Source: a virus. From it: a stretch of DNA of 64,000 bases. Of this stretch, positions 1 to 64,000 are shown one piece after another; position 1 is the first letter of the stretch, and the number at the start of each line of letters is the position of its first letter. The notes below the pieces were generated by a model. The model had not been told where the DNA came from and made no database searches. It saw only the letters and a program-made list of their open reading frames with translations. Where the stretch lies: the IMG/VR virus record IMGVR_UViG_3300032287_002972, positions 62,001 through 126,000 of that record. The stretch is one strand, 5' to 3'. The translations under genes and the position numbers were made by a program.

Positions 1-1025
1 AATAGGTCTATCATTATTTCAACATCACCTGTGATGTTACTTGATGATTGTTCGTCGATTGGTTGTACTTTACCACCTTTACATTTCCACGTACCCTTTT
101 TCTGACCATTATTTGTTAAAACTTTTCCATCGGCGAAAAATAATACACCTTCAGGATATGTTGTGTTTTTAACTTTAACAACTAAACTACCTGATGATAA
201 TTTTTCAACCCTACCTTGTTTACTATCAAGTATCTTTTTTAAACATGGTGCCCATTCATTATTTGGGTCAATTGGTGGTGTTGTATCCATATCATCAGGT
301 ACAATATTATCTTGTTTAAAAAGATACCATAATAATAATGTACTAATACCTGCACCTGCAGCATAAGCTAACGCTTTTTTCCAATTTAAATCCTTTATTT
401 TTTCCCACCAATCCTTATTTGGTGGTGTTGGTTTTTGTGTCGGGATTGGTTTTTGTGTCGGGATTGGTTTTTTACCTTTATTTGCAAAATGTTTTCTAGC
501 TAATGATTTTGCCGATTGGTCAGAATATTTTAGAACCCCATTTGCGTCTTTTTCTTTTTTCAAAGTGTTAACTAAATCTACTTCAGTACCTATTGATTTA
601 TATTTATTTGTCCAAACACTATTTTGAACTAATTGGTCAGTTACTGCGTCAATTAATCTTTTACTAGCTTTGGGTGATTTAAGAATTGAAAGTTCAAAGG
701 CTTTTCTAATTTCTTTTATTTCTGTTGATACAAAAGTACCTAGTTTTGGGTCAACATATTTAAAATCGTTACCTACTAATTTGGCGAAATCATCAACATT
801 TTTAACACCTTTTGAAGGTAGAAAATTATTTCCGTATGTAAATCTTATATCGCCTTTAACGGTGTCAAATACTGGTTCGATTTCTTTAGCTGTTAATTTT
901 AGATTACTAAACCACTTTGATTCAGATATTAAAAAATTATCATTTTCATTTACTAACAATTTAGAATTTAAAGATTCAACAAGGTTAATGTATTTTCTTA
1001 TTTCGATAGAATTATTATTTTCCAT
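1..1025 (-). CDS. Putative internal virion protein, membrane segment, C terminus off the window
   Basis: Open reading frame entering from the left edge, starting at the ATG complementary to 1023-1025; about 341 residues are visible. The N terminus (IRKYINLVESLNSKLLVNEN) resembles the short amphipathic N-terminal peptides of many neighbouring proteins. A Pro/Thr/Lys linker with duplicated IPTQKP units lies near residues 182-203, followed by one hydrophobic, probably membrane-spanning segment (about 217-236) and a small domain with two Trp and two Cys. I do not recognise the family. A virion role is inferred only from the neighbours. Confidence 0.7.
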   Translation of the reverse strand, partial: MENNNSIEIRKYINLVESLNSKLLVNENDNFLISESKWFSNLKLTAKEIEPVFDTVKGDIRFTYGNNFLPSKGVKNVDDFAKLVGNDFKYVDPKLGTFVSTEIKEIRKAFELSILKSPKASKRLIDAVTDQLVQNSVWTNKYKSIGTEVDLVNTLKKEKDANGVLKYSDQSAKSLARKHFANKGKKPIPTQKPIPTQKPTPPNKDWWEKIKDLNWKKALAYAAGAGISTLLLWYLFKQDNIVPDDMDTTPPIDPNNEWAPCLKKILDSKQGRVEKLSSGSLVVKVKNTTYPEGVLFFADGKVLTNNGQKKGTWKCKGGKVQPIDEQSSSNITGDVEIMIDL

Positions 1026-1054
1026 TTTATTTTATTTTATTTATTTTATTTTTT

Positions 1055-2290
1055 TTATATTTCACTAGGATCATAATCAGGTTGAGTTTCTTTATTACTT
1101 AAAGCACTAATTAAACTATCTTGATATTTTTCTTGTTTATTTTTCCCATAAATACCAAGACCAGCGATTGGTACTACCGTATCTGCCGCCGCGGCTATTT
1201 TTGACCCACCACCAAGTTTTGTAGTTAATTTTCCAGGTGCAGATAAAACATTTAATCCACCTTTAAAAAATGAACTAATTAGATTGATTAGTTTATTTAA
1301 AACCGTTTTTAATCCACCCATAATACCTGATAAAAATTTATAAAACATTGGTGATTTTGTTTTCAAAAAAGACATTGCTTTTTGCATTAATCCAACAACT
1401 TTAGAAGAGGATGATTGTATATTTTTTAAAAACGCAGTTAATTTTTTTGAATTTTTTACTGCTTTAGATAAACCTTCAGATGTTTTACCATACTGATTAA
1501 TTAATCCTGTGATTATATTCTTAGAAACTTTAGCGGATGCACCTGCAATAACCAATCCTAAAATGTCGGTTGCAAAAAATAACAATCTCCATCCTGTTGA
1601 TAATTCTGGATCTTCGTAATCTCCTGTTATAAATTCATATACATCTAATGCAACAACAATTGCCCAAGGTAACATTTTAAAACCAACACCTACACCTGAA
1701 GCTATTAATATTGCGTCAAGTATTATACCAATGGGATGGTATAAAGCACCTCTAATTTTTCTAGCAACATAAAGTGCACCTTTTTTTAATAAATTAACTA
1801 TGTTTTTCCAATCTCCCTCTGAAATTGCTATCCCAAGTTTTTTTAATCCTTCCCAACCTGTTTTTAAAAAATCAGAAACACCTGAAACTGCTGTTGATAT
1901 TGTTTCTTTACCCCAATCTACAATACTTTTACCAATACCTTCTTCTAATATTTCTTTTAAATAAGGTTTTAATACACTCATATTTTGAGTAGATTCAGTA
2001 ATAACAAATGATTTTAAAGAATCTAAAACATTTTCTTTTATTTGTTTTGGTATATTAGTAGAGACTTCAAAAGAATGGGTTAAGAATAATTTAAAATTAT
2101 CAAAATTCTCCCAAATATTACCTATTTTAGTTTTATTTTTAATATCGTATAGTTCATCTAAAAAAATACAATATTTCTCATCTGGTGATAACCAATCAGT
2201 AATAACGATAGTTTCATTTTCATTTTTTACACCATATAATCCTAAAATTCTATTTTTTTCAGATTCTGATATTAAAAATTTATTATACAT
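1055..2290 (-). CDS. Putative virion-associated membrane protein with ESEK-type N-terminal peptide
   Basis: 411 residues. It begins MYNKFLISESEKNRILGLYG, close to the start of the transglutaminase-like protein at 27595-28083 and of the 40-residue protein at 3326-3448. The middle holds hydrophobic stretches (near 180-215 and 232-255) and the C-terminal half is Lys/Ser/Gly-rich with another hydrophobic patch (AAADTVVPIAGLGIYG). This composition suits a membrane-interacting or DNA-ejection protein, but no catalytic motif is visible. It ends 30 bases before the next minus-strand gene. Confidence 0.75.
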   Translation of the reverse strand: MYNKFLISESEKNRILGLYGVKNENETIVITDWLSPDEKYCIFLDELYDIKNKTKIGNIWENFDNFKLFLTHSFEVSTNIPKQIKENVLDSLKSFVITESTQNMSVLKPYLKEILEEGIGKSIVDWGKETISTAVSGVSDFLKTGWEGLKKLGIAISEGDWKNIVNLLKKGALYVARKIRGALYHPIGIILDAILIASGVGVGFKMLPWAIVVALDVYEFITGDYEDPELSTGWRLLFFATDILGLVIAGASAKVSKNIITGLINQYGKTSEGLSKAVKNSKKLTAFLKNIQSSSSKVVGLMQKAMSFLKTKSPMFYKFLSGIMGGLKTVLNKLINLISSFFKGGLNVLSAPGKLTTKLGGGSKIAAAADTVVPIAGLGIYGKNKQEKYQDSLISALSNKETQPDYDPSEI

Positions 2291-2294
2291 GATA

Positions 2295-2525
2295 TTATTT
2301 TAATTTATTTGCTTTATCCCTTTTTAATAATGAACCAACAATGTCTGACCATTTTGTTAACCCAATTTGATTTCCGGGTCCTCTAGTCACACCTGATTCC
2401 CATTTACCTACTTCTGGGTATCCTTGCCCACCTGAAGTAGGTGTGGTAGTACCAGCAGTAGCATCTTGTTCATCTATGTTTTTTATTAATCGTTTATATT
2501 GTTTTTCTGAGATTATTATTTTCAT
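2295..2525 (-). CDS. Small protein with ITESQ-type N-terminal peptide
   Basis: 76 residues: the shared terminal peptide (MKIIISEKQYKRLIKNIDEQ), a Thr/Gly/Ser linker, and a short C-terminal body (GYPEVGKWESGVTRGPGNQ). The terminal peptide ends in DEQ, a plausible T4-type prohead protease site. A TATTTATAA-like box lies just upstream. It starts 5 bases from the end of the next gene. Function unknown; a small packaged head protein is possible. Confidence 0.7.
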   Translation of the reverse strand: MKIIISEKQYKRLIKNIDEQDATAGTTTPTSGGQGYPEVGKWESGVTRGPGNQIGLTKWSDIVGSLLKRDKANKLK

Positions 2526-2572
2526 GTTTTTATAAATATTTTGAATTTATTAAATGTTTGTTTTATAAATAT

Positions 2573-2941
2573 TTACTCATCATAAATAGTATCATCTATC
2601 TTTGAAAACATTTTAATGTATTGTCCCGATTTGGCGTTTGCCTCATCTTCAATTTCACCACCGATATCTGGTGGTTTAACTTTTAATCTTCCATCTTCAT
2701 ATTGTTTATGGTGAACCATTTCATGTGCAATACTTCTCATGACATCAACCAAGAATCTATTTTTGATATTAATCCTAATTACTTTATTCTTTTTAGAATA
2801 ATCATAATTAGCGGTAGTTTTTAACTCACCTCTACCATTTTGTAAAACAATGGTTGGACATTTTTCCAATCCAAGTTCTTTTTTTACGAATTTTACAAAT
2901 TCGATAATTTTTTCCTTTTTTTTATCTTCCAAGAATTCCAT
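2573..2941 (-). CDS. SprT-like or similar HExxH zinc metallopeptidase domain protein
   Basis: 122 residues. HEMVH at residues 73-77 supplies the two zinc His ligands and catalytic Glu of an HExxH metallopeptidase. The downstream acidic segment (GGEIEDEANAKSGQYIK) could give the third ligand. The protein is little more than a minimal metallopeptidase fold. It lacks the shared ITESQ peptide, so it may act in the infected cell instead of being packaged. A TATTTATA-like box lies just upstream of the ATG. Confidence 0.7.
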   Translation of the reverse strand: MEFLEDKKKEKIIEFVKFVKKELGLEKCPTIVLQNGRGELKTTANYDYSKKNKVIRINIKNRFLVDVMRSIAHEMVHHKQYEDGRLKVKPPDIGGEIEDEANAKSGQYIKMFSKIDDTIYDE

Positions 2942-3002
2942 ATTATATAAATATATCCATTTAATATATACAACTTAATAACTTTTAATTATAATTATTT
3001 AT

Positions 3003-3329
3003 ATGATGAATTGGTACGATATTCAATATCTTTATTCTAATGCAATGGAATTATTTTCTTCAACAATGTTTCCCAACGTTGGTGTTCCATCTATTTCTGT
3101 GCTTGAATTTTATGATATAAAAAAACTATATAGTTTTTTTGATAAACAAGGAATATATCTCACTATTGAAATGTACACAAAAAATAATTGGAGTTATACT
3201 ATTTCATTAGAAAATGAAAAAATAATAATAACTTCCAAAGAATCTAAAAACGAAAGAGAAGAGATTGAATATGACGGGTTTGAAGAATGTTTTAAATTAT
3301 TAAATAAAAAATTAATAGAAAAAAAATGA
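3003..3329 (+). CDS. Hypothetical protein
   Basis: 108 residues, not recognised. It is mixed alpha/beta with a charged C terminus and no signal or membrane segment. Its stop overlaps the start of a 40-residue gene by ATGA, so the two are probably co-translated. It sits alone on the plus strand between minus-strand genes. The start could be either of two adjacent ATG codons. Confidence 0.6.
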   Translation: MMNWYDIQYLYSNAMELFSSTMFPNVGVPSISVLEFYDIKKLYSFFDKQGIYLTIEMYTKNNWSYTISLENEKIIITSKESKNEREEIEYDGFEECFKLLNKKLIEKK

Positions 3330-3448
3330 ATACACTAGAAATGTCTGAAGAAGAAAAAAATAGAATTCTTCAAAAACACAAAAACGCAATTAAAAAAGAA
3401 AATGTAAAAAAAGAAACATTAAATAAAGGTTTACAAAAACCTAAGTAA
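3326..3448 (+). CDS. 40-residue protein resembling the ESEK terminal peptide
   Basis: Short ORF coupled by ATGA to the preceding gene. The product begins MNTLEMSEEEKNRILQKHKN, matching the N-terminal peptides at 1055-2290 (SESEKNRILGLYG) and 27595-28083 (TESEKREILELHKKHG). It is almost nothing but that peptide plus a Lys-rich tail. It may be a stand-alone docking peptide or a remnant of a larger protein. Confidence 0.5.
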   Translation: MNTLEMSEEEKNRILQKHKNAIKKENVKKETLNKGLQKPK

Positions 3449-3462
3449 TGTATTATTTTTTA

Positions 3463-4554
3463 TTACTTATATGAATTAATTTCGTCCTTTACTTTTTTTA
3501 ATGCAGATGCAATTACTTGATGCATGTCATAGTATTTGTATTCTGCTAATCTACCTCCAAAAATTATATTTTTTTCTTTTAACATTAATTTTTTATATTG
3601 GTCGTATTTTAAATTATTACTGACGTTGTTAATTGGGTAATATGGATCACCTTCTGTTCTTGGGTATTCTTTTGTTATTAGGGTATTTTTTTGTGTGCCA
3701 AATTCAAAATGTTTATGTTCAATAATTCTCGTGTATTCTGTTTCAATGTCAGTGAAATTAATAACAGCATTCCCTTGATAATCTTTTAAATCTATTATTT
3801 CAGATTTAAATTCTAAACTTCGATATTCCAACGAACCAAATCTAAAATTATAGAGTCTATCTATAGGCCCAGTGTACACTATTTTATTTGTTTGAGAATC
3901 CCAATATTCTTTATTTTGAAAATAATCGACATTTAATCTAACATCAATACCGTTTAGAAGTTTTTCAAATATTTGTGTATACCCACCAATTGGTATCCCT
4001 TGATACTTATCAAAAAAATAATTGTCATCATAATTTAACCTGATTGGTAACCTTTTTATAATACTAGTTGGTAATAGTTTTGGTTCCATACCCCATTGTT
4101 TTGTTGTATATCCCTTAATGAAAATTTCATATATTTCTTTACCCACTTGTGATAATACCCAATCTTCTAAATTTTTTGGAAACGGTATATCGTATTTTAC
4201 ATTATTTAAAATATCTGTTGCCTTTTCTGGTGTTGTTGTACCATATATTTGATAGAGTGTCATTAAATTAATTGGAAAAGAATAAATCATACCCTTGTAA
4301 TTAACTTTAGGTCTATTAACATAATGATTGAATTTACAATATTTGTTTATATATTCCCAAACACCATTATCAGATGTATGAAATATATGTGCACCGTACT
4401 TATGTGTATTTATATCTTCAATTTTTTCTGTGTAACAGTTACCACCAATATGTGATCTTTTATCTATAACCAAACATTTATATCCGTTATCTGTTAATTC
4501 TCTTGCGAAAATTGAACCAAATAAACCTGAACCTATTATTAGATAATCATACAT
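3463..4554 (-). CDS. glf: UDP-galactopyranose mutase
   Basis: 363 residues, close to the usual bacterial length. It shows the N-terminal FAD-binding GxGxxG fold (YLIIGSGLFGSIFARE, residues 4-19), IDKRSHIGGNCY, and the Glf signature GAHIFHT near residue 55. The enzyme interconverts UDP-galactopyranose and UDP-galactofuranose in the cytoplasm. It overlaps the methyltransferase gene by one base and is followed upstream by two glycosyltransferases, forming a four-gene glycan cluster. The likely role is galactofuranose supply for glycosylating virion proteins or altering the host surface; the target is inferred. Confidence 0.93.
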   Translation of the reverse strand: MYDYLIIGSGLFGSIFARELTDNGYKCLVIDKRSHIGGNCYTEKIEDINTHKYGAHIFHTSDNGVWEYINKYCKFNHYVNRPKVNYKGMIYSFPINLMTLYQIYGTTTPEKATDILNNVKYDIPFPKNLEDWVLSQVGKEIYEIFIKGYTTKQWGMEPKLLPTSIIKRLPIRLNYDDNYFFDKYQGIPIGGYTQIFEKLLNGIDVRLNVDYFQNKEYWDSQTNKIVYTGPIDRLYNFRFGSLEYRSLEFKSEIIDLKDYQGNAVINFTDIETEYTRIIEHKHFEFGTQKNTLITKEYPRTEGDPYYPINNVSNNLKYDQYKKLMLKEKNIIFGGRLAEYKYYDMHQVIASALKKVKDEINSYK

Positions 4555-5210
4555 TATAATACAATTAACCCTATCCCTAAATAACTTCCAACAACACTAT
4601 TATATTGTTCTGTAAATTCGTAATATTGGTAATTACTTTTTATTTCGTTCCAAAATTGACCTACACCAGGACAAACAACATTAGTAATATCATGAAATAC
4701 AATATATTTTGGATTAAATTGTTTTGCAATTTCTAAATCATTTTTCACGGCATTATATGAATGCTCAGCATCTATTAATATTAAATCAATTTGTTCACGA
4801 ATATTGTTTTTATTTAAATTAGAACTATATTCTTGTATATAATCAAAATCAGAATAATTTTTATATTCATTTAATATATCACAAATAGGAATTAAATCAC
4901 ATGCATATGACTTAATATTCTTGTTTTTTAATTTTAATACTTCGTTAGTAATAATAAAAGTACCACCCCACCTACATCCTATTTCTAAATAGGATTTAAT
5001 ATCATATTTAGAAAGTTGTTTTAGGTATTTACTAAATTGATTTGGATATTGCCAAAATTTAATACCTTTACCATAATATTCTGAAAGTTCTGTGGGCATT
5101 TCATGAAGATTTTCATCATTCATCCCTAAACTAGGTAAAAATATTTCTAAATCATTTTCTGATATTGAATCTATGTTTAATGATCTTATTAATTTTATTT
5201 CTTTTTCCAT
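4554..5210 (-). CDS. Class I SAM-dependent methyltransferase (Methyltransf_24/CmcI-like)
   Basis: 218 residues. Motif I is SYLEIGCRWGGTF, and LILIDAEHSYNAVKND matches the acidic/His strand-4 region of Methyltransf_24 and cephalosporin-hydroxylase-like enzymes. HDITNVVCPGVGQFW follows. Such proteins in polysaccharide clusters usually methylate sugars or glycan-linked acceptors. The overlap with glf and one-base gap to the GT25-like gene support one operon. The substrate is unknown. Confidence 0.75.
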   Translation of the reverse strand: MEKEIKLIRSLNIDSISENDLEIFLPSLGMNDENLHEMPTELSEYYGKGIKFWQYPNQFSKYLKQLSKYDIKSYLEIGCRWGGTFIITNEVLKLKNKNIKSYACDLIPICDILNEYKNYSDFDYIQEYSSNLNKNNIREQIDLILIDAEHSYNAVKNDLEIAKQFNPKYIVFHDITNVVCPGVGQFWNEIKSNYQYYEFTEQYNSVVGSYLGIGLIVL

Positions 5211-5852
5211 TTAAAAATGATTTGTTACAGGTCTAGAATAGACATTAGTAAAGATGTTATCATAACCAATAAAACCTCCGATATTATCACTTACACTATC
5301 TATTTGAGAAACCATTAAGGGATATCCACCTAATTTACTGAATCTTTGTTGGTTAATCCACGCGTCTATTGGTGGGTCTATTTCAGGATTATATTCTAAC
5401 ATTTTATCATATGACCTCGATGGGATAATATATGCATGAACACAGTAACAACCATGTATACGTAATAAATTTTCATCAATTAAATTTAATGGATTTTCAA
5501 ATATGTTAGCATTAACATAATATATGTCCCAATCGGTCCTTTTAAATAAACTTTTTAACGAGTTTTCAAACAAGTGAAATGTATCGTCCTTAAAGAATAT
5601 ATCGTCTTCTAAAATTAGAATATTATCTAAATTTTTGTCTTTAGCATATTGTATTAAATTACGGTGTGATGTACCACTTGCTTTAACACAATTTTCGGGT
5701 GTTCTTTGTTCTGCTTTAACTGCACTATATCTTTGTACAAAATCTTCAATACCATATTTGGATAATTCTTTATCCATATGTTCTTTTCTATCTGTACGAT
5801 CATCTAAATTTATGTACCAAGATTCGCTCACATAATTTTTTAAAAAATTCAT
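5211..5852 (-). CDS. Glycosyltransferase family 25-like protein
   Basis: 213 residues. WYINLDDRTDRKEHM at the N terminus, GTSHRNLIQYAK and ILILEDDIFF are the characteristic order of GT25 (LPS/collagen beta-galactosyltransferase-type) enzymes, the last holding the acidic metal/nucleotide-sugar motif. Length fits a single GT-A domain. It lies between the methyltransferase and a larger glycosyltransferase in one minus-strand operon. Donor and acceptor are unknown; given glf upstream, a galactose or galactofuranose donor is plausible but unproven. Confidence 0.8.
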   Translation of the reverse strand: MNFLKNYVSESWYINLDDRTDRKEHMDKELSKYGIEDFVQRYSAVKAEQRTPENCVKASGTSHRNLIQYAKDKNLDNILILEDDIFFKDDTFHLFENSLKSLFKRTDWDIYYVNANIFENPLNLIDENLLRIHGCYCVHAYIIPSRSYDKMLEYNPEIDPPIDAWINQQRFSKLGGYPLMVSQIDSVSDNIGGFIGYDNIFTNVYSRPVTNHF

Positions 5853-5856
5853 AATC

Positions 5857-7092
5857 TTAAATTTTAAAATATGATGGTGTTACCCATTCTGATTTATTTG
5901 AAAACGGCCATATCAATAATTGAGTAGGATGTTGTCTATTTTTTGATCTATCAAATTTAAATTTTTTAGAAACTATTTTACCTTCAAATAGGTCTCTATT
6001 TTCATTAAATAAAATATCTTCTCTATGTATTGCAATACCATTTTGGTCTAATACAATCATTGCCCAAAATCTTATATCGTCAACTTTTTCTATTTCGTTA
6101 AAATTCCATGATATAATATCATCGAATGTTATTTGTTCATTATCCCACCCTTCTTCAGAATTTGAACAAGGTGGTTCTTTCCCTATTTCTGTTTCTTTAT
6201 GTACGATACAATTAACAAAATCTATACCTGAATAATTTTTAAAATCTTCTAAAGTTCTTTCACTACCTAGTCCATAAATACCTAAATTGTAGTTATCGTT
6301 TCTTTCAAGTAAACAATCTAATCTATCGTGTGCAATTTTATTATATTTTGACCAATTTTTATCATCATCCCAGTGTTTAATATTTCCTAACCTTTGATAA
6401 AAATGATAAACAATAACTCTATGTGAATTATATATATTATATCCATTTGTAAAATATCTAACGGCCATTGATGTTTCTTCACCTGAAAAATAAAGGTCAG
6501 GGTCATATGGTACTATTTTATTTATTTCGCCCAATCCAAATATAAATCCCGCTGAAATATGGACACCTTTAACCGGTAATTCCTTTAATTCCCAATTTTC
6601 CATATTCATTGGTCTACTTAATGGATATTTATGGTCAAACCTATATACGTTACAAATTTGAGGAACATTATACCACTCAATTTCTGGGGTATCTGGACTA
6701 AAATTTGGGGGATATCCGGTAATTATTGCTTTATCATCTTTTAACGATTCCCATATCTCAATTATCCTTTCATCCCAATTTTTAATAAACCTCATATGAG
6801 AGTCTATTTGAAGAGTAAAATATTCATCAGACCATTCTAATTGAGTCTTGTTTCTAGCCCAACAAGCACCTTTAGATTCTATATAATCTATATCTATAAT
6901 TTTAAATCTTTCATCATTTTTAAATTCATCCAAATTATCCCATTCATCCTCTTTTGAATGTTGCCAACATATCACTAAAACTAAATTTTCAGGATATTTA
7001 GCCTTTTCTAAACAATCTTTTATTGTGGGTATTAATTGAGGATCTCTATATGATGCAATTTGTATAAAAATCTTATTATTATTTATCATCAT
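5857..7092 (-). CDS. GlcNAc-transferase-like glycosyltransferase (Skp1-type GT-A)
   Basis: 411 residues. IFIQIASYRDPQLIPTI at the start, KGACWARN, the metal-binding triad region IDSHMRF, SAGFIFG and FSGEETSMAVR are the ordered motifs of the GlcNAc (UDP-GlcNAc:hydroxyproline-type) glycosyltransferase family. About 120 C-terminal residues form an extra beta-rich domain (WNFNEIEKVDDIRFWAMIVL). It is the first gene of the glycan operon. The role is probably sugar transfer to a phage structural protein or a host surface polymer. Confidence 0.85.
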   Translation of the reverse strand: MMINNNKIFIQIASYRDPQLIPTIKDCLEKAKYPENLVLVICWQHSKEDEWDNLDEFKNDERFKIIDIDYIESKGACWARNKTQLEWSDEYFTLQIDSHMRFIKNWDERIIEIWESLKDDKAIITGYPPNFSPDTPEIEWYNVPQICNVYRFDHKYPLSRPMNMENWELKELPVKGVHISAGFIFGLGEINKIVPYDPDLYFSGEETSMAVRYFTNGYNIYNSHRVIVYHFYQRLGNIKHWDDDKNWSKYNKIAHDRLDCLLERNDNYNLGIYGLGSERTLEDFKNYSGIDFVNCIVHKETEIGKEPPCSNSEEGWDNEQITFDDIISWNFNEIEKVDDIRFWAMIVLDQNGIAIHREDILFNENRDLFEGKIVSKKFKFDRSKNRQHPTQLLIWPFSNKSEWVTPSYFKI

Positions 7093-7167
7093 TTTTATCT
7101 AAAAATATTATTTTTAAATTAAATAGTAAAGTTTTATTTTTTTTTCTTATATTGCATAAAAAAAGAC

Positions 7168-7512
7168 ATGAATAAAAATTACCAACCAATTGTTGTAGAT
7201 AATGCAACTAAAATGTTTAAAGTTTTAGAAGAAGAAAACTTTTTTTCTGAATTCCAAATTGAAAATAGAGAATTTGTTTTCGAATATTTTTGTGATTTTT
7301 TCACCGAAAAATTCATTAATGGTGAATATGATAATACTAACATAGACATTTCAAATGATGAAATGGAAAGATGTTTATTAGATATCACAATAAAAGATAC
7401 GTTACATACATTAACCAAAGAAGGTATTGTAGATATGATTGAAGACGAAAATAATGACGAACAATTTTTTTTAACTGATTTAGGAAAAAATATAGTTAAA
7501 AAAATAAATTAA
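7168..7512 (+). CDS. Hypothetical winged-helix-like protein
   Basis: 114 residues, helical, with a C-terminal part (TIKDTLHTLTKEGIVDMIED...FFLTDLGKNIVKK) that reads like a winged-helix recognition helix and wing, as in small regulators. There is no firm family match. It lies alone on the plus strand and its 3' end overlaps the 3' end of the flavodoxin-like gene by four bases. It could be a transcriptional regulator. Confidence 0.55.
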   Translation: MNKNYQPIVVDNATKMFKVLEEENFFSEFQIENREFVFEYFCDFFTEKFINGEYDNTNIDISNDEMERCLLDITIKDTLHTLTKEGIVDMIEDENNDEQFFLTDLGKNIVKKIN

Positions 7513-8264
7513 AGTTCAAAAGTTTTATTAAAATCATTTCCTGATTTTTTGTAACTTTCTTTTGATTCATCATTAGAATTTTCAGTGTATTGCCAATTCC
7601 ATGAAAGTTCTTCCTTTAAATCAAACCCAAAAAAAGTTAACACATTTTTTTGAATATCTATAACATTTTTACCATTCCAATTTTGACCTATAGCAATAAT
7701 TCCACATGAAATGTCTTTTAAAAGATTTGACTCGTTTAATGTTGAGTGTCTGTTCTCCAACCATGTTAATCTTTCAATAAGATTTTGATAAATAGCGTTC
7801 ATTTGACCCCATCTTATAGAACCAAAAAATAAAACAGTGTCACTTTCAAATAACACTTTTGTTACTTTCCATAATTCATCATCAGGATTATTGATGTTTC
7901 TCCAACATCTATGATGTCCTGTTGGATTTTTATCTTTATCATCTAATGATGCTTTTTTAAGTCCACATTCATTTCCTTTCATATGTGATACATTAGCCTC
8001 ACAAGTATAGATTTTTAATTCAGGTATTTCTATTAAAGTAACTTTATTTTTACCTAAATATGATTGGATGGCTTTAGCTAATCTTGTCGACTTAGGTTCT
8101 TCTTTTAATTCTTTAGACGCCCAACCACCTCTATTTGAGGTTGTTAAAAATAAAATCTTTTCTTTTTTTTCTAAAAATTTTATTGTTTCAATTAATTTTT
8201 TATAATGAGGGTCATTTTTTTTTAATGTTGGATCAATCTCTTCAAATAAATGTGAAAGTTTCAT
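7509..8264 (-). CDS. Flavodoxin-fold NAD(P)H-dependent FMN reductase-like protein
   Basis: 251 residues. After a T4-type N-terminal peptide (MKLSHLFEEIDP) comes ILFLTTSNRGGWASKELKEEPKS (flavin phosphate loop), a Cys-containing middle region (YTCEAN, NECG) and VLFFGSIRWGQMNAIYQNLIERL, the pattern of NADPH-dependent FMN reductases and multimeric flavodoxins. The C terminus is charged. The peptide suggests packaging or virion association; a redox role after injection would be unusual and is only a hypothesis. It overlaps the coiled-coil gene by one base. Confidence 0.7.
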   Translation of the reverse strand: MKLSHLFEEIDPTLKKNDPHYKKLIETIKFLEKKEKILFLTTSNRGGWASKELKEEPKSTRLAKAIQSYLGKNKVTLIEIPELKIYTCEANVSHMKGNECGLKKASLDDKDKNPTGHHRCWRNINNPDDELWKVTKVLFESDTVLFFGSIRWGQMNAIYQNLIERLTWLENRHSTLNESNLLKDISCGIIAIGQNWNGKNVIDIQKNVLTFFGFDLKEELSWNWQYTENSNDESKESYKKSGNDFNKTFEL

Positions 8265-8593
8265 TATTTTTTATTTTTTTCGTCAATTTGACTTGAACTA
8301 TGTGACATTTTTTTATGTTCTCTAATTTTATTCTTTAATTGTTTAATTAAATTGTGAGTTTTAATTAAATTTTCTGAGATATTTTTAACCCTACCAACAG
8401 ATAAAGTTTTTAACCCTTCGGGCATCGCATCGTCAACTTTCCTAAGTTCTTTTATTGTTTCAACAAGTTGATTTTCGAATTCTTCTATTTTAAACTGTAT
8501 TTTATTATACTCTTCTCTACGAATTTTTTTAGTTTCTTCAAAAAGTATTTCTTTAATTTTATTTCTTACTAATGATTCATCAATATTTTGCAT
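8264..8593 (-). CDS. Coiled-coil protein with amphipathic N terminus
   Basis: 109 residues, almost entirely helical and highly charged, with heptad-like stretches (FKIEEFENQLVETIKELRKV and ISENLIKTHNLIKQLKNKIR). The N terminus (MQNIDESLVRNKIKEILFEE) resembles the terminal peptides nearby. It is coupled by overlap to the flavodoxin-like gene. Family not recognised; a structural or scaffolding role is possible. Confidence 0.65.
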   Translation of the reverse strand: MQNIDESLVRNKIKEILFEETKKIRREEYNKIQFKIEEFENQLVETIKELRKVDDAMPEGLKTLSVGRVKNISENLIKTHNLIKQLKNKIREHKKMSHSSSQIDEKNKK

Positions 8594-8628
8594 AAAAATA
8601 TAATTTAATATTTTAATTTATTTATAAA

Positions 8629-8859
8629 TTATACAGTAAACAATTTATCTTCTTCTTTAGATAATTCACCATCTCTTTTCATTCCTTCTTTAATATAAGT
8701 CCTGATGAGTTTTGATACGGTCATATTTTTTTGAACAGCAATTTTTTCAATTTCTCTAAAGTATGCTGGCATTACTCTAAATGACAACATTTGAACCAAT
8801 TGTTTAGATTTTGGTGTATTTGGAATGATACTAGTTTCGTTAAAATCTTTTAAATTCAT
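8629..8859 (-). CDS. Ribbon-helix-helix DNA-binding protein
   Basis: The ATG at 8857-8859 is chosen because the upstream extension reads through a promoter region and looks non-coding. The 76-residue product carries a CopG/Arc-type ribbon-helix-helix: strand LVQMLSFRVMP, then helices YFREIEKIAVQKN and TVSKLIRTYIKEGMK. It faces the divergent Nmad1 gene across a 76-base intergenic region, a common layout for an autorepressor. Targets are unknown. Confidence 0.75.
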   Translation of the reverse strand: MNLKDFNETSIIPNTPKSKQLVQMLSFRVMPAYFREIEKIAVQKNMTVSKLIRTYIKEGMKRDGELSKEEDKLFTV

Positions 8860-8883
8860 TTTATTAATATTTTTATATAAATA

Positions 8884-8915
8884 TTTGTTAATATACAAAT
8901 ATTTTCGTACTTTTG
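8884..8915 (+). promoter_or_regulatory. Host-type promoter of the Nmad1 gene
   Basis: TTTG at 8884-8887, 20 bases, then TACTTTTG at 8908-8915. It fits the Bacteroidota -33/-7 pattern and is one of few such promoters in the left block. It overlaps the upstream region of the divergent ribbon-helix-helix gene. Confidence 0.6.
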
Positions 8916-8935
8916 ATATATAAAAAAATATATTT

Positions 8936-9292
8936 ATGTCGAACGAAAATTTAAATGTAAATCCTGTTGAATATTGTGAAAAAAAGTACCCACAAACCAC
9001 CACAGAATTTAAAAAGATAATGGAAGAACAATATGAATTGTTTTGTAAAAAACAAATGAATTATGGACCAGATAATATTTCTGTAGGTACAAAATTAGAA
9101 ACAAAAGAAGAAGTAAAATTATGTCAAACAGGATTATGGTTTAGAATGAATGACAAAATACAAAGATTAAAACAATTGGTGATATTAAACGTTGAAGATA
9201 GTGTGAATGAAAGTATTCAAGACACATATAGTGATTTATCAGTTTATGGTGTTATCGCACAGATTGTTTCAAAAGGTAAATGGGGGAAATAA
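8936..9292 (+). CDS. Nucleotide modification associated domain 1 (Nmad1/DUF1599) protein
   Basis: 118 residues. The family pattern is clear: MNYGPDNISVG, GLWFRMNDKIQRLKQL, then VNESIQDTYSDLSVYGVIA. Nmad1 proteins are common in phages and are associated with DNA base or nucleotide modification systems, although their exact activity is not settled. It has its own host-type promoter. No hypermodification pathway is visible in this window, so partner genes would lie elsewhere. Confidence 0.85.
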   Translation: MSNENLNVNPVEYCEKKYPQTTTEFKKIMEEQYELFCKKQMNYGPDNISVGTKLETKEEVKLCQTGLWFRMNDKIQRLKQLVILNVEDSVNESIQDTYSDLSVYGVIAQIVSKGKWGK

Positions 9293-9331
9293 TACTCTAA
9301 CGAGATATTTATATAAAAACGAAAGGAAATT

Positions 9332-9691
9332 ATGAAAGTTAATTTACAACACCCTACTTTTCTATTATTTTTAGAAACTGTAAGTAATAACATTTTAACA
9401 AATGTTAAAACCGATAATTATTTTTCTCTTACTAAAGAGAAAAAACGAGGTATGCAGTACCTTACTTTGAAAGTAATTTCACAAGTTATTAAAAACAGGG
9501 TTAGGATAACTGATGAAGAATTGTTAGATTTTATAAAAATTCTTTTAAGTAGAAATGAAGAATCTGAACAATTCGAATTGGCAGGTATTTTAAATGACAT
9601 AATTAATGATTTTAAATCATTAAATGACAAAATTGTTGAAATTAAAAAAACAAAACGAATTATTAGAATTGATAAACCTGTAAATGAGTAA
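9332..9691 (+). CDS. Hypothetical helical protein
   Basis: 119 residues, predominantly helical, ending in a basic tail (KIVEIKKTKRIIRIDK). No family recognised and no membrane or metal-binding motif. It follows the Nmad1 gene by 40 bases, with a TATTTATATAA box in the gap. Confidence 0.6.
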   Translation: MKVNLQHPTFLLFLETVSNNILTNVKTDNYFSLTKEKKRGMQYLTLKVISQVIKNRVRITDEELLDFIKILLSRNEESEQFELAGILNDIINDFKSLNDKIVEIKKTKRIIRIDKPVNE

Positions 9692-9694
9692 ATT

Positions 9695-9910
9695 TCATTT
9701 AGGTATATGTTCTAAAATTTCAACTATTGGTATTAAAACAAGAAATAAATAATGACTATCACCATTATTATTTTGTTTTAATACCAAATCACATTCTAAA
9801 TAGTTTTTTAGTGAGTCTATTAATTCAGGATTTATCCTACTCTCTTTTATTTTTCTTTTTATAAAATACAAGTTTTCTTGATAGTTAAGAGTTTCTTTAC
9901 AATTTATCAT
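9695..9910 (-). CDS. Hypothetical protein
   Basis: 71 residues, unrecognised; two predicted helices with a hydrophobic C terminus (HYLFLVLIPIVEILEHIP) that could be a short membrane or packing segment. It shares one base with the secreted nuclease gene, so it is translationally coupled to it. An immunity or partner role for the nuclease is possible but has no direct support. Confidence 0.55.
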   Translation of the reverse strand: MINCKETLNYQENLYFIKRKIKESRINPELIDSLKNYLECDLVLKQNNNGDSHYLFLVLIPIVEILEHIPK

Positions 9911-10491
9911 TATTTACAATTTATTTTATGTTGATACCATTTTAATTTAGGGTTTTCATTTTTGAAATAAAAACACATAAGTTTTTTTGAATTTTCAAAA
10001 TATATCTGTTTTATATATCCTGAAGGAACTGTTGCTCCTGAACTTAATTTTACGCTATTTTCATCAAATAAAACTTCAATAGTAACCGTTAATGGTTCAA
10101 AATTATCCCATATTCTTTCTTGTTCTTCTAATAATCTCCATTCACCTCTATTTAGATATTGATTTTGTAATGAACAATTTAAAAATGAATAGGTTTCTCT
10201 AAGGTTAGATATGTTATCTGAAAAAGAACCGGCAGGTACTAAATGACCTTTATCATATATGTTATTATGGTAATCGGCGTTACTTGAAGTGTGAATACCT
10301 TTTTCCAAATAAAAATTTAAATTTTTATTTCTAACTTTTGATTTTCTATTAATTGACCTATAAATCACTTCTAACGGTTGTTCTAACTTTTGTGAGAATG
10401 TTACAGAATAAATAGATTTATTAACGTGTATGATGTCATTTTGTGTTTGAGACATCATTAATAAACAAATAAATAAAATTAAATACTTCAT
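9910..10491 (-). CDS. Secreted DNA/RNA non-specific endonuclease (NUC family)
   Basis: 193 residues. An N-terminal hydrophobic signal peptide (LILFICLLMM, residues 3-13) is followed by the betabetaalpha-metal nuclease core: YDKGHLVPAGSF with DKGH at 80-83 in place of the usual DRGH, and FLNCSLQNQYLNRGEW (103-118), matching the NxxPQ...NxxxW metal and structural motif. Such enzymes cut DNA and RNA non-specifically. Export suggests action in the periplasm or outside the cell, for example on competing DNA or viscous lysate DNA. It overlaps the P-loop gene by four bases. Confidence 0.85.
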   Translation of the reverse strand: MKYLILFICLLMMSQTQNDIIHVNKSIYSVTFSQKLEQPLEVIYRSINRKSKVRNKNLNFYLEKGIHTSSNADYHNNIYDKGHLVPAGSFSDNISNLRETYSFLNCSLQNQYLNRGEWRLLEEQERIWDNFEPLTVTIEVLFDENSVKLSSGATVPSGYIKQIYFENSKKLMCFYFKNENPKLKWYQHKINCK

Positions 10492-11042
10492 AGGTTATTC
10501 TTTTTAATATAATTAAATATCTCTCTACTTGTTTCTGAATGCACTCCAAATTCAATAAAAGGTATATTATTAAATTCTAATTTTTTTCTTATCTGTTTAT
10601 CGATATCTTTCGCTTCGTATATGTTTTGGAATCTACCATTTTCATTGTATGTTTTATCATCTCTTAATAATAATATATTAAGACTATTGTATTTTTTAAA
10701 TAAATTTAAAATAAAAACATCAAAAGAATCGTCATAAAAAGATGATGGATAAGATGGTTCTGTATCATAAAAATCTTTATATACGGTACCTAAAATGATT
10801 GGTGAATCAACAATAATATATTTTACTTTATTATATAATCTACTAATGTTTCTATGTTGATTTGCTGTTATATAAAACTGGTCTTTAATTGCCGAATAAT
10901 TTTCTTCCCATGCCACTATTTTCGGAAATTCAAATGTAAGTTCAACGTCTATATGTTCTTTCTTCATTTTAGTAAATAAACTTGCACTTTGTGTTGATTT
11001 CCCAATACCAGGACCACCAAAAAAATTAATAATTAGACTCAT
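10488..11042 (-). CDS. P-loop NTPase, nucleotide-kinase-like
   Basis: 184 residues with a textbook Walker A (GGPGIGKST, residues 9-17) and a Walker-B-like strand (YIIVDSPIILG). Overall order resembles small nucleotide-kinase-type or NadR/AAA_28-type ATPases found in phages. No lid or substrate-specific motif lets me name a substrate. It is coupled to the secreted nuclease by an ATGA-type overlap. Confidence 0.75.
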   Translation of the reverse strand: MSLIINFFGGPGIGKSTQSASLFTKMKKEHIDVELTFEFPKIVAWEENYSAIKDQFYITANQHRNISRLYNKVKYIIVDSPIILGTVYKDFYDTEPSYPSSFYDDSFDVFILNLFKKYNSLNILLLRDDKTYNENGRFQNIYEAKDIDKQIRKKLEFNNIPFIEFGVHSETSREIFNYIKKNNL

Positions 11043-11149
11043 CTTTTTTATTGTAAAAATACTATTTTTTTTCTAATTTTTAAACATTTTTTGATTAAAA
11101 ATTAATTTAATTTAATCTTTGTAATATTTATAATAGTAATAAATAATAT

Positions 11150-11458
11150 ATGGATAGTAACTCTTTTTACACTGTTTTAATAACAGTAATAACAGTTTTA
11201 GGTTCGGCCAGTGCTTGGAGATATTATGAAAAAAGGGCAATGAGAAAAGAAAGGTCTGAAGATTTCATGAAAGATGACTGTAGAGAAAGAATAATAAAAT
11301 TGGAGTTACTTTTAGAAAAATCATCTTCAGAAAAAGATGATATGAGAAGTTTAATTTTAGATTTAACACGTGAAGTTGCGGAATTAAGAGTTAAGGTTGA
11401 ATTCTTGGAAGATAAGAACAAAGAATTAATTAAAAAAACCGGTGATTTACATTTATAA
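11150..11458 (+). CDS. Membrane-anchored coiled-coil protein, possible holin or spanin component
   Basis: 102 residues: one N-terminal membrane segment (VLITVITVLGSASAWRYY), a basic turn, then a long coiled coil (KLELLLEKSSSEKDDMRSLI...EVAELRVKVEFLEDKNKEL). It lies 640 bases upstream of the endolysin, and its architecture fits small phage membrane accessory proteins. Whether it is a holin, an inner spanin or neither cannot be decided from sequence. A TATTTATAA box precedes it. Confidence 0.65.
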   Translation: MDSNSFYTVLITVITVLGSASAWRYYEKRAMRKERSEDFMKDDCRERIIKLELLLEKSSSEKDDMRSLILDLTREVAELRVKVEFLEDKNKELIKKTGDLHL

Positions 11459-12022
11459 TTAAAGATTTTTGGTTAATAAATCAAATATTTTAATAATATC
11501 ATTTAAGGAATCGTAGGAAAAACATTCTGAATATCCGTTAAAATTTTCAAGTATAGGTCTAAATTTTTTTACACCTATATTTTTTTTTAATTTATCTTTT
11601 ATTTTTTCTTCTAATTTTTCGGCATCAGGAGTATCGATTCTCCGTAAAATGGTTTCTATTTTATATCCATCATATCCATATTCTTTACTAAATCTACGAA
11701 AAATGAATTTCTTAGAAGTTATACCAACTTTAATAAAAGTATCGCCAGTCTTCTCTTCTTTCATTATAATCAAATATAATGATTTTGGTAAATTTTTTAT
11801 TATTGTTTCTTTTTTCTTCTTATGTTTAGACAGTTTTTTTAAAACATATGATTTAGCGTCATCGATTTTACTAAATTCCTTTACGTCTCTATATTTGTTC
11901 GGAAAATATTTTTTATATTTTTCAGAATAAATTATTTTACCACTATCGACAACAATAATTGTTTTATTTTGTTTTATCTTTTCATAAAAAGAATAAAACC
12001 CAATTTTAAATAATGGCTCCAT
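11459..12022 (-). CDS. GIY-YIG-like nuclease domain protein (T5orf172-type)
   Basis: 187 residues. The segment LYLIIMKEEKTGDTFIKVGI followed by TSKKFIFRRFSKEYGYDGY resembles the degenerate LYI...KVGIT...R core of T5orf172/MUG113-like members of the GIY-YIG superfamily, with a later Glu-rich helix (DAEKLEEKIKDKL) that may carry the metal ligand. These are often mobile or homing-type nucleases. Moderate certainty only, because the canonical GIY and YIG triplets are not intact. Confidence 0.55.
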   Translation of the reverse strand: MEPLFKIGFYSFYEKIKQNKTIIVVDSGKIIYSEKYKKYFPNKYRDVKEFSKIDDAKSYVLKKLSKHKKKKETIIKNLPKSLYLIIMKEEKTGDTFIKVGITSKKFIFRRFSKEYGYDGYKIETILRRIDTPDAEKLEEKIKDKLKKNIGVKKFRPILENFNGYSECFSYDSLNDIIKIFDLLTKNL

Positions 12023-12095
12023 ATTTTTTTATTTTTCTTTTATTTATATAAATACAAATTTATGTAAATAAAAATATTTATTATAAAAACAAGAC

Positions 12096-12899
12096 ATGAT
12101 ACTTAAAATCGGTTCAAAAGGGGAAGAAGTAAAAAAACTTCAATTAAAATTATCTTTAAATCCTGATGGTAACTTTGGTCCCGCGACTGAAACTGCCGTA
12201 AAAAAATGGCAATCAGAAAATGGATTTACATCAAATGGTATTATAACTCAAGTTATGTGGGAAAAAATGTTTAGTGTTATCTCTGAACAAAAAACTTCAT
12301 TAGATTTAGATAAATTAAAAGGACATATACCCATTTCTGTTTTAAAACAAATTCCTGATACAATAAAAAATTTTGGTTTAAATACACCATTACGACTTGC
12401 ACATTTTTTAGCACAATGCGCGCATGAAAGTGGTGGTTTTAATGCTGTTCAAGAAAATTTAAATTATAGTGCAGATGGTCTTATGGATATATTTAAAAGA
12501 TATTTTCCAACAAAACAACTAGCAGAACAGTACCAAAGAAAACCTGTTTTAATTGCATCGAAAGTTTATGGTAATAGAATGGGTAATGGTAATGAATCAA
12601 CAAAAGAAGGGTATAAATTTAGAGGGAGAGGATATATCCAATTAACAGGAAAAGAAAATTATACTGCGTTTGGTAATGTAATAAATGAAGATATTGTTAA
12701 TAACCCTGATAAAGTTGCAACACATTATCCTTTATTGTCTGCTGCATGGTTTTTCACAAAAAATGGTTTACATAAAATAGCAGATAGAGGTGCAACAATA
12801 CAAAACATTACATTAATATCTAAAAGAGTTAATGGGGGTACGATAGGTTTAGAAGATAGAATAAAATACTTTAATAAGTTTTATGGTTTATTAAAATAA
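12096..12899 (+). CDS. Endolysin: peptidoglycan-binding domain plus GH19 chitinase-like muramidase
   Basis: 267 residues. Residues 4-58 form a PG_binding_1 repeat domain (GSKGEEVKKLQLKL, DGNFGPATETAVKKWQ). The rest is glycoside hydrolase family 19: FLAQCAHESGGF with the catalytic Glu, ENLNYSADGLMDIF, GNRMGN, and YKFRGRGYIQLTGKENY. It should cleave the peptidoglycan glycan backbone at lysis. A TATTTATTATAA late-type box precedes the ATG. The stop is followed at once by a symmetrical terminator shared with the convergent gene. Confidence 0.92.
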   Translation: MILKIGSKGEEVKKLQLKLSLNPDGNFGPATETAVKKWQSENGFTSNGIITQVMWEKMFSVISEQKTSLDLDKLKGHIPISVLKQIPDTIKNFGLNTPLRLAHFLAQCAHESGGFNAVQENLNYSADGLMDIFKRYFPTKQLAEQYQRKPVLIASKVYGNRMGNGNESTKEGYKFRGRGYIQLTGKENYTAFGNVINEDIVNNPDKVATHYPLLSAAWFFTKNGLHKIADRGATIQNITLISKRVNGGTIGLEDRIKYFNKFYGLLK

Positions 12900-12901
12900 A
12901 A

Positions 12902-12927
12902 AAAGGAGGTTAATACCTCCTTTTAAA
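12902..12927. terminator. Bidirectional terminator
   Basis: Symmetrical AAAAGGAGG...CCTCCTTTT hairpin between the convergent endolysin and the 545-residue gene; A-run on one side and T-run on the other serve both strands. It overlaps the last codons of the minus-strand gene. Confidence 0.75.
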
Positions 12928-14547
12928 TTCATTAATATCTGTTTCTGGTTTATTTTTAAGTGTTTTTACATCTGGTTTTGGTTCGTTTCCGTCTTCATAC
13001 ATATTTGGATTATCAGATAATAACTTTAAAAAACCATTTCTTGACATAAAATATGTTTTTTTTGGGTTTCTTTCGATTGCATCATATATTCCATAAAATG
13101 TCCCTTCGTTAATAATTTTATTTATAGTATACTCTTCAACAATATACGTTTTTTTAACATCATTTTCGGTATGGAAATATCTTCTAATTTCTCTACTATT
13201 ATAGATAGGTTCATAAACTATATTATCTTTTTCTAAAAATTCACCTTTTTGATAATCAAAAATCCCATATAGGTCTCTTGATCTACTTTTTATTATTTTT
13301 ATTAATGGATTTTTTATACTTAGTTTACTTACTTCGTATTTTTCCCCTAATAACCTATTCATAATTGCTGTGACACCTTCATTAAAACCTAATTGTGTTA
13401 ATTTAGTATCTAAAAGTTTAAATTGAGGTTTATCCTTACGTATTTCTGATAAAAAATCGAAATTACTAAATTTATCATATACATTATCTCTTGTTGTGAC
13501 ATTAATGTACGCATTTTTTAGTGTAGTATCTAATGATAACCAAGATTCTGGTTTAGTAAGAACATTTCCAAGGTCAATATATGATTTTTTATGTTTTCTT
13601 GACTGTCTTTTAAAATCAAAACGACTTGAACTATTTTCCACCATTTGACCTACTATAGTTTTTACTTCAACTTCCTCTTCTGAGTACTCTCTTTGAACAA
13701 TTAAATCTTTATGTTCAGTTAATTTTGGATAAATTTTACTGATTTCTTCCCACGTAAATGGTGTGTCATTATCATTTTTAACAGATGTTAAACGATAATT
13801 TTTATCAGTATCTTTAGCACTTTGTAATGCACCTAAATAATATTTATTTTTTTCTGGATCTTTTTCTATTTCCGGATTTTTTGATTCATCAATAACGAAA
13901 TAAAAAGTACGATCAGGTCTATATCGTCCCCACATATTGGTTCTATCTCCAGTCCATGTAACACACCATGAATGAGACCCACCTAAATCTTTACCTACTT
14001 TATGAGAATAATAACCAAATCTAATTGAAGTTGCCTGATTAGGTATATCGTAAACTCTAAAATCTCCATCATCAATTATTAAATATTTTTCACCAAACCA
14101 TAATTTTTTTGATGCGTTAACTATCTCATCATTTAGTGTATTTTTTTTTGTTGATATATTATCTTCATCTGGAACATCTAAATCAACATCAGAATATTGT
14201 TCAAGTAAAAAAGTTATTTGATCGTAATCATACTTTTTAATGTCTTTTAAATCATTTTGGTTAAATAATTTATGCCCATGATTACCGTCATATCTATTTA
14301 AAAAAGAAAATACTTGAGGTTGGTTAGCAGCTAAATTACCTTTTACATTATTAAAATCGGTAATGATTTTATCGATGACATTATTTCTTTCTTCGTCAGT
14401 TAAATTAAGAGTTTCATTTTTCCATTTTTCAGATAAAGTTTTAACTAATGCTTTATTTTTTATCTCTTCGGATAATAGATTTCTGATATTAATTTTTTTA
14501 ATCAATTCTTTTAATTGACTTTCATTAATTACAATTTTATTACTCAC
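12910..14547 (-). CDS. Large protein with ITESQ-type N-terminal peptide and SWC motif
   Basis: 545 residues. The start (MSNKIVINESQLKELIKKIN) belongs to the shared terminal-peptide group. The middle includes YLIIDDGDFRVYDIPN, GGSHSWCVTWTGDRTNMW and RTFYFVIDES, an order similar to the TWSSC...GTIICYLTKV region of the 510-residue protein at 22408-23940. The C-terminal half is helical and repeat-like. I do not recognise the domain; the conserved Trp-Cys after a Gly-rich stretch may be functional. A TATTTATAA box lies just upstream. The peptide makes a packaged protein plausible. Confidence 0.65.
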   Translation of the reverse strand: MSNKIVINESQLKELIKKINIRNLLSEEIKNKALVKTLSEKWKNETLNLTDEERNNVIDKIITDFNNVKGNLAANQPQVFSFLNRYDGNHGHKLFNQNDLKDIKKYDYDQITFLLEQYSDVDLDVPDEDNISTKKNTLNDEIVNASKKLWFGEKYLIIDDGDFRVYDIPNQATSIRFGYYSHKVGKDLGGSHSWCVTWTGDRTNMWGRYRPDRTFYFVIDESKNPEIEKDPEKNKYYLGALQSAKDTDKNYRLTSVKNDNDTPFTWEEISKIYPKLTEHKDLIVQREYSEEEVEVKTIVGQMVENSSSRFDFKRQSRKHKKSYIDLGNVLTKPESWLSLDTTLKNAYINVTTRDNVYDKFSNFDFLSEIRKDKPQFKLLDTKLTQLGFNEGVTAIMNRLLGEKYEVSKLSIKNPLIKIIKSRSRDLYGIFDYQKGEFLEKDNIVYEPIYNSREIRRYFHTENDVKKTYIVEEYTINKIINEGTFYGIYDAIERNPKKTYFMSRNGFLKLLSDNPNMYEDGNEPKPDVKTLKNKPETDINEFKRRY

Positions 14548-14589
14548 TTTTCTTTTATTTTATAAATATTTTATTTTTATTCAAAGTTA

Positions 14590-14994
14590 ATGATTTTAAT
14601 CAATACTTATAAATATCCAAAAATTACATTTATGGTCTCATTATTATTGATAATAAAAAATAATCAGTTTCTTTTATTTAAAAGACCGAGTGGTCAATAT
14701 GGTTTATGTGGTGGTCATTCAGAAAATAACGAAACACCTGTTGAAACATTAGTTAGAGAGGTTAAAGAAGAAATTGGTATGGATATTTATAATTTTAAAT
14801 CTCTTAAAAGATATGAAATAGATAAAATCATCAATGTGTTTTATATTGTTGACGATAGATTTAATGAACAAAATATAAAATTAAATGACGAACATACAGA
14901 ATGGAGATACTTTACATATTATGAAATATTGAATAATAGAGATATTATGTCTACAACAAAAGATTTTGTAAATATGTTTTTAAAAACATTATAA
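14590..14994 (+). CDS. Nudix hydrolase
   Basis: 134 residues with a complete Nudix box at residues 42-63: G, five residues, E, seven residues, REVKEEIG. The preceding strand (FLLFKRPSGQYGLCGG) is typical. Nudix enzymes hydrolyse nucleoside diphosphates linked to another group. In phages the substrates include dNTPs, ADP-ribose, NAD or RNA caps, and nothing here selects one. Given the ADP-ribosyltransferase-like proteins in the same block, ADP-ribose or NAD turnover is worth testing. It is followed by the DUF4332 gene after a TATTTATAAATA box. Confidence 0.88.
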   Translation: MILINTYKYPKITFMVSLLLIIKNNQFLLFKRPSGQYGLCGGHSENNETPVETLVREVKEEIGMDIYNFKSLKRYEIDKIINVFYIVDDRFNEQNIKLNDEHTEWRYFTYYEILNNRDIMSTTKDFVNMFLKTL

Positions 14995-15014
14995 TATTTA
15001 TAAATAAAAAGACT

Positions 15015-15425
15015 ATGGTAAATTATAAAATTGAAGTTATCGAAGGAATCGATACTGTTACCACTGAAAAATTAAAAAATATAGGTATTATCACGTTTGA
15101 ATTATTGTTAGAAAATACAAAGACAAAAAATCAAAGGAAAGAATTGTCCGAAAAAACCGAAATTGACGAAAGTTTAATTTTAAGATTTTCTAATATGGTC
15201 GATTTATCTAGAATATGTGGTATTGGTGAAAAATATTCAGAACTTTTGGAATTATCTGGTGTTGACACTATTGTTGAACTATCTCAAAGAGATCCTGATA
15301 ACTTATTTATTAAAATATCAGAAGTTAACGAGGAAAAAGATTTAACTCGAAAACTTCCGACATTATCACAAGTAGAAAAATGGATTTCAGATGCAAAGGT
15401 GTTACCAAGAATGTTAGAATATTAA
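15015..15425 (+). CDS. DUF4332 helix-hairpin-helix protein
   Basis: 136 residues matching DUF4332 over nearly its whole length: IEVIEGIDTVTTEKLKNIGI, a central LILRFSNMVDLSRICGIGEK, LLELSGVDTIVELSQRDPDN, and a C-terminal LSQVEKWISDAKVLP. The family is two tandem helix-hairpin-helix units, usually linked to DNA or nucleic acid binding. The role in the phage is unknown. Its 3' end overlaps the convergent gene by four bases. Confidence 0.85.
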   Translation: MVNYKIEVIEGIDTVTTEKLKNIGIITFELLLENTKTKNQRKELSEKTEIDESLILRFSNMVDLSRICGIGEKYSELLELSGVDTIVELSQRDPDNLFIKISEVNEEKDLTRKLPTLSQVEKWISDAKVLPRMLEY

Positions 15426-15967
15426 ATTTCTTCATCTTGTTGTACTTCCTGATGTTGTTGTTCAAGTCTTTTAACCATACCTTTTGTTAGTGAATTATAT
15501 ATTTCTTCACCAAACCTTTCCATGATATCATTTTCTTCTCTTAAATCAATAAATTCACCACCTGCTAAAAATCCAAGGACAGTTCCTAAATTGATTGTTT
15601 TCCATGATTGTTGGGTAGCCTTTGATTTTGCACTATCTCTTTCAGCGACTCTAACTCGTAAAGTTTTAAGTGTTTTACGATATAATATCAAATCAATTAC
15701 TCTTACAACATTATTATTTTGTTGTAAATTCATTTGCGCATCTGTTTTAGGTCTTTCACTTGGTACATAAGATTTAAGATGACTTTTAAATGTCAGATGA
15801 CGAACTTCTCCATTTTTTAAAACGTACGCAACACTTACTATTTGATTTCTATCTATTGCGTTTCTCAATTTATCTAATGACCTATACATGTCATATGTGA
15901 ATGGTGATTCTTTTAAGTTGTTTTTTATTAACTTTTTTAATTGTGATTCTGTAATTATAATTTTCAT
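15422..15967 (-). CDS. Protein with ITESQ-type N-terminal peptide
   Basis: 181 residues beginning MKIIITESQLKKLIKNNLKE, the clearest copy of the shared peptide. The body has a strand-rich section (IVSVAYVLKNGEVRHLTF), basic stretches (LRVRVAERDSAKSK), a glycine-rich hydrophobic segment (LGTVLGFLAGGEFIDL) and a Gln-rich tail. No family recognised. Basic character and the peptide would suit a DNA-associated head protein. Its start overlaps the end of the first of five helical-repeat paralogues by four bases. Confidence 0.65.
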   Translation of the reverse strand: MKIIITESQLKKLIKNNLKESPFTYDMYRSLDKLRNAIDRNQIVSVAYVLKNGEVRHLTFKSHLKSYVPSERPKTDAQMNLQQNNNVVRVIDLILYRKTLKTLRVRVAERDSAKSKATQQSWKTINLGTVLGFLAGGEFIDLREENDIMERFGEEIYNSLTKGMVKRLEQQHQEVQQDEEI

Positions 15968-16902
15968 TTTATTATTTGTTTTATTCTATTTATTTCATTT
16001 AACGTTTTTTGGTAGTTGTCTGGTATTTTTTTTACACCGAAATCATTAAATATTATTACTCTATTTATTAATTCATAATCAATACCCTGTTGTAATAATG
16101 TTTTCTTTAATGATTCTCTATTCTGTGAAAATTTAAATAGAAATACAATATCTTGATATTCTAATTTTTCACCTTTTGATTTAATAATTTTTATTGCTAT
16201 ATTATTTGTTTCTTTTGAAGAAGCGAGTAATAGATATATACCCCAATTATTTAATTCAATACCTTGTGTTTCAATAATTTTTGTTGCAATTTCATCTTTA
16301 ATATAATCATCTTGTGAAATATTAAGTAAATTTTTAATATCCTCAGTATCTAATTTTTTACCTTTTACTTCGATAATTTTTTTTGCAATGTTATACTTAG
16401 TTTTTGTAGAATTAAGTATTATTTCTATGTCATATTTATCTAATTCTTCACGTTTTTTTTCTATATATTTTATTGTAATTTCATCTGAATAAGGAATTAA
16501 TTTATATGTATCATAATCAGTTAATCCATCACCTTTTGCGTTAATAATTTTAGATACAATATCATCTTTATTATCTGAATATTCAAGTAAAAACTCTATA
16601 TCATATTCACCCAATTCTTCATCTATTATATATATGACTTTTGATATATAATAATCTTTATTTTTTGAAAATTGGTACAGATATTCTAAATCATCACTAA
16701 GTAAACCTTCAGTACCATTTGTTTCTATAAATTTTATTTTTTCATCGTCACTTAACATTTTAAATTCCCATCTTTCATATCCTGCAACACCTCTCATTCT
16801 TTTATAAGATTTCTTTAATGATGGAGATAAACGATCATATTGTTTTTCCGGTATTCGTGATCCTGTATTTACATATCTATTTAATACTTCAGAATGTTTC
16901 AT
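15964..16902 (-). CDS. Helical-repeat protein, KHSEVL family member 1
   Basis: 312 residues. Architecture shared by five consecutive genes: N-terminal MKHSEVLNRYVNTG module ending in a conserved Trp-Glu region, then units of about 33-38 residues of the form DIxxLLxxSxNKxxIAxKIIExKGEKL, then a C-terminal helix (YQKTLNEINRIKQIIK). The repeats are predicted helical hairpins forming a solenoid. The C-terminal helix resembles the N-terminal peptide of the ART-like proteins. It is joined to its neighbours by ATGA overlaps. Confidence 0.75.
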   Translation of the reverse strand: MKHSEVLNRYVNTGSRIPEKQYDRLSPSLKKSYKRMRGVAGYERWEFKMLSDDEKIKFIETNGTEGLLSDDLEYLYQFSKNKDYYISKVIYIIDEELGEYDIEFLLEYSDNKDDIVSKIINAKGDGLTDYDTYKLIPYSDEITIKYIEKKREELDKYDIEIILNSTKTKYNIAKKIIEVKGKKLDTEDIKNLLNISQDDYIKDEIATKIIETQGIELNNWGIYLLLASSKETNNIAIKIIKSKGEKLEYQDIVFLFKFSQNRESLKKTLLQQGIDYELINRVIIFNDFGVKKIPDNYQKTLNEINRIKQIIK

Positions 16903-17786
16903 CTCATTATTTCTTTTATTCTCCTTATTTCATTTAACATTTCTTGATAATTATCTGGTATTAATGGTGTAAATTGGGTATTTATTTCATTTGAAATATC
17001 AGATATTACTTTATTTATTAATTTATAATCAACACCATTTTGTAATAATAATTTTTTTATTAATTCTTTTTTTTCTGGGTAAAAAGTAAACTGCATAGAA
17101 TTAAATAATGCAAATATATCATCACCATTTAATTCTTTACCTTTTGTATAAATAATTTTTTCGGACATTTCATAACGTTCATTAGATGATAAATATATAA
17201 TTAAATTTTCGATATCTAGACTATTTAATTGTATACCTTTTGTCTCAATAATTTTTCTTGCAATATCAGCTTTATTAACTGAAAACAACATCATAAGTTT
17301 TAATTTTTCACTATCTAATTTTTCACCAAATGTTTCAATAATTTTTATCGCAATATTATCTATATTAAAATATTTTTTAGTCATTAAACTTCTTACCTCA
17401 GAATCATCTAATTTTTCACCTTTTACTTCAATAATTTTTGTTGCGATATCATCTTTATTCTCTGAATAACCAAGTAAATTATATATGTTACCAAATACTA
17501 ATTTTTCACCAAATGTTTCAATAATTTTTGTTGCAATAAGATCTATATCATTTGAATATTTAAATAAATCTTGAATATCGTAATGACTTAATTTTACGCC
17601 TTTTATTTCAATATAGTTAATTCTTTGATTATCACTTATAAATTCATATTCCCAATCTTTAAAACCAGCAACACTTCTTATTCTAATATAAGACTTTTTT
17701 AATACTGGTGTTAAACGATCATATTGTTCTTTTGATAGGTGTTTTCCATTATTTACATACCTACTTAATACTTCTGAATGTTTCAT
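16899..17786 (-). CDS. Helical-repeat protein, KHSEVL family member 2
   Basis: 295 residues. N-terminal module MKHSEVLSRYVNNGKHL...QYDRLTPVLKKSY, about six solenoid units, one with an inserted or altered linker (LMTKKYFNIDNIAIK), then LLLQNGVDYKLINKVI and the C-terminal helix NEIRRIKEIMR. Several units repeat KIIETFGEKL almost exactly, indicating recent unit duplication or gene conversion. It overlaps both flanking paralogues by four bases. Confidence 0.75.
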   Translation of the reverse strand: MKHSEVLSRYVNNGKHLSKEQYDRLTPVLKKSYIRIRSVAGFKDWEYEFISDNQRINYIEIKGVKLSHYDIQDLFKYSNDIDLIATKIIETFGEKLVFGNIYNLLGYSENKDDIATKIIEVKGEKLDDSEVRSLMTKKYFNIDNIAIKIIETFGEKLDSEKLKLMMLFSVNKADIARKIIETKGIQLNSLDIENLIIYLSSNERYEMSEKIIYTKGKELNGDDIFALFNSMQFTFYPEKKELIKKLLLQNGVDYKLINKVISDISNEINTQFTPLIPDNYQEMLNEIRRIKEIMR

Positions 17787-18739
17787 ATCATTATTTCTTT
17801 AATCCTTCTTATCTCATTTAACATTGATTGGTAATCATCTGGTATTAATGGAATATTTAAATGAAAATTTTTGTTATACCCATTTATAACATCATTTATT
17901 AATATATAATCAACATTATTTTGTAATAATGTTTTCTTTATTAATTCTTTATTTTCTGAACGTTTAAGTAAAATAAAGATTTCCTTTACATCTAATTTTT
18001 GACCTTTTGTTTCTATAATTTTTATTGCAATCTTATCTTTATCCTTTGATTCATTAATTAGGGTTCTTACATCCCTTATATCTAATTTATCACCTTTTGT
18101 TTCAATAATTTTTATTGTAATGTTATCATTTACGTTATCTGAAAAATTAAGTAAACTTTCTATGTCACTAGAGATTAATTTTTCACCTTTTGTTTCAATA
18201 ATTTTTATTGAAATATGGTCATTTACGTTTTCAAAATCTTTTAATATGTATTCTATACTAATGTAATCTAATTTATCACCTTTTGTTTCAATAATTTTTG
18301 TTGCAATATCATCTTTATTAACTGAATATTTTAATAGTAATACTATAATGTAATTATTTAAAGAATCACTTTTTGTTTGAATAATTTTTGTTATAATACC
18401 ATCTTTATTCGTTGAATGATTAATTAAACTATTAATAATTAAATTATTTAAATTATCACCCATCCCGTCAATAATTCTCATTATAATATTATTTTTATTA
18501 TCTGAATATTTAATTAAATTATCAATAAAATAACTGTTTAAATAGATACCTTCTCTCTCAATATAATTAATTCTTTGATTATCATTTATATATTTTAATT
18601 CCCAATGAGAATAATCACCCACAACAGATCTGATTCTAATATAAGATTTCTTTAATGATGGAGATAAACTATCATATTGTTTTTCTGTTATTTCTACGCC
18701 AGTATTTACATATCTACTTAATACTTCTGAATGTTTCAT
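17783..18739 (-). CDS. Helical-repeat protein, KHSEVL family member 3
   Basis: 318 residues, the longest of the five paralogues. It has the same N module (with GDYSHWELKYI in place of GYxxWEF) and the most regular repeat run: IATKIIETKGDKLDYISIEY, ISIKIIETKGEKLISSDI, ITIKIIETKGDKLDIRDV, IAIKIIETKGQKLDVKEI. It ends NEIRRIKEIMI. Variation is concentrated in the DIxxLL half of each unit, as expected of a binding surface on a solenoid. Confidence 0.75.
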   Translation of the reverse strand: MKHSEVLSRYVNTGVEITEKQYDSLSPSLKKSYIRIRSVVGDYSHWELKYINDNQRINYIEREGIYLNSYFIDNLIKYSDNKNNIIMRIIDGMGDNLNNLIINSLINHSTNKDGIITKIIQTKSDSLNNYIIVLLLKYSVNKDDIATKIIETKGDKLDYISIEYILKDFENVNDHISIKIIETKGEKLISSDIESLLNFSDNVNDNITIKIIETKGDKLDIRDVRTLINESKDKDKIAIKIIETKGQKLDVKEIFILLKRSENKELIKKTLLQNNVDYILINDVINGYNKNFHLNIPLIPDDYQSMLNEIRRIKEIMI

Positions 18740-19590
18740 ATCATTATTTGTTTTATTCTCCTTATTTCGTTTAACATTGATTGGTAATTATCTGGTATTA
18801 ATGAGATATCTAAATTATTACGTGTTATAACTTTGTTTATTAACATATAATCAACACCATTTTGTAATAATGTTTTCTTTATTAATTCTTTATCTTTTGA
18901 ATATAAAAGTAAATAATATATGTCATCACTATCCAAATTTTCACCTACTTTTTGAATAATTTTTACGGCGTCATTATCTTTATTTTTTGAATTTAAAAGT
19001 AAAATAGATATCATATCATAGTTTAATTTTATACCTTCTGTTTCAATAATTTTTGTTGATATGTCTTTATTATCTGAAAATTCAAATATTGTATTTATGT
19101 TACTTATTTCCAAGTATTTACCTTTTGCATGAATAATTTTTATTGCTATCTCATCTTTATTATCTGAATTTTTAAGTAGATATTTTATTTCACTATTTCT
19201 TAAATTTTCACCTAATGTTTCGATAATTTTTATTATAACATTATCTTTATTTTTTGAATCTTTAAATTGTGGTAATATTATTTCAAGTATGATATAATCA
19301 TCCAAATTTATACCGAATGTTTCAATAATTTTTGTTGCAATAATAACTTTATTTGGTGAATAGTCAAATATATCTATTATTTGATTATTTGTTAATTCCC
19401 AATTTTTTATTTCAATAAATTTAAGTTTTTCATCTTCACTTAACAGTTTAAATTCCCATTTTTTGTAACCTGAAATACCTCTCATTCTCATATAAGATTT
19501 TTTCAATGATGGTGATAAACGGTCATATTGGTTTTCTGGGATTAGTGAACCTGTATTTACATATCTATTTAATACTTCTGAATGTTTCAT
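18736..19590 (-). CDS. Helical-repeat protein, KHSEVL family member 4
   Basis: 284 residues. N module MKHSEVLNRYVNTGSLIPENQYDRLS is nearly identical to member 1, suggesting exchange between copies, followed by about six units and LLLQNGVDYMLINKVI before the terminal helix NEIRRIKQIMI. No catalytic residues recur among paralogues, so a binding role is more likely than an enzymatic one. Confidence 0.75.
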   Translation of the reverse strand: MKHSEVLNRYVNTGSLIPENQYDRLSPSLKKSYMRMRGISGYKKWEFKLLSEDEKLKFIEIKNWELTNNQIIDIFDYSPNKVIIATKIIETFGINLDDYIILEIILPQFKDSKNKDNVIIKIIETLGENLRNSEIKYLLKNSDNKDEIAIKIIHAKGKYLEISNINTIFEFSDNKDISTKIIETEGIKLNYDMISILLLNSKNKDNDAVKIIQKVGENLDSDDIYYLLLYSKDKELIKKTLLQNGVDYMLINKVITRNNLDISLIPDNYQSMLNEIRRIKQIMI

Positions 19591-20375
19591 ATCATTATTT
19601 CTTTAATCCTTCTTATTTCTTGTAACATTGATTGGTAATTATCAGGTATTAATTCAATATGACTTACACCATCTTTTTCAAAATTATACTGGTTTATTAC
19701 TTTATTTATTAATTCATAATCAATACCTTTTTGTAATAATAATTTCTTTATTAATTCTTTATTTTCCGGATAAATAAATAAGTATTTTATGTTATGTTTA
19801 TTAAAATATTGTTTATCAATTAATTGAATAATTTTTATAGCCATATCATCTGCATTTTGTGAATGTCTAATAAAAAAAATTATTTTTTCTTCGTCCATAT
19901 CTACCATTTTTTTATTATTTTCAATAATTTTAGATATAAGATTTTCTTTATTAATTGAATTAGGAACATAATTAATTAGAGTACTAATCATATCATCATC
20001 TATCTCATCCAACGTTTCAATAATCCTTATTGAGATTTCATATTTATTATTTGAATTATTAAGTAATAAACTAGCTTCATTATAAGTTAAAGTCTTACCT
20101 TTTTTTTCAAATATTTTAGATATCATATCATCTTTATTATCTGAATATTGAAGTGTGTATTTTATTTCATAGAATTCTAAATCCTCACCTTTATTTTCGA
20201 TAAAATTAATTCTTTGATTATCATTTATTACTTGAAATTCCCAACTTTCATATCCTGCAACACCTCTCGTTCTAAGATAGGATTTTTTTAACACAGGTGT
20301 TAACCTGTCATATTGTTCTTTTGGTAATCGTTCTCCGGTATTTACATATCTACTTAATACTTCTGAATGTTTCAT
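19587..20375 (-). CDS. Helical-repeat protein, KHSEVL family member 5
   Basis: 262 residues, the first gene of the five-copy operon and the most divergent in its repeats (IFEKKGKTLTYNEASLLLNN, ISIRIIETLDEIDDDMISTL). The N module and the C-terminal LQEIRRIKEIMI helix are conserved. It begins after a short gap from a gene encoding a secreted protein. Divergence at the operon head with homogenised downstream copies fits stepwise tandem duplication. Confidence 0.75.
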   Translation of the reverse strand: MKHSEVLSRYVNTGERLPKEQYDRLTPVLKKSYLRTRGVAGYESWEFQVINDNQRINFIENKGEDLEFYEIKYTLQYSDNKDDMISKIFEKKGKTLTYNEASLLLNNSNNKYEISIRIIETLDEIDDDMISTLINYVPNSINKENLISKIIENNKKMVDMDEEKIIFFIRHSQNADDMAIKIIQLIDKQYFNKHNIKYLFIYPENKELIKKLLLQKGIDYELINKVINQYNFEKDGVSHIELIPDNYQSMLQEIRRIKEIMI

Positions 20376-20380
20376 ATATT

Positions 20381-20773
20381 TTAAAAATTTCTCCCCCCTG
20401 TTTTTGGGTTAGTTGGTGTTTTTTCTATTTTTGGTTTATTTTCTGTTGTTCTCGGACTAAAATTTACATTATTTGGAACATCATTAAAACTATTGTTATT
20501 TCTTATTGGATTATAAAATATATCATCATAATGATATAATGTATATGGTATTTCATCAATAAATCTATAACGATACGGAAACCTTCTTGATGTATAATAA
20601 AAATCATCATACATAGATTGATTAACATTATTTGTTGGTCTATAATTTGGTGTGTATTTTAATCGTTTAACCTTTTCATGTTTAACAGTATCGGTAACAA
20701 CATAATAGACATCATCTTGTGATTTTAATGTGGAAACAAAAAAAATTAGGAAAAGAAGAAAAATATTTCTCAT
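20381..20773 (-). CDS. Secreted low-complexity protein
   Basis: 130 residues with a clear N-terminal signal peptide (IFLLFLIFFVSTLKSQ), then a Tyr/Asn/Arg-rich chain (YDDFYYTSRRFPYRYRF) and a Pro/Lys/Asn-rich C terminus. No conserved domain recognised. It should be exported to the periplasm or envelope. It lies 5 bases upstream of the repeat-protein operon and may be its first gene; a TATTTATAATAA box precedes it. Confidence 0.65.
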   Translation of the reverse strand: MRNIFLLFLIFFVSTLKSQDDVYYVVTDTVKHEKVKRLKYTPNYRPTNNVNQSMYDDFYYTSRRFPYRYRFIDEIPYTLYHYDDIFYNPIRNNNSFNDVPNNVNFSPRTTENKPKIEKTPTNPKTGGRNF

Positions 20774-20828
20774 GGTTTAAACATTTATTATAAATATTTG
20801 TTATTAAGTATTTATCATATAAACCCCA

Positions 20829-21404
20829 ATGAAAAGAACGGTTATTATTAATGAACAACAATTTACAAAACTAATTAAAAAAATTTTAAACGAACAAAAT
20901 AATATGGATAATAACACATTTCCGAAAAATCACAAAGAATTGATTAACATGATGCCTGATTCATTAAAAATTCTTTTTTATACTCAATGGCAAGCAAAAC
21001 AAAACCCGAAGTGGCACATGGAAGGTAATACGTTAAAACATATTATTATTGTTTTAAAAAGAGCGTTTGAACGTTATCCAAACAATCCTGACATCATTCT
21101 TGCGGCGTTATTTCATGACTTGGGAAAGTTAGACACTTACGCAATAAATCCAAAAACAGGACAACCAACGGCATACGGTCACGAAGTTAAATCAGGTGAA
21201 TATTTGGAAAAATATAAAGATTGGGTTAATTCTTTTGATGGAGTAAATTTTGATAAAATCAAATATTTGGTATTAAACCATATGGTTATTAAACCATCAA
21301 CATGGGATAATATGAGGCAACAAAAAAAGGACCCTATTGAACAGAATCCTTCTTTTGAAGATTTAAAAAATTTTACCAACCATTTAGATGGTGGTGGTTA
21401 TTAA
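20829..21404 (+). CDS. HD-domain phosphohydrolase with terminal peptide
   Basis: 191 residues. The N terminus MKRTVIINEQQFTKLIKKIL followed by NEQ is the shared peptide on the plus strand. The body shows the HD metal ligands: His in NTLKHIIIV (71), HD in ALFHDLGKLDTY (96-97), and later His in YGHEVKSGEY and VLNHMVIK. HD enzymes hydrolyse phosphate esters such as nucleotides or cyclic dinucleotides. The substrate is not evident. If packaged, it could attack host nucleotide or signalling pools on entry. Confidence 0.78.
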   Translation: MKRTVIINEQQFTKLIKKILNEQNNMDNNTFPKNHKELINMMPDSLKILFYTQWQAKQNPKWHMEGNTLKHIIIVLKRAFERYPNNPDIILAALFHDLGKLDTYAINPKTGQPTAYGHEVKSGEYLEKYKDWVNSFDGVNFDKIKYLVLNHMVIKPSTWDNMRQQKKDPIEQNPSFEDLKNFTNHLDGGGY

Positions 21405-21408
21405 TATG

Positions 21409-21612
21409 TTATTTCATAACATTTAATTCGGTACCATGTTTTTTTATGATTGCGTCTCTCGCAATATCATACACAACATTTTTACCTCTTTGACTTGCTG
21501 GTAATTCAACCCATTCTGAACTTTCACGTTTTTTCGTGAAAATATTACCATTTTCATTGGCATACTCGAAAGATTCTTCTTTCGATTCATTTACTAATTC
21601 AAATAATTTCAT
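21409..21612 (-). CDS. Small protein with T4-type MKLFELVNE peptide
   Basis: 67 residues. The N terminus MKLFELVNESKEESFEYA closely resembles the capsid-targeting peptides of T4 internal proteins (short hydrophobic helix then xNE). The remainder (KKRESSEWVELPASQRGKNV) is basic and ends in a small helix. Possibly a small internal head protein. Family unknown. Confidence 0.6.
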   Translation of the reverse strand: MKLFELVNESKEESFEYANENGNIFTKKRESSEWVELPASQRGKNVVYDIARDAIIKKHGTELNVMK

Positions 21613-21632
21613 ATTGTTTCAATATTTGTTAA

Positions 21633-21938
21633 TTAAAATCCTGTATGATAATCATCATGGCTTTTATAGTCGGGATATCTATCTCCTGGATCATAAGGTT
21701 CTTCATCATCATCATCAAATTTATGACCAATATTATTATCATTATCAAATTCAGGATTTTCATCATCCGAACTAAAACCAAAAAATTTTTTAAAATCATT
21801 TTCCTCTGAATCATCTGGTTCATCCATAATTGGATCATCATAATTTTTTTGTTCGGTTAATGATTTTTTTGTGTTTCTATTCAAAAAAGAAATATTTGCC
21901 TCTTGAATATTTTTTAATTTTGCAAGTCTTTTATTCAT
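21633..21938 (-). CDS. Acidic protein with amphipathic N terminus
   Basis: 101 residues. The first about 33 residues are basic and helical (RLAKLKNIQEANISFLNRN, then KSLTEQ), the rest strongly acidic with Asp/Glu clusters (MDEPDDSEENDFKKFFGF) and an Asp/Tyr/His-rich end. The bipolar charge pattern and SLTEQ site fit an assembly or core-type head protein cleaved during maturation. This is inference from composition only. The frame is preferred over an overlapping low-complexity ORF. Confidence 0.6.
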   Translation of the reverse strand: MNKRLAKLKNIQEANISFLNRNTKKSLTEQKNYDDPIMDEPDDSEENDFKKFFGFSSDDENPEFDNDNNIGHKFDDDDEEPYDPGDRYPDYKSHDDYHTGF

Positions 21939-21964
21939 ATTTTTAATTTTATTTAATAAATATC

Positions 21965-22411
21965 TTATGATATATTTTCAAAATATAGTGGTTTTCTTGA
22001 AACCACAATTGTTGCCCCTATTTCATTCACATCATCAAGTAGTATTTCACTACCATCACCATATACTTTATATAAATAATCACCATACTTATATTTTGAT
22101 GACTGAAAAGATGATGACATTAATGGTTCATCTGATACAAAGGTAAAACCGAATCCCTCACTCTCAAACACCTCGTTCATCCCATCAATGTTTTCATCTT
22201 CAAGATTCTCATCATAATCAGATATAATGTCCATATAGGCATTTCTAATAACATCAGAATAATCTGATGAATCTAAAATATCCCCTTTATAATAACCATT
22301 TGACATGTCATTCCTTGATGAGTGATAACCTAAAAAGTTTTTATTATCTACATTCTCAATTATAACACCCATTATTTGTTTAATTCTATTAATATTTTCT
22401 TGTAGTTTCAT
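21965..22411 (-). CDS. Possible ADP-ribosyltransferase-like protein with RIKQIM peptide
   Basis: 148 residues beginning MKLQENINRIKQIMGVIIEN, the same helix type as the two ART-like proteins at 25972 and 26826. The body has FLGYHSSRNDMSNGYYKGDI and a late strand EIGATIVVSRKPLYFENI. The YHSS start and Gly-Tyr-Tyr segment resemble the NAD-binding N-terminal half of ART folds, but the match is weaker than in its neighbours. Start overlaps the end of the 510-residue gene by four bases. Confidence 0.5.
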   Translation of the reverse strand: MKLQENINRIKQIMGVIIENVDNKNFLGYHSSRNDMSNGYYKGDILDSSDYSDVIRNAYMDIISDYDENLEDENIDGMNEVFESEGFGFTFVSDEPLMSSSFQSSKYKYGDYLYKVYGDGSEILLDDVNEIGATIVVSRKPLYFENIS

Positions 22412-23940
22412 ATTTTTTTATTTAAATTTACAAATAATTCAATGTATCTTTTTTTATGAACGGGACTTAAAAATTTAAATTCATATCCTTGAAGGTCATA
22501 TTTTTGTATTTGAGATTTTATTGAATCTTTTGGAAAATCATTCTTAACGAATTTTTCTAAAACAGATATTTTTCTTTCAAAATACGTTTCTTTTTGAGTA
22601 GATGAAGCGTGTTTAAGTTCTTCTTGGGTCATTGTGTGTTTATTTTTTATGAGTGTATCGATTGCAAATGTCTTTTGCTCGGGAGTTAACATTTCAAATT
22701 CCCAATCAAGTAAAGAATGTCCTTTATTTATTTTAATATTAAAATGTTCTTCTCTTTGTTCAGGAGTTGCCTCTTTTAGTTGGTCTGTCCATATTAATAT
22801 ACCATTTTTTATTTTATAATCAATTATTTCTTTTTTTACTTCTTTTGGTGAGTTATTAAATATGTATTCGTCTTCATACATATTATAGACAGTATACTTA
22901 TTATTTTTTATAAGTAATGAAATATATCTTTTCTTTTGACTTTGTGATGCTAATACATAATATAATAAATCCTGAAGAATATTTCCATTTATTAACATTT
23001 TTTCAATAAGTTGTCTTCTATCCATTATAGGAAGTGATATAAATTCTGGATTTGTTAGTTCTTCACCTTTTTCTATTTTTTTTAGTGCCCTGTTTCTAAT
23101 AGATTTTTTACCCTCAACCGTATCTCTATAACTATCATCATATAAACATCCTAACCTTCTATATGTTCCCGACAATTTTTGTGTTTTTTCCATGTAATCG
23201 TCTATAGTATCTGTAAATTTTTCAGAATCTGGTATATTGCCATATGTTTTTTGGTCTGGATATAAAATAACATCTTTTTCATTTTCTACATTTAGAAATG
23301 GTTTTATTAAAACTCTCCCTAATGGGTTTTCTATATTTGTATCATTTACTTTTGTTAAATAACATATTATAGTTCCCTCTTTCATGTCTCTTTCCACGTA
23401 ATGTTGGTTCCCCCCCATAATAAGGTTCATACAACTACTCCAAGTAGGTAATCTACCAGTCGACATTCCCGCAATATCGTACTTGGCACTGGAAAATATT
23501 ATAACTAAATCATCCTCTTTATCTATTATACCTCTACTCTTTATTGATGCATATCTATCTATTAATTCTTTTGCTTCAGGTTCTTTTTTTGACACAATAT
23601 TCAAGGCTCTATTTAACGCTATTTCCTTATTATTTTTCATATTTATCGCAAGATTATTTCGATAATCTTTTATGATGAATTGGTATGGTTCTAATATGTC
23701 TTTAATCTCATTTTCTGTAGAATCATTCGTATATGGAAACGATATTCTCCATCCTCGTTTATCTATTTGACGTGCGTTAGGTAATGATTTTAAATTCGTG
23801 AATACTTGTTTAATCCTTTCCTCAGCTTCTGGACTTCTTTCTATTTCAAGATATTTTTTTGCTACGGAGTATGCGACCGCTTCGTCAACAGTACTTTTAA
23901 TAATCTTTTTATATTGTGATTCTGTAATTATTATTTTCAT
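22408..23940 (-). CDS. Large two-part protein with ITESQ-type peptide, SSC motif and helical repeats
   Basis: 510 residues. Terminal peptide MKIIITESQYKKIIKSTVDE. Residues about 60-280 form a mixed domain with LVIIFSSAKYDIAGMSTGRL, TWSSCMNLIMGG and GTIICYLTKVND, comparable to the SWC region of the protein at 12910-14547. The C-terminal 200 residues are helical units containing LTPEQ or ATPEQREEHF and FxxxTLIKN-type motifs, similar in style to the KHSEVL repeats. It may be a toxin-like head with a solenoid tail. No known activity can be assigned. Confidence 0.65.
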   Translation of the reverse strand: MKIIITESQYKKIIKSTVDEAVAYSVAKKYLEIERSPEAEERIKQVFTNLKSLPNARQIDKRGWRISFPYTNDSTENEIKDILEPYQFIIKDYRNNLAINMKNNKEIALNRALNIVSKKEPEAKELIDRYASIKSRGIIDKEDDLVIIFSSAKYDIAGMSTGRLPTWSSCMNLIMGGNQHYVERDMKEGTIICYLTKVNDTNIENPLGRVLIKPFLNVENEKDVILYPDQKTYGNIPDSEKFTDTIDDYMEKTQKLSGTYRRLGCLYDDSYRDTVEGKKSIRNRALKKIEKGEELTNPEFISLPIMDRRQLIEKMLINGNILQDLLYYVLASQSQKKRYISLLIKNNKYTVYNMYEDEYIFNNSPKEVKKEIIDYKIKNGILIWTDQLKEATPEQREEHFNIKINKGHSLLDWEFEMLTPEQKTFAIDTLIKNKHTMTQEELKHASSTQKETYFERKISVLEKFVKNDFPKDSIKSQIQKYDLQGYEFKFLSPVHKKRYIELFVNLNKKI

Positions 23941-23950
23941 AATTTTTTAT

Positions 23951-24814
23951 TTATAGTTGTTCCAATTGTTTAATCTGTTTTGGCCAAAGAAAGATATGTG
24001 ATTGTCTCCTTAATAACCCTAAAAAATTATCTATATCTCTTCTATATTTTTTACTTAAATATTCTATTTTATCTAATGTTAGATCTTCATTAGGTTTAAA
24101 TAATTTATTACGAAGATTTTCGGGTACTTCTTCAGATTTTAACTCCTTACCATATTTTTTTAAAAATTCTCTTCTTGTATATCTTATCCAAGGACCATCA
24201 GTATTTCGTCTAAAAAATCGACCTTCATGAAACCATACCGTTTTTATTTCATTCGGATCCAAATCACCAATAAATAATGCTTGATGTTCAGGGTCATTAA
24301 ATATACTATTACCTAATTCGGGTCTGTCTGATTTTGATACTCTATTTTTACCATATTTACCTTCAGGGTCATTCTCACCATATTCTTTTCTTTTCCTTAA
24401 TATTTCTTGTTGTCTTTCATCATCATTTTTAAATGATTTTGTCATTTGACCCGGAACAAAATAACTATCTTGACCCGCCCATACAGGTGATTCTAAATTG
24501 GTTACTTTAGTGTCAAATTCAATAATGATTCCAGATGATGCAAATCTTCGTGACACTATATTAAATTCTGTGGACACAAATAATCCTTTTGGGTTATTAC
24601 CACTTTCGTATGAATATATTCTTCGAGCCCTAACACCACCAGATAAACCATGTGTTAAAGAATATAATGCATCTGCTGTACTTGATGAATTAAATCCATG
24701 GTATACTCTTATTTTTTCAGAATCTTTTATTGGTTCAAAATCTTTTAAGTATGACCCAACAACTCTAGTCTCTAAAAGTCTTTTTAGTTGTGATTCTGTA
24801 ATTATTACTTTCAT
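23951..24814 (-). CDS. ADP-ribosyltransferase-like protein with ITESQ-type peptide
   Basis: 287 residues. After MKVIITESQLKRLLE comes IRVYHGFNSSSTADALYSL (His about 39), a turn with GLFVSTEFNIVSRRFA (76-92), and a beta-rich core ending HQALFIGDLDPNEIKTVWFH. This order (Arg/Tyr-His-Gly strand, GLFVST strand, late acidic strand) is that of HYE/PARP-like ADP-ribosyltransferases. T4 packages an ADP-ribosyltransferase (Alt) using an N-terminal targeting peptide, so packaging here is a reasonable model. A CTCGGGyGCCGGGATATTTATAA leader precedes it. Confidence 0.65.
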   Translation of the reverse strand: MKVIITESQLKRLLETRVVGSYLKDFEPIKDSEKIRVYHGFNSSSTADALYSLTHGLSGGVRARRIYSYESGNNPKGLFVSTEFNIVSRRFASSGIIIEFDTKVTNLESPVWAGQDSYFVPGQMTKSFKNDDERQQEILRKRKEYGENDPEGKYGKNRVSKSDRPELGNSIFNDPEHQALFIGDLDPNEIKTVWFHEGRFFRRNTDGPWIRYTRREFLKKYGKELKSEEVPENLRNKLFKPNEDLTLDKIEYLSKKYRRDIDNFLGLLRRQSHIFLWPKQIKQLEQL

Positions 24815-24875
24815 GATTTTTTTATATATTATAAATATCCCGGCGCCCGAGAACTATTTTTTATTAGGAATGTCT

Positions 24876-25373
24876 TTAATTACGTTCTTTAAAATAGTTG
24901 TTTATTATGTGTCCGCCTTTAAAAAAATTGACCTTATCAAATGGTTTATCCCATTCGGTTTCATTGTCAATTAGTTGTTGTCTAATATCATAACCAATAA
25001 TACCCGCATAACATGAAATGTCGTCAATCTCTAGTGGAGTTACCTCAATTAAAGTGTTATTATCAGAGTCATACGCCCACCAATGTTCAATTGGGTAATA
25101 TGATTCAGTAAATGCATAACCACCCACAGGAAATATATTTTTACCTTCGTCTATTCCATCCATAACATAGTTAAACGAATTTCTTTCACACTTGTTTTTT
25201 TTACCGTATATATAATTTATACGTTTAACATCACCAACTAAAGAAAACACATAATTTGGGTTAGTCTCAGCAAACGTTAAAAAGTTTTCACCTAATCTAT
25301 CATTAATACCTTTTATATGGAATTTAATCAATTCGTCATTATTTATTTCATTTAAAATGGTAATTAATTTCAT
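24876..25373 (-). CDS. Possible Cys/His protease-like protein with MKLxxxLNE peptide
   Basis: 165 residues. The T4-type start MKLITILNEINNDELIKF is followed by KKNKCERNSFNYVMDG (Cys 62), PIEHWWAYD (His 97) and LIEVTPLE (Glu 110). The Cys, then HWW, then strand with Glu/Asp spacing resembles papain/transglutaminase-fold enzymes and related phage proteins with a CxxN...H pattern. The activity is unproven. It lies between two ART-like genes. Confidence 0.5.
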   Translation of the reverse strand: MKLITILNEINNDELIKFHIKGINDRLGENFLTFAETNPNYVFSLVGDVKRINYIYGKKNKCERNSFNYVMDGIDEGKNIFPVGGYAFTESYYPIEHWWAYDSDNNTLIEVTPLEIDDISCYAGIIGYDIRQQLIDNETEWDKPFDKVNFFKGGHIINNYFKERN

Positions 25374-25384
25374 TATAATATTTT

Positions 25385-25927
25385 TTAATTAAATTGTTCT
25401 AAATACTTAACGAGTCTTTCCCCATATAATATATCATATGGTTCTTGTTCTTCCAATGAAAAATAATCACCGTTTTCAATAAAATTAGGTAAAGATTGAA
25501 CATCTATATAATTTACTGTATTGACTTTTTTATTTTTCATATCATAAACATAACCATTAATTCTTCTAAAAATTGTTTCATTCTTTTTAATAATTACCAA
25601 TATTGCCTCATTAATGTTTGGTGTACCACCAAAATTAGAATAACTCCAAGTATCAGGGTTATCACTAAAAAATAAAACTCCTTCAACTCTATCTTCGTTT
25701 TGGTTATAATATTCATCATCCATATACATTTGGTAACTTTCAGTATTTTTAACGGTGTCACCAAAATCAGGTAATAAACCAAATCTTTTTATCGAATCCA
25801 AATTTTTAATATTTGAACCATGATATAAAAAAGATTTATTTGGTTTTGGTACTTTAACTATTTTTTCTTCATTTAAAATATTGTTAACAACCCTTTTAAA
25901 TTGTGATTCTGTGATTATTATTTTCAT
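25385..25927 (-). CDS. ADP-ribosyltransferase-like protein with ITESQ-type peptide
   Basis: 180 residues. N-terminal MKIIITESQFKRVVNNILNE ends in an ideal LNE cleavage site. The body has SFLYHGSNIKNLDSIKRFGL, typical of the H-containing first strand and helix of HYE-class ART or KptA-like folds, then GVLFFSDNPDTWSYSNF (the Tyr strand) and EPYDILYGERLVKYL (late acidic strand). Short length suits a single catalytic domain. It shares its unusual GC-rich leader with the gene at 23951-24814. Confidence 0.68.
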   Translation of the reverse strand: MKIIITESQFKRVVNNILNEEKIVKVPKPNKSFLYHGSNIKNLDSIKRFGLLPDFGDTVKNTESYQMYMDDEYYNQNEDRVEGVLFFSDNPDTWSYSNFGGTPNINEAILVIIKKNETIFRRINGYVYDMKNKKVNTVNYIDVQSLPNFIENGDYFSLEEQEPYDILYGERLVKYLEQFN

Positions 25928-25971
25928 ATTTTTTTTATAAATTATAAATATCCCGGCACCCGAGAACCGTT

Positions 25972-26823
25972 TTAACTTAATAATTTCTCCACGGTGTTCA
26001 CCAATTCAGGATTACTTCCGTCTTGTTTTGCTTCATGATATTTTTGGGAAATGAATAGTTCAATATTTGGAACAAGAAGGTCATTAAGTTTTTCTTGTGG
26101 TATCAACATTATTTCTCTCCCATCATCAAAAATAACACCATCAAAACCTGAATGTAAAATTAGGTTATTAAAAGAATCCTCCAAACCAAAAACAGAGTTA
26201 AGTTTATTTAAGTTATTAGTTTCAATAACTCTTAATTCTAATTGTTCCATAAATCTATCAAATCCTAATTTAGGTTCTTCTTTTAATGATTTTTTTAATG
26301 TGTTAACAATATAATCGGTATTTTTATCAAAAACGGAATATCTTTCTTTTAGGTTATTTATTTCATTTGTAATTTCATCATATTCGTTATTGTTACGTAC
26401 ATTAATCAACAAATCCTCTAGTTTATGGATTCTTGAACTTATTTCAGATGGTAATTCTAACATGTAAATTACTTGATTAATGCTCATATTTCCATTTAAT
26501 AAGTCTAAAGAATTTGCGTTCAAATATGTTGACTTTTGTCCGTAATCATAATTTTTAAATGAACTACTAAAATAATATCCTTTACCATATCTTCCTCTCA
26601 TTGAACCTTTTATTTTAGATGAGTCAAAATTGGAAATGACTTGGTCTCCGTTATGTGCAATTAGATTAGTTAAATTTCTTAATGTTACCTCAGTTTGTAT
26701 ATCTTTTAATTTCGGTTTTAATGATTCAGATGTGGATTCTACTGATTCTAAAGATGGGTTAGTTGTTGATTCATTTAATCCCATTATATTTTTAATCCGT
26801 GATATTTGTTCGTTTAGTTCCAT
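25972..26823 (-). CDS. ADP-ribosyltransferase-like protein with RIKNIM peptide
   Basis: 283 residues from the ATG at 26821-26823, chosen so that MELNEQISRIKNIMGLNE is N-terminal as in the next gene. The body has NLIAHNGDQVISNFDSSKIK and GRYGKGYYFSSSFKNYDYG, then a helical insert, and finally GFDGVIFDDGREIMLIPQ. The late YDGVI..GxE strand carries the Glu expected of ARTs found in phage MuF-type and toxin proteins. Probable substrate: a host protein or RNA, unknown. An earlier in-frame ATG would overlap the upstream gene. Confidence 0.7.
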   Translation of the reverse strand: MELNEQISRIKNIMGLNESTTNPSLESVESTSESLKPKLKDIQTEVTLRNLTNLIAHNGDQVISNFDSSKIKGSMRGRYGKGYYFSSSFKNYDYGQKSTYLNANSLDLLNGNMSINQVIYMLELPSEISSRIHKLEDLLINVRNNNEYDEITNEINNLKERYSVFDKNTDYIVNTLKKSLKEEPKLGFDRFMEQLELRVIETNNLNKLNSVFGLEDSFNNLILHSGFDGVIFDDGREIMLIPQEKLNDLLVPNIELFISQKYHEAKQDGSNPELVNTVEKLLS

Positions 26824-26825
26824 GA

Positions 26826-27581
26826 TTAACAATTTATATTAATATCGAGATTATTTAATCTACTTATCATTTCGTTGGTTTTCTTTTCTGTATCTTTTGA
26901 TAATATACCACCAACTTTATTTGTAATAAAAACTTCCGAGATTTTAATTACGTTTTTTAATGGTATTGGTTCAAAAACTCTAATATACTCATCTTGTAAC
27001 ATATACAAATCCAAGTCTTTTGGTGATATTGCTAATATAACACCTTCACTACTGTTCGGAAGATAATTTCTTGCGGTACTTGGAGTTTGTCCCAAATTGA
27101 TACCTTCAGTTTCCAAGATAGCACCCCTCATATCGCTGTCTATAAAACCTTGTTTTTTTATTCTTTCCCAATCTTTTAACGAAACACCTCTAAATAATAT
27201 TTTATCACCAATTGCTCGATAAATTGGAATTTTACTATCTTTGTCCCATGATCCTGTTGTTGGCAATTCACCAACCTTTTCTCCCATTTTGTATGTGTAG
27301 GAATCACTATAATTTAAATCTTTTAAAAAAATGGTCATTTGGTTTTTGACATCATCCTTATCTGATAAAAAATAACCGTCCTCAAAATACCCACGAATTC
27401 TACGTTGTTCTTGTTTAAGTTCATACCATTTATCATCATAATTTTCATTATCATAATCACTAATCACCTTTTCCAATGTCTGTTGAATACATTTTAATTT
27501 ATTATCTATATTATTTGATGAGACTTGTTCATTTAACCCCATTATATTTTTAATCCGTGATATTTGTTCGTTTAGTTCCAT
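26826..27581 (-). CDS. ADP-ribosyltransferase-like protein with RIKNIM peptide, paralogous N terminus
   Basis: 251 residues from the ATG at 27579-27581; the longer frame upstream overlaps the transglutaminase-like gene and looks non-coding. The N terminus MELNEQISRIKNIMGLNEQ is almost identical, also in DNA, to the preceding ART-like gene, while the bodies differ. Motifs: DKILFRGVSLKDWERIKKQG, LGQTPSTARNYL, GVILAISPKDLDLY and IRVFEPIPLKNVIKI. The FRG...S/T...E order fits RSE-class ARTs. Confidence 0.65.
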   Translation of the reverse strand: MELNEQISRIKNIMGLNEQVSSNNIDNKLKCIQQTLEKVISDYDNENYDDKWYELKQEQRRIRGYFEDGYFLSDKDDVKNQMTIFLKDLNYSDSYTYKMGEKVGELPTTGSWDKDSKIPIYRAIGDKILFRGVSLKDWERIKKQGFIDSDMRGAILETEGINLGQTPSTARNYLPNSSEGVILAISPKDLDLYMLQDEYIRVFEPIPLKNVIKISEVFITNKVGGILSKDTEKKTNEMISRLNNLDININC

Positions 27582-27594
27582 AATTAATATATTT

Positions 27595-28083
27595 TTAAAA
27601 ATCCCCAATATAGTCGTAATATTCATTAGGGTCTGATGATAACTTATTAATAACAACATATCTTTCATCAAATTCAACATCAGGTATTTTTTTCCAACAA
27701 TATCCACCTCCTGTTTCATAAAGATAAGGTGGTATATCAACATTATATACACCATCTTCTGTTCTTGCCACGACATATACATGTTGTTCTCCAGATACTT
27801 GAGATACTGTTGAACATTCTATTCCATTATTTGATAAGACATCAGCCATTGCATCTGCAATGTCTTGACAAATACCACCTTCACCTAACATATCACAATA
27901 ACCATTTTCGTCTTGTTCCCAATCATCATAAACTTTTTGTGAGGAAAGGGCAAGTTTTGATTTTAAACTAAACAAAATATCTGTGTCTGTTTGTTCATTT
28001 AATGATTTTTTATAACCATGTTTTTTGTGTAATTCGAGAATTTCTCTCTTTTCAGATTCTGTTAAGACAAAGTTCTTATACAT
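27595..28083 (-). CDS. Transglutaminase-like cysteine protease/transferase with ESEK peptide
   Basis: 162 residues. N-terminal peptide MYKNFVLTESEKREILELHK, then a SLNEQ site near residue 30 that could be a prohead-protease cleavage point. The catalytic triad order of the transglutaminase-like superfamily is visible: Cys 72 in GGICQDIADAMADVL, His 101 in GEQHVYVVA, Asp 116 in VYNVDIPP. The fold includes proteases, amidases and crosslinking enzymes. It neighbours two ART-like genes on one strand, supporting a shared effector role. Confidence 0.75.
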   Translation of the reverse strand: MYKNFVLTESEKREILELHKKHGYKKSLNEQTDTDILFSLKSKLALSSQKVYDDWEQDENGYCDMLGEGGICQDIADAMADVLSNNGIECSTVSQVSGEQHVYVVARTEDGVYNVDIPPYLYETGGGYCWKKIPDVEFDERYVVINKLSSDPNEYYDYIGDF

Positions 28084-28127
28084 GTATTTTTTTTTTTAAT
28101 ATTTATAATAAAAAAACTGGAAAATTT

Positions 28128-28946
28128 TTATTTATTAAGTCCTTTTGTATTAATATTTATATTTGCAATTTTTGAAATATCTAAATAAACTTTATTATCT
28201 TTAAGAATTGAAAATGTGGCGAATAATGCGGGTATGTCTGAAAATTTTACATTATTTATTCTTAAGACAGAATAAAATGACCATAAATCTGATAGTACAC
28301 CTTTTTCTCCTTCCGGTTTTTGAAAAACCAAAAAATTATTTACTTTTCCTATTCTATAATCACCAAATGTCATTTTTTTTGTCTTTATTGCGTTAATAAA
28401 TTTACTCATAACCATTTGAGGATTATCCACAGGACCAATACCTAAAGTACTTCTTAAATTTTGAATTCTTGCTAACGTTTCTCGTTCGTTAGCGACATAC
28501 GAATCTTGTCCATTTTGAGGTGATGTAAGTGGTGTTGTATTTGTTGTTATTGAATCTTCACCAAGTTTAGTCATTATATTATCTATTAAGTGACCCATTT
28601 CATGTAGAATAGTGTTATACGCCTTAACATTTCCTGTAAATTTCCATGAATTTAAATTTATTAAAAATGGTGAATTAAAATTTACCCAACCATTACTATT
28701 CTGATTAGGACTATCATTTTTATTCCATAATTTAAGTTTAAATCTGGGTATTAAACTTAAAATCTTTTTTATATTATCTTTATTTTTAAATTTCATTATA
28801 GTATCTCTATTACTGTAATGTTTGATGAAATGATTTTTAACGTTTTGTAAATCACCATCATAATTCGTATTATTATTCTGTTCATTAATAATACGACTGA
28901 TTATTTTTTTTAATTGTGATTCGGTTATTTCTATAATCTTACTCAT
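28128..28946 (-). CDS. HExxH metallopeptidase-like protein with ITESQ peptide
   Basis: 272 residues. The N terminus SKIIEITESQLKKIISRIINEQ is a full copy of the shared peptide ending in INEQ. HEMGH at residues 115-119 (YNTILHEMGHLIDNIM) is a zinc metallopeptidase motif, with Glu/Arg-rich helix NERETLARIQNLR downstream as a possible third-ligand region. The C terminus is beta/alpha mixed. As the first gene of the minus-strand block it starts next to the G-rich junction. Likely a packaged protease. Confidence 0.7.
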   Translation of the reverse strand: MSKIIEITESQLKKIISRIINEQNNNTNYDGDLQNVKNHFIKHYSNRDTIMKFKNKDNIKKILSLIPRFKLKLWNKNDSPNQNSNGWVNFNSPFLINLNSWKFTGNVKAYNTILHEMGHLIDNIMTKLGEDSITTNTTPLTSPQNGQDSYVANERETLARIQNLRSTLGIGPVDNPQMVMSKFINAIKTKKMTFGDYRIGKVNNFLVFQKPEGEKGVLSDLWSFYSVLRINNVKFSDIPALFATFSILKDNKVYLDISKIANININTKGLNK

Positions 28947-29284
28947 TTTAATATTTCTATATAAATAGAAAAAAAACTGGAAAATTTTTTTTCACATTTA
29001 CCCATAAAAAGTCGACTTTTAGGATTTTTTCCGGAAAAATTTCTGTTACGGCATTGTCCCCCCTCTGGACACATATAAAAAACCCTTATATAAGGGGGGG
29101 TACGGGAGGGGGGTATGGATAGGGGGGTATGGGGGGAATGGTCATAGAGGGGGTACACTTTGAATCTAAGATAGGTTTGGGTCATTTGTAAGGGTAAACC
29201 CTACATACGGGGGTACGTTCGTCACAATCAATTTATGTACGTTTTAAAGGGGTAAAAATTATTTTAAAAATAAATATAAAAAAG
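28947..29284. other. Divergent intergenic region, G-rich, no convincing gene
   Basis: About 340 bases between divergent gene blocks. It holds CTGGAAAATTTTT repeats near 28135 and 28977, an unusual C-run then long G-runs (29094-29153) in a very AT-rich genome, and a TACGTTCG-containing stretch before the first host-type promoter. A frame on the minus strand exists but its Pro/Tyr/Arg-rich product looks like an artefact of the G-runs. Possible origin, packaging or control region. Confidence 0.55.
29094..29136 (+). other. Potential G-quadruplex-forming G-runs
   Basis: Four or more runs of six to seven G (29094-29100, 29108-29113, 29122-29127, 29131-29136) separated by 3-8 bases, with another G5 at 29149. 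It fits the intramolecular quadruplex pattern G3+N1-8 repeated four times. Such a cluster is highly unexpected in a genome this AT-rich. Confidence 0.7.
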
Positions 29285-29316
29285 TTTGGATTATACAAAA
29301 CTAAATATTATCTTTG
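29285..29316 (+). promoter_or_regulatory. Host-type early promoter
   Basis: TTTG 29285-29288, 20-base spacer, TATCTTTG 29309-29316; drives the first gene of the early block. The following TTCACCACTAAAGATTTTTTA leader recurs before the next gene. Confidence 0.75.
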
Positions 29317-29357
29317 TCAAGTCGTTATGACATTCACCACTAAAGATTTTTTAACAC

Positions 29358-29612
29358 ATGGAAACAACAATCAATTTTTCTTTCATCGTGACAAGAGACA
29401 CGGTTGAAAATTTCAGAGGTACATTACCTTCAAAATTTTCGACACCACAGGAATTGTGGAAACACATTAAGTACCATTCTGAAAACATTGAATCCTTTGA
29501 GTTAGAAAGGTTCGAATTTGACGTTGACTATAACGGTTGGACAAACAAACTAACCATTGACCAAATTGTCAACGACCCTTTAGAAGATGAGTTTGATATT
29601 GAGTTTGAGTAA
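29358..29612 (+). CDS. Hypothetical early protein
   Basis: 84 residues, unrecognised, acidic C terminus (NDPLEDEFDIEFE). ATG at 29358 follows a 40-base leader from the promoter at 29285-29316 and is preferred to a short upstream ATG that would end within a few codons. First gene of the rightward block. It ends at a strong terminator (29623-29656). Confidence 0.65.
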   Translation: METTINFSFIVTRDTVENFRGTLPSKFSTPQELWKHIKYHSENIESFELERFEFDVDYNGWTNKLTIDQIVNDPLEDEFDIEFE

Positions 29613-29622
29613 CCAAACTAAG

Positions 29623-29656
29623 AATAACCCTACCAATTAGGTGGGGTTATTTTTTT
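29623..29656 (+). terminator. Intrinsic terminator
   Basis: AATAACCCTACC, AATT loop, GGTGGGGTTATT with a T7 run; directly after the 84-residue gene. Confidence 0.75.
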
Positions 29657-29680
29657 GTCATGTATGTAAACCCTACCAAT

Positions 29681-29750
29681 TAGGTAGGATTAATAAGTTC
29701 TACTGAATAGGTAGGATTAATATGTTCTACTGAATAGGTAGGATTAATTT
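29681..29750 (+). repeat. Tandem 27-bp repeat (TAGGTAGGATTAATA...)
   Basis: About 2.6 copies of a 27-base unit beginning TAGGTAGGATTAATA and containing GTTCTACTGAA, between a terminator and the first TTAGTGGGGCAA hairpin. The unit resembles part of the local terminator stems (CCTACTGAATAAGTAGG), so it may derive from terminator slippage. Confidence 0.7.
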
Positions 29751-29761
29751 AGGGGAAAATG

Positions 29762-29817
29762 AAATTAGTGGGGCAACGACCTCACCATTCCATGGGGTAC
29801 TTGCCCCACTAAATTTT
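29762..29817. repeat. TTAGTGGGGCAA hairpin 1, inverted class-a loop
   Basis: Perfect arms TTAGTGGGGCAA/TTGCCCCACTAA. The loop is the reverse complement of the class-a loop in the next four class-a copies. It lies between a terminator and the promoter at 29864. Confidence 0.85.
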
Positions 29818-29863
29818 CCGTGGATACGGGGTAAAAATTATTTTAAAAATAAATATAAAAAAG

Positions 29864-29895
29864 TTTGGATTATACAAAACTAAATATTATCTTTG
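29864..29895 (+). promoter_or_regulatory. Host-type early promoter
   Basis: TTTG 29864-29867, 20 bases, TATCTTTG 29888-29895. Its sequence and leader are nearly identical to the promoter at 29285-29316, indicating duplication. Confidence 0.75.
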
Positions 29896-29935
29896 TCAAG
29901 TCGTTATGACGTTCACCACTAAAGATTTTTTACTT

Positions 29936-30163
29936 ATGAGTTTATTATTGACCGAGTACCTTACGGTACAAAATGTTCTGAATGAGAAATTTGAGAACCT
30001 ACTCGAAGAGTTCACCACAAACGAATTTGTCACCGAAGTTGGGGACAAAATCTTTGAGGAAACGGGAAAGACGTTTGACGACGAAGAAGTCAAAGAGATG
30101 ATTGGGGAAACGTTGTTTTCTCATCTACTTTTAAATGTATCCTTATTGATTAATAACCAATAA
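29936..30163 (+). CDS. Hypothetical early protein, paralogue of the gene at 37209-37418
   Basis: 75 residues from the ATG at 29936; an in-frame ATG 30 bases upstream falls within the conserved leader and only about 10 bases from the expected transcript start, so it is less likely. Helical and acidic, with EEFTTNEFVTEVGDKIFEET matching EDLSTNEFVEEIGDEIFEKT in the later paralogue. Function unknown. Confidence 0.65.
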   Translation: MSLLLTEYLTVQNVLNEKFENLLEEFTTNEFVTEVGDKIFEETGKTFDDEEVKEMIGETLFSHLLLNVSLLINNQ

Positions 30164-30172
30164 GGATACCTT

Positions 30173-30207
30173 AAAAATACCCTACTGAATAAGTAGGGTA
30201 TTTTTTT
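30173..30207 (+). terminator. Intrinsic terminator
   Basis: AAAAATACCCTACT, GAAT loop, AAGTAGGGTATTTTTTT. Confidence 0.78.
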
Positions 30208-30258
30208 GTCATGTATGTAAATCCTATCAAGTAGGTAGGATTAATTTGGGGGAAAATA

Positions 30259-30313
30259 AAATTAGTGGGGCAAGTACCCTATGGAATGGTGAGGTCGTTG
30301 CCCCACTAAATTT
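30259..30313. repeat. TTAGTGGGGCAA hairpin 2, class-a loop
   Basis: Arms as consensus; loop GTACCCTATGGAATGGTGAG then GTCG defines class a. Confidence 0.85.
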
Positions 30314-30361
30314 TCCGTGGATACAGGGGTAAAAATTATTTTAAAAAAAGTATAAAATAAA

Positions 30362-30393
30362 TTTGTTTATATCAAACTAATTTTGTATTTTTA
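30362..30393 (+). promoter_or_regulatory. Host-type early promoter, TTTA variant
   Basis: TTTG 30362-30365, 20 bases, TATTTTTA 30386-30393 followed by CGTTATAATTATTT. The same TTTGTA..TTTACGT variant recurs at 33492 and 37142. Confidence 0.65.
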
Positions 30394-30428
30394 CGTTATA
30401 ATTATTTCACCACTTAAAATTTATTACC

Positions 30429-30722
30429 ATGAATAAGGTAGATTGGGACTTGACAGATAGTCTAAACTCGTTGTTACAATTGGAAAAAATACCTTTTAAT
30501 GAGGTGTTTCCTTTTTGGGATAAAAACATTGATAAGGTAAAAAATACCTTTTATCCTGAAAGAAATACTACTCATATCAACGAACATGAGTGGTATGAGA
30601 ATAGGTTGTTTGTGTGGTATAATAACAATGTACGGTATGTATCAAGATATATATGTACACAAGACCCTGACGACGGTCTTATATGTGATATAGGTGAGGG
30701 TGTAATGTTATATCCCGAATAA
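30429..30722 (+). CDS. Hypothetical early protein
   Basis: 97 residues, acidic, Trp/Tyr-rich (HINEHEWYENRLFVWYNNN), single domain of unknown type. Start supported by the recurrent ATTACCATG leader. A CCCCGAA...TTCGGGG terminator follows. Confidence 0.65.
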   Translation: MNKVDWDLTDSLNSLLQLEKIPFNEVFPFWDKNIDKVKNTFYPERNTTHINEHEWYENRLFVWYNNNVRYVSRYICTQDPDDGLICDIGEGVMLYPE

Positions 30723-30727
30723 TCAAA

Positions 30728-30758
30728 AGACCCCGAATGAAAGTTCGGGGTTCTTTAT
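30728..30758 (+). terminator. Intrinsic terminator, CCCCGAA type
   Basis: GACCCCGAA TGAAAG TTCGGGGTTCTTT; one of at least eight terminators in the block with this near-identical stem. Confidence 0.75.
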
Positions 30759-30769
30759 TGGGAAAATTG

Positions 30770-30824
30770 GAATTAGTGGGGCAAGTACCCTATGGAATGG
30801 TGAGGTCGTTGCCCCACTAAATTT
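30770..30824. repeat. TTAGTGGGGCAA hairpin 3, class-a loop
   Basis: Perfect arms; loop identical to hairpin 2, but the right flank is the CCACGGTGACGTG type, also seen with other loop classes at 32383 and 33448. Confidence 0.85.
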
Positions 30825-30874
30825 TCCGTCCACGGTGACGTGAAAAATTATTTTAAAAAAAAAGATAAAATAAA

Positions 30875-30906
30875 TTTGGTTATATCAGAATATAGTTTTA
30901 TCTTTG
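30875..30906 (+). promoter_or_regulatory. Host-type early promoter
   Basis: TTTG 30875-30878, 20 bases, TATCTTTG 30899-30906. Confidence 0.75.
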
Positions 30907-30936
30907 GGTATTGTTAAAATTAAAAAAAAATCAGTC

Positions 30937-31158
30937 ATGAGAATCAAGGAAAAAATTTCAGAAATCTTAGTTGTATGTTTTTGTTTATTTACCCTTACAG
31001 TAGGGTTGAATATCATTATTGAAAACACATTACCTTTAGGGGTAATTATTTTCAGTTTTATGGTATCAATTTTAACCCTATTACTTAGTGTAGTATTAAT
31101 AGGGTCATGGGTAAAGGAATATAGAGAAGAAAAGAAAAGAAGAAATAGGTCTTTTTAA
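30937..31158 (+). CDS. Small two-helix membrane protein
   Basis: 73 residues from the ATG at 30937, chosen over an upstream TTG that overlaps the promoter -7 box. Two membrane segments (ISEILVVCFCLFTLTVGLNI and GVIIFSFMVSILTLLLSVVL) and a basic cytoplasmic tail. Early phage membrane proteins of this size often alter the host envelope or block superinfection; no specific evidence here. Confidence 0.7.
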   Translation: MRIKEKISEILVVCFCLFTLTVGLNIIIENTLPLGVIIFSFMVSILTLLLSVVLIGSWVKEYREEKKRRNRSF

Positions 31159-31185
31159 ACCTAAGACATAGTGGTATGTTTTTGT

Positions 31186-31219
31186 GTCCCCGACTATTAT
31201 AGTTGGGGATTTTTTTTGT
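31186..31219 (+). terminator. Intrinsic terminator
   Basis: TCCCCGACTA, TTA loop, TAGTTGGGGATTTTTTTT. Confidence 0.72.
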
Positions 31220-31257
31220 CTGTACTTTTGGTTGACGAGAAGACAATAGTTAAATAA

Positions 31258-31310
31258 AATTAGTGGGGCAAGTACCCTATGGAATGGTGAGGTCGTTGCC
31301 CCACTAATTT
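31258..31310. repeat. TTAGTGGGGCAA hairpin 4, class-a loop
   Basis: Perfect arms, class-a loop, upstream of the promoter at 31359. Confidence 0.85.
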
Positions 31311-31358
31311 TTCCGTGGACGGTGGTGTAATTTTATTTTTAAAATAATATAAAATAAA

Positions 31359-31390
31359 TTTGGTTATATCAAATATTATTATTAGATTTA
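31359..31390 (+). promoter_or_regulatory. Host-type early promoter, variant -7
   Basis: TTTG 31359-31362, 20 bases, TAGATTTA 31383-31390. Confidence 0.6.
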
Positions 31391-31420
31391 TACTTTAGTT
31401 AATTACAAAAACAAACAACG

Positions 31421-31741
31421 ATGGAAATTACACAAAAAAAGAAATGGAAACAAACTATTGGAATTAAGGGTTATTATAGACCTATCAATTCCATTGGGGG
31501 TATTAAGTTTACTTACACTGATGAGAAAATTCCCACAAAGAAAATGAGGTCTGAATTAAAGAGATTTAAAAAGATTTTAAGACAACATGAAATTTCTTTT
31601 AGAACGGTTTTCTCTGAAAGTAGTTCACCAAATGTAGGTTACTTTTTTATTGTAGTTAGTCCCGAAAACTTAGAGAAAGGTAGTTACCTTTCTTATCTTT
31701 ATGGTAGAGAGAAAGACGTTCGTTTTTTCTTTAGTTATTAA
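31421..31741 (+). CDS. Hypothetical early protein, basic
   Basis: 106 residues, Lys/Arg-rich N-terminal half (TQKKKWKQTIGIKGYYR, KKMRSELKRFKKILRQHE) with a strand-rich end (GYFFIVVSPENLEK). Basic character would suit nucleic acid binding. No family recognised. Followed by a CCCCGAA-type terminator. Confidence 0.65.
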   Translation: MEITQKKKWKQTIGIKGYYRPINSIGGIKFTYTDEKIPTKKMRSELKRFKKILRQHEISFRTVFSESSSPNVGYFFIVVSPENLEKGSYLSYLYGREKDVRFFFSY

Positions 31742-31746
31742 TGAAA

Positions 31747-31775
31747 GACCCCGAATGAAAGTTCGGGGTTCCTTA
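31747..31775 (+). terminator. Intrinsic terminator, CCCCGAA type
   Basis: GACCCCGAATGAAAGTTCGG and GGTT tail; short T-run. Confidence 0.65.
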
Positions 31776-31788
31776 TTGGGTAATACAA

Positions 31789-31848
31789 AATTAGTGGGGC
31801 AACCGTATGACAGTATGGGGGTAGGTATGACACTTGCCCCACTAATTC
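31789..31848. repeat. TTAGTGGGGCAA hairpin 5, class-c loop
   Basis: Perfect arms with a loop beginning CCGTATGACAGTATGGGG and ending GGTATGACAC; right flank of the GAGTTTGTTCAGG type. Confidence 0.82.
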
Positions 31849-31897
31849 GAGTTTGTTCAGGAGGTAAAAAAATTTTTTTAAAATAATATAAGATAAA

Positions 31898-31929
31898 TTT
31901 GGTTATATCGGAAAATAGATTTATCTTTG
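31898..31929 (+). promoter_or_regulatory. Host-type early promoter
   Basis: TTTG 31898-31901, 20 bases, TATCTTTG 31922-31929. Confidence 0.75.
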
Positions 31930-31958
31930 GGTATTGTTAATTTTTAAAACTTATTACC

Positions 31959-32249
31959 ATGATTAAATTTAAAAATATTAAGGAATGTAAAGATTATTTA
32001 CGTTCAAATGGATTAAGAAAAGGAATGTTTTTTGTTGAATCTGAAGGATTCGATTCTTTCTACACACTTGAAAAAACAAAAAATTCAAGAGTTCATTCTC
32101 TTACAGGTGAGATAACGAGGTTTAAAATTAATGTTGATTCTAATAAAATAAGATTAGTTCATTCAAAAAAGAACACGTTTTCTAAATCAGATAAGTTGAG
32201 TATGTTTAAAATACCTTCATTAAAGGAAAAGATACAACAACGTCATTAA
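31959..32249 (+). CDS. Hypothetical early protein, paralogue of the gene at 34632-34841
   Basis: 96 residues. FKNIKECKDYLRSNGLRKGM, then FFVESEGFDSFYTLEKT matches the start of the later paralogue residue by residue; the C terminus is basic and differs. ATTACCATG leader. Function unknown. Confidence 0.65.
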   Translation: MIKFKNIKECKDYLRSNGLRKGMFFVESEGFDSFYTLEKTKNSRVHSLTGEITRFKINVDSNKIRLVHSKKNTFSKSDKLSMFKIPSLKEKIQQRH

Positions 32250-32257
32250 CAAAACAA

Positions 32258-32287
32258 CCCTGAACGAAAGTTCGGGGTTTTCTTTTG
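32258..32287 (+). terminator. Intrinsic terminator, CCCGAA type
   Basis: ACCCTGAACGAAAGTTCGGG then GTTTTCTTTT. Confidence 0.68.
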
Positions 32288-32297
32288 GGTAATACAA

Positions 32298-32377
32298 AAT
32301 TAGTGGGGCAACCGTATGACAGTATGGGGATAGGTATGACAATATGGGGATAGGTATGACACTTGCCCCACTAATTT
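32298..32377. repeat. TTAGTGGGGCAA hairpin 6, class-c loop with internal duplication
   Basis: The loop carries a 20-base tandem duplication (AGTATGGGGATAGGTATGAC, second copy with one change), making it the longest simple loop of the set. Flank is the CCACGGTGACGTG type. Confidence 0.82.
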
Positions 32378-32427
32378 TTCCGTCCACGGTGACGTGAAAA
32401 ATTATTTTTAAAATAATATATAATTTT

Positions 32428-32458
32428 TTTGTTTATATTAAAACTTATATTATCTTTG
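32428..32458 (+). promoter_or_regulatory. Host-type early promoter
   Basis: TTTG 32428-32431, 19 bases, TATCTTTG 32451-32458. Confidence 0.75.
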
Positions 32459-32486
32459 TGAATCATTCACATTAAAACAAATAATA

Positions 32487-33341
32487 ATGAAACAGAAAAC
32501 GGAAACGTATGTAAGGGAAAGGAAAAATTTACCTTTACTTATTGGTATGGGGTTGTTTATTTCTTTTTTATTAGGTTATATATATAGACCTATTGAATTT
32601 GAAAATGAACCTGAACCTGAACCTGAACCTGAACCTTATTATGAATCAAAAATCGTTCCTACGGTTAAGGTGGAAACGGTTTTCGTGGAAAAAAAGAAAG
32701 AATTACCAAAAGGTTTAAAAGAGTTTAAACCTATTGTACCGTCTAACTATGAGATAAGAAATTGGGGTTATGTAAACAGAAAAATGAAAATAGGTGAATT
32801 AAGAGAATTTTTAACATTAAGGGGTTTTAGGAATATTGATAAATTAACTTTACATAAATTAAGACGAGTTTATTTAGGGTATAGGTATCAAGATATGTTA
32901 ATGAAAGTACATGAATTAACAGATTTTCCATTATCAATGTTATATTCTTTCTTTATTATTGAATCAACAAAAAATGGTATTGAAACTGACCTTTGGAGGG
33001 TACATTCTAATTCGGGTGGTATTAAATCTATAAAAGGTTATGGAAGTGTTTCTTTTTTAACGAGAGAAGTAATAAGGGGTAGGAATGTTAGATTAAAACA
33101 AAGGTTCTTTAGTGGTAAAAATACTGATGAGGGAATTGAAGTTTGGAGTAAGGTACTTAATTCGGGTAGATATTATGAATGTAAAAAAGTAAACTACAAA
33201 TTACCCAAACCAAAACTATATGAGAAAATATGTAAATGTATCTACGAAAATGGGTATCATACTGACAGGGACTATAAATTTAGGTCATCATTAATGAAAG
33301 AATTTTGGGAAATTAAACGTGACCATTTTCCAAGAACTTAA
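32487..33341 (+). CDS. Membrane-anchored glucosaminidase-like (GH73/FlgJ-type) protein
   Basis: 284 residues. A cytoplasmic basic start, one membrane segment (LPLLIGMGLFISFLLGYIYR, residues 15-34), an EPEPEPEPEP linker, and an exported C-terminal domain. That domain has LPLSMLYSFFIIESTKNGIE, an HSNSGGIK segment (like the N-L-F-G-I-K site of GH73), a Trp-containing helix and YENGYHTDRDYKFRSSLM (like the GYATDPxY end motif). This order fits endo-beta-N-acetylglucosaminidases that cut peptidoglycan. Early expression and anchoring argue against lysis; remodelling or exclusion is possible. Confidence 0.7.
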   Translation: MKQKTETYVRERKNLPLLIGMGLFISFLLGYIYRPIEFENEPEPEPEPEPYYESKIVPTVKVETVFVEKKKELPKGLKEFKPIVPSNYEIRNWGYVNRKMKIGELREFLTLRGFRNIDKLTLHKLRRVYLGYRYQDMLMKVHELTDFPLSMLYSFFIIESTKNGIETDLWRVHSNSGGIKSIKGYGSVSFLTREVIRGRNVRLKQRFFSGKNTDEGIEVWSKVLNSGRYYECKKVNYKLPKPKLYEKICKCIYENGYHTDRDYKFRSSLMKEFWEIKRDHFPRT

Positions 33342-33345
33342 AAAG

Positions 33346-33377
33346 GAAACCTCGAATGAAAATTCGGGGTTTTTTAA
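33346..33377 (+). terminator. Intrinsic terminator, CCTCGAA type
   Basis: AACCTCGAATGAAAATTCGG then GGTTTTTT. Confidence 0.7.
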
Positions 33378-33389
33378 TGAATCAAAACG

Positions 33390-33442
33390 AAATTAGTGGG
33401 GCAAAGGTCGATGGATAGATGGGTCGTTGCCCCACTAAATTT
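33390..33442. repeat. TTAGTGGGGCAA hairpin 7
   Basis: Perfect arms; loop AGGTCGATGGATAGATGGGT, related to the start of class b and end of class a. Flank CCACGGTGACGTG. Confidence 0.82.
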
Positions 33443-33491
33443 TCCGTCCACGGTGACGTGAAAAATTATTTTTAAAATAAAATAAAATAAA

Positions 33492-33523
33492 TTTGTTTAT
33501 ATCAAACTAATTTTGTAGATTTA
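33492..33523 (+). promoter_or_regulatory. Host-type early promoter, TTTA variant
   Basis: TTTG 33492-33495, 20 bases, TAGATTTA 33516-33523, then CGTCATAATTGTTT. Confidence 0.65.
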
Positions 33524-33558
33524 CGTCATAATTGTTTAACCACTTAAATATTATTACC

Positions 33559-33975
33559 GTGAGGAACATTTTAAAAGAAGAATGGGAAAAAGGAAATGTT
33601 GTCCCAACTAAATTTGTGTTTGTCTTTAAAGACAATGAATTAATAACCTTTGGTGTTGACCAAAACGGGGTTAATGAATTAACTCCTACTTTAACACACA
33701 ATTTATTTGAAAATTTATTTGAATGTGGAATGTTATCGTTCTTTGATGATATTTCTGAAATGGTTATCCATGTTTCAATACACTTCGTAAAATACGAAGG
33801 TAAAATAAAATTGTGTATTGAAACCAACCACTACAATGTCATTAATAATGACTACGTTAAAATTGATAGGGAATGTGATTGTGTAATACCGATTAGTGAC
33901 TTCTTTGAAACTGATGATGAAATTTGTGAGTTTAACAAACCAATATTCTCTACGTCATTCTTTTCACTAAACTAA
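33559..33975 (+). CDS. Hypothetical early protein with GTG start, paralogue of the gene at 38495-38902
   Basis: 138 residues from GTG at 33559, which sits exactly where the recurrent ATTACCATG leader puts the start codon. NILKEEWEKGNVVPTKFVFV and ECGMLSFFDDISEMVIHVSI match NILKDEWLKGNIVPCEYMFK and EKEMITFFDDVPNMVVCVDI in the later copy. Beta-rich and acidic; function unknown. Confidence 0.7.
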   Translation: MRNILKEEWEKGNVVPTKFVFVFKDNELITFGVDQNGVNELTPTLTHNLFENLFECGMLSFFDDISEMVIHVSIHFVKYEGKIKLCIETNHYNVINNDYVKIDRECDCVIPISDFFETDDEICEFNKPIFSTSFFSLN

Positions 33976-33981
33976 ATAAAG

Positions 33982-34013
33982 ACCCTCGAATGAAAGTTCG
34001 GGGGTTTTTTATT
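33982..34013 (+). terminator. Intrinsic terminator, CCCTCGAA type
   Basis: ACCCTCGAATGAAAGTTCGG and GGGTTTTTTATT. Confidence 0.75.
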
Positions 34014-34024
34014 GGGGAAATTGG

Positions 34025-34073
34025 AATTAGTGGGGCAAAAGATTAGTATGTGTAAGGTCGTTGCCCCACTAAT
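34025..34073. repeat. TTAGTGGGGCAA hairpin 8
   Basis: Perfect arms; loop AAGATTAGTATGTGTAAGGT then CG, a singleton sharing only its last bases with class a. Confidence 0.82.
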
Positions 34074-34134
34074 TCTTTTGTGGATACAGGGTAAAAAATT
34101 ATTTTAAAATTATTTTAAAATAAATTAAAATAAA

Positions 34135-34166
34135 TTTGGTTATATCAATATATTGTTTTATCTTTA
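34135..34166 (+). promoter_or_regulatory. Host-type early promoter
   Basis: TTTG 34135-34138, 20 bases, TATCTTTA 34159-34166. Confidence 0.7.
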
Positions 34167-34196
34167 GGTATTGTTAAAAACAAAAAACTTATTACC

Positions 34197-34496
34197 ATGA
34201 AATTAGAAGAGGGTTTTATTCATTTCTCGATTGGATTTGATTTAAAGTGTGAATCCAAAATGGTTACTGACAAAGACGGTAACGAAATCGACATTGATTT
34301 TTCTGTTGTTGAAAATTACATAACAGATTTATTCAACAAGAACGGAATTACTTTTTCTGAACACCGTACACAAGGGTTTGTCCACATTACACCGACCAAA
34401 ACGACATTAGAGGTTGAATTGTTTGAAAGTCCCGATTGGGAGGACTACAACGAAATAGAGTTCGTAATTGAGGAAAGTGTACCATTAACAATTTAA
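34197..34496 (+). CDS. Hypothetical early protein, paralogue of the gene at 39478-39810
   Basis: 99 residues, acidic, beta-rich. FSIGFDLKCESKMVTDKDGN, SVVENYITDLFNKNGI and SEHRTQGFVHI line up with FSMGFDFSIEEYSIIDTEGN, EVVEDYIKKLFEEND and SEHRTKGIVHI in the later copy. The GxDF/EH pattern is conserved but no known activity is recognised. Confidence 0.68.
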   Translation: MKLEEGFIHFSIGFDLKCESKMVTDKDGNEIDIDFSVVENYITDLFNKNGITFSEHRTQGFVHITPTKTTLEVELFESPDWEDYNEIEFVIEESVPLTI

Positions 34497-34500
34497 AAAA

Positions 34501-34534
34501 AAGACCCTCGAATGAAAGTTCGGGGGTTTTTTTT
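34501..34534 (+). terminator. Intrinsic terminator, CCCTCGAA type
   Basis: ACCCTCGAATGAAAGTTCGG and GGGTTTTTTTT. No TTAGTGGGGCAA hairpin separates it from the next promoter. Confidence 0.75.
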
Positions 34535-34569
34535 GTGGTAAAAATAATTTTAAAATAATCTAAAATAAA

Positions 34570-34601
34570 TTTGGTTATATCTGAAAATAGTTTTATCTTT
34601 A
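34570..34601 (+). promoter_or_regulatory. Host-type early promoter
   Basis: TTTG 34570-34573, 20 bases, TATCTTTA 34594-34601. Confidence 0.7.
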
Positions 34602-34631
34602 GGTATTGTTAAAAACAAAAAACATATTACC

Positions 34632-34841
34632 ATGAGTGAATTTAAAAATGTTAACGAATGTAAAGATTATTTACGTTCCAACAATTTAAAAAAAGGTATC
34701 TTTTTTGTAAATGTTTACGGTTGGGACAAGTTCTTTACCCTTGAACCAACCTTTTGTACACCTACGGGACTTGATAAAAATTTTCCGAGAAAGGTTGAAA
34801 TTGGAGTACGTACTGAAATACCGAGAGTAATTCACCACTAA
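34632..34841 (+). CDS. Hypothetical early protein, paralogue of the gene at 31959-32249
   Basis: 69 residues. FKNVNECKDYLRSNNLKKGI, then FFVNVYGWDKFFTLEPT repeats the N-terminal part of its paralogue, with a shorter unrelated end. Stand-alone transcription unit between two CCCTCGAA-type terminators. Confidence 0.65.
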   Translation: MSEFKNVNECKDYLRSNNLKKGIFFVNVYGWDKFFTLEPTFCTPTGLDKNFPRKVEIGVRTEIPRVIHH

Positions 34842-34866
34842 AGGTAACACTAAAACAAACAACAAA

Positions 34867-34900
34867 GACCCTCGAATGAAAGTTCGGGGGTTTTTTATTT
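34867..34900 (+). terminator. Intrinsic terminator, CCCTCGAA type
   Basis: ACCCTCGAATGAAAGTTCGG and GGGTTTTTTATTTT. Confidence 0.75.
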
Positions 34901-34936
34901 TCTGAAACTTTAATCTGAAGTCAGATGGAAAAAACG

Positions 34937-34991
34937 AATTTAGTGGGGCAAGTACCCTATGGAGTGGTGAGGTCGTTGCCCCACTAAATTA
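34937..34991. repeat. TTAGTGGGGCAA hairpin 9, class-a loop
   Basis: Perfect arms; class-a loop with one change (GGAGTGG). A CTGAAGTCAG element lies just upstream. Confidence 0.83.
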
Positions 34992-35020
34992 AAATATCCC
35001 GAAAAAAAAAATAAAAAAAA

Positions 35021-35052
35021 TTTGGTTATATCGGAAAATAGAATTATATTTG
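35021..35052 (+). promoter_or_regulatory. Host-type early promoter
   Basis: TTTG 35021-35024, 20 bases, TATATTTG 35045-35052. Confidence 0.75.
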
Positions 35053-35082
35053 TGTATTGATTAACAACAAAAACAAATTACA

Positions 35083-35418
35083 ATGAAATCAAAAGAAGTC
35101 ATCATGATGGGGTTTTTACCTTTATGTAAGAGGGAGTTCAATACTCTCGAAACTATACAACTGTTAAAACATAAAAAAGAAATTTTTTGGTCGTGGGGGG
35201 TTAGTGGTCTATTAAACTATAACAACAAAGGTTTGTTGTTTACAGTAAATGGTAGATACCATAAAGGTTATGTATTCATATCTTTAGATTTTAATGACAC
35301 CTATACGGTGGATATTATAGATTTAAAGGGTAATATCCTAAACACCTATGAAATGATTTATTTTGATATGTTAACCGAAATCATTGATAACAGAATTGAA
35401 ACTGTTGGAAAGGTATAG
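35083..35418 (+). CDS. Hypothetical early protein
   Basis: 111 residues, ends in TAG. N-terminal basic helix (FLPLCKREFNTLETIQLLKH), then beta-rich (FWSWGVSGLLNYNNKGLLFT). Not recognised. Terminator CCCTCATG...CATGGGGGA follows. Confidence 0.65.
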   Translation: MKSKEVIMMGFLPLCKREFNTLETIQLLKHKKEIFWSWGVSGLLNYNNKGLLFTVNGRYHKGYVFISLDFNDTYTVDIIDLKGNILNTYEMIYFDMLTEIIDNRIETVGKV

Positions 35419-35448
35419 ATATATGTGTAATTGATTTTAAGTGGTTTT

Positions 35449-35485
35449 CAGTCCCTCATGTGTTAAACATGGGGGATTTTTTTTT
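35449..35485 (+). terminator. Intrinsic terminator
   Basis: AGTCCCTCATG, TGTTAAA loop, CATGGGGGATTTTTTTTT. Confidence 0.75.
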
Positions 35486-35514
35486 GGTCATACTGAAGTC
35501 AGATAGGGAAAACG

Positions 35515-35569
35515 AATTTAGTGGGGCAAGTACCCTATGGAATGGTGAGGTCGTTGCCCCACTAATTTC
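35515..35569. repeat. TTAGTGGGGCAA hairpin 10, class-a loop
   Basis: Perfect arms, class-a loop, CTGAAGTCAG upstream. Confidence 0.84.
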
Positions 35570-35628
35570 AACCCTCACAGATGGGGTAAAAAAAAAATTA
35601 ATTTATTTTAAAAAAAATATACAAAAAG

Positions 35629-35660
35629 TTTGGTTTTATCAAATAATAGTATTAAATTTG
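35629..35660 (+). promoter_or_regulatory. Host-type early promoter
   Basis: TTTG 35629-35632, 20 bases, TAAATTTG 35653-35660. Confidence 0.7.
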
Positions 35661-35690
35661 AGTATTAATTCACAATTAAAGTTTTTGGTT

Positions 35691-36263
35691 ATGGTTATTG
35701 AGAAAGAAGTTATTTTTGTCGATTCTAAGGAATTGGAAAACATTTTTATGGAATTGGAAACACGTTCTACAATTCCTTTTGTGTACGTTACATTAAGGAC
35801 TGACAAACTGTCTGAAATTGTTTTGAAATCAAAAGTAGATGGAACAAAAAATCCTTATTGGAAACAGATTGTAAAGGAATCCAAAAAGTGTTACCGTCTT
35901 GTCGTTGATTACAAAAAACGGGTTGAAAACAATCTATTAAAAGAGGACAAATCCTTAGATGAGTACATTAAAGGTTCTTTAATTGGTAAGGAACATTTAT
36001 CTAAATCTATCCTTACTGATAAGGAAACAAAAACAAAGAGGTACGTTATGTTAGAATACTTTGAAAATTCACCGATAAAAGGTGAAACAAAGTATTTCAG
36101 TAACGGTAATGAGTTGGATAAAACACTATTATCCAAGTGGATTGTTTACCGAGATAATAATCCGAAAAATCAAGGTTTGGAGAAAACTGTTCACCCAATT
36201 ACACCTTTAATTGATAATATTACTCAATTAAATGTAGATGGAAAAATCTACAAAAGGAGATAA
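35691..36263 (+). CDS. Hypothetical early protein, basic
   Basis: 190 residues from the ATG at 35691, which lies 30 bases after the -7 box; the longer frame upstream runs through the hairpin and promoter. Lys-rich, with FVYVTLRTDKLSEIVLKSKV, YWKQIVKESKKCYRLVVDYK and RYVMLEYFENSPIKGETKYF. It looks like a small nucleic-acid- or protein-binding domain with a conserved NPYWKQI patch. Family not recognised. Confidence 0.68.
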   Translation: MVIEKEVIFVDSKELENIFMELETRSTIPFVYVTLRTDKLSEIVLKSKVDGTKNPYWKQIVKESKKCYRLVVDYKKRVENNLLKEDKSLDEYIKGSLIGKEHLSKSILTDKETKTKRYVMLEYFENSPIKGETKYFSNGNELDKTLLSKWIVYRDNNPKNQGLEKTVHPITPLIDNITQLNVDGKIYKRR

Positions 36264-36286
36264 TTCTCATAACTTTAGGTTTAATT

Positions 36287-36320
36287 GTCCCCCTCGAATT
36301 AAGTTTCGGGGGGGGTTTTT
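36287..36320 (+). terminator. Intrinsic terminator
   Basis: CCCCCTCGAA, TTAAG, TTTCGGGGGGGGTTTTTATTTT. Confidence 0.72.
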
Positions 36321-36385
36321 ATTTTATGGTAATACATATACATTCTGAATTTTGTCATATCTGAATTTTTACGGGGGAAAAACGA

Positions 36386-36438
36386 ACTTAGTGGGGCAAA
36401 GGTCGGTAGGAAAATTGTCATACGTTGCCCCACTAATT
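36386..36438. repeat. TTAGTGGGGCAA hairpin 11, class-b loop
   Basis: Loop AGGTCGGTAGGAAAATTGTC then ATACG defines class b; its end TGTCATACG is the reverse complement of the start of class c. Confidence 0.83.
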
Positions 36439-36491
36439 CGAGTTTGTTCAGGAACCTGATAAAAAATAATTTAAAAAAAAGATAAAATAAA

Positions 36492-36523
36492 TTTGGTTAT
36501 ATGGATTAATAGTATTAAATTTG
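36492..36523 (+). promoter_or_regulatory. Host-type early promoter
   Basis: TTTG 36492-36495, 20 bases, TAAATTTG 36516-36523. Confidence 0.7.
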
Positions 36524-36553
36524 ATTTTAATTAAAAACAAAAAACTTATTACC

Positions 36554-36940
36554 ATGAAAACAATTTTTAAGGACTTTAACCAAAATTTCTTTTCGTCAAC
36601 AGACCATATTAAATGGTTTGATAATGATGGATATATGAAATCTGTTTCATATAAAAATAATGAAGTAGTTGTTAAGTTTATTAGATTCACTTTAGACAAC
36701 CCTTTCAGTAAACATGATTTTAGTGGTTATACGGTTGAAATTTTTAACAAAGAAAATGGATTGATAGTTAAAAAGTTTTTCAACTTTGAAAACTATCTAA
36801 CAATGAAACACAGACCCGATACCCAAGAATATTATCATGTTTGGTTACGAGATAATAAACTTGATTGGTACATATCAACACCAATAGACACCAATGAAAT
36901 GTGTGAGAAAATATTTGAGTGGATTGAAGTATTCGTATAA
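36554..36940 (+). CDS. Hypothetical early protein
   Basis: 128 residues from the ATG in the ATTACCATG leader. Aromatic-rich beta protein (SSTDHIKWFDNDGYMKSVSY, YHVWLRDNKLDWYISTPI), acidic end. Not recognised. Followed by a CCCTCGATGAAAGTCGGGGG terminator. Confidence 0.66.
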   Translation: MKTIFKDFNQNFFSSTDHIKWFDNDGYMKSVSYKNNEVVVKFIRFTLDNPFSKHDFSGYTVEIFNKENGLIVKKFFNFENYLTMKHRPDTQEYYHVWLRDNKLDWYISTPIDTNEMCEKIFEWIEVFV

Positions 36941-36969
36941 AAATATTGATTTGTATTGACCATTTTCCA

Positions 36970-37001
36970 ACCCTCGATGAAAGTCGGGGGTTTTTTATTT
37001 T
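36970..37001 (+). terminator. Intrinsic terminator
   Basis: AACCCTCGATGAAAGTCGGG and GGTTTTTTATTTT. Confidence 0.72.
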
Positions 37002-37035
37002 CGGTACTTTACTCTGAAGTCAGGAAAGAAAAGTG

Positions 37036-37091
37036 AAATTAGTGGGGCAAAGGTCGGTAGGAAAATTGTCATACGTTGCCCCACTAATTTA
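37036..37091. repeat. TTAGTGGGGCAA hairpin 12, class-b loop
   Basis: Perfect arms; loop identical to hairpin 11 but a different right flank (ACAATTCCCGAATCGAGG). Confidence 0.83.
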
Positions 37092-37141
37092 CAATTCCCG
37101 AATCGAGGATTGAAAATAATTTAAAAATAATATAAAATAAA

Positions 37142-37173
37142 TTTGGTTTTATGAAACTAATTTTGTAGTTTTA
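37142..37173 (+). promoter_or_regulatory. Host-type early promoter, TTTA variant
   Basis: TTTG 37142-37145, 20 bases, TAGTTTTA 37166-37173, then CGTTATGATTAT. Confidence 0.65.
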
Positions 37174-37208
37174 CGTTATGATTATAAAACCAATTAAATC
37201 ATTTAGTT

Positions 37209-37418
37209 ATGAATGAAGTGAATCGAATTATCGACCAAAAAATTCTTGACAAGTTAGTACAACTTGTTGAAGATTTGTCCACTAATGAGTTTGTTGAAGA
37301 AATCGGTGACGAAATCTTTGAGAAAACGGGTGAGGAGGTTGATAACCTAAAAGAGATTATTGGGGAACGGTTGACACCAATACTAATTAATTTTTCCCGT
37401 GTAGTCCTTACCAAGTAG
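37209..37418 (+). CDS. Hypothetical early protein, paralogue of the gene at 29936-30163
   Basis: 69 residues, acidic and helical: VEDLSTNEFVEEIGDEIFEK then IIGERLTPILINFS. Shares the NEFVxExGDxIFExTG core and IIGExL helix with its paralogue. Possibly a small protein inhibitor, but without evidence. Confidence 0.65.
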   Translation: MNEVNRIIDQKILDKLVQLVEDLSTNEFVEEIGDEIFEKTGEEVDNLKEIIGERLTPILINFSRVVLTK

Positions 37419-37439
37419 TAAGGGTTAACTGAAAAAGAA

Positions 37440-37469
37440 ACCACTCCAATACGGGGTGGTTTTTTTTGT
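37440..37469 (+). terminator. Intrinsic terminator
   Basis: ACCACTCC, AATAC, GGGGTGGTTTTTTTTG. Confidence 0.72.
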
Positions 37470-37510
37470 CTATTAGTATTGTAGTTCAACTGAAGTCAGG
37501 AGGGAAAACT

Positions 37511-37569
37511 GAAATTAGTGGGGCAACGTATGACAGTATGGTGGGTATGACACTTGCCCCACTAATTTC
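37511..37569. repeat. TTAGTGGGGCAA hairpin 13, class-c loop
   Basis: Loop CGTATGACAGTATGGTGGGT then ATGACAC; shorter form of class c. Confidence 0.82.
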
Positions 37570-37626
37570 AATCTCTTCAGATTCAAAAAAATAATTTAAA
37601 AAAAGATAAAAATAATATACACAAAG

Positions 37627-37658
37627 TTTGGTTATATCAAATATTATTATTAGATTTG
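37627..37658 (+). promoter_or_regulatory. Host-type early promoter
   Basis: TTTG 37627-37630, 20 bases, TAGATTTG 37651-37658. Confidence 0.7.
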
Positions 37659-37689
37659 TACTTTAGAAAACAACAAAAAACTTATTACC

Positions 37690-38265
37690 ATGTTAGAACA
37701 AAAAATTATCGGTGACTATTATTTGAACATTGACCACGAAAACTATCCTGAAAATCCACGAGAGTGGGATAACCTTTCAACAATGATTTGTTTTCATCGT
37801 CGGTACACTTTAGGTGACAAACACACATATAATCATAATGATTATAATGGTTGGGATGAAATGGAAAAGGATATTATTAGGAAAGAAAATGTTGGGGTTA
37901 TTTTACCACTATACCTTTATGACCATAGTGGAATAACAATATCAACGAAACCTTTTCATTGTAATTTTGATTCAGGACAAATTGGTTTTATTTATGTTTC
38001 AAGAAAAACAATTTTTGAAAACATAAGGGGTTACAAAACACTTACCAAAAAAGTGAAAGAAATTATAACTGAAAGGTTATTGAATGAATTGAAATGTTAC
38101 GACCAATATTTACAGAACGAAGTTTACTCCTTTGAAATTGTAAAAGATGATGAAAGGATTGAATATTGTGGTGGATATTACGATATAGATGAATGTATAA
38201 AAGAAGGTACTGATATGGTGAATGATTTGATAAATGAAAACGTCATACATCAAGAAATATTGTAA
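37690..38265 (+). CDS. Hypothetical early protein
   Basis: 191 residues. Resembles widespread phage hypotheticals with RRYTLGDKHTYNHNDYNGWD, VGVILPLYLYDHSGITISTK, FDSGQIGFIYVSRKTIFENI and YEIVKDDER-type YSFEIVKDDERIEYCGGYYD. The DHSGI/GQIGFIYVS order is a recurring uncharacterised family in phages and plasmids of many hosts, to my knowledge. Activity unknown. Confidence 0.75.
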   Translation: MLEQKIIGDYYLNIDHENYPENPREWDNLSTMICFHRRYTLGDKHTYNHNDYNGWDEMEKDIIRKENVGVILPLYLYDHSGITISTKPFHCNFDSGQIGFIYVSRKTIFENIRGYKTLTKKVKEIITERLLNELKCYDQYLQNEVYSFEIVKDDERIEYCGGYYDIDECIKEGTDMVNDLINENVIHQEIL

Positions 38266-38286
38266 TAGGTTTTCCATTTGATTAGT

Positions 38287-38318
38287 TCCCGTGTTTTGTT
38301 ACACGGGAATTTTTTTTG
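38287..38318 (+). terminator. Intrinsic terminator
   Basis: TTCCCGTGT, TTTGTT, ACACGGGAATTTTTTTT. Confidence 0.78.
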
Positions 38319-38325
38319 GGTAAAA

Positions 38326-38384
38326 CGAATTTAGTGGGGCAAAGGTCGGTAGGGAAACTGTCATACGTTGCCCCACTAAGTTCA
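38326..38384. repeat. TTAGTGGGGCAA hairpin 14, class-b loop
   Basis: Class-b loop with two changes (GGGAAACTG); flank TTCAATCCTTTCAGGAG. Confidence 0.82.
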
Positions 38385-38431
38385 ATCCTTTCAGGAGGTA
38401 AAAAAATACTTTTAAAATAATCTAAAATAAA

Positions 38432-38463
38432 TTTGGTTATATCGGAAAATAGATTTATATTTG
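38432..38463 (+). promoter_or_regulatory. Host-type early promoter
   Basis: TTTG 38432-38435, 20 bases, TATATTTG 38456-38463. Confidence 0.75.
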
Positions 38464-38494
38464 TGTATTAAATAACAACAAAAAACAAATTACA

Positions 38495-38902
38495 ATGGAA
38501 AACATTTTAAAAGACGAATGGTTAAAAGGTAACATTGTTCCATGTGAATATATGTTCAAGTTCAAGAACAAGAATTTGGATATGTATAATATTAACTACA
38601 ATACCTATGAGGATAATGGAATCATTTTCAAATTATGTATGAATTTAGTTCAAAACTTAATTGAAAAGGAAATGATTACTTTTTTCGATGATGTTCCCAA
38701 TATGGTTGTTTGTGTTGATATAGATGAGATTGGTTTAGACGGTGGTGGGTTATGTATTGAAACTTTACACTATAAAGTAGAAGGTGAGGATATAGTTGGA
38801 TTAGATAGAGATTGTGACGTATCAATGTCATTGAATTATTTCTTTGGAATTGAAAACGAAATCTACGAATATAATTCAAGAAAAACTTTCTCGTTGAATT
38901 AA
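38495..38902 (+). CDS. Hypothetical early protein, paralogue of the gene at 33559-33975
   Basis: 135 residues. ENILKDEWLKGNIVPCEYMF, FFDDVPNMVVCVDI, LCIETLHYKVEGEDIVGLDR and a final FSLN are shared in order with the earlier paralogue. Acidic, no known motif. Its duplication partners lie in the same order as those of 39478-39810, pointing to block duplication. Confidence 0.7.
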   Translation: MENILKDEWLKGNIVPCEYMFKFKNKNLDMYNINYNTYEDNGIIFKLCMNLVQNLIEKEMITFFDDVPNMVVCVDIDEIGLDGGGLCIETLHYKVEGEDIVGLDRDCDVSMSLNYFFGIENEIYEYNSRKTFSLN

Positions 38903-38908
38903 AAAAAA

Positions 38909-38939
38909 GACCCTCGATGAAAGTCGGGGGTTTTTTATT
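38909..38939 (+). terminator. Intrinsic terminator
   Basis: GACCCTCGATGAAAGTCGGG and GGTTTTTTATT. Confidence 0.73.
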
Positions 38940-38950
38940 GGGGGAAACCG

Positions 38951-39005
38951 AAATTAGTGGGGCAAAGGTCGGTAGAAAAATTGTCATACGTTGCCCCACT
39001 AATTC
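38951..39005. repeat. TTAGTGGGGCAA hairpin 15, class-b loop
   Basis: Perfect arms; class-b loop with one change, flank GAGTTTGTTCAGGAAG. Confidence 0.83.
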
Positions 39006-39055
39006 GAGTTTGTTCAGGAAGTAAAAAAAATAATTAAAAAAAAAGATAAAATAAA

Positions 39056-39087
39056 TTTGGTTATATCGGAAAATAGATTTATATTTG
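39056..39087 (+). promoter_or_regulatory. Host-type early promoter
   Basis: TTTG 39056-39059, 20 bases, TATATTTG 39080-39087. Confidence 0.75.
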
Positions 39088-39116
39088 TGTATCATTAAAA
39101 ACAAAAACAATTTACA

Positions 39117-39302
39117 ATGAAGAAAGTAAAAATGAAATTAGTTGGTTTGGACGGTAACGCTTTTTCCTTAATGGGAGCATTTCAACAAAATGCACGAAGA
39201 CAAGGGTGGAAAAAAGAAGAAATTGATGAAGTTATCAAAAAATGTATGAGTGGTGATTATAACAACTTATTAAGGGTTCTTATGGAACATACCGAAGAGT
39301 AA
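39117..39302 (+). CDS. Small conserved protein (LVGLDGNAFSLMGAF family)
   Basis: 61 residues. KLVGLDGNAFSLMGAFQQNA, then RRQGWKKEEIDEVIKKCMSG and DYNNLL is, from memory, a small uncharacterised family found widely in phages and bacteria. The conserved core is complete. No function is established. Its cassette lies between the two members of a duplicated gene block. Confidence 0.75.
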   Translation: MKKVKMKLVGLDGNAFSLMGAFQQNARRQGWKKEEIDEVIKKCMSGDYNNLLRVLMEHTEE

Positions 39303-39310
39303 CAAGATTA

Positions 39311-39341
39311 ACCCCATGTTCACCACATGGGGTTTTTTATT
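39311..39341 (+). terminator. Intrinsic terminator
   Basis: AACCCCATG, TTCACCA, CATGGGGTTTTTTATT. Confidence 0.78.
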
Positions 39342-39345
39342 TAGA

Positions 39346-39372
39346 TAAAGGTCGTTGCCCCACTAAGTTCAA
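39346..39372. repeat. Half copy of the TTAGTGGGGCAA element (hairpin 16, left arm lost)
   Basis: Only the right arm (AAAGGTCGTTGCCCCACTAAG) with its TTCAATCCTTTCAGGAG flank remains, so the left arm and most of the loop have been deleted here. The promoter downstream is intact. Confidence 0.7.
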
Positions 39373-39416
39373 TCCTTTCAGGAGATAAAAATAATTTTAA
39401 AATAATCTAAAATAAA

Positions 39417-39448
39417 TTTGGTTATATCAATATATTGTTTTATCTTTA
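39417..39448 (+). promoter_or_regulatory. Host-type early promoter
   Basis: TTTG 39417-39420, 20 bases, TATCTTTA 39441-39448. Confidence 0.7.
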
Positions 39449-39477
39449 ATAATCATTAAAACAAAAAACTTTTTACC

Positions 39478-39810
39478 ATGAGTATGTTAATGAACCATTT
39501 AACAAATTGTTCTGTTGAATTTTCAATGGGGTTTGATTTCAGTATTGAAGAATATTCAATTATTGATACTGAAGGAAATGAAATTAAATCATCTTTTGAG
39601 GTGGTTGAAGATTACATTAAAAAATTGTTTGAAGAAAACGACTTACCGATTTCTGAACATCGTACCAAAGGTATTGTCCACATTGGTGAATACAACGAAA
39701 ACACAACAGTTGAAATTCAGTTTTTCACTGAACCCGAAGATGGGTCATTCAATGACTATGAATTTATTATTGAAGGTTGGTGTCCATTGGTAAATAACTA
39801 CACTGTTTAA
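39478..39810 (+). CDS. Hypothetical early protein, paralogue of the gene at 34197-34496
   Basis: 110 residues. VEFSMGFDFSIEEYSIIDTE, VVEDYIKKLFEENDLPISEH and RTKGIVHI align with the earlier copy. The start could also be a Met three codons in. Acidic, beta-rich, function unknown. Confidence 0.68.
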   Translation: MSMLMNHLTNCSVEFSMGFDFSIEEYSIIDTEGNEIKSSFEVVEDYIKKLFEENDLPISEHRTKGIVHIGEYNENTTVEIQFFTEPEDGSFNDYEFIIEGWCPLVNNYTV

Positions 39811-39816
39811 AATTAA

Positions 39817-39847
39817 ACCCTCACCAATTCGGTGGGGGTTTTCTTTT
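39817..39847 (+). terminator. Intrinsic terminator
   Basis: ACCCTCACC, AATTC, GGTGGGGGTTTTCTTTT. Confidence 0.73.
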
Positions 39848-39856
39848 GGGGGAAAC

Positions 39857-39903
39857 GAAATTAGTGGGGCAAGGATTATAAACGGGGTTGCCCCACTAAT
39901 TTC
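39857..39903. repeat. TTAGTGGGGCAA hairpin 17, class-d loop
   Basis: Short loop GGATTATAAACGGGG, related to the GGATTGGAAACGGGG loops at 48636, 50968 and 52116. Confidence 0.82.
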
Positions 39904-39952
39904 AATGATCCCGTCGGTGTAAAAAAATAATTGTAAAATAATATAAAATAAA

Positions 39953-39984
39953 TTTGGTTATATCGAATATTAGGTTTATATTTG
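39953..39984 (+). promoter_or_regulatory. Host-type early promoter
   Basis: TTTG 39953-39956, 20 bases, TATATTTG 39977-39984. Confidence 0.75.
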
Positions 39985-40013
39985 TGTATCGAATAACAAA
40001 AAAACGTATTACA

Positions 40014-40445
40014 ATGAAAGTAAATGAAGTATCAGTAAACTATGAAAAAAACTTTTTGGGTACGATTAAGAACTCAAATGATGTTGTTAACTATTGTAGG
40101 TCAATTCCTGAAATGGATAACCGTATCGAGTACCAAGAAGTGTTCCTTGCGGTTTATTTGGACAATGGACATAATATCATGTGTCACCAAGTAATTTCCA
40201 TCGGGTCTTTAACCGCTACGGTGGTTGACCTTAGAATTATTTTCAGTACTGCTCTGAAAACATTATCAACCAATATTGTGGTTTGTCATAATCACCCATC
40301 AGGAAAATTGGTTCCATCAACCGCAGACATTAAGTTAAATGAAATGATAAAAAAAGCGGGGGAGTTATTTAGTATCAATTTAGTTGATAGTTTAATCATA
40401 ACAAGAAATGGTCATTACTCTTTCGCTGACCAAGGTACGTTATAA
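40014..40445 (+). CDS. RadC-like JAB/MPN-domain protein
   Basis: 143 residues from the ATG in the ATTACAATG leader. It carries the RadC signature: VCHNHPSGKLVPSTADIKLN (zinc-binding HxH with Ser and Asp), then KAGELFSINLVDSLIITRNG and HYSFAD. The N-terminal helix-hairpin-helix of full RadC is absent, so this is a JAB-domain-only form common on mobile elements and phages. JAB domains are metal-dependent isopeptidase-like folds; the biochemical role of RadC is unresolved. Confidence 0.87.
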   Translation: MKVNEVSVNYEKNFLGTIKNSNDVVNYCRSIPEMDNRIEYQEVFLAVYLDNGHNIMCHQVISIGSLTATVVDLRIIFSTALKTLSTNIVVCHNHPSGKLVPSTADIKLNEMIKKAGELFSINLVDSLIITRNGHYSFADQGTL

Positions 40446-40469
40446 TGGTTTTAAGTTGTTAATTGTTTT

Positions 40470-40503
40470 ACCCTCCGAATGAAAGTTCGGGGGGTTTTTT
40501 ATT
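40470..40503 (+). terminator. Intrinsic terminator, CCCTCCGAA type
   Basis: ACCCTCCGAATGAAAGTTCG and GGGGGTTTTTTATTTT. Confidence 0.75.
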
Positions 40504-40543
40504 TTAAGTCGTATGACATCAGACTGAAATACGATCATAAAAT

Positions 40544-40635
40544 GAATTTAGTGGGGCAAACAAAACGTATGACATTGCCCCACTAAATTTGAGTTTGCTG
40601 TAGCTCACTATTAATCTTTTGCCCCACTAAATTTG
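40544..40635. repeat. TTAGTGGGGCAA hairpin 18 with an additional distal right arm
   Basis: Left arm, loop ACAAAACGTATGACA, right arm, then GAGTTTGCTGTAGCTCACTA and a second right arm TTTTGCCCCACTAAATTTG. The left arm can pair with either right arm. The same three-arm layout occurs at 43679 and 44459. It fills most of the 300-base gap before the next gene. Confidence 0.8.
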
Positions 40636-40686
40636 AACTCTGCACGTGCTGTACTACAAAATAAATTAAAAATAATCTAAAATAAA

Positions 40687-40718
40687 TTTGGTTATATCGG
40701 AAAATAGATTTATATTTG
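40687..40718 (+). promoter_or_regulatory. Host-type early promoter
   Basis: TTTG 40687-40690, 20 bases, TATATTTG 40711-40718. Confidence 0.75.
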
Positions 40719-40746
40719 TGTATTGTTAATTTAAAAACGTATTACA

Positions 40747-40950
40747 ATGGATTACATAATTATTAGAAGTTCAACAGTAAATGTATTGAACGAAAAAGTA
40801 AATGACCTTATATTAATAGGATATGAACCTATTGGTTCTCATCAGGTGGTCGTTATTAAGTCACAAAATAGGTATAGTGGTACACAACATATTGATACCA
40901 TTAACACTATTGAATATTCTCAAACAGTAAAGAAAATAAATCAAAAATAA
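40747..40950 (+). CDS. Hypothetical small protein
   Basis: 67 residues: DYIIIRSSTVNVLNEKVNDL and IGYEPIGSHQVVVIKSQNRY is the pattern of small DUF1737-like proteins (ferredoxin-like strand, helix, GYxPxG turn, strand). Its 3' end is followed within a few bases by the next promoter, with no terminator. Confidence 0.65.
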   Translation: MDYIIIRSSTVNVLNEKVNDLILIGYEPIGSHQVVVIKSQNRYSGTQHIDTINTIEYSQTVKKINQK

Positions 40951-40961
40951 ATCAAAATAAA

Positions 40962-40993
40962 TTTGGTTTTTATCTCAAACTGTTTTATATTTG
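40962..40993 (+). promoter_or_regulatory. Host-type early promoter
   Basis: TTTG 40962-40965, 20 bases, TATATTTG 40986-40993. There is no terminator or hairpin between it and the preceding gene. Confidence 0.7.
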
Positions 40994-41025
40994 TGTATTA
41001 TTTAAAACTAAAAACAATTTTACTT

Positions 41026-41874
41026 ATGAATGAGAGAATTAATTCCGTCCTGACCCAAACAGGTTTAAATTGGACTGTTAGAGAGGAGAATGTTACTACT
41101 CAAAGTGGTATCTTGATTCCTGACAAAAAAGCGATAATCCGTGACGATACCAATACGGTTTTATCGGTACATGGTGACGGTTATTTTCCATACCAAAATC
41201 ACCAACTTATTGACCTATTAGATAAGGTATCAACTAAGATTGGTTTACCGATTCATAGTGGTGGTTTATTTGGTGGTGGAAAAAAGGTATTTTTACAGTT
41301 AAAGTCAAATGACTTAACATTGGGTAATGACCGAATTGACGGTTATATTACGGGGGTAAATTCATTTGATGGTTCAACAAGTCTCGCTTTCGGACCTAGT
41401 AACGTGACTATCAGTTGTTCAAACACATTCTATCGGGCGTTTCGTTCTTTAGACACAAAGGTACGTCATACAAAAAACATGATTGTAAAGATTGACGAAA
41501 TTTGTAGGGGGTTGGAAAACGTATTACAAGAAGAGACCTTAGTATTTAACGACATTGAGAAATTGTACGAAACAAGATACAGTAAGGAAACAAAGGATTG
41601 GGTGACAAGATTACTATTTAATTTGGAGAAAGATTCAAATTTGGAAACAAATGAAAATATTTCAACAGTGACCCAAAACAAATTGTCAAACTTTTACGTT
41701 GATTTGAACGGTGAAATTAGTCAAAAAGGTGACAATCTTTGGGGGTTGTTTAGTGGGGTGACAAAATACACAACTCATTCAGTTAATAAAGGTGAAAACG
41801 AAGAGGGTAAAATGTTTGGTATCTATGGAAATAGAGAACGACAAATATTTGACAAATTGGTTGAACTTGTTTAA
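41026..41874 (+). CDS. DUF932 phage/plasmid-like protein
   Basis: 282 residues from the ATG at 41026; the upstream frame runs across the promoter. DUF932 features: LSVHGDGYFPYQNHQLIDLL, SGGLFGGGKKVFLQLK, GVNSFDGSTSLAFGPSNVTI and CSNTFYRAFR. The family (also annotated as phage/plasmid-like protein TIGR03299) is common on plasmids and phages and resembles LGT-type putative DNA-maintenance proteins of unknown activity. Confidence 0.87.
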   Translation: MNERINSVLTQTGLNWTVREENVTTQSGILIPDKKAIIRDDTNTVLSVHGDGYFPYQNHQLIDLLDKVSTKIGLPIHSGGLFGGGKKVFLQLKSNDLTLGNDRIDGYITGVNSFDGSTSLAFGPSNVTISCSNTFYRAFRSLDTKVRHTKNMIVKIDEICRGLENVLQEETLVFNDIEKLYETRYSKETKDWVTRLLFNLEKDSNLETNENISTVTQNKLSNFYVDLNGEISQKGDNLWGLFSGVTKYTTHSVNKGENEEGKMFGIYGNRERQIFDKLVELV

Positions 41875-41892
41875 TACTGTTTCGTTTTAAAA

Positions 41893-41926
41893 CGACCCCA
41901 CGAATTAATTTTCGTGGGGTTTTTTA
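41893..41926 (+). terminator. Intrinsic terminator
   Basis: GACCCCACGAA, TTAA, TTTTCGTGGGGTTTTTTATTTT. Confidence 0.77.
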
Positions 41927-41949
41927 TTTTAAAAAAAGTATGAAATAAA

Positions 41950-41981
41950 TTTGGTTATATCAGAAAATAGATTTATATTTG
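41950..41981 (+). promoter_or_regulatory. Host-type early promoter
   Basis: TTTG 41950-41953, 20 bases, TATATTTG 41974-41981; follows a terminator directly without a hairpin element. Confidence 0.73.
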
Positions 41982-42008
41982 TGTATTGTTAATTTAAAAC
42001 GTATTACA

Positions 42009-42260
42009 ATGAACCCACCAAAAGGTTATTACAGAAATTTGATTAGTGATTCTAACATCAGAATTGCGTTTACTCATACACCGATTCATGGGTGTACAAT
42101 CGTTGACAAATCTAAAACCTTAGAGGAGTTAGAGAAGTCAAATGACCAATATTCACAATACTATATTGACGGTTTGAAGTCGGGTAATATGGTTACGATT
42201 GTGGAGAACAGTGTTCATGATAGGTACTTTAGAACGGGTGAACTTTATTTCAGTAACTAA
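42009..42260 (+). CDS. Hypothetical early protein
   Basis: 83 residues: NPPKGYYRNLISDSNIRIAF, a His/Thr-rich turn and a helix (SKTLEELEKSNDQYSQYYID). Not recognised. ATTACAATG leader. Confidence 0.63.
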   Translation: MNPPKGYYRNLISDSNIRIAFTHTPIHGCTIVDKSKTLEELEKSNDQYSQYYIDGLKSGNMVTIVENSVHDRYFRTGELYFSN

Positions 42261-42263
42261 AAA

Positions 42264-42297
42264 ATTAGGTGGGGAGAAATCCTCACCTTTTTTATTG
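42264..42297 (+). terminator. Intrinsic terminator
   Basis: AGGTGGGGA GAAA TCCTCACCTTTTTTATT. Confidence 0.7.
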
Positions 42298-42304
42298 TTG
42301 GAAA

Positions 42305-42351
42305 TGAATTTAGTGGGGCAAGGAATGGTTAGGTCGTTGCCCCACTAATTC
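42305..42351. repeat. TTAGTGGGGCAA hairpin 19, class-e loop
   Basis: Loop GGAATGGTTAGGTCG, a shortened relative of class a; flank ATGCACACGCTGTGGTAAAA. Confidence 0.83.
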
Positions 42352-42403
42352 GAAATATGCACACGCTGTGGTAAAAAATGAATTAAAAATAATATAAAAT
42401 AAA

Positions 42404-42435
42404 TTTGGTTATATGAAATTATTGTTTTATCTTTG
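42404..42435 (+). promoter_or_regulatory. Host-type early promoter
   Basis: TTTG 42404-42407, 20 bases, TATCTTTG 42428-42435. Confidence 0.75.
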
Positions 42436-42455
42436 TCTAAACAAAAACAATAACG

Positions 42456-42680
42456 ATGTATAACAAACACATTTGGGAAGGGTGGACTGTTCGAGACTTT
42501 ATTAACGACCTCGAACCAACATTTAATTTAATCATGGAGGGTCAATCTCACATGAAACCTTTTAACAATGATAATGAACTAAAAGAGTGGTGTAAAGATA
42601 ACCAACCTTATTACAAAAAACACATTCCCGAAGTTTTCAATTATTTTAAAGGTAAAATAATAAATTACAGAGGTCTTTAA
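42456..42680 (+). CDS. Hypothetical early protein
   Basis: 74 residues: HIWEGWTVRDFINDLEPTFN, FNNDNELKEWCKDNQPYYKK. From memory it resembles a small Bacteroidota phage/plasmid family with a WEGWTVxDFI start. Followed after 11 bases by a second gene in the same unit. Confidence 0.65.
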   Translation: MYNKHIWEGWTVRDFINDLEPTFNLIMEGQSHMKPFNNDNELKEWCKDNQPYYKKHIPEVFNYFKGKIINYRGL

Positions 42681-42691
42681 AACTATTTAAA

Positions 42692-42967
42692 ATGAGTAAC
42701 CAAAAAATTGTTCGTGATTTATCTAAAGAGTTTATTAGTAAAATAGACAACTACAATATAAGGGGGTGTTTTATTGATTTTAAAAAACCATTTAAAATAT
42801 ACGTTGAACAAGGTAGTGAAAACGTGAAACACTCTTATGTTGTTTATGGTATGGACGAAAAAGGTCTTTATACAAGTGATTTTGATATTCCATTAAGTGA
42901 TATTGAAGTTGAAACACTTGGGTATATTCTCGATGTTCTTGAATCAAATGAATTTATTATCGGTTAA
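42692..42967 (+). CDS. Hypothetical early protein
   Basis: 91 residues, strand-rich (GCFIDFKKPFKIYVEQGSEN, SYVVYGMDEKGLYTSDFDIP) with an acidic C-terminal helix. Second gene of a two-gene transcript. Not recognised. Confidence 0.63.
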   Translation: MSNQKIVRDLSKEFISKIDNYNIRGCFIDFKKPFKIYVEQGSENVKHSYVVYGMDEKGLYTSDFDIPLSDIEVETLGYILDVLESNEFIIG

Positions 42968-42972
42968 ACTAA

Positions 42973-43005
42973 AATCCCCTTACGAAAGTTTGGGGAATTT
43001 TTTTG
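42973..43005 (+). terminator. Intrinsic terminator
   Basis: AATCCCCTTACGAAAGTTTG and GGGAATTTTTTTG; stem with one mismatch. Confidence 0.65.
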
Positions 43006-43014
43006 GGTCAAATC

Positions 43015-43061
43015 CAATTTAGTGGGGCAAGGAATGGTTAGGTCGTTGCCTCACTAATTCG
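43015..43061. repeat. TTAGTGGGGCAA hairpin 20, class-e loop, changed right arm
   Basis: Right arm reads TTGCCTCACTAA, giving a G:T pair (G:U in RNA) against the unchanged left arm. Otherwise identical to hairpin 19 including the flank. Confidence 0.8.
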
Positions 43062-43112
43062 AAATATGCACACGCTGTGGTAAAAAATGAATTAAAAATA
43101 GTATAAAATAAA

Positions 43113-43144
43113 TTTGGTTATATGAAAACTTTGTTTTATCTTTG
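43113..43144 (+). promoter_or_regulatory. Host-type early promoter
   Basis: TTTG 43113-43116, 20 bases, TATCTTTG 43137-43144. Confidence 0.75.
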
Positions 43145-43167
43145 TCTAAACAAAAACAATAACAATT

Positions 43168-43626
43168 ATGGGATTTTTTTCATGGAAAACGAGTGATACT
43201 AATAAAAGTATCCCAAGTAATTACAGTAACAGAAGTACCTTTACTGTACACTTAATTACAAAAGACCGTCAAATTTTCACTGAATCCGATTATGAAGGTT
43301 ATGGTGTGTTTGGTGGTAAAGATTTTTACGAACTTGTTGCGGAACTGAATGGAATTACAGAAGGAACTACTGACGAAAAAAGAAGTGAAGGGATTGATAT
43401 TTGTTTCAAAGATAATCCAAGTGGTGAGTTTAACGGAACATTTGAATATCCAAAATTGGTTGAGGAACTACCAAGTGAATCTCGTTGGGAAGAACAATGG
43501 GAAAGATTACCTTATCCTGAAAATTGTGAACATCAGGGATTTTTTTACGGTGATGAGGAAGAAGAAGAAGAAGAAGAAGAAGAATATGAATTTGAGGAAG
43601 AAGAAGAAGAATTTGAGGAAAAGTAA
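43168..43626 (+). CDS. GFFSWKT-family conserved phage protein with polyglutamate tail
   Basis: 152 residues. MGFFSWKTSDTNKSIPSNYS, then TVHLITKDRQIFTESDYEGY and GVFGGKDFYELVAELNG is a recurring phage/plasmid family, from memory, and the DYEGYGVFGGKD core is intact. The last about 32 residues are nearly all Glu with a few Tyr/Phe, encoded by a GAA/GAG run that looks like a slippage-prone repeat. Function unknown; the tail may be a DNA-mimic or solubility element. Confidence 0.78.
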   Translation: MGFFSWKTSDTNKSIPSNYSNRSTFTVHLITKDRQIFTESDYEGYGVFGGKDFYELVAELNGITEGTTDEKRSEGIDICFKDNPSGEFNGTFEYPKLVEELPSESRWEEQWERLPYPENCEHQGFFYGDEEEEEEEEEEYEFEEEEEEFEEK

Positions 43627-43635
43627 TTAAATTAG

Positions 43636-43669
43636 TCCCGTATCATTTATTTGATACGGGATTTTTTAT
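43636..43669 (+). terminator. Intrinsic terminator
   Basis: GTCCCGTATCA, TTTATT, TGATACGGGATTTTTTATG. Confidence 0.78.
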
Positions 43670-43678
43670 GATCGAAAA

Positions 43679-43772
43679 TGAATTTAGTGAGGCAAACAAA
43701 ACGTATGACATTGCCCCACTAAATTCGGACTTGCTGTTGCACACTATTAATCTTTTGCCTCACTAAATTTGA
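43679..43772. repeat. Three-arm TTAGTGGGGCAA element (21) with compensated distal arm
   Basis: Left arm TTTAGTGAGGCAA has an A for G. The near right arm is the consensus TTGCCCCAC (mismatch), but the distal right arm at 43757-43769 reads TTGCCTCACTAAA, restoring perfect pairing with the left arm. Loop ACAAAACGTATGACA as in element 18. Confidence 0.8.
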
Positions 43773-43822
43773 ACTCAGCACACGCTGTGGTAAAAAATGA
43801 ATTAAAAATAATATAAAATAAA

Positions 43823-43854
43823 TTTGGTTATATGGAATTATTGTTTTATCTTTG
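43823..43854 (+). promoter_or_regulatory. Host-type early promoter
   Basis: TTTG 43823-43826, 20 bases, TATCTTTG 43847-43854. Confidence 0.75.
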
Positions 43855-43874
43855 ACGAAACAAAAACAGACAAG

Positions 43875-44081
43875 ATGAAAAAACAAAAAGGTGTTCAAGT
43901 ATTATCCCCTGACGGGATAACAATCGAGTTTGGGTCTTTCTATTATGAGAATATGAAAGAAGCGAAAAGGGGTTTTGAACGGTGGAAAAAAAGATTTGAA
44001 AATCAGGGTTTTTACAGTTCAAATAACGGTAGAATCCCTTTAGATGAATTAGAAAAACATTGTCAATTTAAACCTATTTAA
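43875..44081 (+). CDS. Hypothetical early protein
   Basis: 68 residues from ATG 43875, 20 bases after the -7 box. VQVLSPDGITIEFGSFYYEN, KEAKRGFERWKKRFENQGFY and SSNNGRIPLDEL follow the pattern of a small family (strand, F/YxS, KKEA helix, GYYSS, RIxxxEL) seen on Bacteroidota mobile elements. No known function. Next gene starts 3 bases downstream. Confidence 0.68.
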   Translation: MKKQKGVQVLSPDGITIEFGSFYYENMKEAKRGFERWKKRFENQGFYSSNNGRIPLDELEKHCQFKPI

Positions 44082-44084
44082 AAA

Positions 44085-44405
44085 ATGGAAAAGTTTAATC
44101 AAGTATGTGTTTGGGAAGGTACTACTGTTGGTGTTGGGTCTGAACAAGAATTTGTTGATTGGTTAAAACAAGTGTTTGGTGTGAGAGGTAAATATTTGGA
44201 AGAGGTGGAAACTTTACCTACACGAAATGAACCAAACACGGGTGGTAGAATTGATTTATTCTTTAGTGTACATGATGATGACATACCTAAATTTGCGGTA
44301 TCGAGGATTCTTTATGGTATTAGGTGGTGGGAAGACGTTTTAGGAAACGGTGGTGGTCAACTGTACGATGATACCGTATTACATAGGTATCCTAAGAGTT
44401 GGTAA
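44085..44405 (+). CDS. Hypothetical early protein
   Basis: 106 residues. CVWEGTTVGVGSEQEFVDWL, GRIDLFFSVHDDDIPKFAVS and RILYGIRWWEDVLGNGGGQL, then a C-terminal YP. The DLFF.VHDDDI...WWEDV pattern recurs in phage hypotheticals, from memory. Co-transcribed with the preceding gene. Confidence 0.68.
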   Translation: MEKFNQVCVWEGTTVGVGSEQEFVDWLKQVFGVRGKYLEEVETLPTRNEPNTGGRIDLFFSVHDDDIPKFAVSRILYGIRWWEDVLGNGGGQLYDDTVLHRYPKSW

Positions 44406-44410
44406 TTAAT

Positions 44411-44447
44411 CCCAAAAGTCCGTATCATTTATTTGATACGGATTTTT
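44411..44447 (+). terminator. Intrinsic terminator
   Basis: GTCCGTATCA, TTTATT, TGATACGGATTTTTTATG; close copy of the one at 43636, including the following GATCGAAAATGAA. Confidence 0.77.
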
Positions 44448-44458
44448 TATGATCGAAA

Positions 44459-44552
44459 ATGAATTTAGTGAGGCAAACAAAACGTATGACATTGCCCCAC
44501 TAAATTCGGACTTGCTGTTGCTCACTATTAATCTTTTGCCCCACTAAATTTG
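44459..44552. repeat. Three-arm TTAGTGGGGCAA element (22)
   Basis: Left arm has the GTGAGGCAA change of element 21 but both right arms are consensus, so one mismatch remains in either pairing. Together with the terminator, this is a near copy of 43636-43772. Confidence 0.78.
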
Positions 44553-44599
44553 AACTCTGCACGTGCTGTACTACAAAATAAAAAAAAGTATAAAATAAA

Positions 44600-44631
44600 T
44601 TTGGTATAATGAAAACTTTGTTATATATTTG
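44600..44631 (+). promoter_or_regulatory. Host-type early promoter
   Basis: TTTG 44600-44603, 20 bases, TATATTTG 44624-44631. Confidence 0.72.
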
Positions 44632-44652
44632 TGGTATCAAAAAACAAACAAG

Positions 44653-44907
44653 ATGAAAGATGGAAAAATCACCTTATTAAAAGGTGAAGGAGCTCACCAA
44701 CATACTTTGTATGGTAGGTTTGAGGTCAAAAAAGATTTTACCGATTTTACAGAAGTTGACGTACTCGAATGTCAATTAAGACATGAACTACCAAACGGTA
44801 CATTTGGTGAACACAATACACTAAATGTAGAAAGTGGTGAATGGGTCATGGGTAAACAAGTTGAGTATAATCCTTTGAGTAAAAAGGTTACAAGAATTTG
44901 GGATTAA
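44653..44907 (+). CDS. Hypothetical early protein
   Basis: 84 residues from ATG 44653. KITLLKGEGAHQHTLYGRFE, VDVLECQLRHELPNGTFGEH, NTLNVESGEWVMGKQVEYNP: a small beta-rich protein with conserved His pairs, which could be metal ligands. Not recognised. Confidence 0.65.
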   Translation: MKDGKITLLKGEGAHQHTLYGRFEVKKDFTDFTEVDVLECQLRHELPNGTFGEHNTLNVESGEWVMGKQVEYNPLSKKVTRIWD

Positions 44908-44914
44908 TCAAAAA

Positions 44915-44963
44915 AAGACTATCTACCTTTACTATATCTTAAATAATGGTAGATAGTCTTTTT
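44915..44963 (+). terminator. Intrinsic terminator with long stem
   Basis: AAGACTATCTACC at 44915 pairs with GGTAGATAGTCTT at 44949-44961, followed by TTT. The stem is 13 bp. Confidence 0.75.
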
Positions 44964-44976
44964 ATCTTTTTCATTA

Positions 44977-44985
44977 TATTTATAA
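44977..44985 (+). promoter_or_regulatory. Late-type TATTTATAA box before the HNH gene
   Basis: TATTTATAA 12 bases before the ATG, in an early block where every other leader has a TTTG/TAnnTTTG pair. It matches the box seen in front of left-block genes. Confidence 0.5.
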
Positions 44986-44996
44986 TAAAAAGTATA

Positions 44997-45596
44997 ATGA
45001 AAAAGATAAGAGAAGTTTTAGCACCAAACCAAAAAATTTTTACAACTAAAGGTGAAGAAACATCGTGGTCATTTTTACATGATGTTGAATACAAAAAATA
45101 CGGTAAAACCGTGAGAAGAATAATTAAAGTTAAATGTGAATGTGGTAGAATTAAAGATGTTCAATATAACAACATTCGTGGAGGTCATTCAAAATGTTGT
45201 GGTTTTGATCCTTGTCGAATACCATATAATAAACATAGAAGAAATCCTGAAACCACATATAATGTACTTTATTATACATACAAAAAAGGTGCGTTAAAAA
45301 GACATTTACCTTTTGAATTAAGTATAGACCAATTTAAAACATTTTTAGATAAAAATTGTTTTTATTGTGATGAAATACCTTCAAGTGTATATGAAATTAG
45401 AAACAGTCAAACAGGTAGAATTAGGGCTGGTTTACCATTAACATATAATGGTATTGATAGAATGGATAATAATATTGGATACACGATGGATAATTCCGTA
45501 ACTTGTTGTATTACTTGTAATAGAATGAAACTGGCGTTAGGTTATCAAGATTTTTTAAATCATGTTGAAAAAATATACAAAAAAATGTACAAATAA
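44997..45596 (+). CDS. HNH endonuclease-like protein
   Basis: 199 residues from ATG 44997. N-terminal half contains a zinc-finger-like pair (VKCECGRIK, HSKCCGFDPC). The C-terminal half has NCFYCDEIPS, NGIDRMDNNIGYTMDNSVTC and CITCNRMKLALG, the usual order of HNH-type nucleases with two CxxC zinc pairs. Probably a free-standing homing-type endonuclease. Its late-type promoter and lack of a cassette hairpin suggest it arrived separately from its neighbours. Confidence 0.78.
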   Translation: MKKIREVLAPNQKIFTTKGEETSWSFLHDVEYKKYGKTVRRIIKVKCECGRIKDVQYNNIRGGHSKCCGFDPCRIPYNKHRRNPETTYNVLYYTYKKGALKRHLPFELSIDQFKTFLDKNCFYCDEIPSSVYEIRNSQTGRIRAGLPLTYNGIDRMDNNIGYTMDNSVTCCITCNRMKLALGYQDFLNHVEKIYKKMYK

Positions 45597-45597
45597 A

Positions 45598-45630
45598 TTT
45601 GAAAATATAAAATTTATATTTGTATATTTG
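45598..45630 (+). promoter_or_regulatory. Host-type promoter
   Basis: TTTG 45598-45601, 21 bases, TATATTTG 45623-45630, directly after the HNH stop codon. Confidence 0.6.
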
Positions 45631-45666
45631 TGTTGTTATTTACTTATTAACTCAAAAAAATTCATA

Positions 45667-46074
45667 ATGAATCCTGAAGTACATTCAAAAAGTTCAGTAA
45701 AAAGATGGGGTGGTAAAATTTCTGATTATTTGGACATACATATTCTTTTAGATAGTCCAAAATCAACAATGAACAATAATAGTTCAAGGTTACTCACTCA
45801 CAATACATGGTTTGCGTATCACATTATACCCAAAATATTTGGTTACAATATAACCAATAGTGACGGAAAAAGTGTTGATACTGTTGACGTGGCGATGTTA
45901 CACATAGCCGAAGACTTTAGAATGAAATTTGTACCTACCCCACAAGATTATTTAAAACATTTAGATGTTCAACCGTGGATGTGTAATGGTATAAAAGATT
46001 TAGGTAGTAAAGAAGGAACTGAAATTGTTAAAAACTTAAACCAAAAACTAAAAGATGAAAACTCAAACAGTTGA
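45667..46074 (+). CDS. DUF6915-like protein
   Basis: 135 residues from ATG 45667. HSKSSVKRWGGKISDYLDIH, LLTHNTWFAYHIIPKIFGYN, AMLHIAEDFRMKFVPTPQDY and LDVQPWM reproduce the order of DUF6915 (HxxSxxxxGG, LRHHxxG, G, QHVxEDxGxIPT, PxxWM) in outline. The family occurs in phages without known function. Its end overlaps the next gene by 20 bases. Confidence 0.7.
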   Translation: MNPEVHSKSSVKRWGGKISDYLDIHILLDSPKSTMNNNSSRLLTHNTWFAYHIIPKIFGYNITNSDGKSVDTVDVAMLHIAEDFRMKFVPTPQDYLKHLDVQPWMCNGIKDLGSKEGTEIVKNLNQKLKDENSNS

Positions 46075-46711
46075 ATTAGAAGAAAGTTTAAAACTATGGA
46101 AAAAATCAATGATTGACCATTGTATTATGGATTTTTCATGTGGTGGTGATTCTATGAATGAATTTACTTTTGTATTTTATGATGAAAATAAAAATGTATT
46201 ACGTTCTGAAGACATTGAAACCATTGATAAATTTTTTGAAGAAGAAGTTTTTGATAAGGTAGATTTTTATGTAAATTCTGACGGTCACTACTTGGGTGAA
46301 TTTGGAACGGTACATATTGAATTGAATAATGATGGTGATGATTTTGAATATTCAAAAGATTCTTCATCTGAATATTCTGAATCCGTTACCGAAGAATTTA
46401 TATTCCAATTAACTGATGATGAGTATGACTTACTTAGTGAAAAAATTTCAGATTTTAATGGTGATACTTCGGGACTTGTTGTAAACTACAATTTGGATTG
46501 TATTATTACCGATAAAGAAATAATCACTATGAATGATTTTGAAAAGAAAATTATTAACTTTGTTCTTGATGTTGAATTTGAACATGGTTTTGAGGAGGCT
46601 CAAGAAGAAAGTGAAACTTTTGAATGTAATGTTCAAGATGTATTAAACGAAAATAAGACGATAGAACTTATTATAACTAGGTCGTATTACGTCACTGTTA
46701 CTAATGATTAA
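46055..46711 (+). CDS. DUF6878-like acidic protein
   Basis: 218 residues, strongly acidic. MIDHCIMDFSCGGDSMNEFT and the later beta segments resemble DUF6878-type proteins (a strand with CxxxxGGDSG) found on plasmids and phages. The match is partial. Start overlaps the previous gene by 20 bases, suggesting coupled translation. Confidence 0.6.
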   Translation: MKTQTVELEESLKLWKKSMIDHCIMDFSCGGDSMNEFTFVFYDENKNVLRSEDIETIDKFFEEEVFDKVDFYVNSDGHYLGEFGTVHIELNNDGDDFEYSKDSSSEYSESVTEEFIFQLTDDEYDLLSEKISDFNGDTSGLVVNYNLDCIITDKEIITMNDFEKKIINFVLDVEFEHGFEEAQEESETFECNVQDVLNENKTIELIITRSYYVTVTND

Positions 46712-46721
46712 TAAATCTATT

Positions 46722-46755
46722 TAAGAATCCCTAACTATTTTGTTAGGGATTCAAA
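46722..46755 (+). terminator. Hairpin between genes
   Basis: AATCCCTAAC, TATTTT, GTTAGGGATT without a strong T-run; may be a weak terminator or processing site since no promoter follows. Confidence 0.5.
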
Positions 46756-46776
46756 AACAAAACAAAAACAAACAAG

Positions 46777-47484
46777 ATGAAAATAGTTATTGATAATGTT
46801 GAGTTTCCTTTCAATGAAGGTTGTAAACTCCTCAAACTAAAACATGGTTCAAATACTGAAAGTCCTTTTAAAGAGATTGAAGACTTTTGGAACGAAATTG
46901 AACCATTAACATTTAAAGAAATTATTACCACATTTAATAACGTGGAACAAAGGAGAATAGCCTTATCCTATTTAGGTTTAGAAAATCTTTCAAAAGAAAT
47001 CAATTCTAAATTGGTTTCAAGTGAAACAATTTCAAAAGAAACTACATGGGTCAATAAAGAAGGTGTTACCGAAACAATTAAGTTTGAAGACAAATATGAA
47101 TTATATTCTGTTGACCCAAAAGAATTAGGGTATCATGAACAACACGTTTGGTATAATGGGAGTATCAATATGGGAAATTACCATTACCTTAAATTTAAAG
47201 ATACGTCAACCGATAGAGAATATTTACTTTGGGTGGATTGTGGAAACATAATTAGAACGAAATCCGAAGGAAAAAATAATGATACACATTTACGCACAAT
47301 TCATGTTGACGCCATTGACGCCATCGCATGGACAATTCAAACTAATCTAAAAAAGGGTGACATTGAAAAAATTATCCGTCAAGGTGATTGTATCTTACTG
47401 AAAAGAAAAAAAGGTGTTGAAACTGATGTTGTAAGACATTTAACAAGTGACGAATATCGTTCTTTACTTGTATTGGAAAGTTAA
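46777..47484 (+). CDS. Hypothetical protein
   Basis: 235 residues. NVEFPFNEGCKLLKLKHGSN at the start, FNNVEQRRIALSYLGLENLS, then DKYELYSVDPKELGYHEQHV, VDCGNIIRTKSEGKNNDTHL and DAIDAIAWTIQTNLKKGDIE, ending in an RQGDCILLKRK strand. The LRTIHVDAIDAIAWTIQ and RQGDCIL patches look conserved-type but I know no family. It probably depends on transcription from upstream. Confidence 0.65.
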   Translation: MKIVIDNVEFPFNEGCKLLKLKHGSNTESPFKEIEDFWNEIEPLTFKEIITTFNNVEQRRIALSYLGLENLSKEINSKLVSSETISKETTWVNKEGVTETIKFEDKYELYSVDPKELGYHEQHVWYNGSINMGNYHYLKFKDTSTDREYLLWVDCGNIIRTKSEGKNNDTHLRTIHVDAIDAIAWTIQTNLKKGDIEKIIRQGDCILLKRKKGVETDVVRHLTSDEYRSLLVLES

Positions 47485-47510
47485 ATTTTCATTCTTGATT
47501 TTTGTTTAAA

Positions 47511-47540
47511 ATCCCTGACTAATTTGTCGGGGATTTTTCT
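47511..47540 (+). terminator. Intrinsic terminator
   Basis: AATCCCTGACTAATTTGTCG and GGGATTTTTCTT. A TATCTTTG -7-like box follows at 47541-47548, but the only TTTG upstream of it is 14 bases away. Confidence 0.65.
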
Positions 47541-47573
47541 TATCTTTGTTTAAACTTTAAAAAACCAAAACGT

Positions 47574-48464
47574 ATGACAAAAAATGTAGTATCCTTATTC
47601 GATGGAATGAGTAGTTTACAAATATCCTTGAGAAACTTGGGTATTGAAATTGATAACTATTATGCTTCTGAAATTGAACCCGACCCAATTAAAGTAACAT
47701 TATCCAATTTCCCTAAAACAAAATATCTTGGTGATGTTAGATATATTGATACGTCAACCCTATACAATATATGGTTGTTAGGTGCAGGGTCACCATGTAC
47801 AGATTTTTCTTTAATGGGTTTGAGAAAAGGTTTATTAGATATTCATACTTTAGATGAATATCTTAGATTGAAACATGAAGGTTTTGATTTCGGGAATACT
47901 CAATCTATTTTGTTCTTTGAGTTTCTAAGAATCTTAAAAGAATTAAACCCAACGTACTTTTTTTTGGAGAACGTGGTATTAAAAGGAGAATTTAAAAAGT
48001 ACGAGAAAATGATTTCTGAATACTTAGGGGTTGAACCAATGATTATAAATAGTTCTTTGGTTTCATCACAAAATAGAGAAAGATGTTATTGGACAAATAT
48101 CCCGAATGTAAGTGTTCCAAAAGATAGAAAGATTTATTCTTTTGATGTTATTCCTAATTCAATTAGTTGTGGTGTTAGAGGTGTAATGAATAAAGATGAA
48201 GGTAAGTATATTCAAAAATTAACCTTTAGAAAAGATGATAAATTTAACTGTTTGGTTACGAATCCCCATTCAACAAATTTAGTTAAGGTTGGGAATGAGG
48301 ATATAAGAAAAATAACTATCGAAGAATCTGAAAGAATCCAAACAGTTCCCGTTGGTTATACTAATGTTGAAGGTGTTTCCGATTCAAGTAAATATAAAAT
48401 GATTGGTAATGGTTGGACAATTAATGTTATTGACCATTTGTTAGAACCATTAATTAATGAATAG
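47574..48464 (+). CDS. C5 cytosine DNA methyltransferase (Dnmt3-like phage type)
   Basis: 296 residues. Motif I VVSLFDGMSSLQISLRNLG, motif IV GAGSPCTDFSLMG with the catalytic Pro-Cys, motif VI FLENV, motif VIII QNRERCYW and motif X KYKMIGNGWTINVI are all present, so it should be active. The short length and SSLVSSQNRERCYWTNI segment fit the Dnmt3-like subgroup frequent in phages, which methylate without a cognate nuclease and protect phage DNA from restriction. The target sequence is not predictable. Confidence 0.92.
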   Translation: MTKNVVSLFDGMSSLQISLRNLGIEIDNYYASEIEPDPIKVTLSNFPKTKYLGDVRYIDTSTLYNIWLLGAGSPCTDFSLMGLRKGLLDIHTLDEYLRLKHEGFDFGNTQSILFFEFLRILKELNPTYFFLENVVLKGEFKKYEKMISEYLGVEPMIINSSLVSSQNRERCYWTNIPNVSVPKDRKIYSFDVIPNSISCGVRGVMNKDEGKYIQKLTFRKDDKFNCLVTNPHSTNLVKVGNEDIRKITIEESERIQTVPVGYTNVEGVSDSSKYKMIGNGWTINVIDHLLEPLINE

Positions 48465-48531
48465 TTTACTTTCTATTTGGTTTTGTGTATAATTACCATT
48501 ATTGTGTTATCACAAAATTTATCTTTGGTTT

Positions 48532-48563
48532 GAGGGTGGAATTTTTTTCACCCTTTTTTTTAT
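48532..48563 (+). terminator. Intrinsic terminator
   Basis: GAGGGTGGAATTTTTTTCAC and CCTTTTTTTTATA; AGGGTG pairs with CACCCT. Confidence 0.68.
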
Positions 48564-48572
48564 ACCTGAAAA

Positions 48573-48672
48573 TGAATTTAGTGGGGCAAGTTGTAACAAA
48601 TAAATGCTTAATTTGTTACAACACAAATTTAGTGGGGCAAGGATTGGAAACGGGGTTGCCCCACTAAATTCA
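48573..48672. repeat. Nested TTAGTGGGGCAA element (23)
   Basis: A left arm (48577), then a separate hairpin TTGTAACAAAT...ATTTGTTACAA (48590-48622), then a second complete TTAGTGGGGCAA, class-d loop, TTGCCCCACTAA copy. It fills much of the 318-base gap after the methylase. It looks like insertion of one element beside a truncated one. Confidence 0.78.
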
Positions 48673-48721
48673 AAATTTACGCACGGAGTAAAAAATAATT
48701 ATAAAAAAAGTATAAAAAACA

Positions 48722-48753
48722 TTTGGTTATATCAAATATTCTTTTTATCTTTG
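48722..48753 (+). promoter_or_regulatory. Host-type early promoter
   Basis: TTTG 48722-48725, 20 bases, TATCTTTG 48746-48753. Confidence 0.75.
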
Positions 48754-48782
48754 TATTATTAAATAACTAAAACAATAACATC

Positions 48783-49088
48783 ATGGCATTTTACGGCGAC
48801 GGGAAACACAATGAGAACATGGAAAAAACAACTCCAGTTTTAAGAGAGTTTATTTTTAATTTAGACCAAAAGGTCACTACATGGATGAGAACAGAATTTA
48901 CGATTGAAGCGGAAACATTGACTGAAGCAAAAGAACTTGCAATTAAGTTTCATTTAGATGGAGAAACAGAAGAAATTGAATGGAAACAAATTGAGGGGTG
49001 TTATGAAAAATTAGACATAGAAGATAACTTTAATGACCCTACGGAAGAAATTTTCTTTAACGGTCTTATTGTATATTCTAACAAGTAA
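48783..49088 (+). CDS. Hypothetical early protein
   Basis: 101 residues, acidic. LREFIFNLDQKVTTWMRTEF, TIEAETLTEAKELAIKFHLD: the strand-then-EAKELA helix is a familiar small DpnD/PcfM-like arrangement. Strong identity not established. Terminator GGGTGGGAAGAAATTTCCAC follows. Confidence 0.66.
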   Translation: MAFYGDGKHNENMEKTTPVLREFIFNLDQKVTTWMRTEFTIEAETLTEAKELAIKFHLDGETEEIEWKQIEGCYEKLDIEDNFNDPTEEIFFNGLIVYSNK

Positions 49089-49093
49089 TAAAA

Positions 49094-49127
49094 AAGGGTG
49101 GGAAGAAATTTCCACCTTTTTTTGTTT
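49094..49127 (+). terminator. Intrinsic terminator
   Basis: AAAGGGTGGGAAGAAATTTC and CACCTTTTTTTG. Confidence 0.68.
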
Positions 49128-49193
49128 ATGTGTATTACGTCACCAACTTACATTCGTGTATTACCTGAGCGGTAAAAAAAAGTATAAAAAATA

Positions 49194-49225
49194 TTTGGTT
49201 ATATGAAATTATTGTTTTATCTTTG
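49194..49225 (+). promoter_or_regulatory. Host-type early promoter
   Basis: TTTG 49194-49197, 20 bases, TATCTTTG 49218-49225. Confidence 0.75.
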
Positions 49226-49246
49226 TGGAAACAAAAACGAACAACT

Positions 49247-49471
49247 ATGAGGTATCAAATTAAAAGAGAATGTTGGAACGAAAAAACGTTCAACGGTTAT
49301 CAAGACAATCCATATTGGAGAATTGATTTTCAAGATATGGGGTATGTTTTATTAGATGATGGTAGAGTATGGTGTACTAATGGTATGGAAATTTCAGACC
49401 CTGTTTTAGATGATATTAGGACAATTATTAAGGAATGTAAACTTAATATTGAATCACTAATAAAACTATAA
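49247..49471 (+). CDS. Hypothetical early protein
   Basis: 74 residues from ATG 49247. YQIKRECWNEKTFNGYQDNP, YWRIDFQDMGYVLLDDGRVW and CTNGME; aromatic-rich beta protein, unrecognised. Followed after 3 bases by another gene in the same transcript. Confidence 0.63.
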   Translation: MRYQIKRECWNEKTFNGYQDNPYWRIDFQDMGYVLLDDGRVWCTNGMEISDPVLDDIRTIIKECKLNIESLIKL

Positions 49472-49474
49472 ACA

Positions 49475-49753
49475 ATGAAAAAAACAGAATTGATTAATTA
49501 CATTCAAGGGGTTGTTAAAACGTATGGTGAATTTTCAACCGCTGACGTTGAAGCAGATTCAAGTCCCGTTATTAAATCATTACGGAACACACACTTATTA
49601 GCAGAAGTTTTTGGTGAAGAAAAAGTAACGGCGGTTTTATATGTCGATGACAATGATGTTGATGAGGAATATATTAGTTATGATGAGTTAAGTAAAGATG
49701 TGTTGAAAGAAATTTCTTTACTATGTAAACAATGGGAATTACAGGAAAAATAA
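49475..49753 (+). CDS. Hypothetical early protein
   Basis: 92 residues, acidic. LINYIQGVVKTYGEFSTADV, EADSSPVIKSLRNTHLLAEV, FGEEKVTAVLYVDDNDVDEE: from memory similar to a small phage family (helix, strand ADVEAxxSP, AVxYxxDxxxxExxxxYxEL). Last stop lies 3 bases before the next promoter region. Confidence 0.65.
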   Translation: MKKTELINYIQGVVKTYGEFSTADVEADSSPVIKSLRNTHLLAEVFGEEKVTAVLYVDDNDVDEEYISYDELSKDVLKEISLLCKQWELQEK

Positions 49754-49765
49754 ATATAAAAAATG

Positions 49766-49797
49766 TTTGGTTATTTCAAATATTCTTTTTATCTTTG
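49766..49797 (+). promoter_or_regulatory. Host-type early promoter
   Basis: TTTG 49766-49769, 20 bases, TATCTTTG 49790-49797. Confidence 0.73.
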
Positions 49798-49818
49798 ACG
49801 AAACAAAAACGGTAAATT

Positions 49819-50013
49819 ATGAAACTAAAGTTTGAAGTAAAATGTAATTGGTGTGATTGGGAAGGTTACGAAGACGATTTGACATTAGAAGTAGATTTGT
49901 CCGATAACTTAATTTCACACGACGTACAGTATAGGAAAGTTTGTCCTGAATGTTTATCAGAGGATCATTTAATGGATATTGAATCTGATGAATTAACATC
50001 TAAAATAGATTAA
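49819..50013 (+). CDS. Small zinc-ribbon protein
   Basis: 64 residues. KCNWCDWEGYEDDLT and KVCPECLSEDHL give two CxxC pairs separated by about 35 residues, the layout of a zinc ribbon. The rest is acidic. It ends three bases before the first tRNA-like gene and may share its transcript. Confidence 0.7.
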   Translation: MKLKFEVKCNWCDWEGYEDDLTLEVDLSDNLISHDVQYRKVCPECLSEDHLMDIESDELTSKID

Positions 50014-50016
50014 ATT

Positions 50017-50196
50017 GGTAAGGTGGCGGAATGTTTAAACAACCCCGTTCCAGACGGGAAAATAACGTGGTTCGAATCCACTACGGGGTTAATGTTTAAA
50101 CTTGGTTAGACGCACCATAATAATAATATTTGGAAGGAGATAAGAATGGCGCTTACCCTAAACCAAATTTTACGGGTTCGAATCCCGTCCTTACCG
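50017..50196 (+). tRNA. tRNA-like gene containing an inserted second tRNA fragment
   Basis: Outer molecule: acceptor GGTAAGG (50017-50023) pairs with CCTTACC (50189-50195); T arm ACGGG TTCGAAT CCCGT (50172-50188); D-arm halves TGGCGGAAT and TTGGTTAGACGCACC. Between the D-arm halves lies a 61-base unit bounded by direct repeats AATGTTTAAAC (50030-50040, 50091-50101). The unit holds AACCCCGT/ACGGGGTT and its own T arm GTGG TTCGAAT CCAC. The centre of the outer molecule has an ATTTGG/CCAAAT stem in place of a normal anticodon arm. Isotype cannot be assigned. Confidence 0.55.
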
Positions 50197-50386
50197 CGAC
50201 AGTTAGCGGATTATACTTGGTAGTTCTTGTAAAGTCTGACTATACGTGAGGTGGTTTTTTTAACTTTCCACCAGTAGTGTTCAAAACTAAAAGTTAATGC
50301 AGGTTAATAAAGGGGTAAGGGAAAGTCTAACTATCGAGTACCTTACAACCTACTGTATAAAATGTACATATTTAAAATTGATTATT

Positions 50387-50770
50387 ATGGAAACCAATTT
50401 CAAAATTCCTAAATTTATAAATAATAACAATTCATTTGAAAAGATTGGATATGATGAATATTGTATTACATATCTTAAAGGACTTAAAGTCCATCAATTA
50501 AGGATTGTTGTGAATGGATATTTAACCAAACAATCAATAAACATTATTGATTTTAGTTCAGGATATAAAAACAAAATATTAATTGGTATTAAAGAATATC
50601 TTACAAACGGTAAGGATAGTAAAAATAAAGTCACTAAAAAAGTTACACTGTATTACTTAGAAACTTTTTATTCAAAAAAAATAATTCATAATGTTAAATC
50701 ATTCTTATTACCTATTAATAAAGAAGAGTCAAGAGATAAATTAACTGAATTTGGATTAATCAATTTATAG
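50387..50770 (+). CDS. Hypothetical protein between tRNA-like genes
   Basis: 127 residues from ATG 50387, preferred because the upstream extension has poor composition and no leader. TNFKIPKFINNNNSFEKIGY, DEYCITYLKGLKVHQLRIVV, NGYLTKQSINIIDFSSGYKN; basic, mixed alpha/beta. Unrecognised. Its stop overlaps the first base pair of the next tRNA-like acceptor. The 190 bases before it contain no gene and a degenerate repeat (AAGTCTgACTATaCG / AAGTCTaACTATCG). Confidence 0.6.
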   Translation: METNFKIPKFINNNNSFEKIGYDEYCITYLKGLKVHQLRIVVNGYLTKQSINIIDFSSGYKNKILIGIKEYLTNGKDSKNKVTKKVTLYYLETFYSKKIIHNVKSFLLPINKEESRDKLTEFGLINL

Positions 50771-50866
50771 TAAGGTGGTGGAATTGGTTAGACACACCGA
50801 AAGGTAGGTACGGTATGGATCCCGATTAAATAATCCTAAATACGGGTTCGAATCCCGTCCTTACTA
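50769..50866 (+). tRNA. tRNA-like gene, isotype uncertain
   Basis: 98 bases. Acceptor AGTAAGG/CCTTACT, D arm GGTGGAATTGGTTAGACACACC of class II (Leu/Ser) style, T arm ACGGG TTCGAAT CCCGT. The central region (about 45 bases) has ACC-GAAA-GGT and GGAT...ATCC pairings but no convincing 5-bp stem with 7-base anticodon loop. It may be a degenerate tRNA or carry an insertion. A CCA end is not encoded. Confidence 0.55.
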
Positions 50867-50929
50867 CATATTCTCGATTTCTGTTTATAGTTGTTGTAAT
50901 TACGTTTTTGGTTTGAGGGTAGGAAGAAA

Positions 50930-50948
50930 AATCCTACCCTTTTTTTAT
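50930..50948 (+). terminator. Intrinsic terminator
   Basis: Stem AGGGTAGGA (from 50917) with TCCTACCCT and a T7 run; closes the tRNA-like transcript. Confidence 0.72.
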
Positions 50949-50955
50949 GCTTAAT

Positions 50956-51003
50956 TGAATTTAGTGGGGCAAGGATTGGAACGGAGGTTGCCCCACTAAA
51001 TTC
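50956..51003. repeat. TTAGTGGGGCAA hairpin 24, class-d loop
   Basis: Loop GGATTGGAACGGAGG between perfect arms. Confidence 0.82.
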
Positions 51004-51057
51004 AAACTATATTGTTACCTGGTTCAAAAAAATACTTATAAAAAACTATAAAAAACA

Positions 51058-51089
51058 TTTGGTTATATGGGATTTTATTTTTATCTTTG
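51058..51089 (+). promoter_or_regulatory. Host-type early promoter
   Basis: TTTG 51058-51061, 20 bases, TATCTTTG 51082-51089. Confidence 0.75.
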
Positions 51090-51118
51090 TTAAGTATTTA
51101 TAACTAAAAAACTTTGAC

Positions 51119-52042
51119 ATGAATAAACAAATTAGAGAAGACATTAATCGAGTGATTGAACTAAATAAAATTTTAGAATCACAATCAGAAATGGGAGAAA
51201 GTGGATTTAGTTCTGTTGGGAGACAACTTAGGGGTCTTAATCCTAAAGTCCAAACAATTGCAATTCTTACGGGTGAAAATCCTTGTGCAGTAAAGTTAAC
51301 ACCACAAGAGAATACTGAACTAAATAGAAAATTAACCGACTATTTAGGGAAGGAATATTACGATTTTATTAACGGTAAACGTATAGGTTATAGACCCGTA
51401 AAAGGTATGTATGGTTCACCAGAAAATAGTTATATTGTAAATAATATTACTAAAGATGATGCAATGAAAATTGGTAGTGATTTTGAACAAGAAAGTATTG
51501 TCTATGGTGAAAGATATGAAGAAGGTGATGAATATGGAATGAAATTCCAATTAATTGTAAGTCACCCATGTCCTACAACAGAAGATCCCGTTGGTACTGT
51601 ATGGGGTGAAACAAAAGTTTTTATTAATGTAAGAAAAAATGCAGATGATTTTTACACCGAAGTTAAGGGTCGTAAATTTTCAATACCTTTCTTTGGTGCA
51701 GATAAGTACGACAAAGATTTAGATACTGATGGAAAAGAACAGAAAGACCAAGACGGAGAAATTAAATTAAAAAAAGTTGGGTATAGTGATTATAGTAAAG
51801 CCGGTTGGGAAAAAGATAGTGGTAAAATAAAAGATATTGATTTTACTCCCGAACCTATTAATGAAACTTTTGACTATAAGGGAACTGTATATAAACCGAA
51901 CCAAAATTATAAAAATATCCCTAATGAATTAAACGAACAAATTGATAGGGCTCTACGTGGTAGTTTAAATTCTCCAAATCCTCCAAGTAGAAAAATAAGA
52001 AGGGCGTTTGTTATGACTAAATTAAGAAAGTATAAAGATTAA
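51119..52042 (+). CDS. DUF3293-like protein with RIKNIM-style N-terminal helix
   Basis: 307 residues. The N terminus (IREDINRVIELNKILESQSE) resembles the amphipathic terminal peptides of the left block. The body IAILTGENPCAVKLTPQENT, LNRKLTDYL, GSPENSYIVNNITKDDAMKI and FEQESIVYG follows the DUF3293 pattern (TxxNP, xxN, L, E-S-xxI, DA, F-x-Q-ExxxYG). The C-terminal 130 residues are charged and low in complexity. Function unknown; a packaged role would be odd for a gene with an early promoter. Confidence 0.65.
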   Translation: MNKQIREDINRVIELNKILESQSEMGESGFSSVGRQLRGLNPKVQTIAILTGENPCAVKLTPQENTELNRKLTDYLGKEYYDFINGKRIGYRPVKGMYGSPENSYIVNNITKDDAMKIGSDFEQESIVYGERYEEGDEYGMKFQLIVSHPCPTTEDPVGTVWGETKVFINVRKNADDFYTEVKGRKFSIPFFGADKYDKDLDTDGKEQKDQDGEIKLKKVGYSDYSKAGWEKDSGKIKDIDFTPEPINETFDYKGTVYKPNQNYKNIPNELNEQIDRALRGSLNSPNPPSRKIRRAFVMTKLRKYKD

Positions 52043-52063
52043 AATAAAACAAAATAAAAAAAA

Positions 52064-52094
52064 TCCCCGTATTAAAAACACGGGGATTTTTTTA
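52064..52094 (+). terminator. Intrinsic terminator
   Basis: ATCCCCGT, ATTAAAA, ACACGGGGATTTTTTT. Confidence 0.77.
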
Positions 52095-52102
52095 TGCTTA
52101 AT

Positions 52103-52150
52103 TGAATTTAGTGGGGCAAGGATTGGAACGGGGGTTGCCCCACTAATTTC
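52103..52150. repeat. TTAGTGGGGCAA hairpin 25, class-d loop
   Basis: Loop GGATTGGAACGGGGG; last clear copy of the element in the window. Confidence 0.82.
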
Positions 52151-52205
52151 AAACTACGCAGTTACCTGTATCAAAAAAATACTTATAAAAAAAATATAAA
52201 AAATA

Positions 52206-52237
52206 TTTGGTTATATCAAATATTTGTTTTATCTTTG
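52206..52237 (+). promoter_or_regulatory. Host-type early promoter
   Basis: TTTG 52206-52209, 20 bases, TATCTTTG 52230-52237. Confidence 0.75.
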
Positions 52238-52259
52238 TCGAAACAAAAAACGATAAACA

Positions 52260-53015
52260 ATGAATTATTTGAATCGACCCAACGCAAAGAAATTAACGGG
52301 ACTAAATTATTTAGGTTCTATTAATCTAACAACGAAACACGCTAAGGCGTACGACTACAATGAACTAACCTATTCACTTTATTTGGCACCCGCTAAAATG
52401 AGTGGTTATGAGGTTTGTCCTAAAAGGAATGAGGAGTGTACCTCTTTATGTTTAAACGAATCGGGAATGAATCGTATTGACGTAAAGAAAAACAGAATCA
52501 ATGAATCGAGGATTAAAAAAACAAAACTATTTTTTGAAGAAAGGGAATTTTTTGTAAATTGGTTAATCGATGAAATTTCCATTGCGAAAAGGAAATCTGA
52601 AATTGTGGGTTATAAATTTAGTGTTAGGTTAAATAACACGTCGGATATTTCACCCGAATTATTTTACACTATGATTGACGGTAAAAAGAAAAACATATTG
52701 GAAATATTTCCTGATGTTCAATTCTACGATTATACGAAAGTATATAACAGAATTAAACTAACTAAAAAATATCCTAATTACGACCTCACATTTTCATTCA
52801 GTGGTTATAATTTTGATGAGTGTATTGAATCCTTAAATAATGACGTTCGTGTTGCCGTGGTCTTTAAAAAAGTACCTGAAAAATTTTGGGGTTATGAAGT
52901 CATTGACGGTGACAAATATGACATGAGGTACAAAGATGGAAAAAATGTTATTGTGGGTTTGAAATTTAAAACAGTTAGAAATAAAATTAAAGAAAATTAT
53001 AAATTCGTTGTTTAA
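52260..53015 (+). CDS. Gene product 88 (GP88)-domain phage protein
   Basis: 251 residues. LTYSLYLAPAKMSGYEVCPK then RNEECTSLCLNESG is the GP88 signature (LAPxxxSGxxVCPxxxxxCxxxCLxxSG), with four Cys likely to bind a metal or cluster. KTKLFFEEREFFVNWLIDEI, FSVRLNNTSDISPELF and a FPDVQFYDYTKVYNR strand follow the family order. GP88 proteins are widespread in phages; their activity is not known. Confidence 0.87.
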   Translation: MNYLNRPNAKKLTGLNYLGSINLTTKHAKAYDYNELTYSLYLAPAKMSGYEVCPKRNEECTSLCLNESGMNRIDVKKNRINESRIKKTKLFFEEREFFVNWLIDEISIAKRKSEIVGYKFSVRLNNTSDISPELFYTMIDGKKKNILEIFPDVQFYDYTKVYNRIKLTKKYPNYDLTFSFSGYNFDECIESLNNDVRVAVVFKKVPEKFWGYEVIDGDKYDMRYKDGKNVIVGLKFKTVRNKIKENYKFVV

Positions 53016-53028
53016 TCTTTTTGTTTTA

Positions 53029-53062
53029 TTCCGTACCATTTATTTGGTACGGATTTTTTATA
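53029..53062 (+). terminator. Intrinsic terminator
   Basis: TCCGTACCA, TTTATT, TGGTACGGATTTTTTATA. Confidence 0.77.
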
Positions 53063-53123
53063 ATCTAATTTAGATTTAATTTGGTAAGGACTGTCATACA
53101 ACACAAAAAAAATATAAAATATA

Positions 53124-53155
53124 TTTGGTTATATGGATTATTCTTTTTATCTTTG
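53124..53155 (+). promoter_or_regulatory. Host-type early promoter
   Basis: TTTG 53124-53127, 20 bases, TATCTTTG 53148-53155. From here on, no TTAGTGGGGCAA element precedes promoters. Confidence 0.75.
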
Positions 53156-53176
53156 TCTTAATAAAAAAACATAAAC

Positions 53177-53458
53177 ATGAATGAAGTAACGAGAGCAAAA
53201 GAAGTTTTAAAAAACGCAGGTTATTTTGTGGATAACCTTTGGTGTAATGATGACATTGAATCTTTTTTTACTAATGTATCTAAAGAAGACTGTCAAAAAG
53301 TATTAAACAGAGCGTTAACCAATGATGCAACAATGGAACAAATTTGGTACGCAATCGAATCTGTTGGTGAAGACATGGGGTTAAAACGTACTGACTATGA
53401 GGAGGACGACAACACTTGTTCGTACTGTGGAAGAAAGGATTGTGTGAAACATGATTAA
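53177..53458 (+). CDS. Hypothetical early protein with C-terminal zinc-knuckle-like motif
   Basis: 93 residues. RAKEVLKNAGYFVDNLWCND, DIESFFTNVSKEDCQKVLNR, and a C-terminal TCSYCGRKDCVKHD with Cys/His spacing suggestive of metal binding. From memory, helix-rich NAGYFVDNLWxxxDV proteins recur on Bacteroidota mobile elements. Function unknown. Confidence 0.7.
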   Translation: MNEVTRAKEVLKNAGYFVDNLWCNDDIESFFTNVSKEDCQKVLNRALTNDATMEQIWYAIESVGEDMGLKRTDYEEDDNTCSYCGRKDCVKHD

Positions 53459-53465
53459 TTTATTT

Positions 53466-53493
53466 GGGTAGGATAATTTTCCTACCCTTTTTT
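53466..53493 (+). terminator. Intrinsic terminator
   Basis: GGGTAGGATAATTTTCCTAC and CCTTTTTTATT. Confidence 0.72.
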
Positions 53494-53550
53494 ATTGTTC
53501 GATTTGAATTTATGTATTACCTACATTACAAAAAATAATTATAAAAAATG

Positions 53551-53582
53551 TTTGGTTATATGGAAAAGTATGTTTATCTTTG
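53551..53582 (+). promoter_or_regulatory. Host-type early promoter
   Basis: TTTG 53551-53554, 20 bases, TATCTTTG 53575-53582. Confidence 0.75.
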
Positions 53583-53603
53583 TCTAAACAAAAAACAATT
53601 ACT

Positions 53604-53972
53604 ATGAAAAATGAATTTATCCCGTTTCAACAAGCGTTGGAACTAAAAGAATTAGGATTTGATGAACCCTGTTTAGGTAAATTTTACTATAATCATTTAG
53701 AAATTGGAGGAAATTGGCGTAATGATGATTTTAAAGAAGACCCTGATATTTTTATTTCGGCGCCACTATACCAACAAACATTTAGGTGGTTTAGGGAAAA
53801 ACATAGTTTATTTCATTCAATAGACCCACTTGGATATAATATGTGTTTAGGACTTGTAGGTCAATTAGGGAAATTAAAATCTTGTAATGTACCTAATTAT
53901 GGTACTTATGAAGAGGCGGAACTTGAATGTACTAAAGAATTAATCTCAATAGTGAAAACAAAAAAGAACTAA
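53604..53972 (+). CDS. LGFDEPC-family protein, copy 1
   Basis: 122 residues. NEFIPFQQALELKELGFDEP then C, APLYQQTFRWFREKHSL, and YGTYEEAELECTKELISIVK. This family is frequent on Bacteroidota chromosomes and phages, from memory, and three copies occur within 2.3 kb here. The conserved Tyr/Gln/Trp patch suggests a small binding protein; no activity known. Confidence 0.75.
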   Translation: MKNEFIPFQQALELKELGFDEPCLGKFYYNHLEIGGNWRNDDFKEDPDIFISAPLYQQTFRWFREKHSLFHSIDPLGYNMCLGLVGQLGKLKSCNVPNYGTYEEAELECTKELISIVKTKKN

Positions 53973-53973
53973 A

Positions 53974-54381
53974 ATGGAAAATGAATTTATCCCGTTTCAA
54001 CAAGCGTTGGAACTAAAAGAATTAGGATTTGATGAACCCTGTTTTGGTAAAATCTATGCTGATGGTGGAAGTGAACAATTATCGTACCCTTATAAAAATA
54101 GTGACCAAATAGGGAAAGTAACAAGTTGTTCCGCACCACTATACCAACAAGTATTTAGATGGTTTCGGGAGAAGTACAATTTGAGAGGATTTATAGGGTT
54201 TAGACCAAATATAAAACAATTTGATTATCATATCTATGATATGTCTTTGTCAGGTAAGGAATATGTTAAACAAAGAACTTATGAAGAGTTTCAGAAAGAC
54301 CCTAAATTCGGAACTTACGAAGAAGCAGAACTCGAATGTACTAAAGAATTAATCTCAATAGTGAAAAATAAATATAAATAA
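53974..54381 (+). CDS. LGFDEPC-family protein, copy 2
   Basis: 135 residues. The first 20 residues, and nearly 60 bases of DNA, are identical to copy 1, and the C-terminal ECTKELISIVK is also identical, while the middle differs (DGGSEQLSYPYKNSDQIGKV). Starts one base after copy 1 ends, a recent tandem duplication with a diversified centre. Confidence 0.75.
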   Translation: MENEFIPFQQALELKELGFDEPCFGKIYADGGSEQLSYPYKNSDQIGKVTSCSAPLYQQVFRWFREKYNLRGFIGFRPNIKQFDYHIYDMSLSGKEYVKQRTYEEFQKDPKFGTYEEAELECTKELISIVKNKYK

Positions 54382-54383
54382 TA

Positions 54384-54415
54384 TTTGGTTATATGGAAAA
54401 GTATGTTTATCTTTG
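54384..54415 (+). promoter_or_regulatory. Host-type early promoter
   Basis: TTTG 54384-54387, 20 bases, TATCTTTG 54408-54415; immediately follows a stop codon, no terminator. Confidence 0.72.
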
Positions 54416-54436
54416 TCTAAACAAAAAATAATAACA

Positions 54437-54847
54437 ATGAGAAGAATTAAAGTTAGATTTTCCTTACAACGTGGGGAGAATTACATGAAGTGGAAAGTAG
54501 TTGATAGTGACGGAACTGTTACTTATTATTCACCATGTGATACACAACTAATCATGCGGGGGTGTACTTTGAAAAACAATACAAAACTATCTGAAAAGAT
54601 TTTCAATGGTACGTCAACTAAGAACATATGTGGTTGGATTTTATGTGAAAGTATTGAGATTAACCATTCCGATTTTATTAAAGAATCGGATTTTAAAATC
54701 AAATACAACCCTAAAATTGCACCGTACTGGATGTTCTTAGGTGAGAATGTTGACAATAGAGAAATTTCATATATTGTTTCTGTTGACTACAAACTATGTA
54801 TTGACTTAATTCCCGACGCGATGAAATTAGGGGGCTACAAAGGTTAA
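54437..54847 (+). CDS. Conserved phage protein (RGENYMKWKV family)
   Basis: 136 residues from ATG 54437. KVRFSLQRGENYMKWKVVDS, TVTYYSPCDTQLIMRGCTLK, NTKLSEKIFNGTSTKNICGW and ILCESIEI match, from memory, a common uncharacterised family in phages of several hosts. All conserved blocks are intact. Role unknown. Confidence 0.75.
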   Translation: MRRIKVRFSLQRGENYMKWKVVDSDGTVTYYSPCDTQLIMRGCTLKNNTKLSEKIFNGTSTKNICGWILCESIEINHSDFIKESDFKIKYNPKIAPYWMFLGENVDNREISYIVSVDYKLCIDLIPDAMKLGGYKG

Positions 54848-54899
54848 TATCGGTATCACAAACTTTTATTCAATTATGTAAAAAATAGTTGAATAAAAG

Positions 54900-54931
54900 T
54901 TTGGAAAATAAAAACATTAACTTTATATTTG
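54900..54931 (+). promoter_or_regulatory. Host-type early promoter
   Basis: TTTG 54900-54903, 20 bases, TATATTTG 54924-54931. The AACTTTTATTCAATTATGTA upstream segment pairs with GTTGAATAAAAGTTT, a hairpin overlapping the -33 box. A similar promoter lies at 55966. Confidence 0.7.
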
Positions 54932-54963
54932 TATATTATTTATAACCAAAAAAAATTAGAACA

Positions 54964-55509
54964 ATGGGATTAGACATGTATTTGTACAAAAAATCGTATG
55001 TACAAAATTGGGATCATCATGAACCAAAAGAAAAACATACAATTACTGTTAAACTTGGTGAAAATATCCGAGAGGATATTAAACCAGAACGTATTACCTA
55101 CATAGTTGAAGAAGTTGGGTATTGGAGAAAGTTCAATGCGTTACACTATTGGTTTGTTGAAAATTGTCAAGATGGGGTCGATGATGGAAGAGAACATTAT
55201 GTTACAATGAATCAAATGAAAGAATTATTGGACACTCTTAATGAGGTTAAGAACTTATTAGATAAATCTAAATTAGTTTCTAAAGTTTCAAAAGATTGGC
55301 AAGGTAATGAAATTACTGTTGAATGTTTCGAGTGTGAAAACGAAGTTATGGATATTCTACCCCCAATGGAAGGGTTTTTCTTTGGTGGAACTGATATAGA
55401 CCAATACTACAAAAACCAAATTGAAAGAAGTATCGATATTATTCAAGAGTTGATTAATGAAACAGATAACGGAAAAAGTTCTGAATTTCATTATCACGCA
55501 TCATGGTAA
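54964..55509 (+). CDS. Conserved phage protein (MGLDMYL family)
   Basis: 181 residues. MGLDMYLYKKSYV, IVEEVGYWRKFNALHYWFVE, NCQDGVDDGREHYVTMNQMK, and PPMEGFFFGGTDIDQYYKNQ are the ordered blocks of a family found, from memory, in very many phages and some bacteria. Function is not established despite wide distribution. Length is typical. Confidence 0.8.
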   Translation: MGLDMYLYKKSYVQNWDHHEPKEKHTITVKLGENIREDIKPERITYIVEEVGYWRKFNALHYWFVENCQDGVDDGREHYVTMNQMKELLDTLNEVKNLLDKSKLVSKVSKDWQGNEITVECFECENEVMDILPPMEGFFFGGTDIDQYYKNQIERSIDIIQELINETDNGKSSEFHYHASW

Positions 55510-55569
55510 AATGATTTATGGTACGGTCTTCATTGACCGTACCTTTCTTTAAAAACAAAATAGATTAAT

Positions 55570-55911
55570 ATGGAAAAGGAATTTGTAAGTTATGAAATAG
55601 CGTTAGAACTTAAACAGTTGGATTTTGACGAACCATGTTTAGCGTCTTGGAATTTTCGAACAAAAGATTTTTATTACAACGGTCAACCGTCAAAATTTAG
55701 TAGTGAAGACGTAATACAATTACCATTGTACCAACAAGTGTTTACATGGTTTAGAGAAAAGTACGGTATTTATGGGTCTCCAGAAAAATTTGACGAAAAA
55801 ACATGGTGGATCGAATGGGGGGGTTGGAATAGTTCTATTTGTGAAACTTATAAAGAAGCTGAAAACGAATGGTTATTGAAATTGATTGAAGCCGTAAAAG
55901 AATCTATTTGA
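55570..55911 (+). CDS. LGFDEPC-family protein, copy 3
   Basis: 113 residues. KEFVSYEIALELKQLDFDEP then C, LPLYQQVFTWFREKYGIYGS, and ETYKEAENEWLLKLIEAVKE. More divergent than copies 1 and 2. It uses the ACAAAATAGATTAATATG leader that recurs before several genes to the right and in the minus-strand array. Confidence 0.75.
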   Translation: MEKEFVSYEIALELKQLDFDEPCLASWNFRTKDFYYNGQPSKFSSEDVIQLPLYQQVFTWFREKYGIYGSPEKFDEKTWWIEWGGWNSSICETYKEAENEWLLKLIEAVKESI

Positions 55912-55965
55912 GATTAAAGAGTGTAGTACAAACTTTCATTCACATAAAAAATAATTGAACAAAAG

Positions 55966-55997
55966 TTTGGAAATTAAAAATATTAACTTTATATTTG
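55966..55997 (+). promoter_or_regulatory. Host-type early promoter
   Basis: TTTG 55966-55969, 20 bases, TATATTTG 55990-55997, with AACTTTCATTCA...TTGAACAAAAGTTT hairpin as at 54900. Confidence 0.72.
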
Positions 55998-56034
55998 TAT
56001 ATTATTTATAACCAAAAAAACAAAACAGGTTAAA

Positions 56035-56343
56035 ATGAAAAAGACAACATTATCTGCTGGTGGGACATCTTATCATGGTGTAAACATTACAACAACAGTT
56101 CAACAATTAATTGATATTCTTGGTGAACCAACTCATGTTGAAAACACGGGAGAAGACAAAACTAATTTTGATTGGAACTGTATTACAAATAATGGTGACG
56201 TTGTTACCATTTATGACTGGAAAGAATATAGACCGATTAGTGAAGATGAAGTAATTGAATTTCATATTGGTGGATATACTTTAAGTCCCACATTAGATGC
56301 ACAAAAAGAATTATTAGAAATGATCTCAAATAGATTAAAATGA
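56035..56343 (+). CDS. Hypothetical early protein
   Basis: 102 residues. TLSAGGTSYHGVNITTTVQQ, LIDILGEPTHVENTGEDKTN, FDWNCITNNGDVVTIYDWKE, YRPISEDEVIEFHIGGY. The order (LxxxLGxPxxxxxxxDKxxxxWxxxxxxxxxxIYDWK) recurs in phage hypotheticals, from memory. Ends with ATGA overlap into the next gene. Confidence 0.7.
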   Translation: MKKTTLSAGGTSYHGVNITTTVQQLIDILGEPTHVENTGEDKTNFDWNCITNNGDVVTIYDWKEYRPISEDEVIEFHIGGYTLSPTLDAQKELLEMISNRLK

Positions 56344-56651
56344 TAAATGAACTTAATGACAAAATTACAGAAGAATTTGGTTTAGATTTCGATCAATTGT
56401 TAGATACTAACAATATGATTGAAGACTCTTACAAAAAACATAGAAGAGATTCAACTTTTTGGAAACAAACTATCATTGGAATTAATGTGAATAATTATCC
56501 ACATATTAATAAAGAACTATATGGTTTTTGGGAAACTAATATATATGTTTGGAGTGATGAATATGGTTTCGACAAAAGAGATATTATTACTTTAAACAGG
56601 GTAGAACCAAAAGAAAGAACTATTATTCAAAAATATTGGGAAGAGGTGTAA
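56340..56651 (+). CDS. Hypothetical early protein
   Basis: 103 residues, helical N terminus (ELNDKITEEFGLDFDQLLDT) then YGFWETNIYVWSDEYGFDKR. Unrecognised. Coupled to the previous gene by ATGA; ends 7 bases before a tRNA gene. Confidence 0.63.
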   Translation: MINELNDKITEEFGLDFDQLLDTNNMIEDSYKKHRRDSTFWKQTIIGINVNNYPHINKELYGFWETNIYVWSDEYGFDKRDIITLNRVEPKERTIIQKYWEEV

Positions 56652-56658
56652 AAAGATT

Positions 56659-56735
56659 AGTCAGGTGGCTGAATTGGAGACAGAGGCACTCCGTTAGATG
56701 ACGGGTGGATACAGGTTCGAATCCTGTCCTGACTA
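56659..56735 (+). tRNA. tRNA gene, normal length, unusual anticodon loop
   Basis: 77 bases. Acceptor AGTCAGG/CCTGACT, D arm GCTGAATTGGAGACAGAGGC, variable region TGGAT, T arm ACAGG TTCGAAT CCTGT. The anticodon arm reads CTCCGTTAGATGACGGG. The best stem is TCCG/CGGG around an eight-base loop TTAGATGA, so a standard seven-base loop is not formed. Isotype is therefore uncertain; an expanded loop or degenerate tRNA are both possible. No encoded CCA. Confidence 0.68.
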
Positions 56736-56759
56736 CAAAAACAAACAAAATAAATTAAT

Positions 56760-57101
56760 ATGAGTGGAGGATTTTTTAACTACGACCAATCTCGGATACG
56801 GAATATAATTGATTCCATTGAAGATTTGATTGAAAATAATGGTAGACCTAAAACAGAACAAGAACTAAAAGATGGTTCTTGGGGTTATGCTAATTACAAG
56901 GAGTATTACGAAATATATCCTGGAGAAAGGTTTTGGCATAGGTATCCTGATGAAGTCATTGAAGAGTTTAAAAAAGGATTAACTTATTTAAAAATTAGTT
57001 ATGTCTATGCTAAACGGATCGATTGGTTAGTGTCAGGTGACGATGGTAATGAATCTTTTCTAAAAAGATTAGAAAAAGAATTAAGTGACCTTGAAAAATA
57101 G
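56760..57101 (+). CDS. Conserved small protein (MSGGFFNY family)
   Basis: 113 residues. MSGGFFNYDQSRIRNIIDSI, a long helix, then YPDEVIEEFKKGLTYLKISY and VYAKRIDWLVSGDDGNESFL match, from memory, a widespread phage/bacterial family (MSGGxFxYxQxxI...F..a...L..A..Y..RIDWL.SGDDGEesF). All blocks are present. Function unknown. Confidence 0.78.
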   Translation: MSGGFFNYDQSRIRNIIDSIEDLIENNGRPKTEQELKDGSWGYANYKEYYEIYPGERFWHRYPDEVIEEFKKGLTYLKISYVYAKRIDWLVSGDDGNESFLKRLEKELSDLEK

Positions 57102-57107
57102 ATTAAT

Positions 57108-57278
57108 ATGAATGAAACAAAAATGGTTGAACAACCTGTTGTAACTATCGACAACTTTTATCATGGTGAAAATGTACTTGTAGTACACTCACACATTAAC
57201 TCAAAAGGAAAGATGATATTGAACAAAGTCGAGGCGTCTTTGTTATTATTGGAACTTTACAAGTTTATTAAATCTTAA
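57108..57278 (+). CDS. Hypothetical 56-residue protein
   Basis: Starts at the ATG in an AATAGATTAATATG leader. VEQPVVTIDNFYHGENVLVV, HSHINSKGKMILNKVEASLL, LLELYKF. Short beta hairpin followed by a helix. Unrecognised, but leader and position support it. Confidence 0.58.
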   Translation: MNETKMVEQPVVTIDNFYHGENVLVVHSHINSKGKMILNKVEASLLLLELYKFIKS

Positions 57279-57290
57279 AAAACAAATAAG

Positions 57291-57512
57291 ATGGAATTTA
57301 CATTAGAAGAAAAAATGAAGGCAATCTTCAACTCAGGAAATGTTGTTAAGGTTGAAAAAGTAATAAGAACAAAAAGTGGGGGTACGTATTACAAATATGT
57401 TTGGGACGTTGATGGAACAAAATCAAGAAATTGGTTTGGGTTCGACACTCTCGATGAGTGCGTTGAGGATTGTTTAACATATTTAACTATAATTAACTAT
57501 AAATTAAAATGA
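57291..57512 (+). CDS. Hypothetical protein
   Basis: 73 residues. FTLEEKMKAIFNSGNVVKVE, then YYKYVWDVDGTKSRNWFGFD and TLDECVEDCLTYL. It resembles a small strand-loop-helix family with a GFDTLDECV motif. ATGA overlap with the next gene. Confidence 0.6.
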   Translation: MEFTLEEKMKAIFNSGNVVKVEKVIRTKSGGTYYKYVWDVDGTKSRNWFGFDTLDECVEDCLTYLTIINYKLK

Positions 57513-57712
57513 ACGAACAATTAATTACCGAATTAATTAAAATCAAATCTGATGCTGGTGTACAATTAACCGATAGGGAACTGGCCATTAGATGGTGGGG
57601 TAGATTATCCACAACTGAACAAGAAGAAGTTCTCAGTAATTCTAATATGGTAATACGTCCAATTGATGATTATGATATAATGTATTGGTTATGGTTAAAC
57701 CAACAAAAATGA
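57509..57712 (+). CDS. Hypothetical protein
   Basis: 67 residues, helical with two conserved-looking Trp (ELAIRWWGRLSTTEQEEVLS) and a YDIMYWLWLNQQ end. Coupled to the previous gene. Not recognised. Confidence 0.6.
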   Translation: MNEQLITELIKIKSDAGVQLTDRELAIRWWGRLSTTEQEEVLSNSNMVIRPIDDYDIMYWLWLNQQK

Positions 57713-57753
57713 AAGAAAGAAATTTTATTAACTAAAATAAAAACTTTAAAATT

Positions 57754-57873
57754 ATGATAGTAAAAATTATTTATTTATTGTTTACAATTTTCATTATATT
57801 TGCATTAGGATTTGAAGTTGGTAGAAGTGTTGGTATTCATCAAGTTAAGAAAATAATAGATAAGTGGAGTTAA
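57754..57873 (+). CDS. Hypothetical 39-residue single-pass membrane peptide
   Basis: IVKIIYLLFTIFIIFALGFE is a clear membrane segment, followed by a basic tail (HQVKKIIDKW). Its leader is A-rich without a clear promoter. Plausible small membrane protein; confidence limited by size. Confidence 0.5.
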   Translation: MIVKIIYLLFTIFIIFALGFEVGRSVGIHQVKKIIDKWS

Positions 57874-57875
57874 TC

Positions 57876-57908
57876 GTAAGGTGAAAATCGAATCCTGTCC
57901 TGACTACA
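57876..57908 (+). pseudogene. tRNA remnant
   Basis: GTAAGGTG, then AAAATCGAATCCTGTCCTGACTACA: a 5' end like the GGTAAGG tRNA-like genes joined directly to the 3' half of a T arm and acceptor like the AGTCAGG genes at 56659 and 58063. The centre and most of the T arm are missing, so it cannot be functional. Confidence 0.65.
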
Positions 57909-57925
57909 AATAAATAAATAAATAA

Positions 57926-58057
57926 ATGAAAAATTTAAAATCAAAAGAATCTAAGGTTGGAACTTTGTCAACTTGTAAATGTAATTATATTTTGACAACG
58001 GAACAAGGACATAGAGTGATTAAATGTTTAAAATGTGGTGATGTAAAACCTATTTAA
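57926..58057 (+). CDS. Hypothetical 43-residue Cys-rich protein
   Basis: KNLKSKESKVGTLSTCKCNY, then ILTTEQGHRVIKCLKCGDVK: CKC and CLKC pairs separated by about 15 residues form a plausible minimal zinc ribbon. It lies between a tRNA remnant and a tRNA-like gene. Confidence 0.5.
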   Translation: MKNLKSKESKVGTLSTCKCNYILTTEQGHRVIKCLKCGDVKPI

Positions 58058-58062
58058 TAAAT

Positions 58063-58191
58063 AGTCAGGTGGCGGAATTGGTAGACGCAAGAAGGAGTAA
58101 CTTTAGAGTGAGAAGTAATCAGCCTCATTGATGGGTGAAAGTTCCAAGTGCCGGTGATTTGGAGATACAGGTTCGAATCCTGTCCTGACTA
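58063..58191 (+). tRNA. Oversized tRNA-like gene (129 bases)
   Basis: Acceptor AGTCAGG/CCTGACT, D arm GCG GAATTGGTAGA CGC, T arm ACAGG TTCGAAT CCTGT and a class-II-like variable stem TCCAA...TTGGA. The segment from 58090 to about 58145 is too long for an anticodon arm. GGA(GT)AACTTT near its start can pair with AAAGTTCC near its end (58137-58144), leaving about 35 extra bases (GAGTGAGAAGTAATCAGCCT and following). A small insertion or intron-like segment in a Leu-type tRNA is possible. Confidence 0.55.
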
Positions 58192-58211
58192 CAAAAACAA
58201 AATAGATTAAT

Positions 58212-58307
58212 ATGATAAGTGAAATAATACTACTCATTCAGATGTTCATATTAGGTTTTCTACTTGGTATATTGAGTGTCATTAAAAAGAATTCAGAAAA
58301 AGATTGA
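58212..58307 (+). CDS. Hypothetical 31-residue membrane peptide
   Basis: SEIILLIQMFILGFLLGILS is a membrane segment, followed by KKNSEKD. The ACAAAATAGATTAATATG leader matches that of other genes, supporting translation. Function unknown. Confidence 0.48.
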   Translation: MISEIILLIQMFILGFLLGILSVIKKNSEKD

Positions 58308-58313
58308 ATCTTT

Positions 58314-58493
58314 ATGAAAAACAAACGTGTAACTATCGACAAGATAATAGATAACGATGTAAAAAGAAAGATGGTTAAAGAAATAAGGGACAGGGGTATC
58401 ACAAATCATATGTATATTCACAGTCGATTATATTTACCGATCTTAAATCGTCTTAGACAAATGGTCGACTTCAACAGTCTCTTAAAATTTTAA
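58314..58493 (+). CDS. Hypothetical 59-residue basic protein
   Basis: KNKRVTIDKIIDNDVKRKMV, KEIRDRGITNHMYIHSRLYL, PILNRLRQMVDFNSLLKF: basic, helical. A strand followed by helices could be a small DNA-binding fold. Starts 6 bases after the previous gene. Confidence 0.5.
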   Translation: MKNKRVTIDKIIDNDVKRKMVKEIRDRGITNHMYIHSRLYLPILNRLRQMVDFNSLLKF

Positions 58494-58509
58494 AACAAAT
58501 TAGTGCGGC

Positions 58510-58968
58510 ATGAAAAAAATTACAAATGGTGTTTTTACACCAATTATTGAAACCTCAAGTAGAAAGAGTTCTTTTGAATGTTTTATTACTAACATTGGAA
58601 ATGAAAATGGTCCTTTGTTGAACTCATTGTTAGAACAATATAAAGAACATATTTATGAACATGAAGAATTGTTCAATCAACTAGCTTACCTCGAAGAACT
58701 TATTATCCAAATTAAAATTCGGGAGAACATGGATGAGATTAAATTATTTATTGTTCGTGATTATATCTACGCAAGAACAACATTCTTTACTAAGGAAAAA
58801 GAAAGATCCGAAATTAGAACAATCGTAGATAGATTGGATAAGTATCCATATAAAACAATCGAAGATTTAAATAAGGACACTTTCTTTATGTCTATGGTTT
58901 CCAAGAAACTCAAAGCAATGATGGATATCGAAATAGAAAAAAATGTAAAAGTCGTTTCTGAAGTATGA
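58510..58968 (+). CDS. Hypothetical helical protein
   Basis: 152 residues, mostly helical with heptad-like stretches (LNSLLEQYKEHIYEHEELFN, LAYLEELIIQIKIRE) and a charged C terminus. Unrecognised, phage-core style. Ends with ATGA overlap into the membrane protein gene. Confidence 0.63.
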   Translation: MKKITNGVFTPIIETSSRKSSFECFITNIGNENGPLLNSLLEQYKEHIYEHEELFNQLAYLEELIIQIKIRENMDEIKLFIVRDYIYARTTFFTKEKERSEIRTIVDRLDKYPYKTIEDLNKDTFFMSMVSKKLKAMMDIEIEKNVKVVSEV

Positions 58969-59405
58969 AAAAAAATAATTTTATTAAAACAATCAAACCA
59001 TCACAGTTAACAAACATAGTATGGTTTGTATTACCTTTCGTATCTTTAATTTTCCCTCCACTGGTAGTCCCCGCACTGATATTTGCTTGGTACAAATTTT
59101 TCGACGTGGATACTTGGTCATATAATTTCTATGAGAGAACCATAGAAGAACGTAGAGGTGTGTTCAATGTATCACAAGAAGAAGTTCAGTACTATAGGAT
59201 TAAATCCATAATGGTAGAAGAACCATTGTGGATGAGATTGTTCGGTCTGTGTGTGATTCACATAATAACCTCAGAACAGTTTAAACCACGTATGACAATC
59301 TATGCTGTGTATGACGGAGAATATATTAGAGAAATGATCTCCGGTCTAACCTATGACTGGAGATTGAAAATGAACATTAGAGATCACGATATTTATAATA
59401 TATAA
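58965..59405 (+). CDS. YdbS-like (bPH2) pleckstrin-homology membrane protein
   Basis: 146 residues. One or two membrane segments (IVWFVLPFVSLIFPPLVVPA, then LIFAWYKFF) precede a bPH2 domain: YNFYERTIEERRGVFNVSQE, EVQYYRIKSIMVEEPLWMRL and FGLCVIHIITSE are the family blocks. bPH2 proteins are small membrane proteins of bacteria with mostly unknown roles; occurrence in a phage is uncommon. Overlaps the preceding gene. Confidence 0.8.
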   Translation: MKKNNFIKTIKPSQLTNIVWFVLPFVSLIFPPLVVPALIFAWYKFFDVDTWSYNFYERTIEERRGVFNVSQEEVQYYRIKSIMVEEPLWMRLFGLCVIHIITSEQFKPRMTIYAVYDGEYIREMISGLTYDWRLKMNIRDHDIYNI

Positions 59406-59413
59406 TATATTAC

Positions 59414-59995
59414 ATGAGTAAAGACATTAGAAAAATAATCGATAAGGTCAGGAACTTTACAATTAATGAAAGTGAAAAAACACTTGAGGATTTTTATGTG
59501 GAAAATAATATTGACCCCGAAGAATTATCCTACTTAGGTAAGGGTGACTTCGGGGTCGCCTATTCCACAAATGATGGTCGTGTCCTGAAACGGACAACCA
59601 GTAAAAGTGAATTTAGTGCGGCAAAGGAAATGGAACAATCCGATTCCCCCGTTTTAAATTCATTTGTAAAAATATATAAAACAGAAATCATTAAAGGTGA
59701 AATGTATATTCTTCAGGAAGAACTCATAGAAGATTCCCACATAGAAAATCTTTACTATGAACTAAAATCTTATTTAGATGACCAAGGTTTACCCATACAA
59801 TATCTTCACTATCTAGATACCGATGATCTAGAAATCTCAGATGAACTACAAAAATTTATGGATGATATCGATGATATAAATAGAGCATACCGATACCTAG
59901 GAATAGAAGCGTCAGATATTAGACCCGAAAATTTAGGTTACTCCGAAGATGGGAAACTTAAAGCGTTCGATATAGATAACAATCAAAGAAACTAA
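59414..59995 (+). CDS. Small protein-kinase-like protein
   Basis: 193 residues. N-terminal helix (DIRKIIDKVRNFTINESEKT) resembles the shared terminal peptides. Then YLGKGDFGVAYSTNDGRVLK shows a glycine-rich loop and the strand carrying the ATP-binding Lys, ILQEELI the hinge, DIRPENLGYSEDGKL a catalytic-loop-like stretch (D..PEN), and KAFDIDN a DFG-like element. The lobe between hinge and catalytic loop is short, as in phage and APH-type minimal kinases. Activity is plausible but the HRD His is absent. Confidence 0.68.
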   Translation: MSKDIRKIIDKVRNFTINESEKTLEDFYVENNIDPEELSYLGKGDFGVAYSTNDGRVLKRTTSKSEFSAAKEMEQSDSPVLNSFVKIYKTEIIKGEMYILQEELIEDSHIENLYYELKSYLDDQGLPIQYLHYLDTDDLEISDELQKFMDDIDDINRAYRYLGIEASDIRPENLGYSEDGKLKAFDIDNNQRN

Positions 59996-60499
59996 TCTAT
60001 TTTAAATCGGAGATTTATTTATTTACCCCCCTTAGATAGACTTTTCATATTAATCTATTCTATTGTCCCACTCGGTCCATGTATCACAACCATACATGTA
60101 TGACAGGTTATATTATATATATAACATATATATAATTATATCTATAATGTTCCACGTGGAACATTAATTTAATATAACAGTTTAAAAATTATAGAGTTAT
60201 ATCGATGAGTGGGACATGGGACAATCTCCAGTGTACTGGACCCAGTGTAATAGTAGTGTTATTATTTCCTGATCCATGTATTCCCAGACGGAAAAACGAA
60301 CCATATATACGAATATAAAATCACAATTTGTAATACGACAATACTTCCTATTTTTTAACCCAAAAAAACCACATTATATACTGTTTTTACCCCTACGTAT
60401 GACACAATATTTTTGGTTTAAAAAACCATTAGGGGTGTCTCTTTTCTTCCGAGTAGAGAACCCCAACATAATGTTTTTATGTATGACAGTAAGGTGATA
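59996..60499. other. Intergenic region between convergent blocks with centromere/origin-like features
   Basis: About 500 bases without a convincing gene. It contains TATATATAACATATATATA, the 20-bp palindrome at 60146-60165, and inverted copies of GTCCCACTC/GAGTGGGAC at 60065-60073 and 60207-60215 flanking it. A plus-strand frame across 60276-60497 has phage-unlike composition and no leader. The layout suggests a partition, replication or transcription-blocking site. Confidence 0.55.
60146..60165. promoter_or_regulatory. parS-like palindrome
   Basis: AATGTTCCACGTGGAACATT is a perfect 20-bp palindrome whose 16-bp core TGTTCCACGTGGAACA differs from the bacterial parS consensus TGTTTCACGTGAAACA at two symmetrical positions. 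That variant is used by some chromosomal ParB systems. No ParB gene is seen in this window. Confidence 0.65.
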
Positions 60500-61240
60500 T
60501 TATTTATTTAAAGTTAGTCTAATCTTTTTTTTACCTTTAGTTAATTCACTAATTTTTCTTCTTGTTTCTTCAGAATGTTTTTTACCTTTAGCAGATTCAC
60601 TTAATTTTCTCTTATGTTCTTCTGAAAATATTTTACCTTTAGCAGCTTCACTCATTCTTCTTTTTGTTTCATCAGACATATTCTGTTTTGCTTCACTCAT
60701 TCTTCTTTTCGTTTCTTCGGATATGTTCTGTTTAATTTCACACATCTTTTTTCTTGTTTCTTCAGAATGTTTTTTACCTATAAGGGACAAACTTATATTT
60801 CTCTTATGTTCTTCTGAATGTAATTTACCTTTACGAGATTCACTCATGTTTCTCTTATGTTCTTCAGAAAATGGTTTACGAGAGTTAGACTCCTTTTTAC
60901 TTTCAGGTATGAGTCCAAATATTCTTCCAAACACTTTCCTATCCTCAATAGATTTTCTATTGTTAACAGATTTTATTATCTTATTAATTTCAAGAACATT
61001 TATATTTTCAGTTTCACTTAGAATGGTTTCAGGTATCCCCATTATAAAACATGAAGTATATAGATACATGTCTCTACATTCAACATGTAAACTATTATAG
61101 GATTTTATTCCAATGTTATGATATTCTTTATATTCTACATCGAAAATATCTTTAATAATTCGTTTAGAAATACTTAATGAAATCACATATTCATCCATTG
61201 TGGTATTAGATGAAAAATTCATACAATTTAATCCTTTCAT
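60500..61240 (-). CDS. NUMOD3-repeat protein without a visible nuclease domain
   Basis: 246 residues. Residues 1 to about 115 are of unknown type. From about 118 on come six or more NUMOD3-type units ([40 protein letters not shown]). NUMOD3 is a DNA-binding module normally attached to GIY-YIG or HNH homing endonucleases, but neither nuclease motif is visible here. Its start overlaps the stop of the first QV-repeat gene by ATGA. It may be a degraded homing protein or a DNA-binding protein. Confidence 0.75.
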
Positions 61241-61443
61241 ATTAATGTGTTTTGTTTTATTTTGAAATGAAATTCTATTTGACTATATAGTTGGACACGT
61301 AATCTATCACGTGATTCAATAAAAAAATGAACACCTATTTGATTACGTACTTCATTATATAAATGAACACCTATTTGATTACGTACTTCATTATATAATA
61401 TATTAATTATTTGGTTACGTATTTGGTCACTAATTATCTTCAT
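61237..61443 (-). CDS. QV-repeat small protein, array member 1
   Basis: 68 residues: tetrapeptide-periodic chain with hydrophobic I/V/L every fourth position ([20 protein letters not shown]). An internal 12-residue duplication ([13 protein letters not shown]) corresponds to a 36-base tandem DNA repeat at 61331-61402. Overlaps NUMOD3 gene and member 2 by ATGA. Confidence 0.65.
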
Positions 61444-61622
61444 ATGTTTTGTTTTACTTTAGTATATAGAGGTACGCGTACATCCATATGTATTTTAAGT
61501 TGTACATCATCATACACTTGGTCACGTACTCTACCAATCACTTGTCTTACAGCTTTTCTAAATAAATTTTCTAATATAGTTTCTTCTAAACTATGGTTTA
61601 TTTTTTCACTTATTGGTCTCAT
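61440..61622 (-). CDS. QV-repeat small protein, array member 2
   Basis: 60 residues. The N-terminal third is less regular (SEKINHSLEETILENLFRKA), followed by VRQVIGRVRDQVYDDVQLKI. C-terminal KVKQN, like the KQNRLI ends of other members. Function unknown. Confidence 0.6.
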   Translation of the reverse strand: MRPISEKINHSLEETILENLFRKAVRQVIGRVRDQVYDDVQLKIHMDVRVPLYTKVKQNI

Positions 61623-61639
61623 GTTAATATATTGTTTGG

Positions 61640-61843
61640 TTAATCATTTGAGGTTGATATATATATGTTATTACATAAATCATTATTTACTTTAGATGTT
61701 ACTTGGGTGCGTATTTCATTATATAATTGAACATTTATTTGTTTATGTAATTTAAAATTTACCTCTTGATGTATCCGATTATTTGTTTGGCCATATAATT
61801 TATTACTTATATGTCTACATATTTGTTTATGTGTCTTATTCAT
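61640..61843 (-). CDS. QV-repeat small protein, array member 3
   Basis: 67 residues, fourfold periodic: HKQICRHISNKLYGQTNNRI, HQEVNFKLHKQINVQLYNEI, RTQVTSKVNNDL. The period is clear, with Q often preceding the hydrophobic position. Start overlaps the end of member 4 by ATGA. Confidence 0.63.
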   Translation of the reverse strand: MNKTHKQICRHISNKLYGQTNNRIHQEVNFKLHKQINVQLYNEIRTQVTSKVNNDLCNNIYISTSND

Positions 61844-61950
61844 ACATATTGTTTTAGTTGAAGGGTTATTCGTATAGTTACTTGACTATATACGTTATTA
61901 TGTAATTGAACATTTATTTGTTTACATACTTGATTACTTTCTGATTTCAT
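61840..61950 (-). CDS. QV-repeat small protein, array member 4 (short)
   Basis: 36 residues: SNQVCKQINVQLHNNVYSQV then TIRITLQLKQ. Its DNA from about 61850 to 61926 is nearly identical to 62134-62212 in member 6, so it looks like an internally deleted duplicate of that gene. Overlaps both neighbours. Confidence 0.55.
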   Translation of the reverse strand: MKSESNQVCKQINVQLHNNVYSQVTIRITLQLKQYV

Positions 61951-62122
61951 GAATAATATTATGTTTTAATTGAACATTTACCTCATCACTTATTTGTGCC
62001 CATAATTTATTACTTATTTGAAGATGTAGATGAACAATTACGTTATCAAATACATGTTTATTTAATTGACCACGTATTTGATTTAATAGTTGGTCACGTA
62101 CTTGGTTATTTAGTGATTTCAT
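61934..62122 (-). CDS. QV-repeat small protein, array member 5
   Basis: 62 residues: NNQVRDQLLNQIRGQLNKHV, FDNVIVHLHLQISNKLWAQI, SDEVNVQLKHNI. Preceded by the ACAAAATAGATTAATATG leader shared with plus-strand genes at 55570 and 58212. Confidence 0.63.
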   Translation of the reverse strand: MKSLNNQVRDQLLNQIRGQLNKHVFDNVIVHLHLQISNKLWAQISDEVNVQLKHNIIHEIRK

Positions 62123-62301
62123 ATTAATCTATTTTGTTTTAGTTGAAGGGTTATTCGTATAGTTATTTGACTATATACGTTATTATGTAATTGAACATTT
62201 ATTTGTTTACGTACATTTATATGTACGTTAGACCTTACTCTCGCATTATTATGAACTTTTTCATTTATTTGTTTACATACTTGATTACTTACTGATTTCA
62301 T
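62119..62301 (-). CDS. QV-repeat small protein, array member 6
   Basis: 60 residues: SNQVCKQINEKVHNNARVRS, NVHINVRKQINVQLHNNVYS, QITIRITLQLKQNRLI. The last KQNRLI codons double as the A-rich leader of member 5. Confidence 0.63.
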   Translation of the reverse strand: MKSVSNQVCKQINEKVHNNARVRSNVHINVRKQINVQLHNNVYSQITIRITLQLKQNRLI

Positions 62302-62516
62302 ATTTTTTCCCTGAATTTAAATTCTATTTGATTACATACTTGACCATGTATTCGGTCACGACCAACGGGAAGTTTTTCCAGTATTTTATTATATAATTTA
62401 GTACTTACTCTCGAAGGGATTTTTTTATACATTTCAATATAAAATATTTTAATAAAAAATAGAAAATATATTTTGTAATATACTTGTTTCATGTGTTTTC
62501 TTATAGTTGTTCCCAT
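62298..62516 (-). CDS. QV-repeat-related protein, array member 7 (irregular)
   Basis: Up to 72 residues, but the first part (KQVYYKIYFLFFIKIFYIEM) is hydrophobic and out of character. An internal ATG near residue 29 (MYKKIPSRVSTKLYNKILEK) gives a shorter, more family-like product. Start uncertain. C-terminal IHGQVCNQIEFKFREKI has the repeat pattern. Confidence 0.5.
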   Translation of the reverse strand: MGTTIRKHMKQVYYKIYFLFFIKIFYIEMYKKIPSRVSTKLYNKILEKLPVGRDRIHGQVCNQIEFKFREKI

Positions 62517-62695
62517 ACTTTATTACTTATTTGTAACCATATTTGACCCCATACTTGGCCACTTACTCGATTAGATACTTGACCACCTACTTGTTCATAT
62601 AATCCGTTATCTACATTATTATTTACTTGTTTATGTAGTTTCTTACGTATTTGATTAGATACCTGTTCATATACTTGGTTATCTACCGGTCCCAT
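62501..62695 (-). CDS. QV-repeat small protein, array member 8
   Basis: 64 residues from the ATG after an ACAGATTAATATGG leader. The most regular member, fifteen consecutive tetrapeptides: NQVY EQVS NQIR KKLH KQVN, then NNVD NGLY EQVG GQVS NRVS, then GQVW GQIW LQIS NKVW EQL. Position 3 is always V, I or L and position 2 mostly Q, so this defines the repeat. Confidence 0.68.
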   Translation of the reverse strand: MGPVDNQVYEQVSNQIRKKLHKQVNNNVDNGLYEQVGGQVSNRVSGQVWGQIWLQISNKVWEQL

Positions 62696-62856
62696 ATTAA
62701 TCTGTTTTGTTTTATTTGTTCCCATATTTGATTACTAACTCTAATACTTACTCCATCACGTACATCATTATTTACCTGTTTATATAATAGATTATGTACT
62801 TGATGATTTAATTTAAAACATACTTGTTCATATATTTGGTTTCTTACTTTTTTCAT
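62683..62856 (-). CDS. QV-repeat small protein, array member 9
   Basis: 57 residues ending in TAG: RNQIYEQVCFKLNHQVHNLL, YKQVNNDVRDGVSIRVSNQI, WEQIKQNRLI. It overlaps member 8 by 13 bases and member 10 by four. The period is intact throughout. Confidence 0.6.
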   Translation of the reverse strand: MKKVRNQIYEQVCFKLNHQVHNLLYKQVNNDVRDGVSIRVSNQIWEQIKQNRLIWDR

Positions 62857-63101
62857 ATTACTTTGTTTTGTTTATGTGGATTCGACAATTGTCTATGTAA
62901 TTGGTCACTTAATTGTATCCATACTTGTCTATTTACTTGACCCCATATTTGTATTTGTAATTGGTTAGTTACTTGACCCCATATTTGTATTTGTACTTGA
63001 TGACGTACATTAGTATTTACTTGGTCATCAAGTACAAGACCAATTTGATTACGCATCTGAATACGTACTCGTTCATCAATTTTTTTACTTACTGATTTCA
63101 T
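62853..63101 (-). CDS. QV-repeat small protein, array member 10 (longest)
   Basis: 82 residues: SKKIDERVRIQMRNQIGLVL, DDQVNTNVRHQVQIQIWGQV, TNQLQIQIWGQVNRQVWIQL, SDQLHRQLSNPHKQN. Contains a repeated QIQIWGQV block, again matched in DNA, indicating expansion by unit duplication. Confidence 0.65.
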   Translation of the reverse strand: MKSVSKKIDERVRIQMRNQIGLVLDDQVNTNVRHQVQIQIWGQVTNQLQIQIWGQVNRQVWIQLSDQLHRQLSNPHKQNKVI

Positions 63102-63294
63102 ATGTTTCTACACTTACTTGGTCATATAATTTATCACTTATCTGATTACTTACTTGGTTATATATTTGTTCAAATGTTTCACCATTTACTTGATTACCTA
63201 CTTCAGTATATACTTCACCATATACTTGAATATGAAATCTATTATTTACTTTATCCCATACTTGATTACATATTTTGTTATTTACTGTTTCCAT
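63085..63294 (-). CDS. QV-repeat small protein, array member 11
   Basis: 69 residues: NNKICNQVWDKVNNRFHIQV, YGEVYTEVGNQVNGETFEQI, YNQVSNQISDKLYDQVSVET. Period four preserved, with two Thr/Phe irregularities. Overlaps member 10 by 17 bases. Confidence 0.63.
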   Translation of the reverse strand: METVNNKICNQVWDKVNNRFHIQVYGEVYTEVGNQVNGETFEQIYNQVSNQISDKLYDQVSVETYEISK

Positions 63295-63494
63295 ATGTTT
63301 CGTTTTAATTGATTACTTGTTTGCGCACGTATTTGATTAAAAATCTCATAACCTATGTGGCCCATTATTTGTATCCATAATTGTTTATGGATATGGTCAT
63401 ATACTTGTTTATCTAATCGACCACGTATATTATATGATACTATCTCACTTATATGAGAACTTACTGACCCCATTTTATTTTCTACTAAGTTCAT
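63282..63494 (-). CDS. QV-repeat small protein, array member 12
   Basis: 70 residues: SSHISEIVSYNIRGRLDKQV, YDHIHKQLWIQIMGHIGYEI, FNQIRAQTSNQL. Preceded by TAGATTAATATG. The N-terminal MNLVENKMGSV is a little longer than in other members. Confidence 0.62.
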   Translation of the reverse strand: MNLVENKMGSVSSHISEIVSYNIRGRLDKQVYDHIHKQLWIQIMGHIGYEIFNQIRAQTSNQLKRNIWKQ

Positions 63495-63500
63495 ATTAAT

Positions 63501-63683
63501 CTACAATTGTTTTAACAATTCACTGTACATTTTATTCCATATTTGGTTAATTAGATGAAGACGTACTTGATTACCCACTTGATCAGATACTTGAACACTT
63601 ATTTTATCACGTACTTCAATATATGCCTGAACAACTATTTGGTTATGTATTTGTTTAGTCATTTTATTACTTACTGTTTTCAT
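63501..63683 (-). CDS. QV-repeat small protein, array member 13
   Basis: 60 residues: SNKMTKQIHNQIVVQAYIEV, RDKISVQVSDQVGNQVRLHL, INQIWNKMYSELLKQL. Ends in CAATTGTAG-like TA-rich sequence before the leader of member 12. Confidence 0.63.
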   Translation of the reverse strand: MKTVSNKMTKQIHNQIVVQAYIEVRDKISVQVSDQVGNQVRLHLINQIWNKMYSELLKQL

Positions 63684-63891
63684 ATGTTTTTAGGTTTCTT
63701 ACTTGATTTCTTACTTGGTACTTTAATTCACTATAATTTTGACCATATACTTGATTATCTACCGGTTCTCTAATTTGTTTACTTACTTGACTATATATTT
63801 GGATACTCACTTGGTCCCATGCTCGATTATTCATTTTTAACCTCAATTGAGTATGTATTTCTTTACGTATTTTTTTTCTTACCGATTTCAT
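63667..63891 (-). CDS. QV-repeat small protein, array member 14
   Basis: 74 residues: RKKIRKEIHTQLRLKMNNRA, WDQVSIQIYSQVSKQIREPV, DNQVYGQNYSELKYQVRNQV. Basic at the N terminus. Overlaps member 13 by 17 bases, like the pair 10/11. Confidence 0.63.
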   Translation of the reverse strand: MKSVRKKIRKEIHTQLRLKMNNRAWDQVSIQIYSQVSKQIREPVDNQVYGQNYSELKYQVRNQVRNLKTYENSK

Positions 63892-64000
63892 ATCTTTCCA
63901 AATATTTGATTACTCATTTGTCCCCTTATTTGACTACTTACTTGATTATATACTTGAATAGTAATCTGATTACTTACTTTATCAACTACTTGGTCACATA
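63888..64000 (-). CDS. QV-repeat small protein, array member 15, start beyond the window
   Basis: Open frame reaching the right edge; visible residues DQVVDKVSNQITIQVYNQVS and SQIRGQMSNQIFGKI continue the tetrapeptide period. The stop overlaps the ATG of member 14. The array therefore extends past the window. Confidence 0.6.
   Translation of the reverse strand, partial: CDQVVDKVSNQITIQVYNQVSSQIRGQMSNQIFGKI

What the first reader, a model, noticed from the sequence alone, without database searches (positions are those of the whole stretch)
2295..28946. Shared terminal peptides suggest a packaged, injected protein arsenal
Seen: at least 15 otherwise unrelated proteins begin with one of a few short amphipathic peptides: KIIITESQLKKLI (15967, 23940, 24814, 25927, 28946, 2525, 14547, 21404 plus-strand gene), SESEKNRIL (2290, 28083), LNEQISRIKNIM (26823, 27581, 22411), MKLxxLxNE (8264, 21612, 25373). 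Many end in NEQ, NEE or NES. Known: T4 internal head proteins (IPI-III, Alt) carry an N-terminal capsid-targeting sequence cut after xxE by the gp21 protease. Inference: these are capsid-targeting peptides of several subtypes and the cargo is delivered with the DNA.
Basis: partly seen in the sequence, partly recalled or inferred. Interest (0 to 1): 0.88.

Follow-up and report, generated by a model that had tools for sequence, protein, structure and literature searches.

The report
Phage address tags for capsid cargo
A virus of Bacteroidota bacteria carries at least twenty proteins that share short end-tags which, by their sequence, look like removable address labels for loading proteins into the virus head, so the virus probably ships a set of enzymes with its DNA; one kind of label looks copied from the head's own scaffold protein.

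Summary
In detail: all 16 listed N-termini are present, and sharing of N-terminal peptides far exceeds chance (70 high-scoring pairs against 9, 9 and 13 in control blocks). A profile of the main tag trained only on other phages recovers 10 window-genome proteins, all N-terminal, with a clear score gap. The record encodes a gp21 (S77) prohead protease. Its major capsid protein has a gp21-type site, YLINE|AA, invariant in relatives; the tags end in the same kind of site ([LIVFM]xE after the core in 47/48 and 18/18, against 40% background). The same enzyme carries different tags, or none, in different phages, with homology starting just after the predicted cut. Tagged genes largely lack the Bacteroidota-type early promoter. 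New here: the LNEQISRIKNIM tag, also at C-termini of seven paralogues, resembles the C-termini of scaffold gp22 and protease gp21, and a distant Flavobacterium phage's tag resembles its own gp22 C-terminus. Best reading: capsid-targeting sequences working like T4's, expanded into a modular arsenal. Packaging, cleavage and injection are inferred; no virion proteomics exists here. New variant of a known kind.

The parts
1055..2290 (-). tagged cargo, 411 aa; MYNKFLISESEKNRILGLYG (T2)
   Evidence: homologue in G005 keeps IITESEKRRIL
2295..2525 (-). tagged 76-aa protein; MKIIISEKQYKRLIKNIDE|Q (T1)
7509..8264 (-). 251-aa protein, flavodoxin-like by eye; MKLSHLFEE|I; nine homologues, most with MNLEENIQRIKQMMISE|E-type tags instead
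8264..8593 (-). 109-aa protein; MQNIDESLVRNKIKEILFE|E; junction conserved in five relatives
12910..14547 (-). 545-aa cargo; MSNKIVINESQLKELIKKINIRNLLSE|E (T1); relatives carry other tags up to the same junction
15422..15967 (-). 181-aa cargo; MKIIITESQLKKLIKNNLKE|S (T1)
15964..20375 (-). five MKHSEV paralogues (15964-16902, 16899-17786, 17783-18739, 18736-19590, 19587-20375) with C-terminal L(N/Q)EIxRIKxI(M/I) peptide (T3-C)
20829..21404 (+). HD-domain cargo; MKRTVIINEQQFTKLIKKILNE|Q (T1); homologues with another tag or none
   Evidence: (Pfam HD 3.1e-05)
21409..21612 (-). 67-aa protein; MKLFELVNE|S
21965..22411 (-). 148-aa cargo; MKLQENINRIKQIMGVIIE|N (T3)
22408..23940 (-). 510-aa cargo; MKIIITESQYKKIIKSTVDE|A (T1); a homologue is fused to the next gene's homologue in L189
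23951..24814 (-). 287-aa cargo, ADP-ribosyltransferase-like by eye only; MKVIITESQLKRLLE|T (T1); relatives L189 and L190 have other tags
24876..25373 (-). 165-aa cargo; MKLITILNE|I
25385..25927 (-). 180-aa cargo; MKIIITESQFKRVVNNILNE|E (T1); weak PARP and Tpt1 matches on the same stretch
25972..26823 (-). cargo; MELNEQISRIKNIMGLNE|S (T3)
26826..27581 (-). cargo; MELNEQISRIKNIMGLNE|Q (T3)
27595..28083 (-). cargo, transglutaminase-like (weak); MYKNFVLTESEKREILELHKKHGYKKSLNE|Q (T2)
28128..28946 (-). cargo with HExxH (LHEMGH), metalloprotease-like; MSKIIEITESQLKKIISRIINE|Q (T1); one homologue carries a T3 tag

Best explanation
The shared end-peptides are capsid-targeting sequences that work like those of T4 internal proteins. 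A short amphipathic helix docks a late-made cargo protein into the assembling prohead core. The prohead protease gp21 then cuts after a (L/I/V)-x-E site at the end of the tag, leaving mature cargo loose in the head to be ejected with the DNA. Several interchangeable tag types exist. The T3 type (xRIKxIM, at the N- or C-terminus) appears to imitate the C-terminal helix of scaffold gp22, which protease gp21 also carries, so scaffold, protease and cargo may use the same docking contact. Shown: tags, cut-site pattern, protease gene, modular swapping, motif sharing, lack of early promoters. Inferred: docking, cleavage, presence in the virion, injection, action on the host.
For: gp21 S77 family at record 42578-43048, E=8.1e-23. 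gp23 site LINE|A invariant in the relatives with a readable gp23, of the same form as T4's FLTE|A and FIAE|A. [LIVFM]xE within 12 aa of the tag core in 47/48 (T1) and 18/18 (T3), against 40% of untagged proteins at that position and 12-28% further down the tagged ones. Tag swaps with homology starting at the predicted cut, e.g. NLLSE|EIKNKAL / TLLE|EVKNKAL / DLLLE|EVKNKKL; the HD enzyme with a T1 tag, an immuto-type tag, or bare. Held-out T1 profile. Motif [RK][MI][KR]x[LIM]M is found almost only at the gp22 and gp21 C-termini and cargo termini: 10 of 12 sites in the window record, or 11 counting one whose ORF start is over-extended, p=5.7e-06; 8 of 8 in G002. In immuto a gp22-C-terminus profile from the window's lineage ranks two N-terminal tags first, and they match immuto's own gp22 end SEQVSRWQKLAGIIK. 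Early-promoter sites at 2/33 tagged against 23/55 untagged early genes. T4 precedent, including C-terminal processing of Alt and gp21 (PMC9026906).
Against: No proteomics, so packaging and cleavage are unproven. T1 and T3 do not match T4's MKTYQEFIAE in sequence. T4, Syn9, RM378 and Mel-JY01 have gp21 but no such expansion. One contig with a possibly tagged cargo homologue (L189, 199 kb) shows no gp21 match, though it may be a fragment. An untagged HD homologue lies in a gp21-bearing contig. The late motif TATAAATA lies directly upstream of only 4/33 tagged genes. One doubtfully tagged gene (record 113119) has an early promoter. In one search the individual T3 scores are near the best of column-shuffled profiles; the strength is in their position. 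Several relatives are orthologous, so the 47/48 and 18/18 are not independent counts; the motif was chosen after seeing the tags, and its window count includes six paralogues.
Confidence: 0.83

Rival explanations
1. The tags direct proteins to the tail or baseplate, or hold minor structural proteins together, and the tagged proteins are virion structure rather than injected cargo.
For: Some tag-like N-termini belong to conserved genes beside head genes (record 33411, 48234, 49536), and one tagged family in L201/L204 lies beside large probably structural genes. A peptidoglycan-hydrolase-like protein is among the tag-like ones.
Against: The tags end in the gp21-type site of gp23, the T3 motif matches gp22 and gp21, not tail proteins, and several bodies look like enzymes.
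Confidence: 0.08
2. The peptides are a shared intracellular sorting, membrane-binding or stability signal unrelated to packaging; the [LI]xE ends are chance features of E-rich amphipathic helices.
For: The tags are amphipathic helices (mean moment 0.54 against 0.28), and E is common in these proteins.
Against: Site frequency 47/48 and 18/18 against 40% background, swap junctions at the site, and motif sharing with scaffold and protease.
Confidence: 0.05
3. The shared N-termini are relics of recent duplication or recombination at a DNA cassette, without function in the protein.
For: Many tagged genes lie next to one another.
Against: Codons differ nearly as freely as codon usage predicts (224 identical against 205 expected); the peptide is kept across distant phages with different bodies.
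Confidence: 0.03

Closest known systems
T4 internal proteins IPI-III and Alt with capsid targeting sequences (Mullaney and Black 1996; PMC9026906)
   Same: Short N-terminal peptide ending in (L/I/F)xE, diverse bodies, gp21 protease, T4-type head genes; precedent for C-terminal processing (Alt, gp21)
   Different: Different tag sequences, several subtypes at once, about 20 or more proteins instead of four, some tags at the C-terminus, one subtype resembling the scaffold C-terminus
Phage P1 DarB N-terminal packaging signal (PMC9024508)
   Same: Short N-terminal signal sufficient to load a protein into the head
   Different: P1 is a temperate phage of another lineage; the signal was defined for one very large protein; its sequence was not compared here
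Giant phage SPN3US and phiKZ ejection-protein propeptides (PMC5694885)
   Same: Prohead protease removes N-terminal propeptides of head and ejection proteins after E
   Different: Propeptides mostly over 100 residues, no shared short tag reported, no confirmed gp22 counterpart
Flavobacterium phage vB_FspM_immuto (NC_055915)
   Same: Shares gp21 and gp23 ancestry and has its own multi-protein N-terminal tags
   Different: Tags are LSEQFxRMQxLAGIITE and NFDLKKFLVENKLT types; gp23 only 31% identical

Membership tests
T4-type capsid targeting sequence / internal protein | phage encodes a gp21 S77 prohead protease | tested here: met
   E=8.1e-23; relatives G001-G006 too
T4-type capsid targeting sequence / internal protein | short N-terminal peptide common to proteins with unrelated bodies | tested here: met
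T4-type capsid targeting sequence / internal protein | peptide ends in a gp21 site like the one in the phage's own gp23 | tested here: met
   (sequence level; cleavage not observed)
T4-type capsid targeting sequence / internal protein | sequence homology to T4 MKTYQEFIAE | tested here: not met
   T1-T3 do not match it by inspection, and a T1 profile gives no match to the T4 internal proteins; the MKLxxLxNE subtype has the same shape only. So: works like a CTS, not shown to be homologous
T4-type capsid targeting sequence / internal protein | late synthesis | tested here: inconclusive
   early promoters 2/33 tagged vs 23/55 untagged early genes; late motif directly upstream in only 4/33
T4-type capsid targeting sequence / internal protein | protein found processed inside virions | not testable with these tools
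   needs proteomics
T4-type capsid targeting sequence / internal protein | ejected into the host | not testable with these tools
   needs infection assay
Alt-like packaged ADP-ribosyltransferase | ADP-ribosyltransferase fold in cargo | tested here: inconclusive
   PARP E=0.019 and Tpt1 E=0.05 on one stretch of 25385-25927, both below curated cut-offs; AF2 of 23951-24814 poor, pLDDT 47

The most novel reading that the evidence does not exclude
One short docking motif, [RK][MI][KR]x[LI]M in this lineage and a lineage-matched variant in immuto, is used by scaffold gp22, protease gp21 and many cargo proteins at either end, so the head core works as an open loading dock whose code co-evolves with the scaffold and lets almost any enzyme be packaged by acquiring an end-tag.
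Probability: 0.5. Interest if true: 0.86.

Novelty: new variant of a known kind. Interest (0 to 1): 0.74.

Why it matters
How a T4-type head core recognises its internal proteins is, as far as the papers read here say, known only as an affinity for the core (PMC9026906). A natural set of interchangeable tags, one shared with scaffold and protease, would make that recognition directly testable. It would also give a sequence rule for finding packaged effectors in uncultured phages of Bacteroidota, whose cargo here is mostly of unknown function. None of six probe strings of such tags was found in the 5.39 million papers held, though subscription journals are largely missing.

Tried and rejected
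Short-peptide tblastn for T1 and T3 in GenBank phages found nothing; the immuto tag found only the immuto phages. Two cargo proteins have no relatives in GenBank phages; viral-contig scans found no relative for the 545-aa and the 180-aa cargo. AF2 of the putative ADP-ribosyltransferase was too poor to use, so no fold search was made; profile and sequence searches of PDB were chance level. Weak Pfam matches such as NMT_C, CdiA_C_tRNase, SET and ATLF are below cut-off and not accepted. I rejected record 113119 as a sure member (early promoter). Relatedness of T1 to any core protein: none convincing. A literature search found no immuto virion proteomics.

Full report
What was checked. The window is bases 62001-126000 of a 167,990-base virus record. 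Its ORFs were listed and read. The tags fall into T1 (KIIITESQLKKLI), T2 (SESEKxRIL, probably a form of T1), T3 (LNEQISRIKNIM) and a short MKLxxLxNE type. T3-like peptides also close seven MKHSEV paralogues, five of them in the window.

More than chance. In an unbiased comparison of 29-residue blocks between non-homologous proteins of the record, N-terminal blocks gave 70 pairs with score >=36 against 9, 9 and 13 in control blocks. The same excess appears in all six relatives read piecewise (G001-G006) and in Flavobacterium phage immuto, though in G004 one paralogous family dominates. It does not appear in T4, Syn9, RM378 or Mel-JY01 beyond paralogues and small counts. A T1 profile built only from other phages gives, in the window's record, 10 hits of 20 bits or more, all at protein N-termini, next non-tag 12.8. 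Exact ITESQ-core DNA is found six times in IMG/VR, always at an ORF start, and once, out of frame, in 84,980 cellular genomes.

Protease and cut site. The record has a gp21 S77 protease beside scaffold gp22 and major capsid protein gp23. In the relatives whose gp23 N-terminus could be read (from the 80 fetched), the gp23 propeptide ends in LINE|A. T4's known sites have the same form: IPII/IPIII FIAE|A, gp23 FLTE|A, gp24 LLRE|S (sequences; the cut positions are from my own knowledge of T4). In pooled tagged proteins of this lineage, [LIVFM]xE follows the tag core within 12 residues in 47/48 (T1) and 18/18 (T3), against 40% of untagged proteins at that place and 12% and 28% of tagged proteins further on. 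Several rows are orthologues, so this is strong but not a count of independent events.

Modularity. The 545-aa protein reads NLLSE|EIKNKAL here and TLLE|EVKNKAL or DLLLE|EVKNKKL in relatives whose tags are otherwise different. The HD-domain protein has a T1 tag here, an immuto-type tag in L193 and L198, and no tag in L199 and L200. The 251-aa protein at 7509-8264 has MKLSHLFEE here and MNLEENIQRIKQMMISE in most relatives. The metalloprotease-like protein has T1 here and T3 in G004. In L189 homologues of the window's adjacent genes 22408-23940 and 23951-24814 form one 749-aa reading frame with a single N-terminal peptide. Tags are conserved as protein rather than as a copied DNA cassette.

Timing. 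Genes at record 91-122 kb carry TTTG-N17-22-TAnnTTTG upstream, which I recognise (own knowledge) as the Bacteroidota promoter type; this and the kinship with immuto point to a Bacteroidota host. Such sites precede 23 of 55 untagged early genes but 2 of 33 tagged genes. The enzymes with clear assignments (thymidylate synthase, RNA ligase, helicase, DNA methyltransferases) carry no tag.

Scaffold mimicry. The gp22 C-terminus is nearly invariant in relatives (NPQFKRMKDLMSKIK) and the gp21 C-terminus reads like DRMKKLMGNLD. The motif [RK][MI][KR]x[LIM]M occurs 12 times in the window's record: gp22 end, gp21 end, six MKHSEV ends, two cargo N-termini, one further cargo whose true start lies just before it, and one internal site. 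In G002 all 8 sites are terminal; T4, Syn9, Mel-JY01 and RM378 have no terminal site. The motif was written down after the tags had been seen, and six of the window sites are paralogues, so the p-value there is a guide only. A profile of gp22 C-termini from the window's lineage, applied blind to immuto, ranks two N-terminal tags first, and these (LSEQF[KR]RMQ.LAGII) resemble immuto's own gp22 end (SEQVSRWQKLAGIIK). Individual scores are near those of column-shuffled profiles; the evidence is in where the hits fall. T1 has no such counterpart.

Cargo. Only the HD protein passes a Pfam cut-off. PARP and Tpt1 models touch the same stretch of 25385-25927 weakly. Transglutaminase-like and HExxH metalloprotease readings are weak or by eye. 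Six relatives encode small tagged proteins whose predicted mature part starts with a run of lysines. The structure prediction tried was unusable.

Verdict. Homology to the T4 CTS itself is not shown. Cleavage, packaging and injection remain to be tested.

Noticed in passing
window 60500-64000, continuing to record about 139000 (L006): About 70 or more tandem short ORFs (roughly 50-85 aa, minus strand) of one style, e.g. MKSVSNQVCKQINEKVH..., rich in QV/NQ/NEQV; function unknown.
   Followed up: no
window about 29000-60000, plus strand: Early region with a repeated Bacteroidota-type promoter TTTG-N17-22-TAnnTTTG before many small genes.
   Followed up: partly
L062, L064, L071, L076, L079, L083: Tagged small proteins whose predicted mature part begins with a lysine run (e.g. 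MIRLTEDQLVEMIQQIITE|KKKKKKKK), possibly DNA-binding internal proteins.
   Followed up: partly
G004 (200,775-base relative), several places: A different repeated N-terminus (EKEKLKRIFEFLEEKEGHNAPFxWKLINN) on many short proteins; probably a paralogous family, not examined.
   Followed up: no
window 56659-56736: ARAGORN reports one tRNA-like gene with a four-base anticodon call (agat).
   Followed up: no

What the first reader, a model, noticed from the sequence alone, without database searches (positions are those of the whole stretch)
15964..20375. Five tandem helical-repeat paralogues joined by ATGA
Seen: five consecutive genes with the same N module (MKHSEVLxRYVNTG), variable numbers of about 36-residue units (KIIETKGEKLDxxDIxxLL) and the same C-terminal helix. 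Some units are near identical and others are diverged, and N modules of non-adjacent copies are most similar. Inference: expansion and gene conversion of a solenoid binding family, with diversification on one face; perhaps decoys, inhibitors or host-factor traps.
Basis: seen in the sequence. Interest (0 to 1): 0.68.

Follow-up and report, generated by a model that had tools for sequence, protein, structure and literature searches.

The report
Tagged repeat proteins for phage capsid
A T4-like bacterial virus carries a row of near-duplicate, rod-shaped helical-repeat proteins, each ending in a short cleavable tag that very probably loads it into the virus head so that it enters the next host cell with the DNA, where its fast-changing surface could bind host proteins.

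Summary
Five tandem minus-strand genes overlap by ATGA and share an N module, a variable number of two-helix units and a C-terminal helix. The unit is 30-31 residues, not about 36. AlphaFold gives a confident alpha-solenoid (pLDDT 90.5). The window lies in a 168-kb T4-type phage record (gp23 capsid, S77 prohead protease) with two more copies beside the capsid genes; relatives carry 1 to 6 at that site.

The main result is the C-terminal helix. All 23 aligned copies end in L-x-E|IxRIKxIM: an invariant gp21-type prohead-protease site ([IL]xE, x variable) followed by a peptide that unrelated neighbours carry at their N-terminus. A second N-terminal tag (ITESQxxxLxE) marks more neighbours. Tags sit on 17 of 32 ORFs in this region and 0 of 52 in the opposite gene block.

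Best reading: capsid-targeted, protease-trimmed internal head proteins analogous to T4 IPs and Alt, but tagged at the C-terminus. Two relatives fuse the same solenoid to a different N-terminal domain. Solenoid surfaces evolve fast (dN/dS about 1.1-1.2, core 0.44) while N and C modules are conserved and partly homogenised, suggesting an injected, diversifying binder repertoire. Packaging and host target are inferred, not shown.

The parts
19587..20375 (-). Paralogue 1 of the run (262 aa), first in transcription order; N module 20190-20375, C tag about 19590-19628 (MLQE|IRRIKEIMI)
   Evidence: ORF and alignment; solenoid orthologues L002:8369-9157 and L017:901-1689 (51-54%)
18736..19590 (-). Paralogue 2 (284 aa); C tag about 18739-18777 (MLNE|IRRIKQIMI)
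   Evidence: orthologue L017:1686-2363 (solenoid 92%, N module 97%)
17783..18739 (-). Paralogue 3 (318 aa), most regular: six units starting at residues 80, 110, 140, 171, 202, 232; C tag about 17786-17824 (MLNE|IRRIKEIMI)
   Evidence: AlphaFold2 pLDDT 90.5, pTM 0.83, all-helical solenoid
16899..17786 (-). Paralogue 4 (295 aa); C tag about 16902-16940 (MLNE|IRRIKEIMR)
   Evidence: solenoid orthologue L002:5756-6634 (68%) but N module closest to L001:10001 (87%)
15964..16902 (-). Paralogue 5 (312 aa); C tag about 15967-16005 (TLNE|INRIKQIIK)
15422..15967 (-). Unrelated 181-aa protein joined by ATGA to the run; N-terminal tag MKIIITESQLKKLIKNNLKE|S
12910..14547 (-). 545-aa protein with N-terminal tag IVINESQLKELI
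21965..22411 (-). 148-aa protein with the RIKxIM tag at its N-terminus (MKLQE|NINRIKQIMG)
22408..23940 (-). 510-aa protein, N-terminal tag MKIIITESQYKKII; carries helical repeats that loosely resemble the N module
23951..24814 (-). 287-aa protein, N-terminal tag MKVIITESQLKRLLE; ADP-ribosyltransferase-like by eye only
   Evidence: no Pfam match, no significant PHROG match
25385..25927 (-). 180-aa protein, N-terminal tag MKIIITESQFKRVVNNILNE|E; faint PARP / RNA 2'-phosphotransferase similarity
   Evidence: PARP E 0.019, below cut-off; phrog_5470 E 0.06
25972..26832 (-). 286-aa ORF with N-terminal tag MELNE|QISRIKNIMGLNE|S; likely start is the internal ATG
26826..27782 (-). Protein with the tag MELNE|QISRIKNIMGLNE; the ORF is over-extended at its 5' end
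28128..28946 (-). 272-aa protein, N-terminal tag IEITESQLKKIISRIINE|Q; HEMGH metalloprotease-like motif
   Evidence: sub-threshold Peptidase_M91
20829..21404 (+). 191-aa HD-domain protein, N-terminal tag VIINEQQFTKLIKKILNE|Q
   Evidence: Pfam HD E 3e-5, over cut-off

Best explanation
The five genes, with two more copies beside the capsid genes, encode internal head (ejection) proteins of a T4-type phage. Proposed steps: (1) late in infection each protein is made with its solenoid body and a C-terminal helix IxRIKxIM; (2) that helix, like the N-terminal tags of the neighbouring genes, docks the protein onto the scaffolding core of the prohead; (3) the phage's S77 (gp21-type) protease cuts after the invariant L-x-E and frees the body inside the head; (4) the body is ejected with the DNA into the next cell; (5) there the variable face of the solenoid binds a host protein, most likely a defence factor, in the way T4 IPI* binds GmrSD. 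Shown here: the family, the solenoid model, the shared tags, the invariant site, the linkage of tags to gp23/S77 phages, the variable copy number, and a fast surface with conserved ends. Inferred: packaging, cleavage, ejection, and a host-protein target.
For: Site and tag: L, E, I, R, I, K of LxEIxRIK are invariant in all 23 aligned copies (x = N, Q or H in the 16 shown), and both fused relatives P0001/P0002 have the same ending. Same tag on unrelated proteins: nearly all hits of the RIKxIM regex in the genome lie at a terminus, 9 within two residues of a C-terminus and 3 at N-termini; in IMG/VR the ISRIKxIMG motif is N-terminal in 24 of 35 hits, typically as NLNEEISRIKSIMGVITE. Second tag MK[IV]IITESQ: in 45 non-redundant IMG/VR proteins of varied type, 36 have [IL]xE at residues 10-19, against about 10-20% further along; the peptide is encoded by 48 different DNA sequences in 80 cases, so selection acts on the peptide. 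Linkage: of 24 contigs of 78 kb or more chosen for that tag (one is 69.9 kb), 15 carry Gp23 and exactly the same 15 carry Peptidase_S77, against 3 of 22 control contigs with Gp23, Fisher p 0.0009. Local: 17 of 32 - strand ORFs in window 1-28946 are tagged, 0 of 52 + strand ORFs after 31000, p 2e-9. Own genome has S77 (1e-21) and a relative's MCP is Gp23 (6e-74). Position: in all five genomes a cluster lies beside gp23/scaffold/protease/gp20. T4 precedent read from the record: Alt MELITE|, gp67 MEGLIE|, gp22 MLKEQLIAE|; Alt is cut at ITE-6 and at the C-terminus at LTE-619, PMC5694885. IPs are diverse and share only the CTS, and IPI* inhibits GmrSD, PMC3012670. Scaffold link: in Flavobacterium phage immuto the scaffold C-terminus is best matched, of 42,056 windows, by the N-termini of two small proteins (scores 45 and 38; next 26). 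Evolution: solenoid dN/dS 0.45-1.47, exposed positions 1.13-1.23, core 0.44, N module 0.12-0.48.
Against: No virion proteomics is at hand for this lineage, so packaging and cleavage are unproven. Known T4 CTSs are N-terminal; here the tag is C-terminal. In the window's own genome the scaffold C-terminus does not clearly match the RIKxIM tag, so scaffold mimicry rests on immuto. Nine of 24 tagged contigs lack both gp23 and S77 (fragments, but two exceed 210 kb). dN/dS near 1 may be relaxed constraint rather than arms-race selection, and exposed positions of helix A (1.13) barely differ from helix B (1.23). The N-terminal domain fused in L021 could not be identified (pLDDT mostly below 40).
Confidence: 0.6

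Rival explanations
1. Head-assembly role: the solenoids are tagged into the prohead core as core fillers, shape or length determinants or assembly chaperones, and have no task in the new host cell.
For: Clusters sit beside scaffold and capsid genes; C and N modules are the conserved parts.
Against: Copy number of 1 to 7 with variable repeat number and fast surface evolution fits a structural part poorly; relatives fuse the solenoid to another N-terminal domain; one cluster sits among unrelated tagged accessory genes.
Confidence: 0.17
2. Not packaged: the tags are docking or localisation peptides for another phage factor, or a retained coding leader, and the solenoids act in the infected cell as ordinary anti-host binders.
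For: No virion data; 9 of 24 tagged contigs lack detectable gp23/S77.
Against: [IL]xE at a fixed place after the ITESQ tag (36/45) and invariant before the C-terminal tag; linkage to gp23/S77 contigs; the same peptide occurs at both N- and C-termini; 48 different DNA encodings.
Confidence: 0.18
3. Nucleic-acid-binding repeat proteins of PPR or TALE style, with variable helix positions reading bases.
For: Two-helix units of 30-31 residues; among listed PDB hits mitochondrial PPR-type chains have the best TM-scores (7pnx_4 0.34, 8any_A4 0.31).
Against: The proteins are neutral to acidic (net 0 to -6); variable positions carry many residue types rather than a small code; no Pfam PPR or TALE match.
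Confidence: 0.05

Closest known systems
T4 internal proteins IPI, IPII, IPIII (capsid targeting sequence, gp21 processing)
   Same: Diverse, multi-copy, fast-evolving bodies with only a short targeting peptide in common; [IL]xE protease site next to the peptide; genes in a gp23/gp21 phage (PMC3012670)
   Different: Tag is C-terminal here; body is an alpha-solenoid of 160-330 aa, not the compact 76-residue fold of IPI*; tandem ATGA-linked array; no detectable sequence similarity to any phage record
T4 Alt (packaged ADP-ribosyltransferase)
   Same: Packaged effector with short N-terminal peptide ending ITE; also trimmed at its C-terminus at LTE-619 (PMC5694885); P0001/P0002 place another domain plus solenoid between two tags
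   Different: Alt's C-terminal propeptide is 63 residues, here about 9; the ART nature of the fused domain in L021 is a guess from motifs, not confirmed
SPN3US / phiKZ ejection proteins with propeptides
   Same: Paralogues sharing an N-terminal propeptide, cut after x-x-E by the prohead protease, thought to be ejected into the host (PMC5694885)
   Different: Long N-terminal propeptides and A-x-E or S-x-E motifs there; short C-terminal tag and L-x-E here
ARM, PPR, TPR and ankyrin-type solenoids
   Same: Helical repeat stack with variable exposed positions
   Different: No Pfam repeat family match; Foldseek best E 1.7e-3 and TM-scores at most about 0.35 among listed PDB hits

Membership tests
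T4-type internal proteins (IP/CTS) | Encoded in a phage with gp23 capsid and gp21-type prohead protease | tested here: met
   Peptidase_S77 E 1e-21 in own genome; Gp23 E 6e-74 in relative L001, homologous MCP in own genome
T4-type internal proteins (IP/CTS) | Targeting peptide joined to the body by an [IL]xE site | tested here: met
   L-x-E invariant in 23 of 23 copies beside the shared tag
T4-type internal proteins (IP/CTS) | Targeting peptide at the N-terminus | tested here: not met
   The paralogues carry it at the C-terminus; their N-terminus has no [IL]xE-ended tag
T4-type internal proteins (IP/CTS) | Detectable sequence homology to known IPs | tested here: not met
   tblastn against 50,697 phage records including T4: no match
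T4-type internal proteins (IP/CTS) | Presence in the mature virion and ejection with DNA | not testable with these tools
   No proteomics for this uncultured phage
ADP-ribosyltransferases (fused domain of L021) | Profile or fold match to an ART family | tested here: inconclusive
   No Pfam, PHROG or PDB-sequence support; AlphaFold region pLDDT mostly below 40 with 2 sequences
ARM/HEAT/TPR/PPR/ankyrin repeat families | Match to a curated repeat model | tested here: not met
   No Pfam repeat family at E 0.1 for the five proteins
ARM/HEAT/TPR/PPR/ankyrin repeat families | Close structural match to a solved member | tested here: not met
   No PDB match at E below 0.001

The most novel reading that the evidence does not exclude
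A large gp23 phage lineage uses short interchangeable peptides at either terminus, at least some copied from the scaffold's own C-terminus, as a general capsid-loading code for many accessory proteins. One loaded class is a tandem, recombining array of solenoids that works as a repertoire of injected binders against host defences.
Probability: 0.35. Interest if true: 0.8.

Novelty: new variant of a known kind. Interest (0 to 1): 0.6.

Why it matters
If right, a simple sequence rule (a terminal tag plus [IL]xE) would predict which of the many unknown proteins of large Bacteroidetes-type T4-like phages travel inside the capsid. It would extend the T4 CTS idea to a C-terminal tag, and offer an expandable solenoid scaffold that phages use to diversify injected host-interacting proteins. 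The rule is directly testable by virion proteomics on an isolate such as Flavobacterium phage immuto.

Tried and rejected
Pfam, PHROG and PDB sequence searches for a known family: nothing above cut-off. Foldseek against PDB and BFVD: only generic solenoids; giant-virus and ASFV multigene-family solenoids appear in BFVD, but at query TM-scores at most about 0.46, treated as architecture only. The family in bacterial genomes: 78 pattern matches, none a relative. The tag by tblastn in cultured phages: query too short, no match. ADP-ribosyltransferase assignment of the L021 N-terminal domain: not supported by any search or model, kept as a guess. Two control patterns for the gp23 linkage gave too few or no contigs before a usable one. 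Claim that the N module is a copy of the helical repeat in 22408-23940: profile search did not support it. First dN/dS run had a module-boundary error for two pairs and was redone.
Full report
What is there. The window is part of a 168-kb virus record (C1:62001-126000). At 15964-20375 on the minus strand lie five paralogous genes whose ends overlap by four bases, in a chain that continues into 15422-15967. Each has an N module of about 62 residues, a variable number of two-helix units, and a C-terminal module of about 55 residues. AlphaFold2 on an alignment of 23 family members gives an all-helical solenoid, mean pLDDT 90.5 and pTM 0.83. No Pfam, PHROG or PDB family claims it, and fold searches return only generic solenoids without significance.

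Where it occurs. Two more copies lie at C1:36219-37684 of the same record, between a 350-residue gene and a deaminase-like gene, next to gp23. The same slot holds three copies in L001, six in L002, at least six in L017 (the contig begins there) and one in L018. Beside it are gp23, an acidic scaffold-like protein, an S77 protease and a gp20-like portal. The contig of L002 carries, at another place (L021), two longer proteins, P0001 and P0002, that join an N-terminal ITESQ-tagged domain to the same units and the same C-terminal module. No relative was found in 50,697 phage records at tblastn E 1e-5 or in the bacterial and archaeal genome collection.

The C-terminal helix is a tag. All 23 aligned copies keep L-x-E followed by I-x-R-I-K. 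The residue between L and E varies (N, Q, H). The T4 prohead protease cuts after such sites, for example ITE-6 and LTE-619 in Alt (PMC5694885), and the T4 record shows MELITE in Alt, MEGLIE in gp67 and MLKEQLIAE in gp22. The same RIKxIM peptide begins three unrelated neighbours (21965, 25972 and the downstream part of 26826) and ends two unrelated proteins elsewhere in the genome, C1:18465-18953 and C1:20166-20795. In IMG/VR the motif I-S/T-R/S-I-K-x-I-M-G is N-terminal in 24 of 35 hits, usually as LNE...ISRIKxIMG[LV]ITE; most of the rest are short chance frames.

A second tag. Among 45 non-redundant tagged proteins, 36 have [IL]xE at residues 10-19, with the glutamate mostly at residue 15 or 16; later windows show about 10-20%. 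The peptide is spelled by 48 different DNA sequences in 80 cases, so it is not a conserved DNA element. Of 24 large tagged contigs (70 kb or more), 15 have Gp23 and the same 15 have the S77 protease; with an unrelated start peptide 3 of 22 contigs have Gp23, Fisher p 0.0009. The ISRIKxIMG contigs give 7 of 12. In this window, 17 of 32 minus-strand ORFs before 28946 are tagged and 0 of 52 plus-strand ORFs after 31000 (p 2e-9). These regular expressions were written after seeing the sequences, so the p-value describes the clustering, not the discovery.

Link to the scaffold. In Flavobacterium phage immuto (capsid protein 40% identical), scanning the scaffold C-terminus EVSEQVSRWQKLAGIIK over 42,056 windows gives two outliers, 45 and 38 against a next best of 26. 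Both are the N-termini of small proteins, ILSEQFRRMQKLAGIIT and ILSEQFKRMQFLAGIIT. So in that phage a terminal tag copies the scaffold terminus. In the window's genome the equivalent comparison is not significant, so scaffold mimicry is only suggested here.

Evolution. By solenoid sequence, genes pair across genomes (92%, 85%, 68%, 51-54%, 98%), but N modules do not always follow: the 16899 gene pairs with L002:5756 by solenoid (68%) and with L001:10001 by N module (87%); most N modules of L002 are closest to one another. For the pair L011:16219 and L002:5058 the N-module dS is 0.56 and the solenoid dS 0.06. This supports separate recombination or conversion of the N module. dN/dS is 0.12-0.48 for N modules and 0.45-1.47 for solenoids. 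Pooled over units, exposed positions have 1.23 (helix B) and 1.13 (helix A) against 0.44 for the rest. Amino-acid diversity at positions left free by the search pattern is higher on helix B than on helix A (p 0.001). Diversification of the surface is supported; positive selection is not proven.

Mechanism. I read the family as capsid cargo: docked to the prohead core by the C-terminal tag, cut by the S77 protease at LxE, carried in the head and ejected. T4 internal proteins are described as a highly diverse set of defence proteins sharing only a CTS, with IPI* binding the GmrSD nuclease (PMC3012670). The solenoid array would be an extendable version of the same idea. The proteins are neutral to acidic, which argues against nucleic-acid binding. 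Packaging, cleavage, ejection and target are inferences.

Membership. They work like T4 internal proteins, but I do not file them as IPs: the tag is at the other end and there is no sequence homology. They are best called a new variant of prohead-protease-processed ejection proteins.

Limits. The records of this family are metagenomic and mostly fragments. The identity of the domain fused in P0001/P0002 is unknown; ADP-ribosyltransferase is only an impression from its motifs. There is no experimental evidence for any step in this phage.

Noticed in passing
window 61237-63891, - strand: About ten tiny tandem ORFs rich in NQV/NQI-type short repeats (for example MKSVSNQVCKQINEKVHNNARV), looking like a degenerate repeat family.
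   Followed up: no
window 56659-56736, + strand: ARAGORN reports a tRNA-like gene with a four-base anticodon (agat), the only tRNA in the window.
   Followed up: no
L018:14634-16511, L018:17845-20466 and L017:10163-12067: The prohead protease and portal genes of relatives are interrupted by long inserts that look like inteins or homing endonucleases.
   Followed up: no
window 12910-14547, 22408-23940 and L011:15152-16204: Three tagged proteins seem to share a Cys/Trp-rich stretch ending in FYFVID or FYYIVD and helical YIxxGxxLT repeats loosely like the N module; profile search did not confirm the link.
   Followed up: partly
L023 (LR756508.1:150000-199000): A 484-kb uncultured phage has about twenty small genes near its capsid genes starting MKLTERKLRNLVKEVLKE-like, a possible third version of the loading tag.
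   Followed up: partly
L011:18413-19252: A tape-measure-like protein right beside gp23 begins with an ITESQ-like tag (HLTESDLRKLISKIIEE).
   Followed up: partly
L027, L059 and L088/L101 tagged ORFs: Some ITESQ-tagged proteins look like sigma-factor-like or DHH-type enzymes by eye, which would be odd cargo for a capsid.
   Followed up: no
window 60500-61240, - strand: 246-aa ORF with repeated [20 protein letters not shown]-type segments, like NUMOD3 repeats of homing endonucleases.
   Followed up: no
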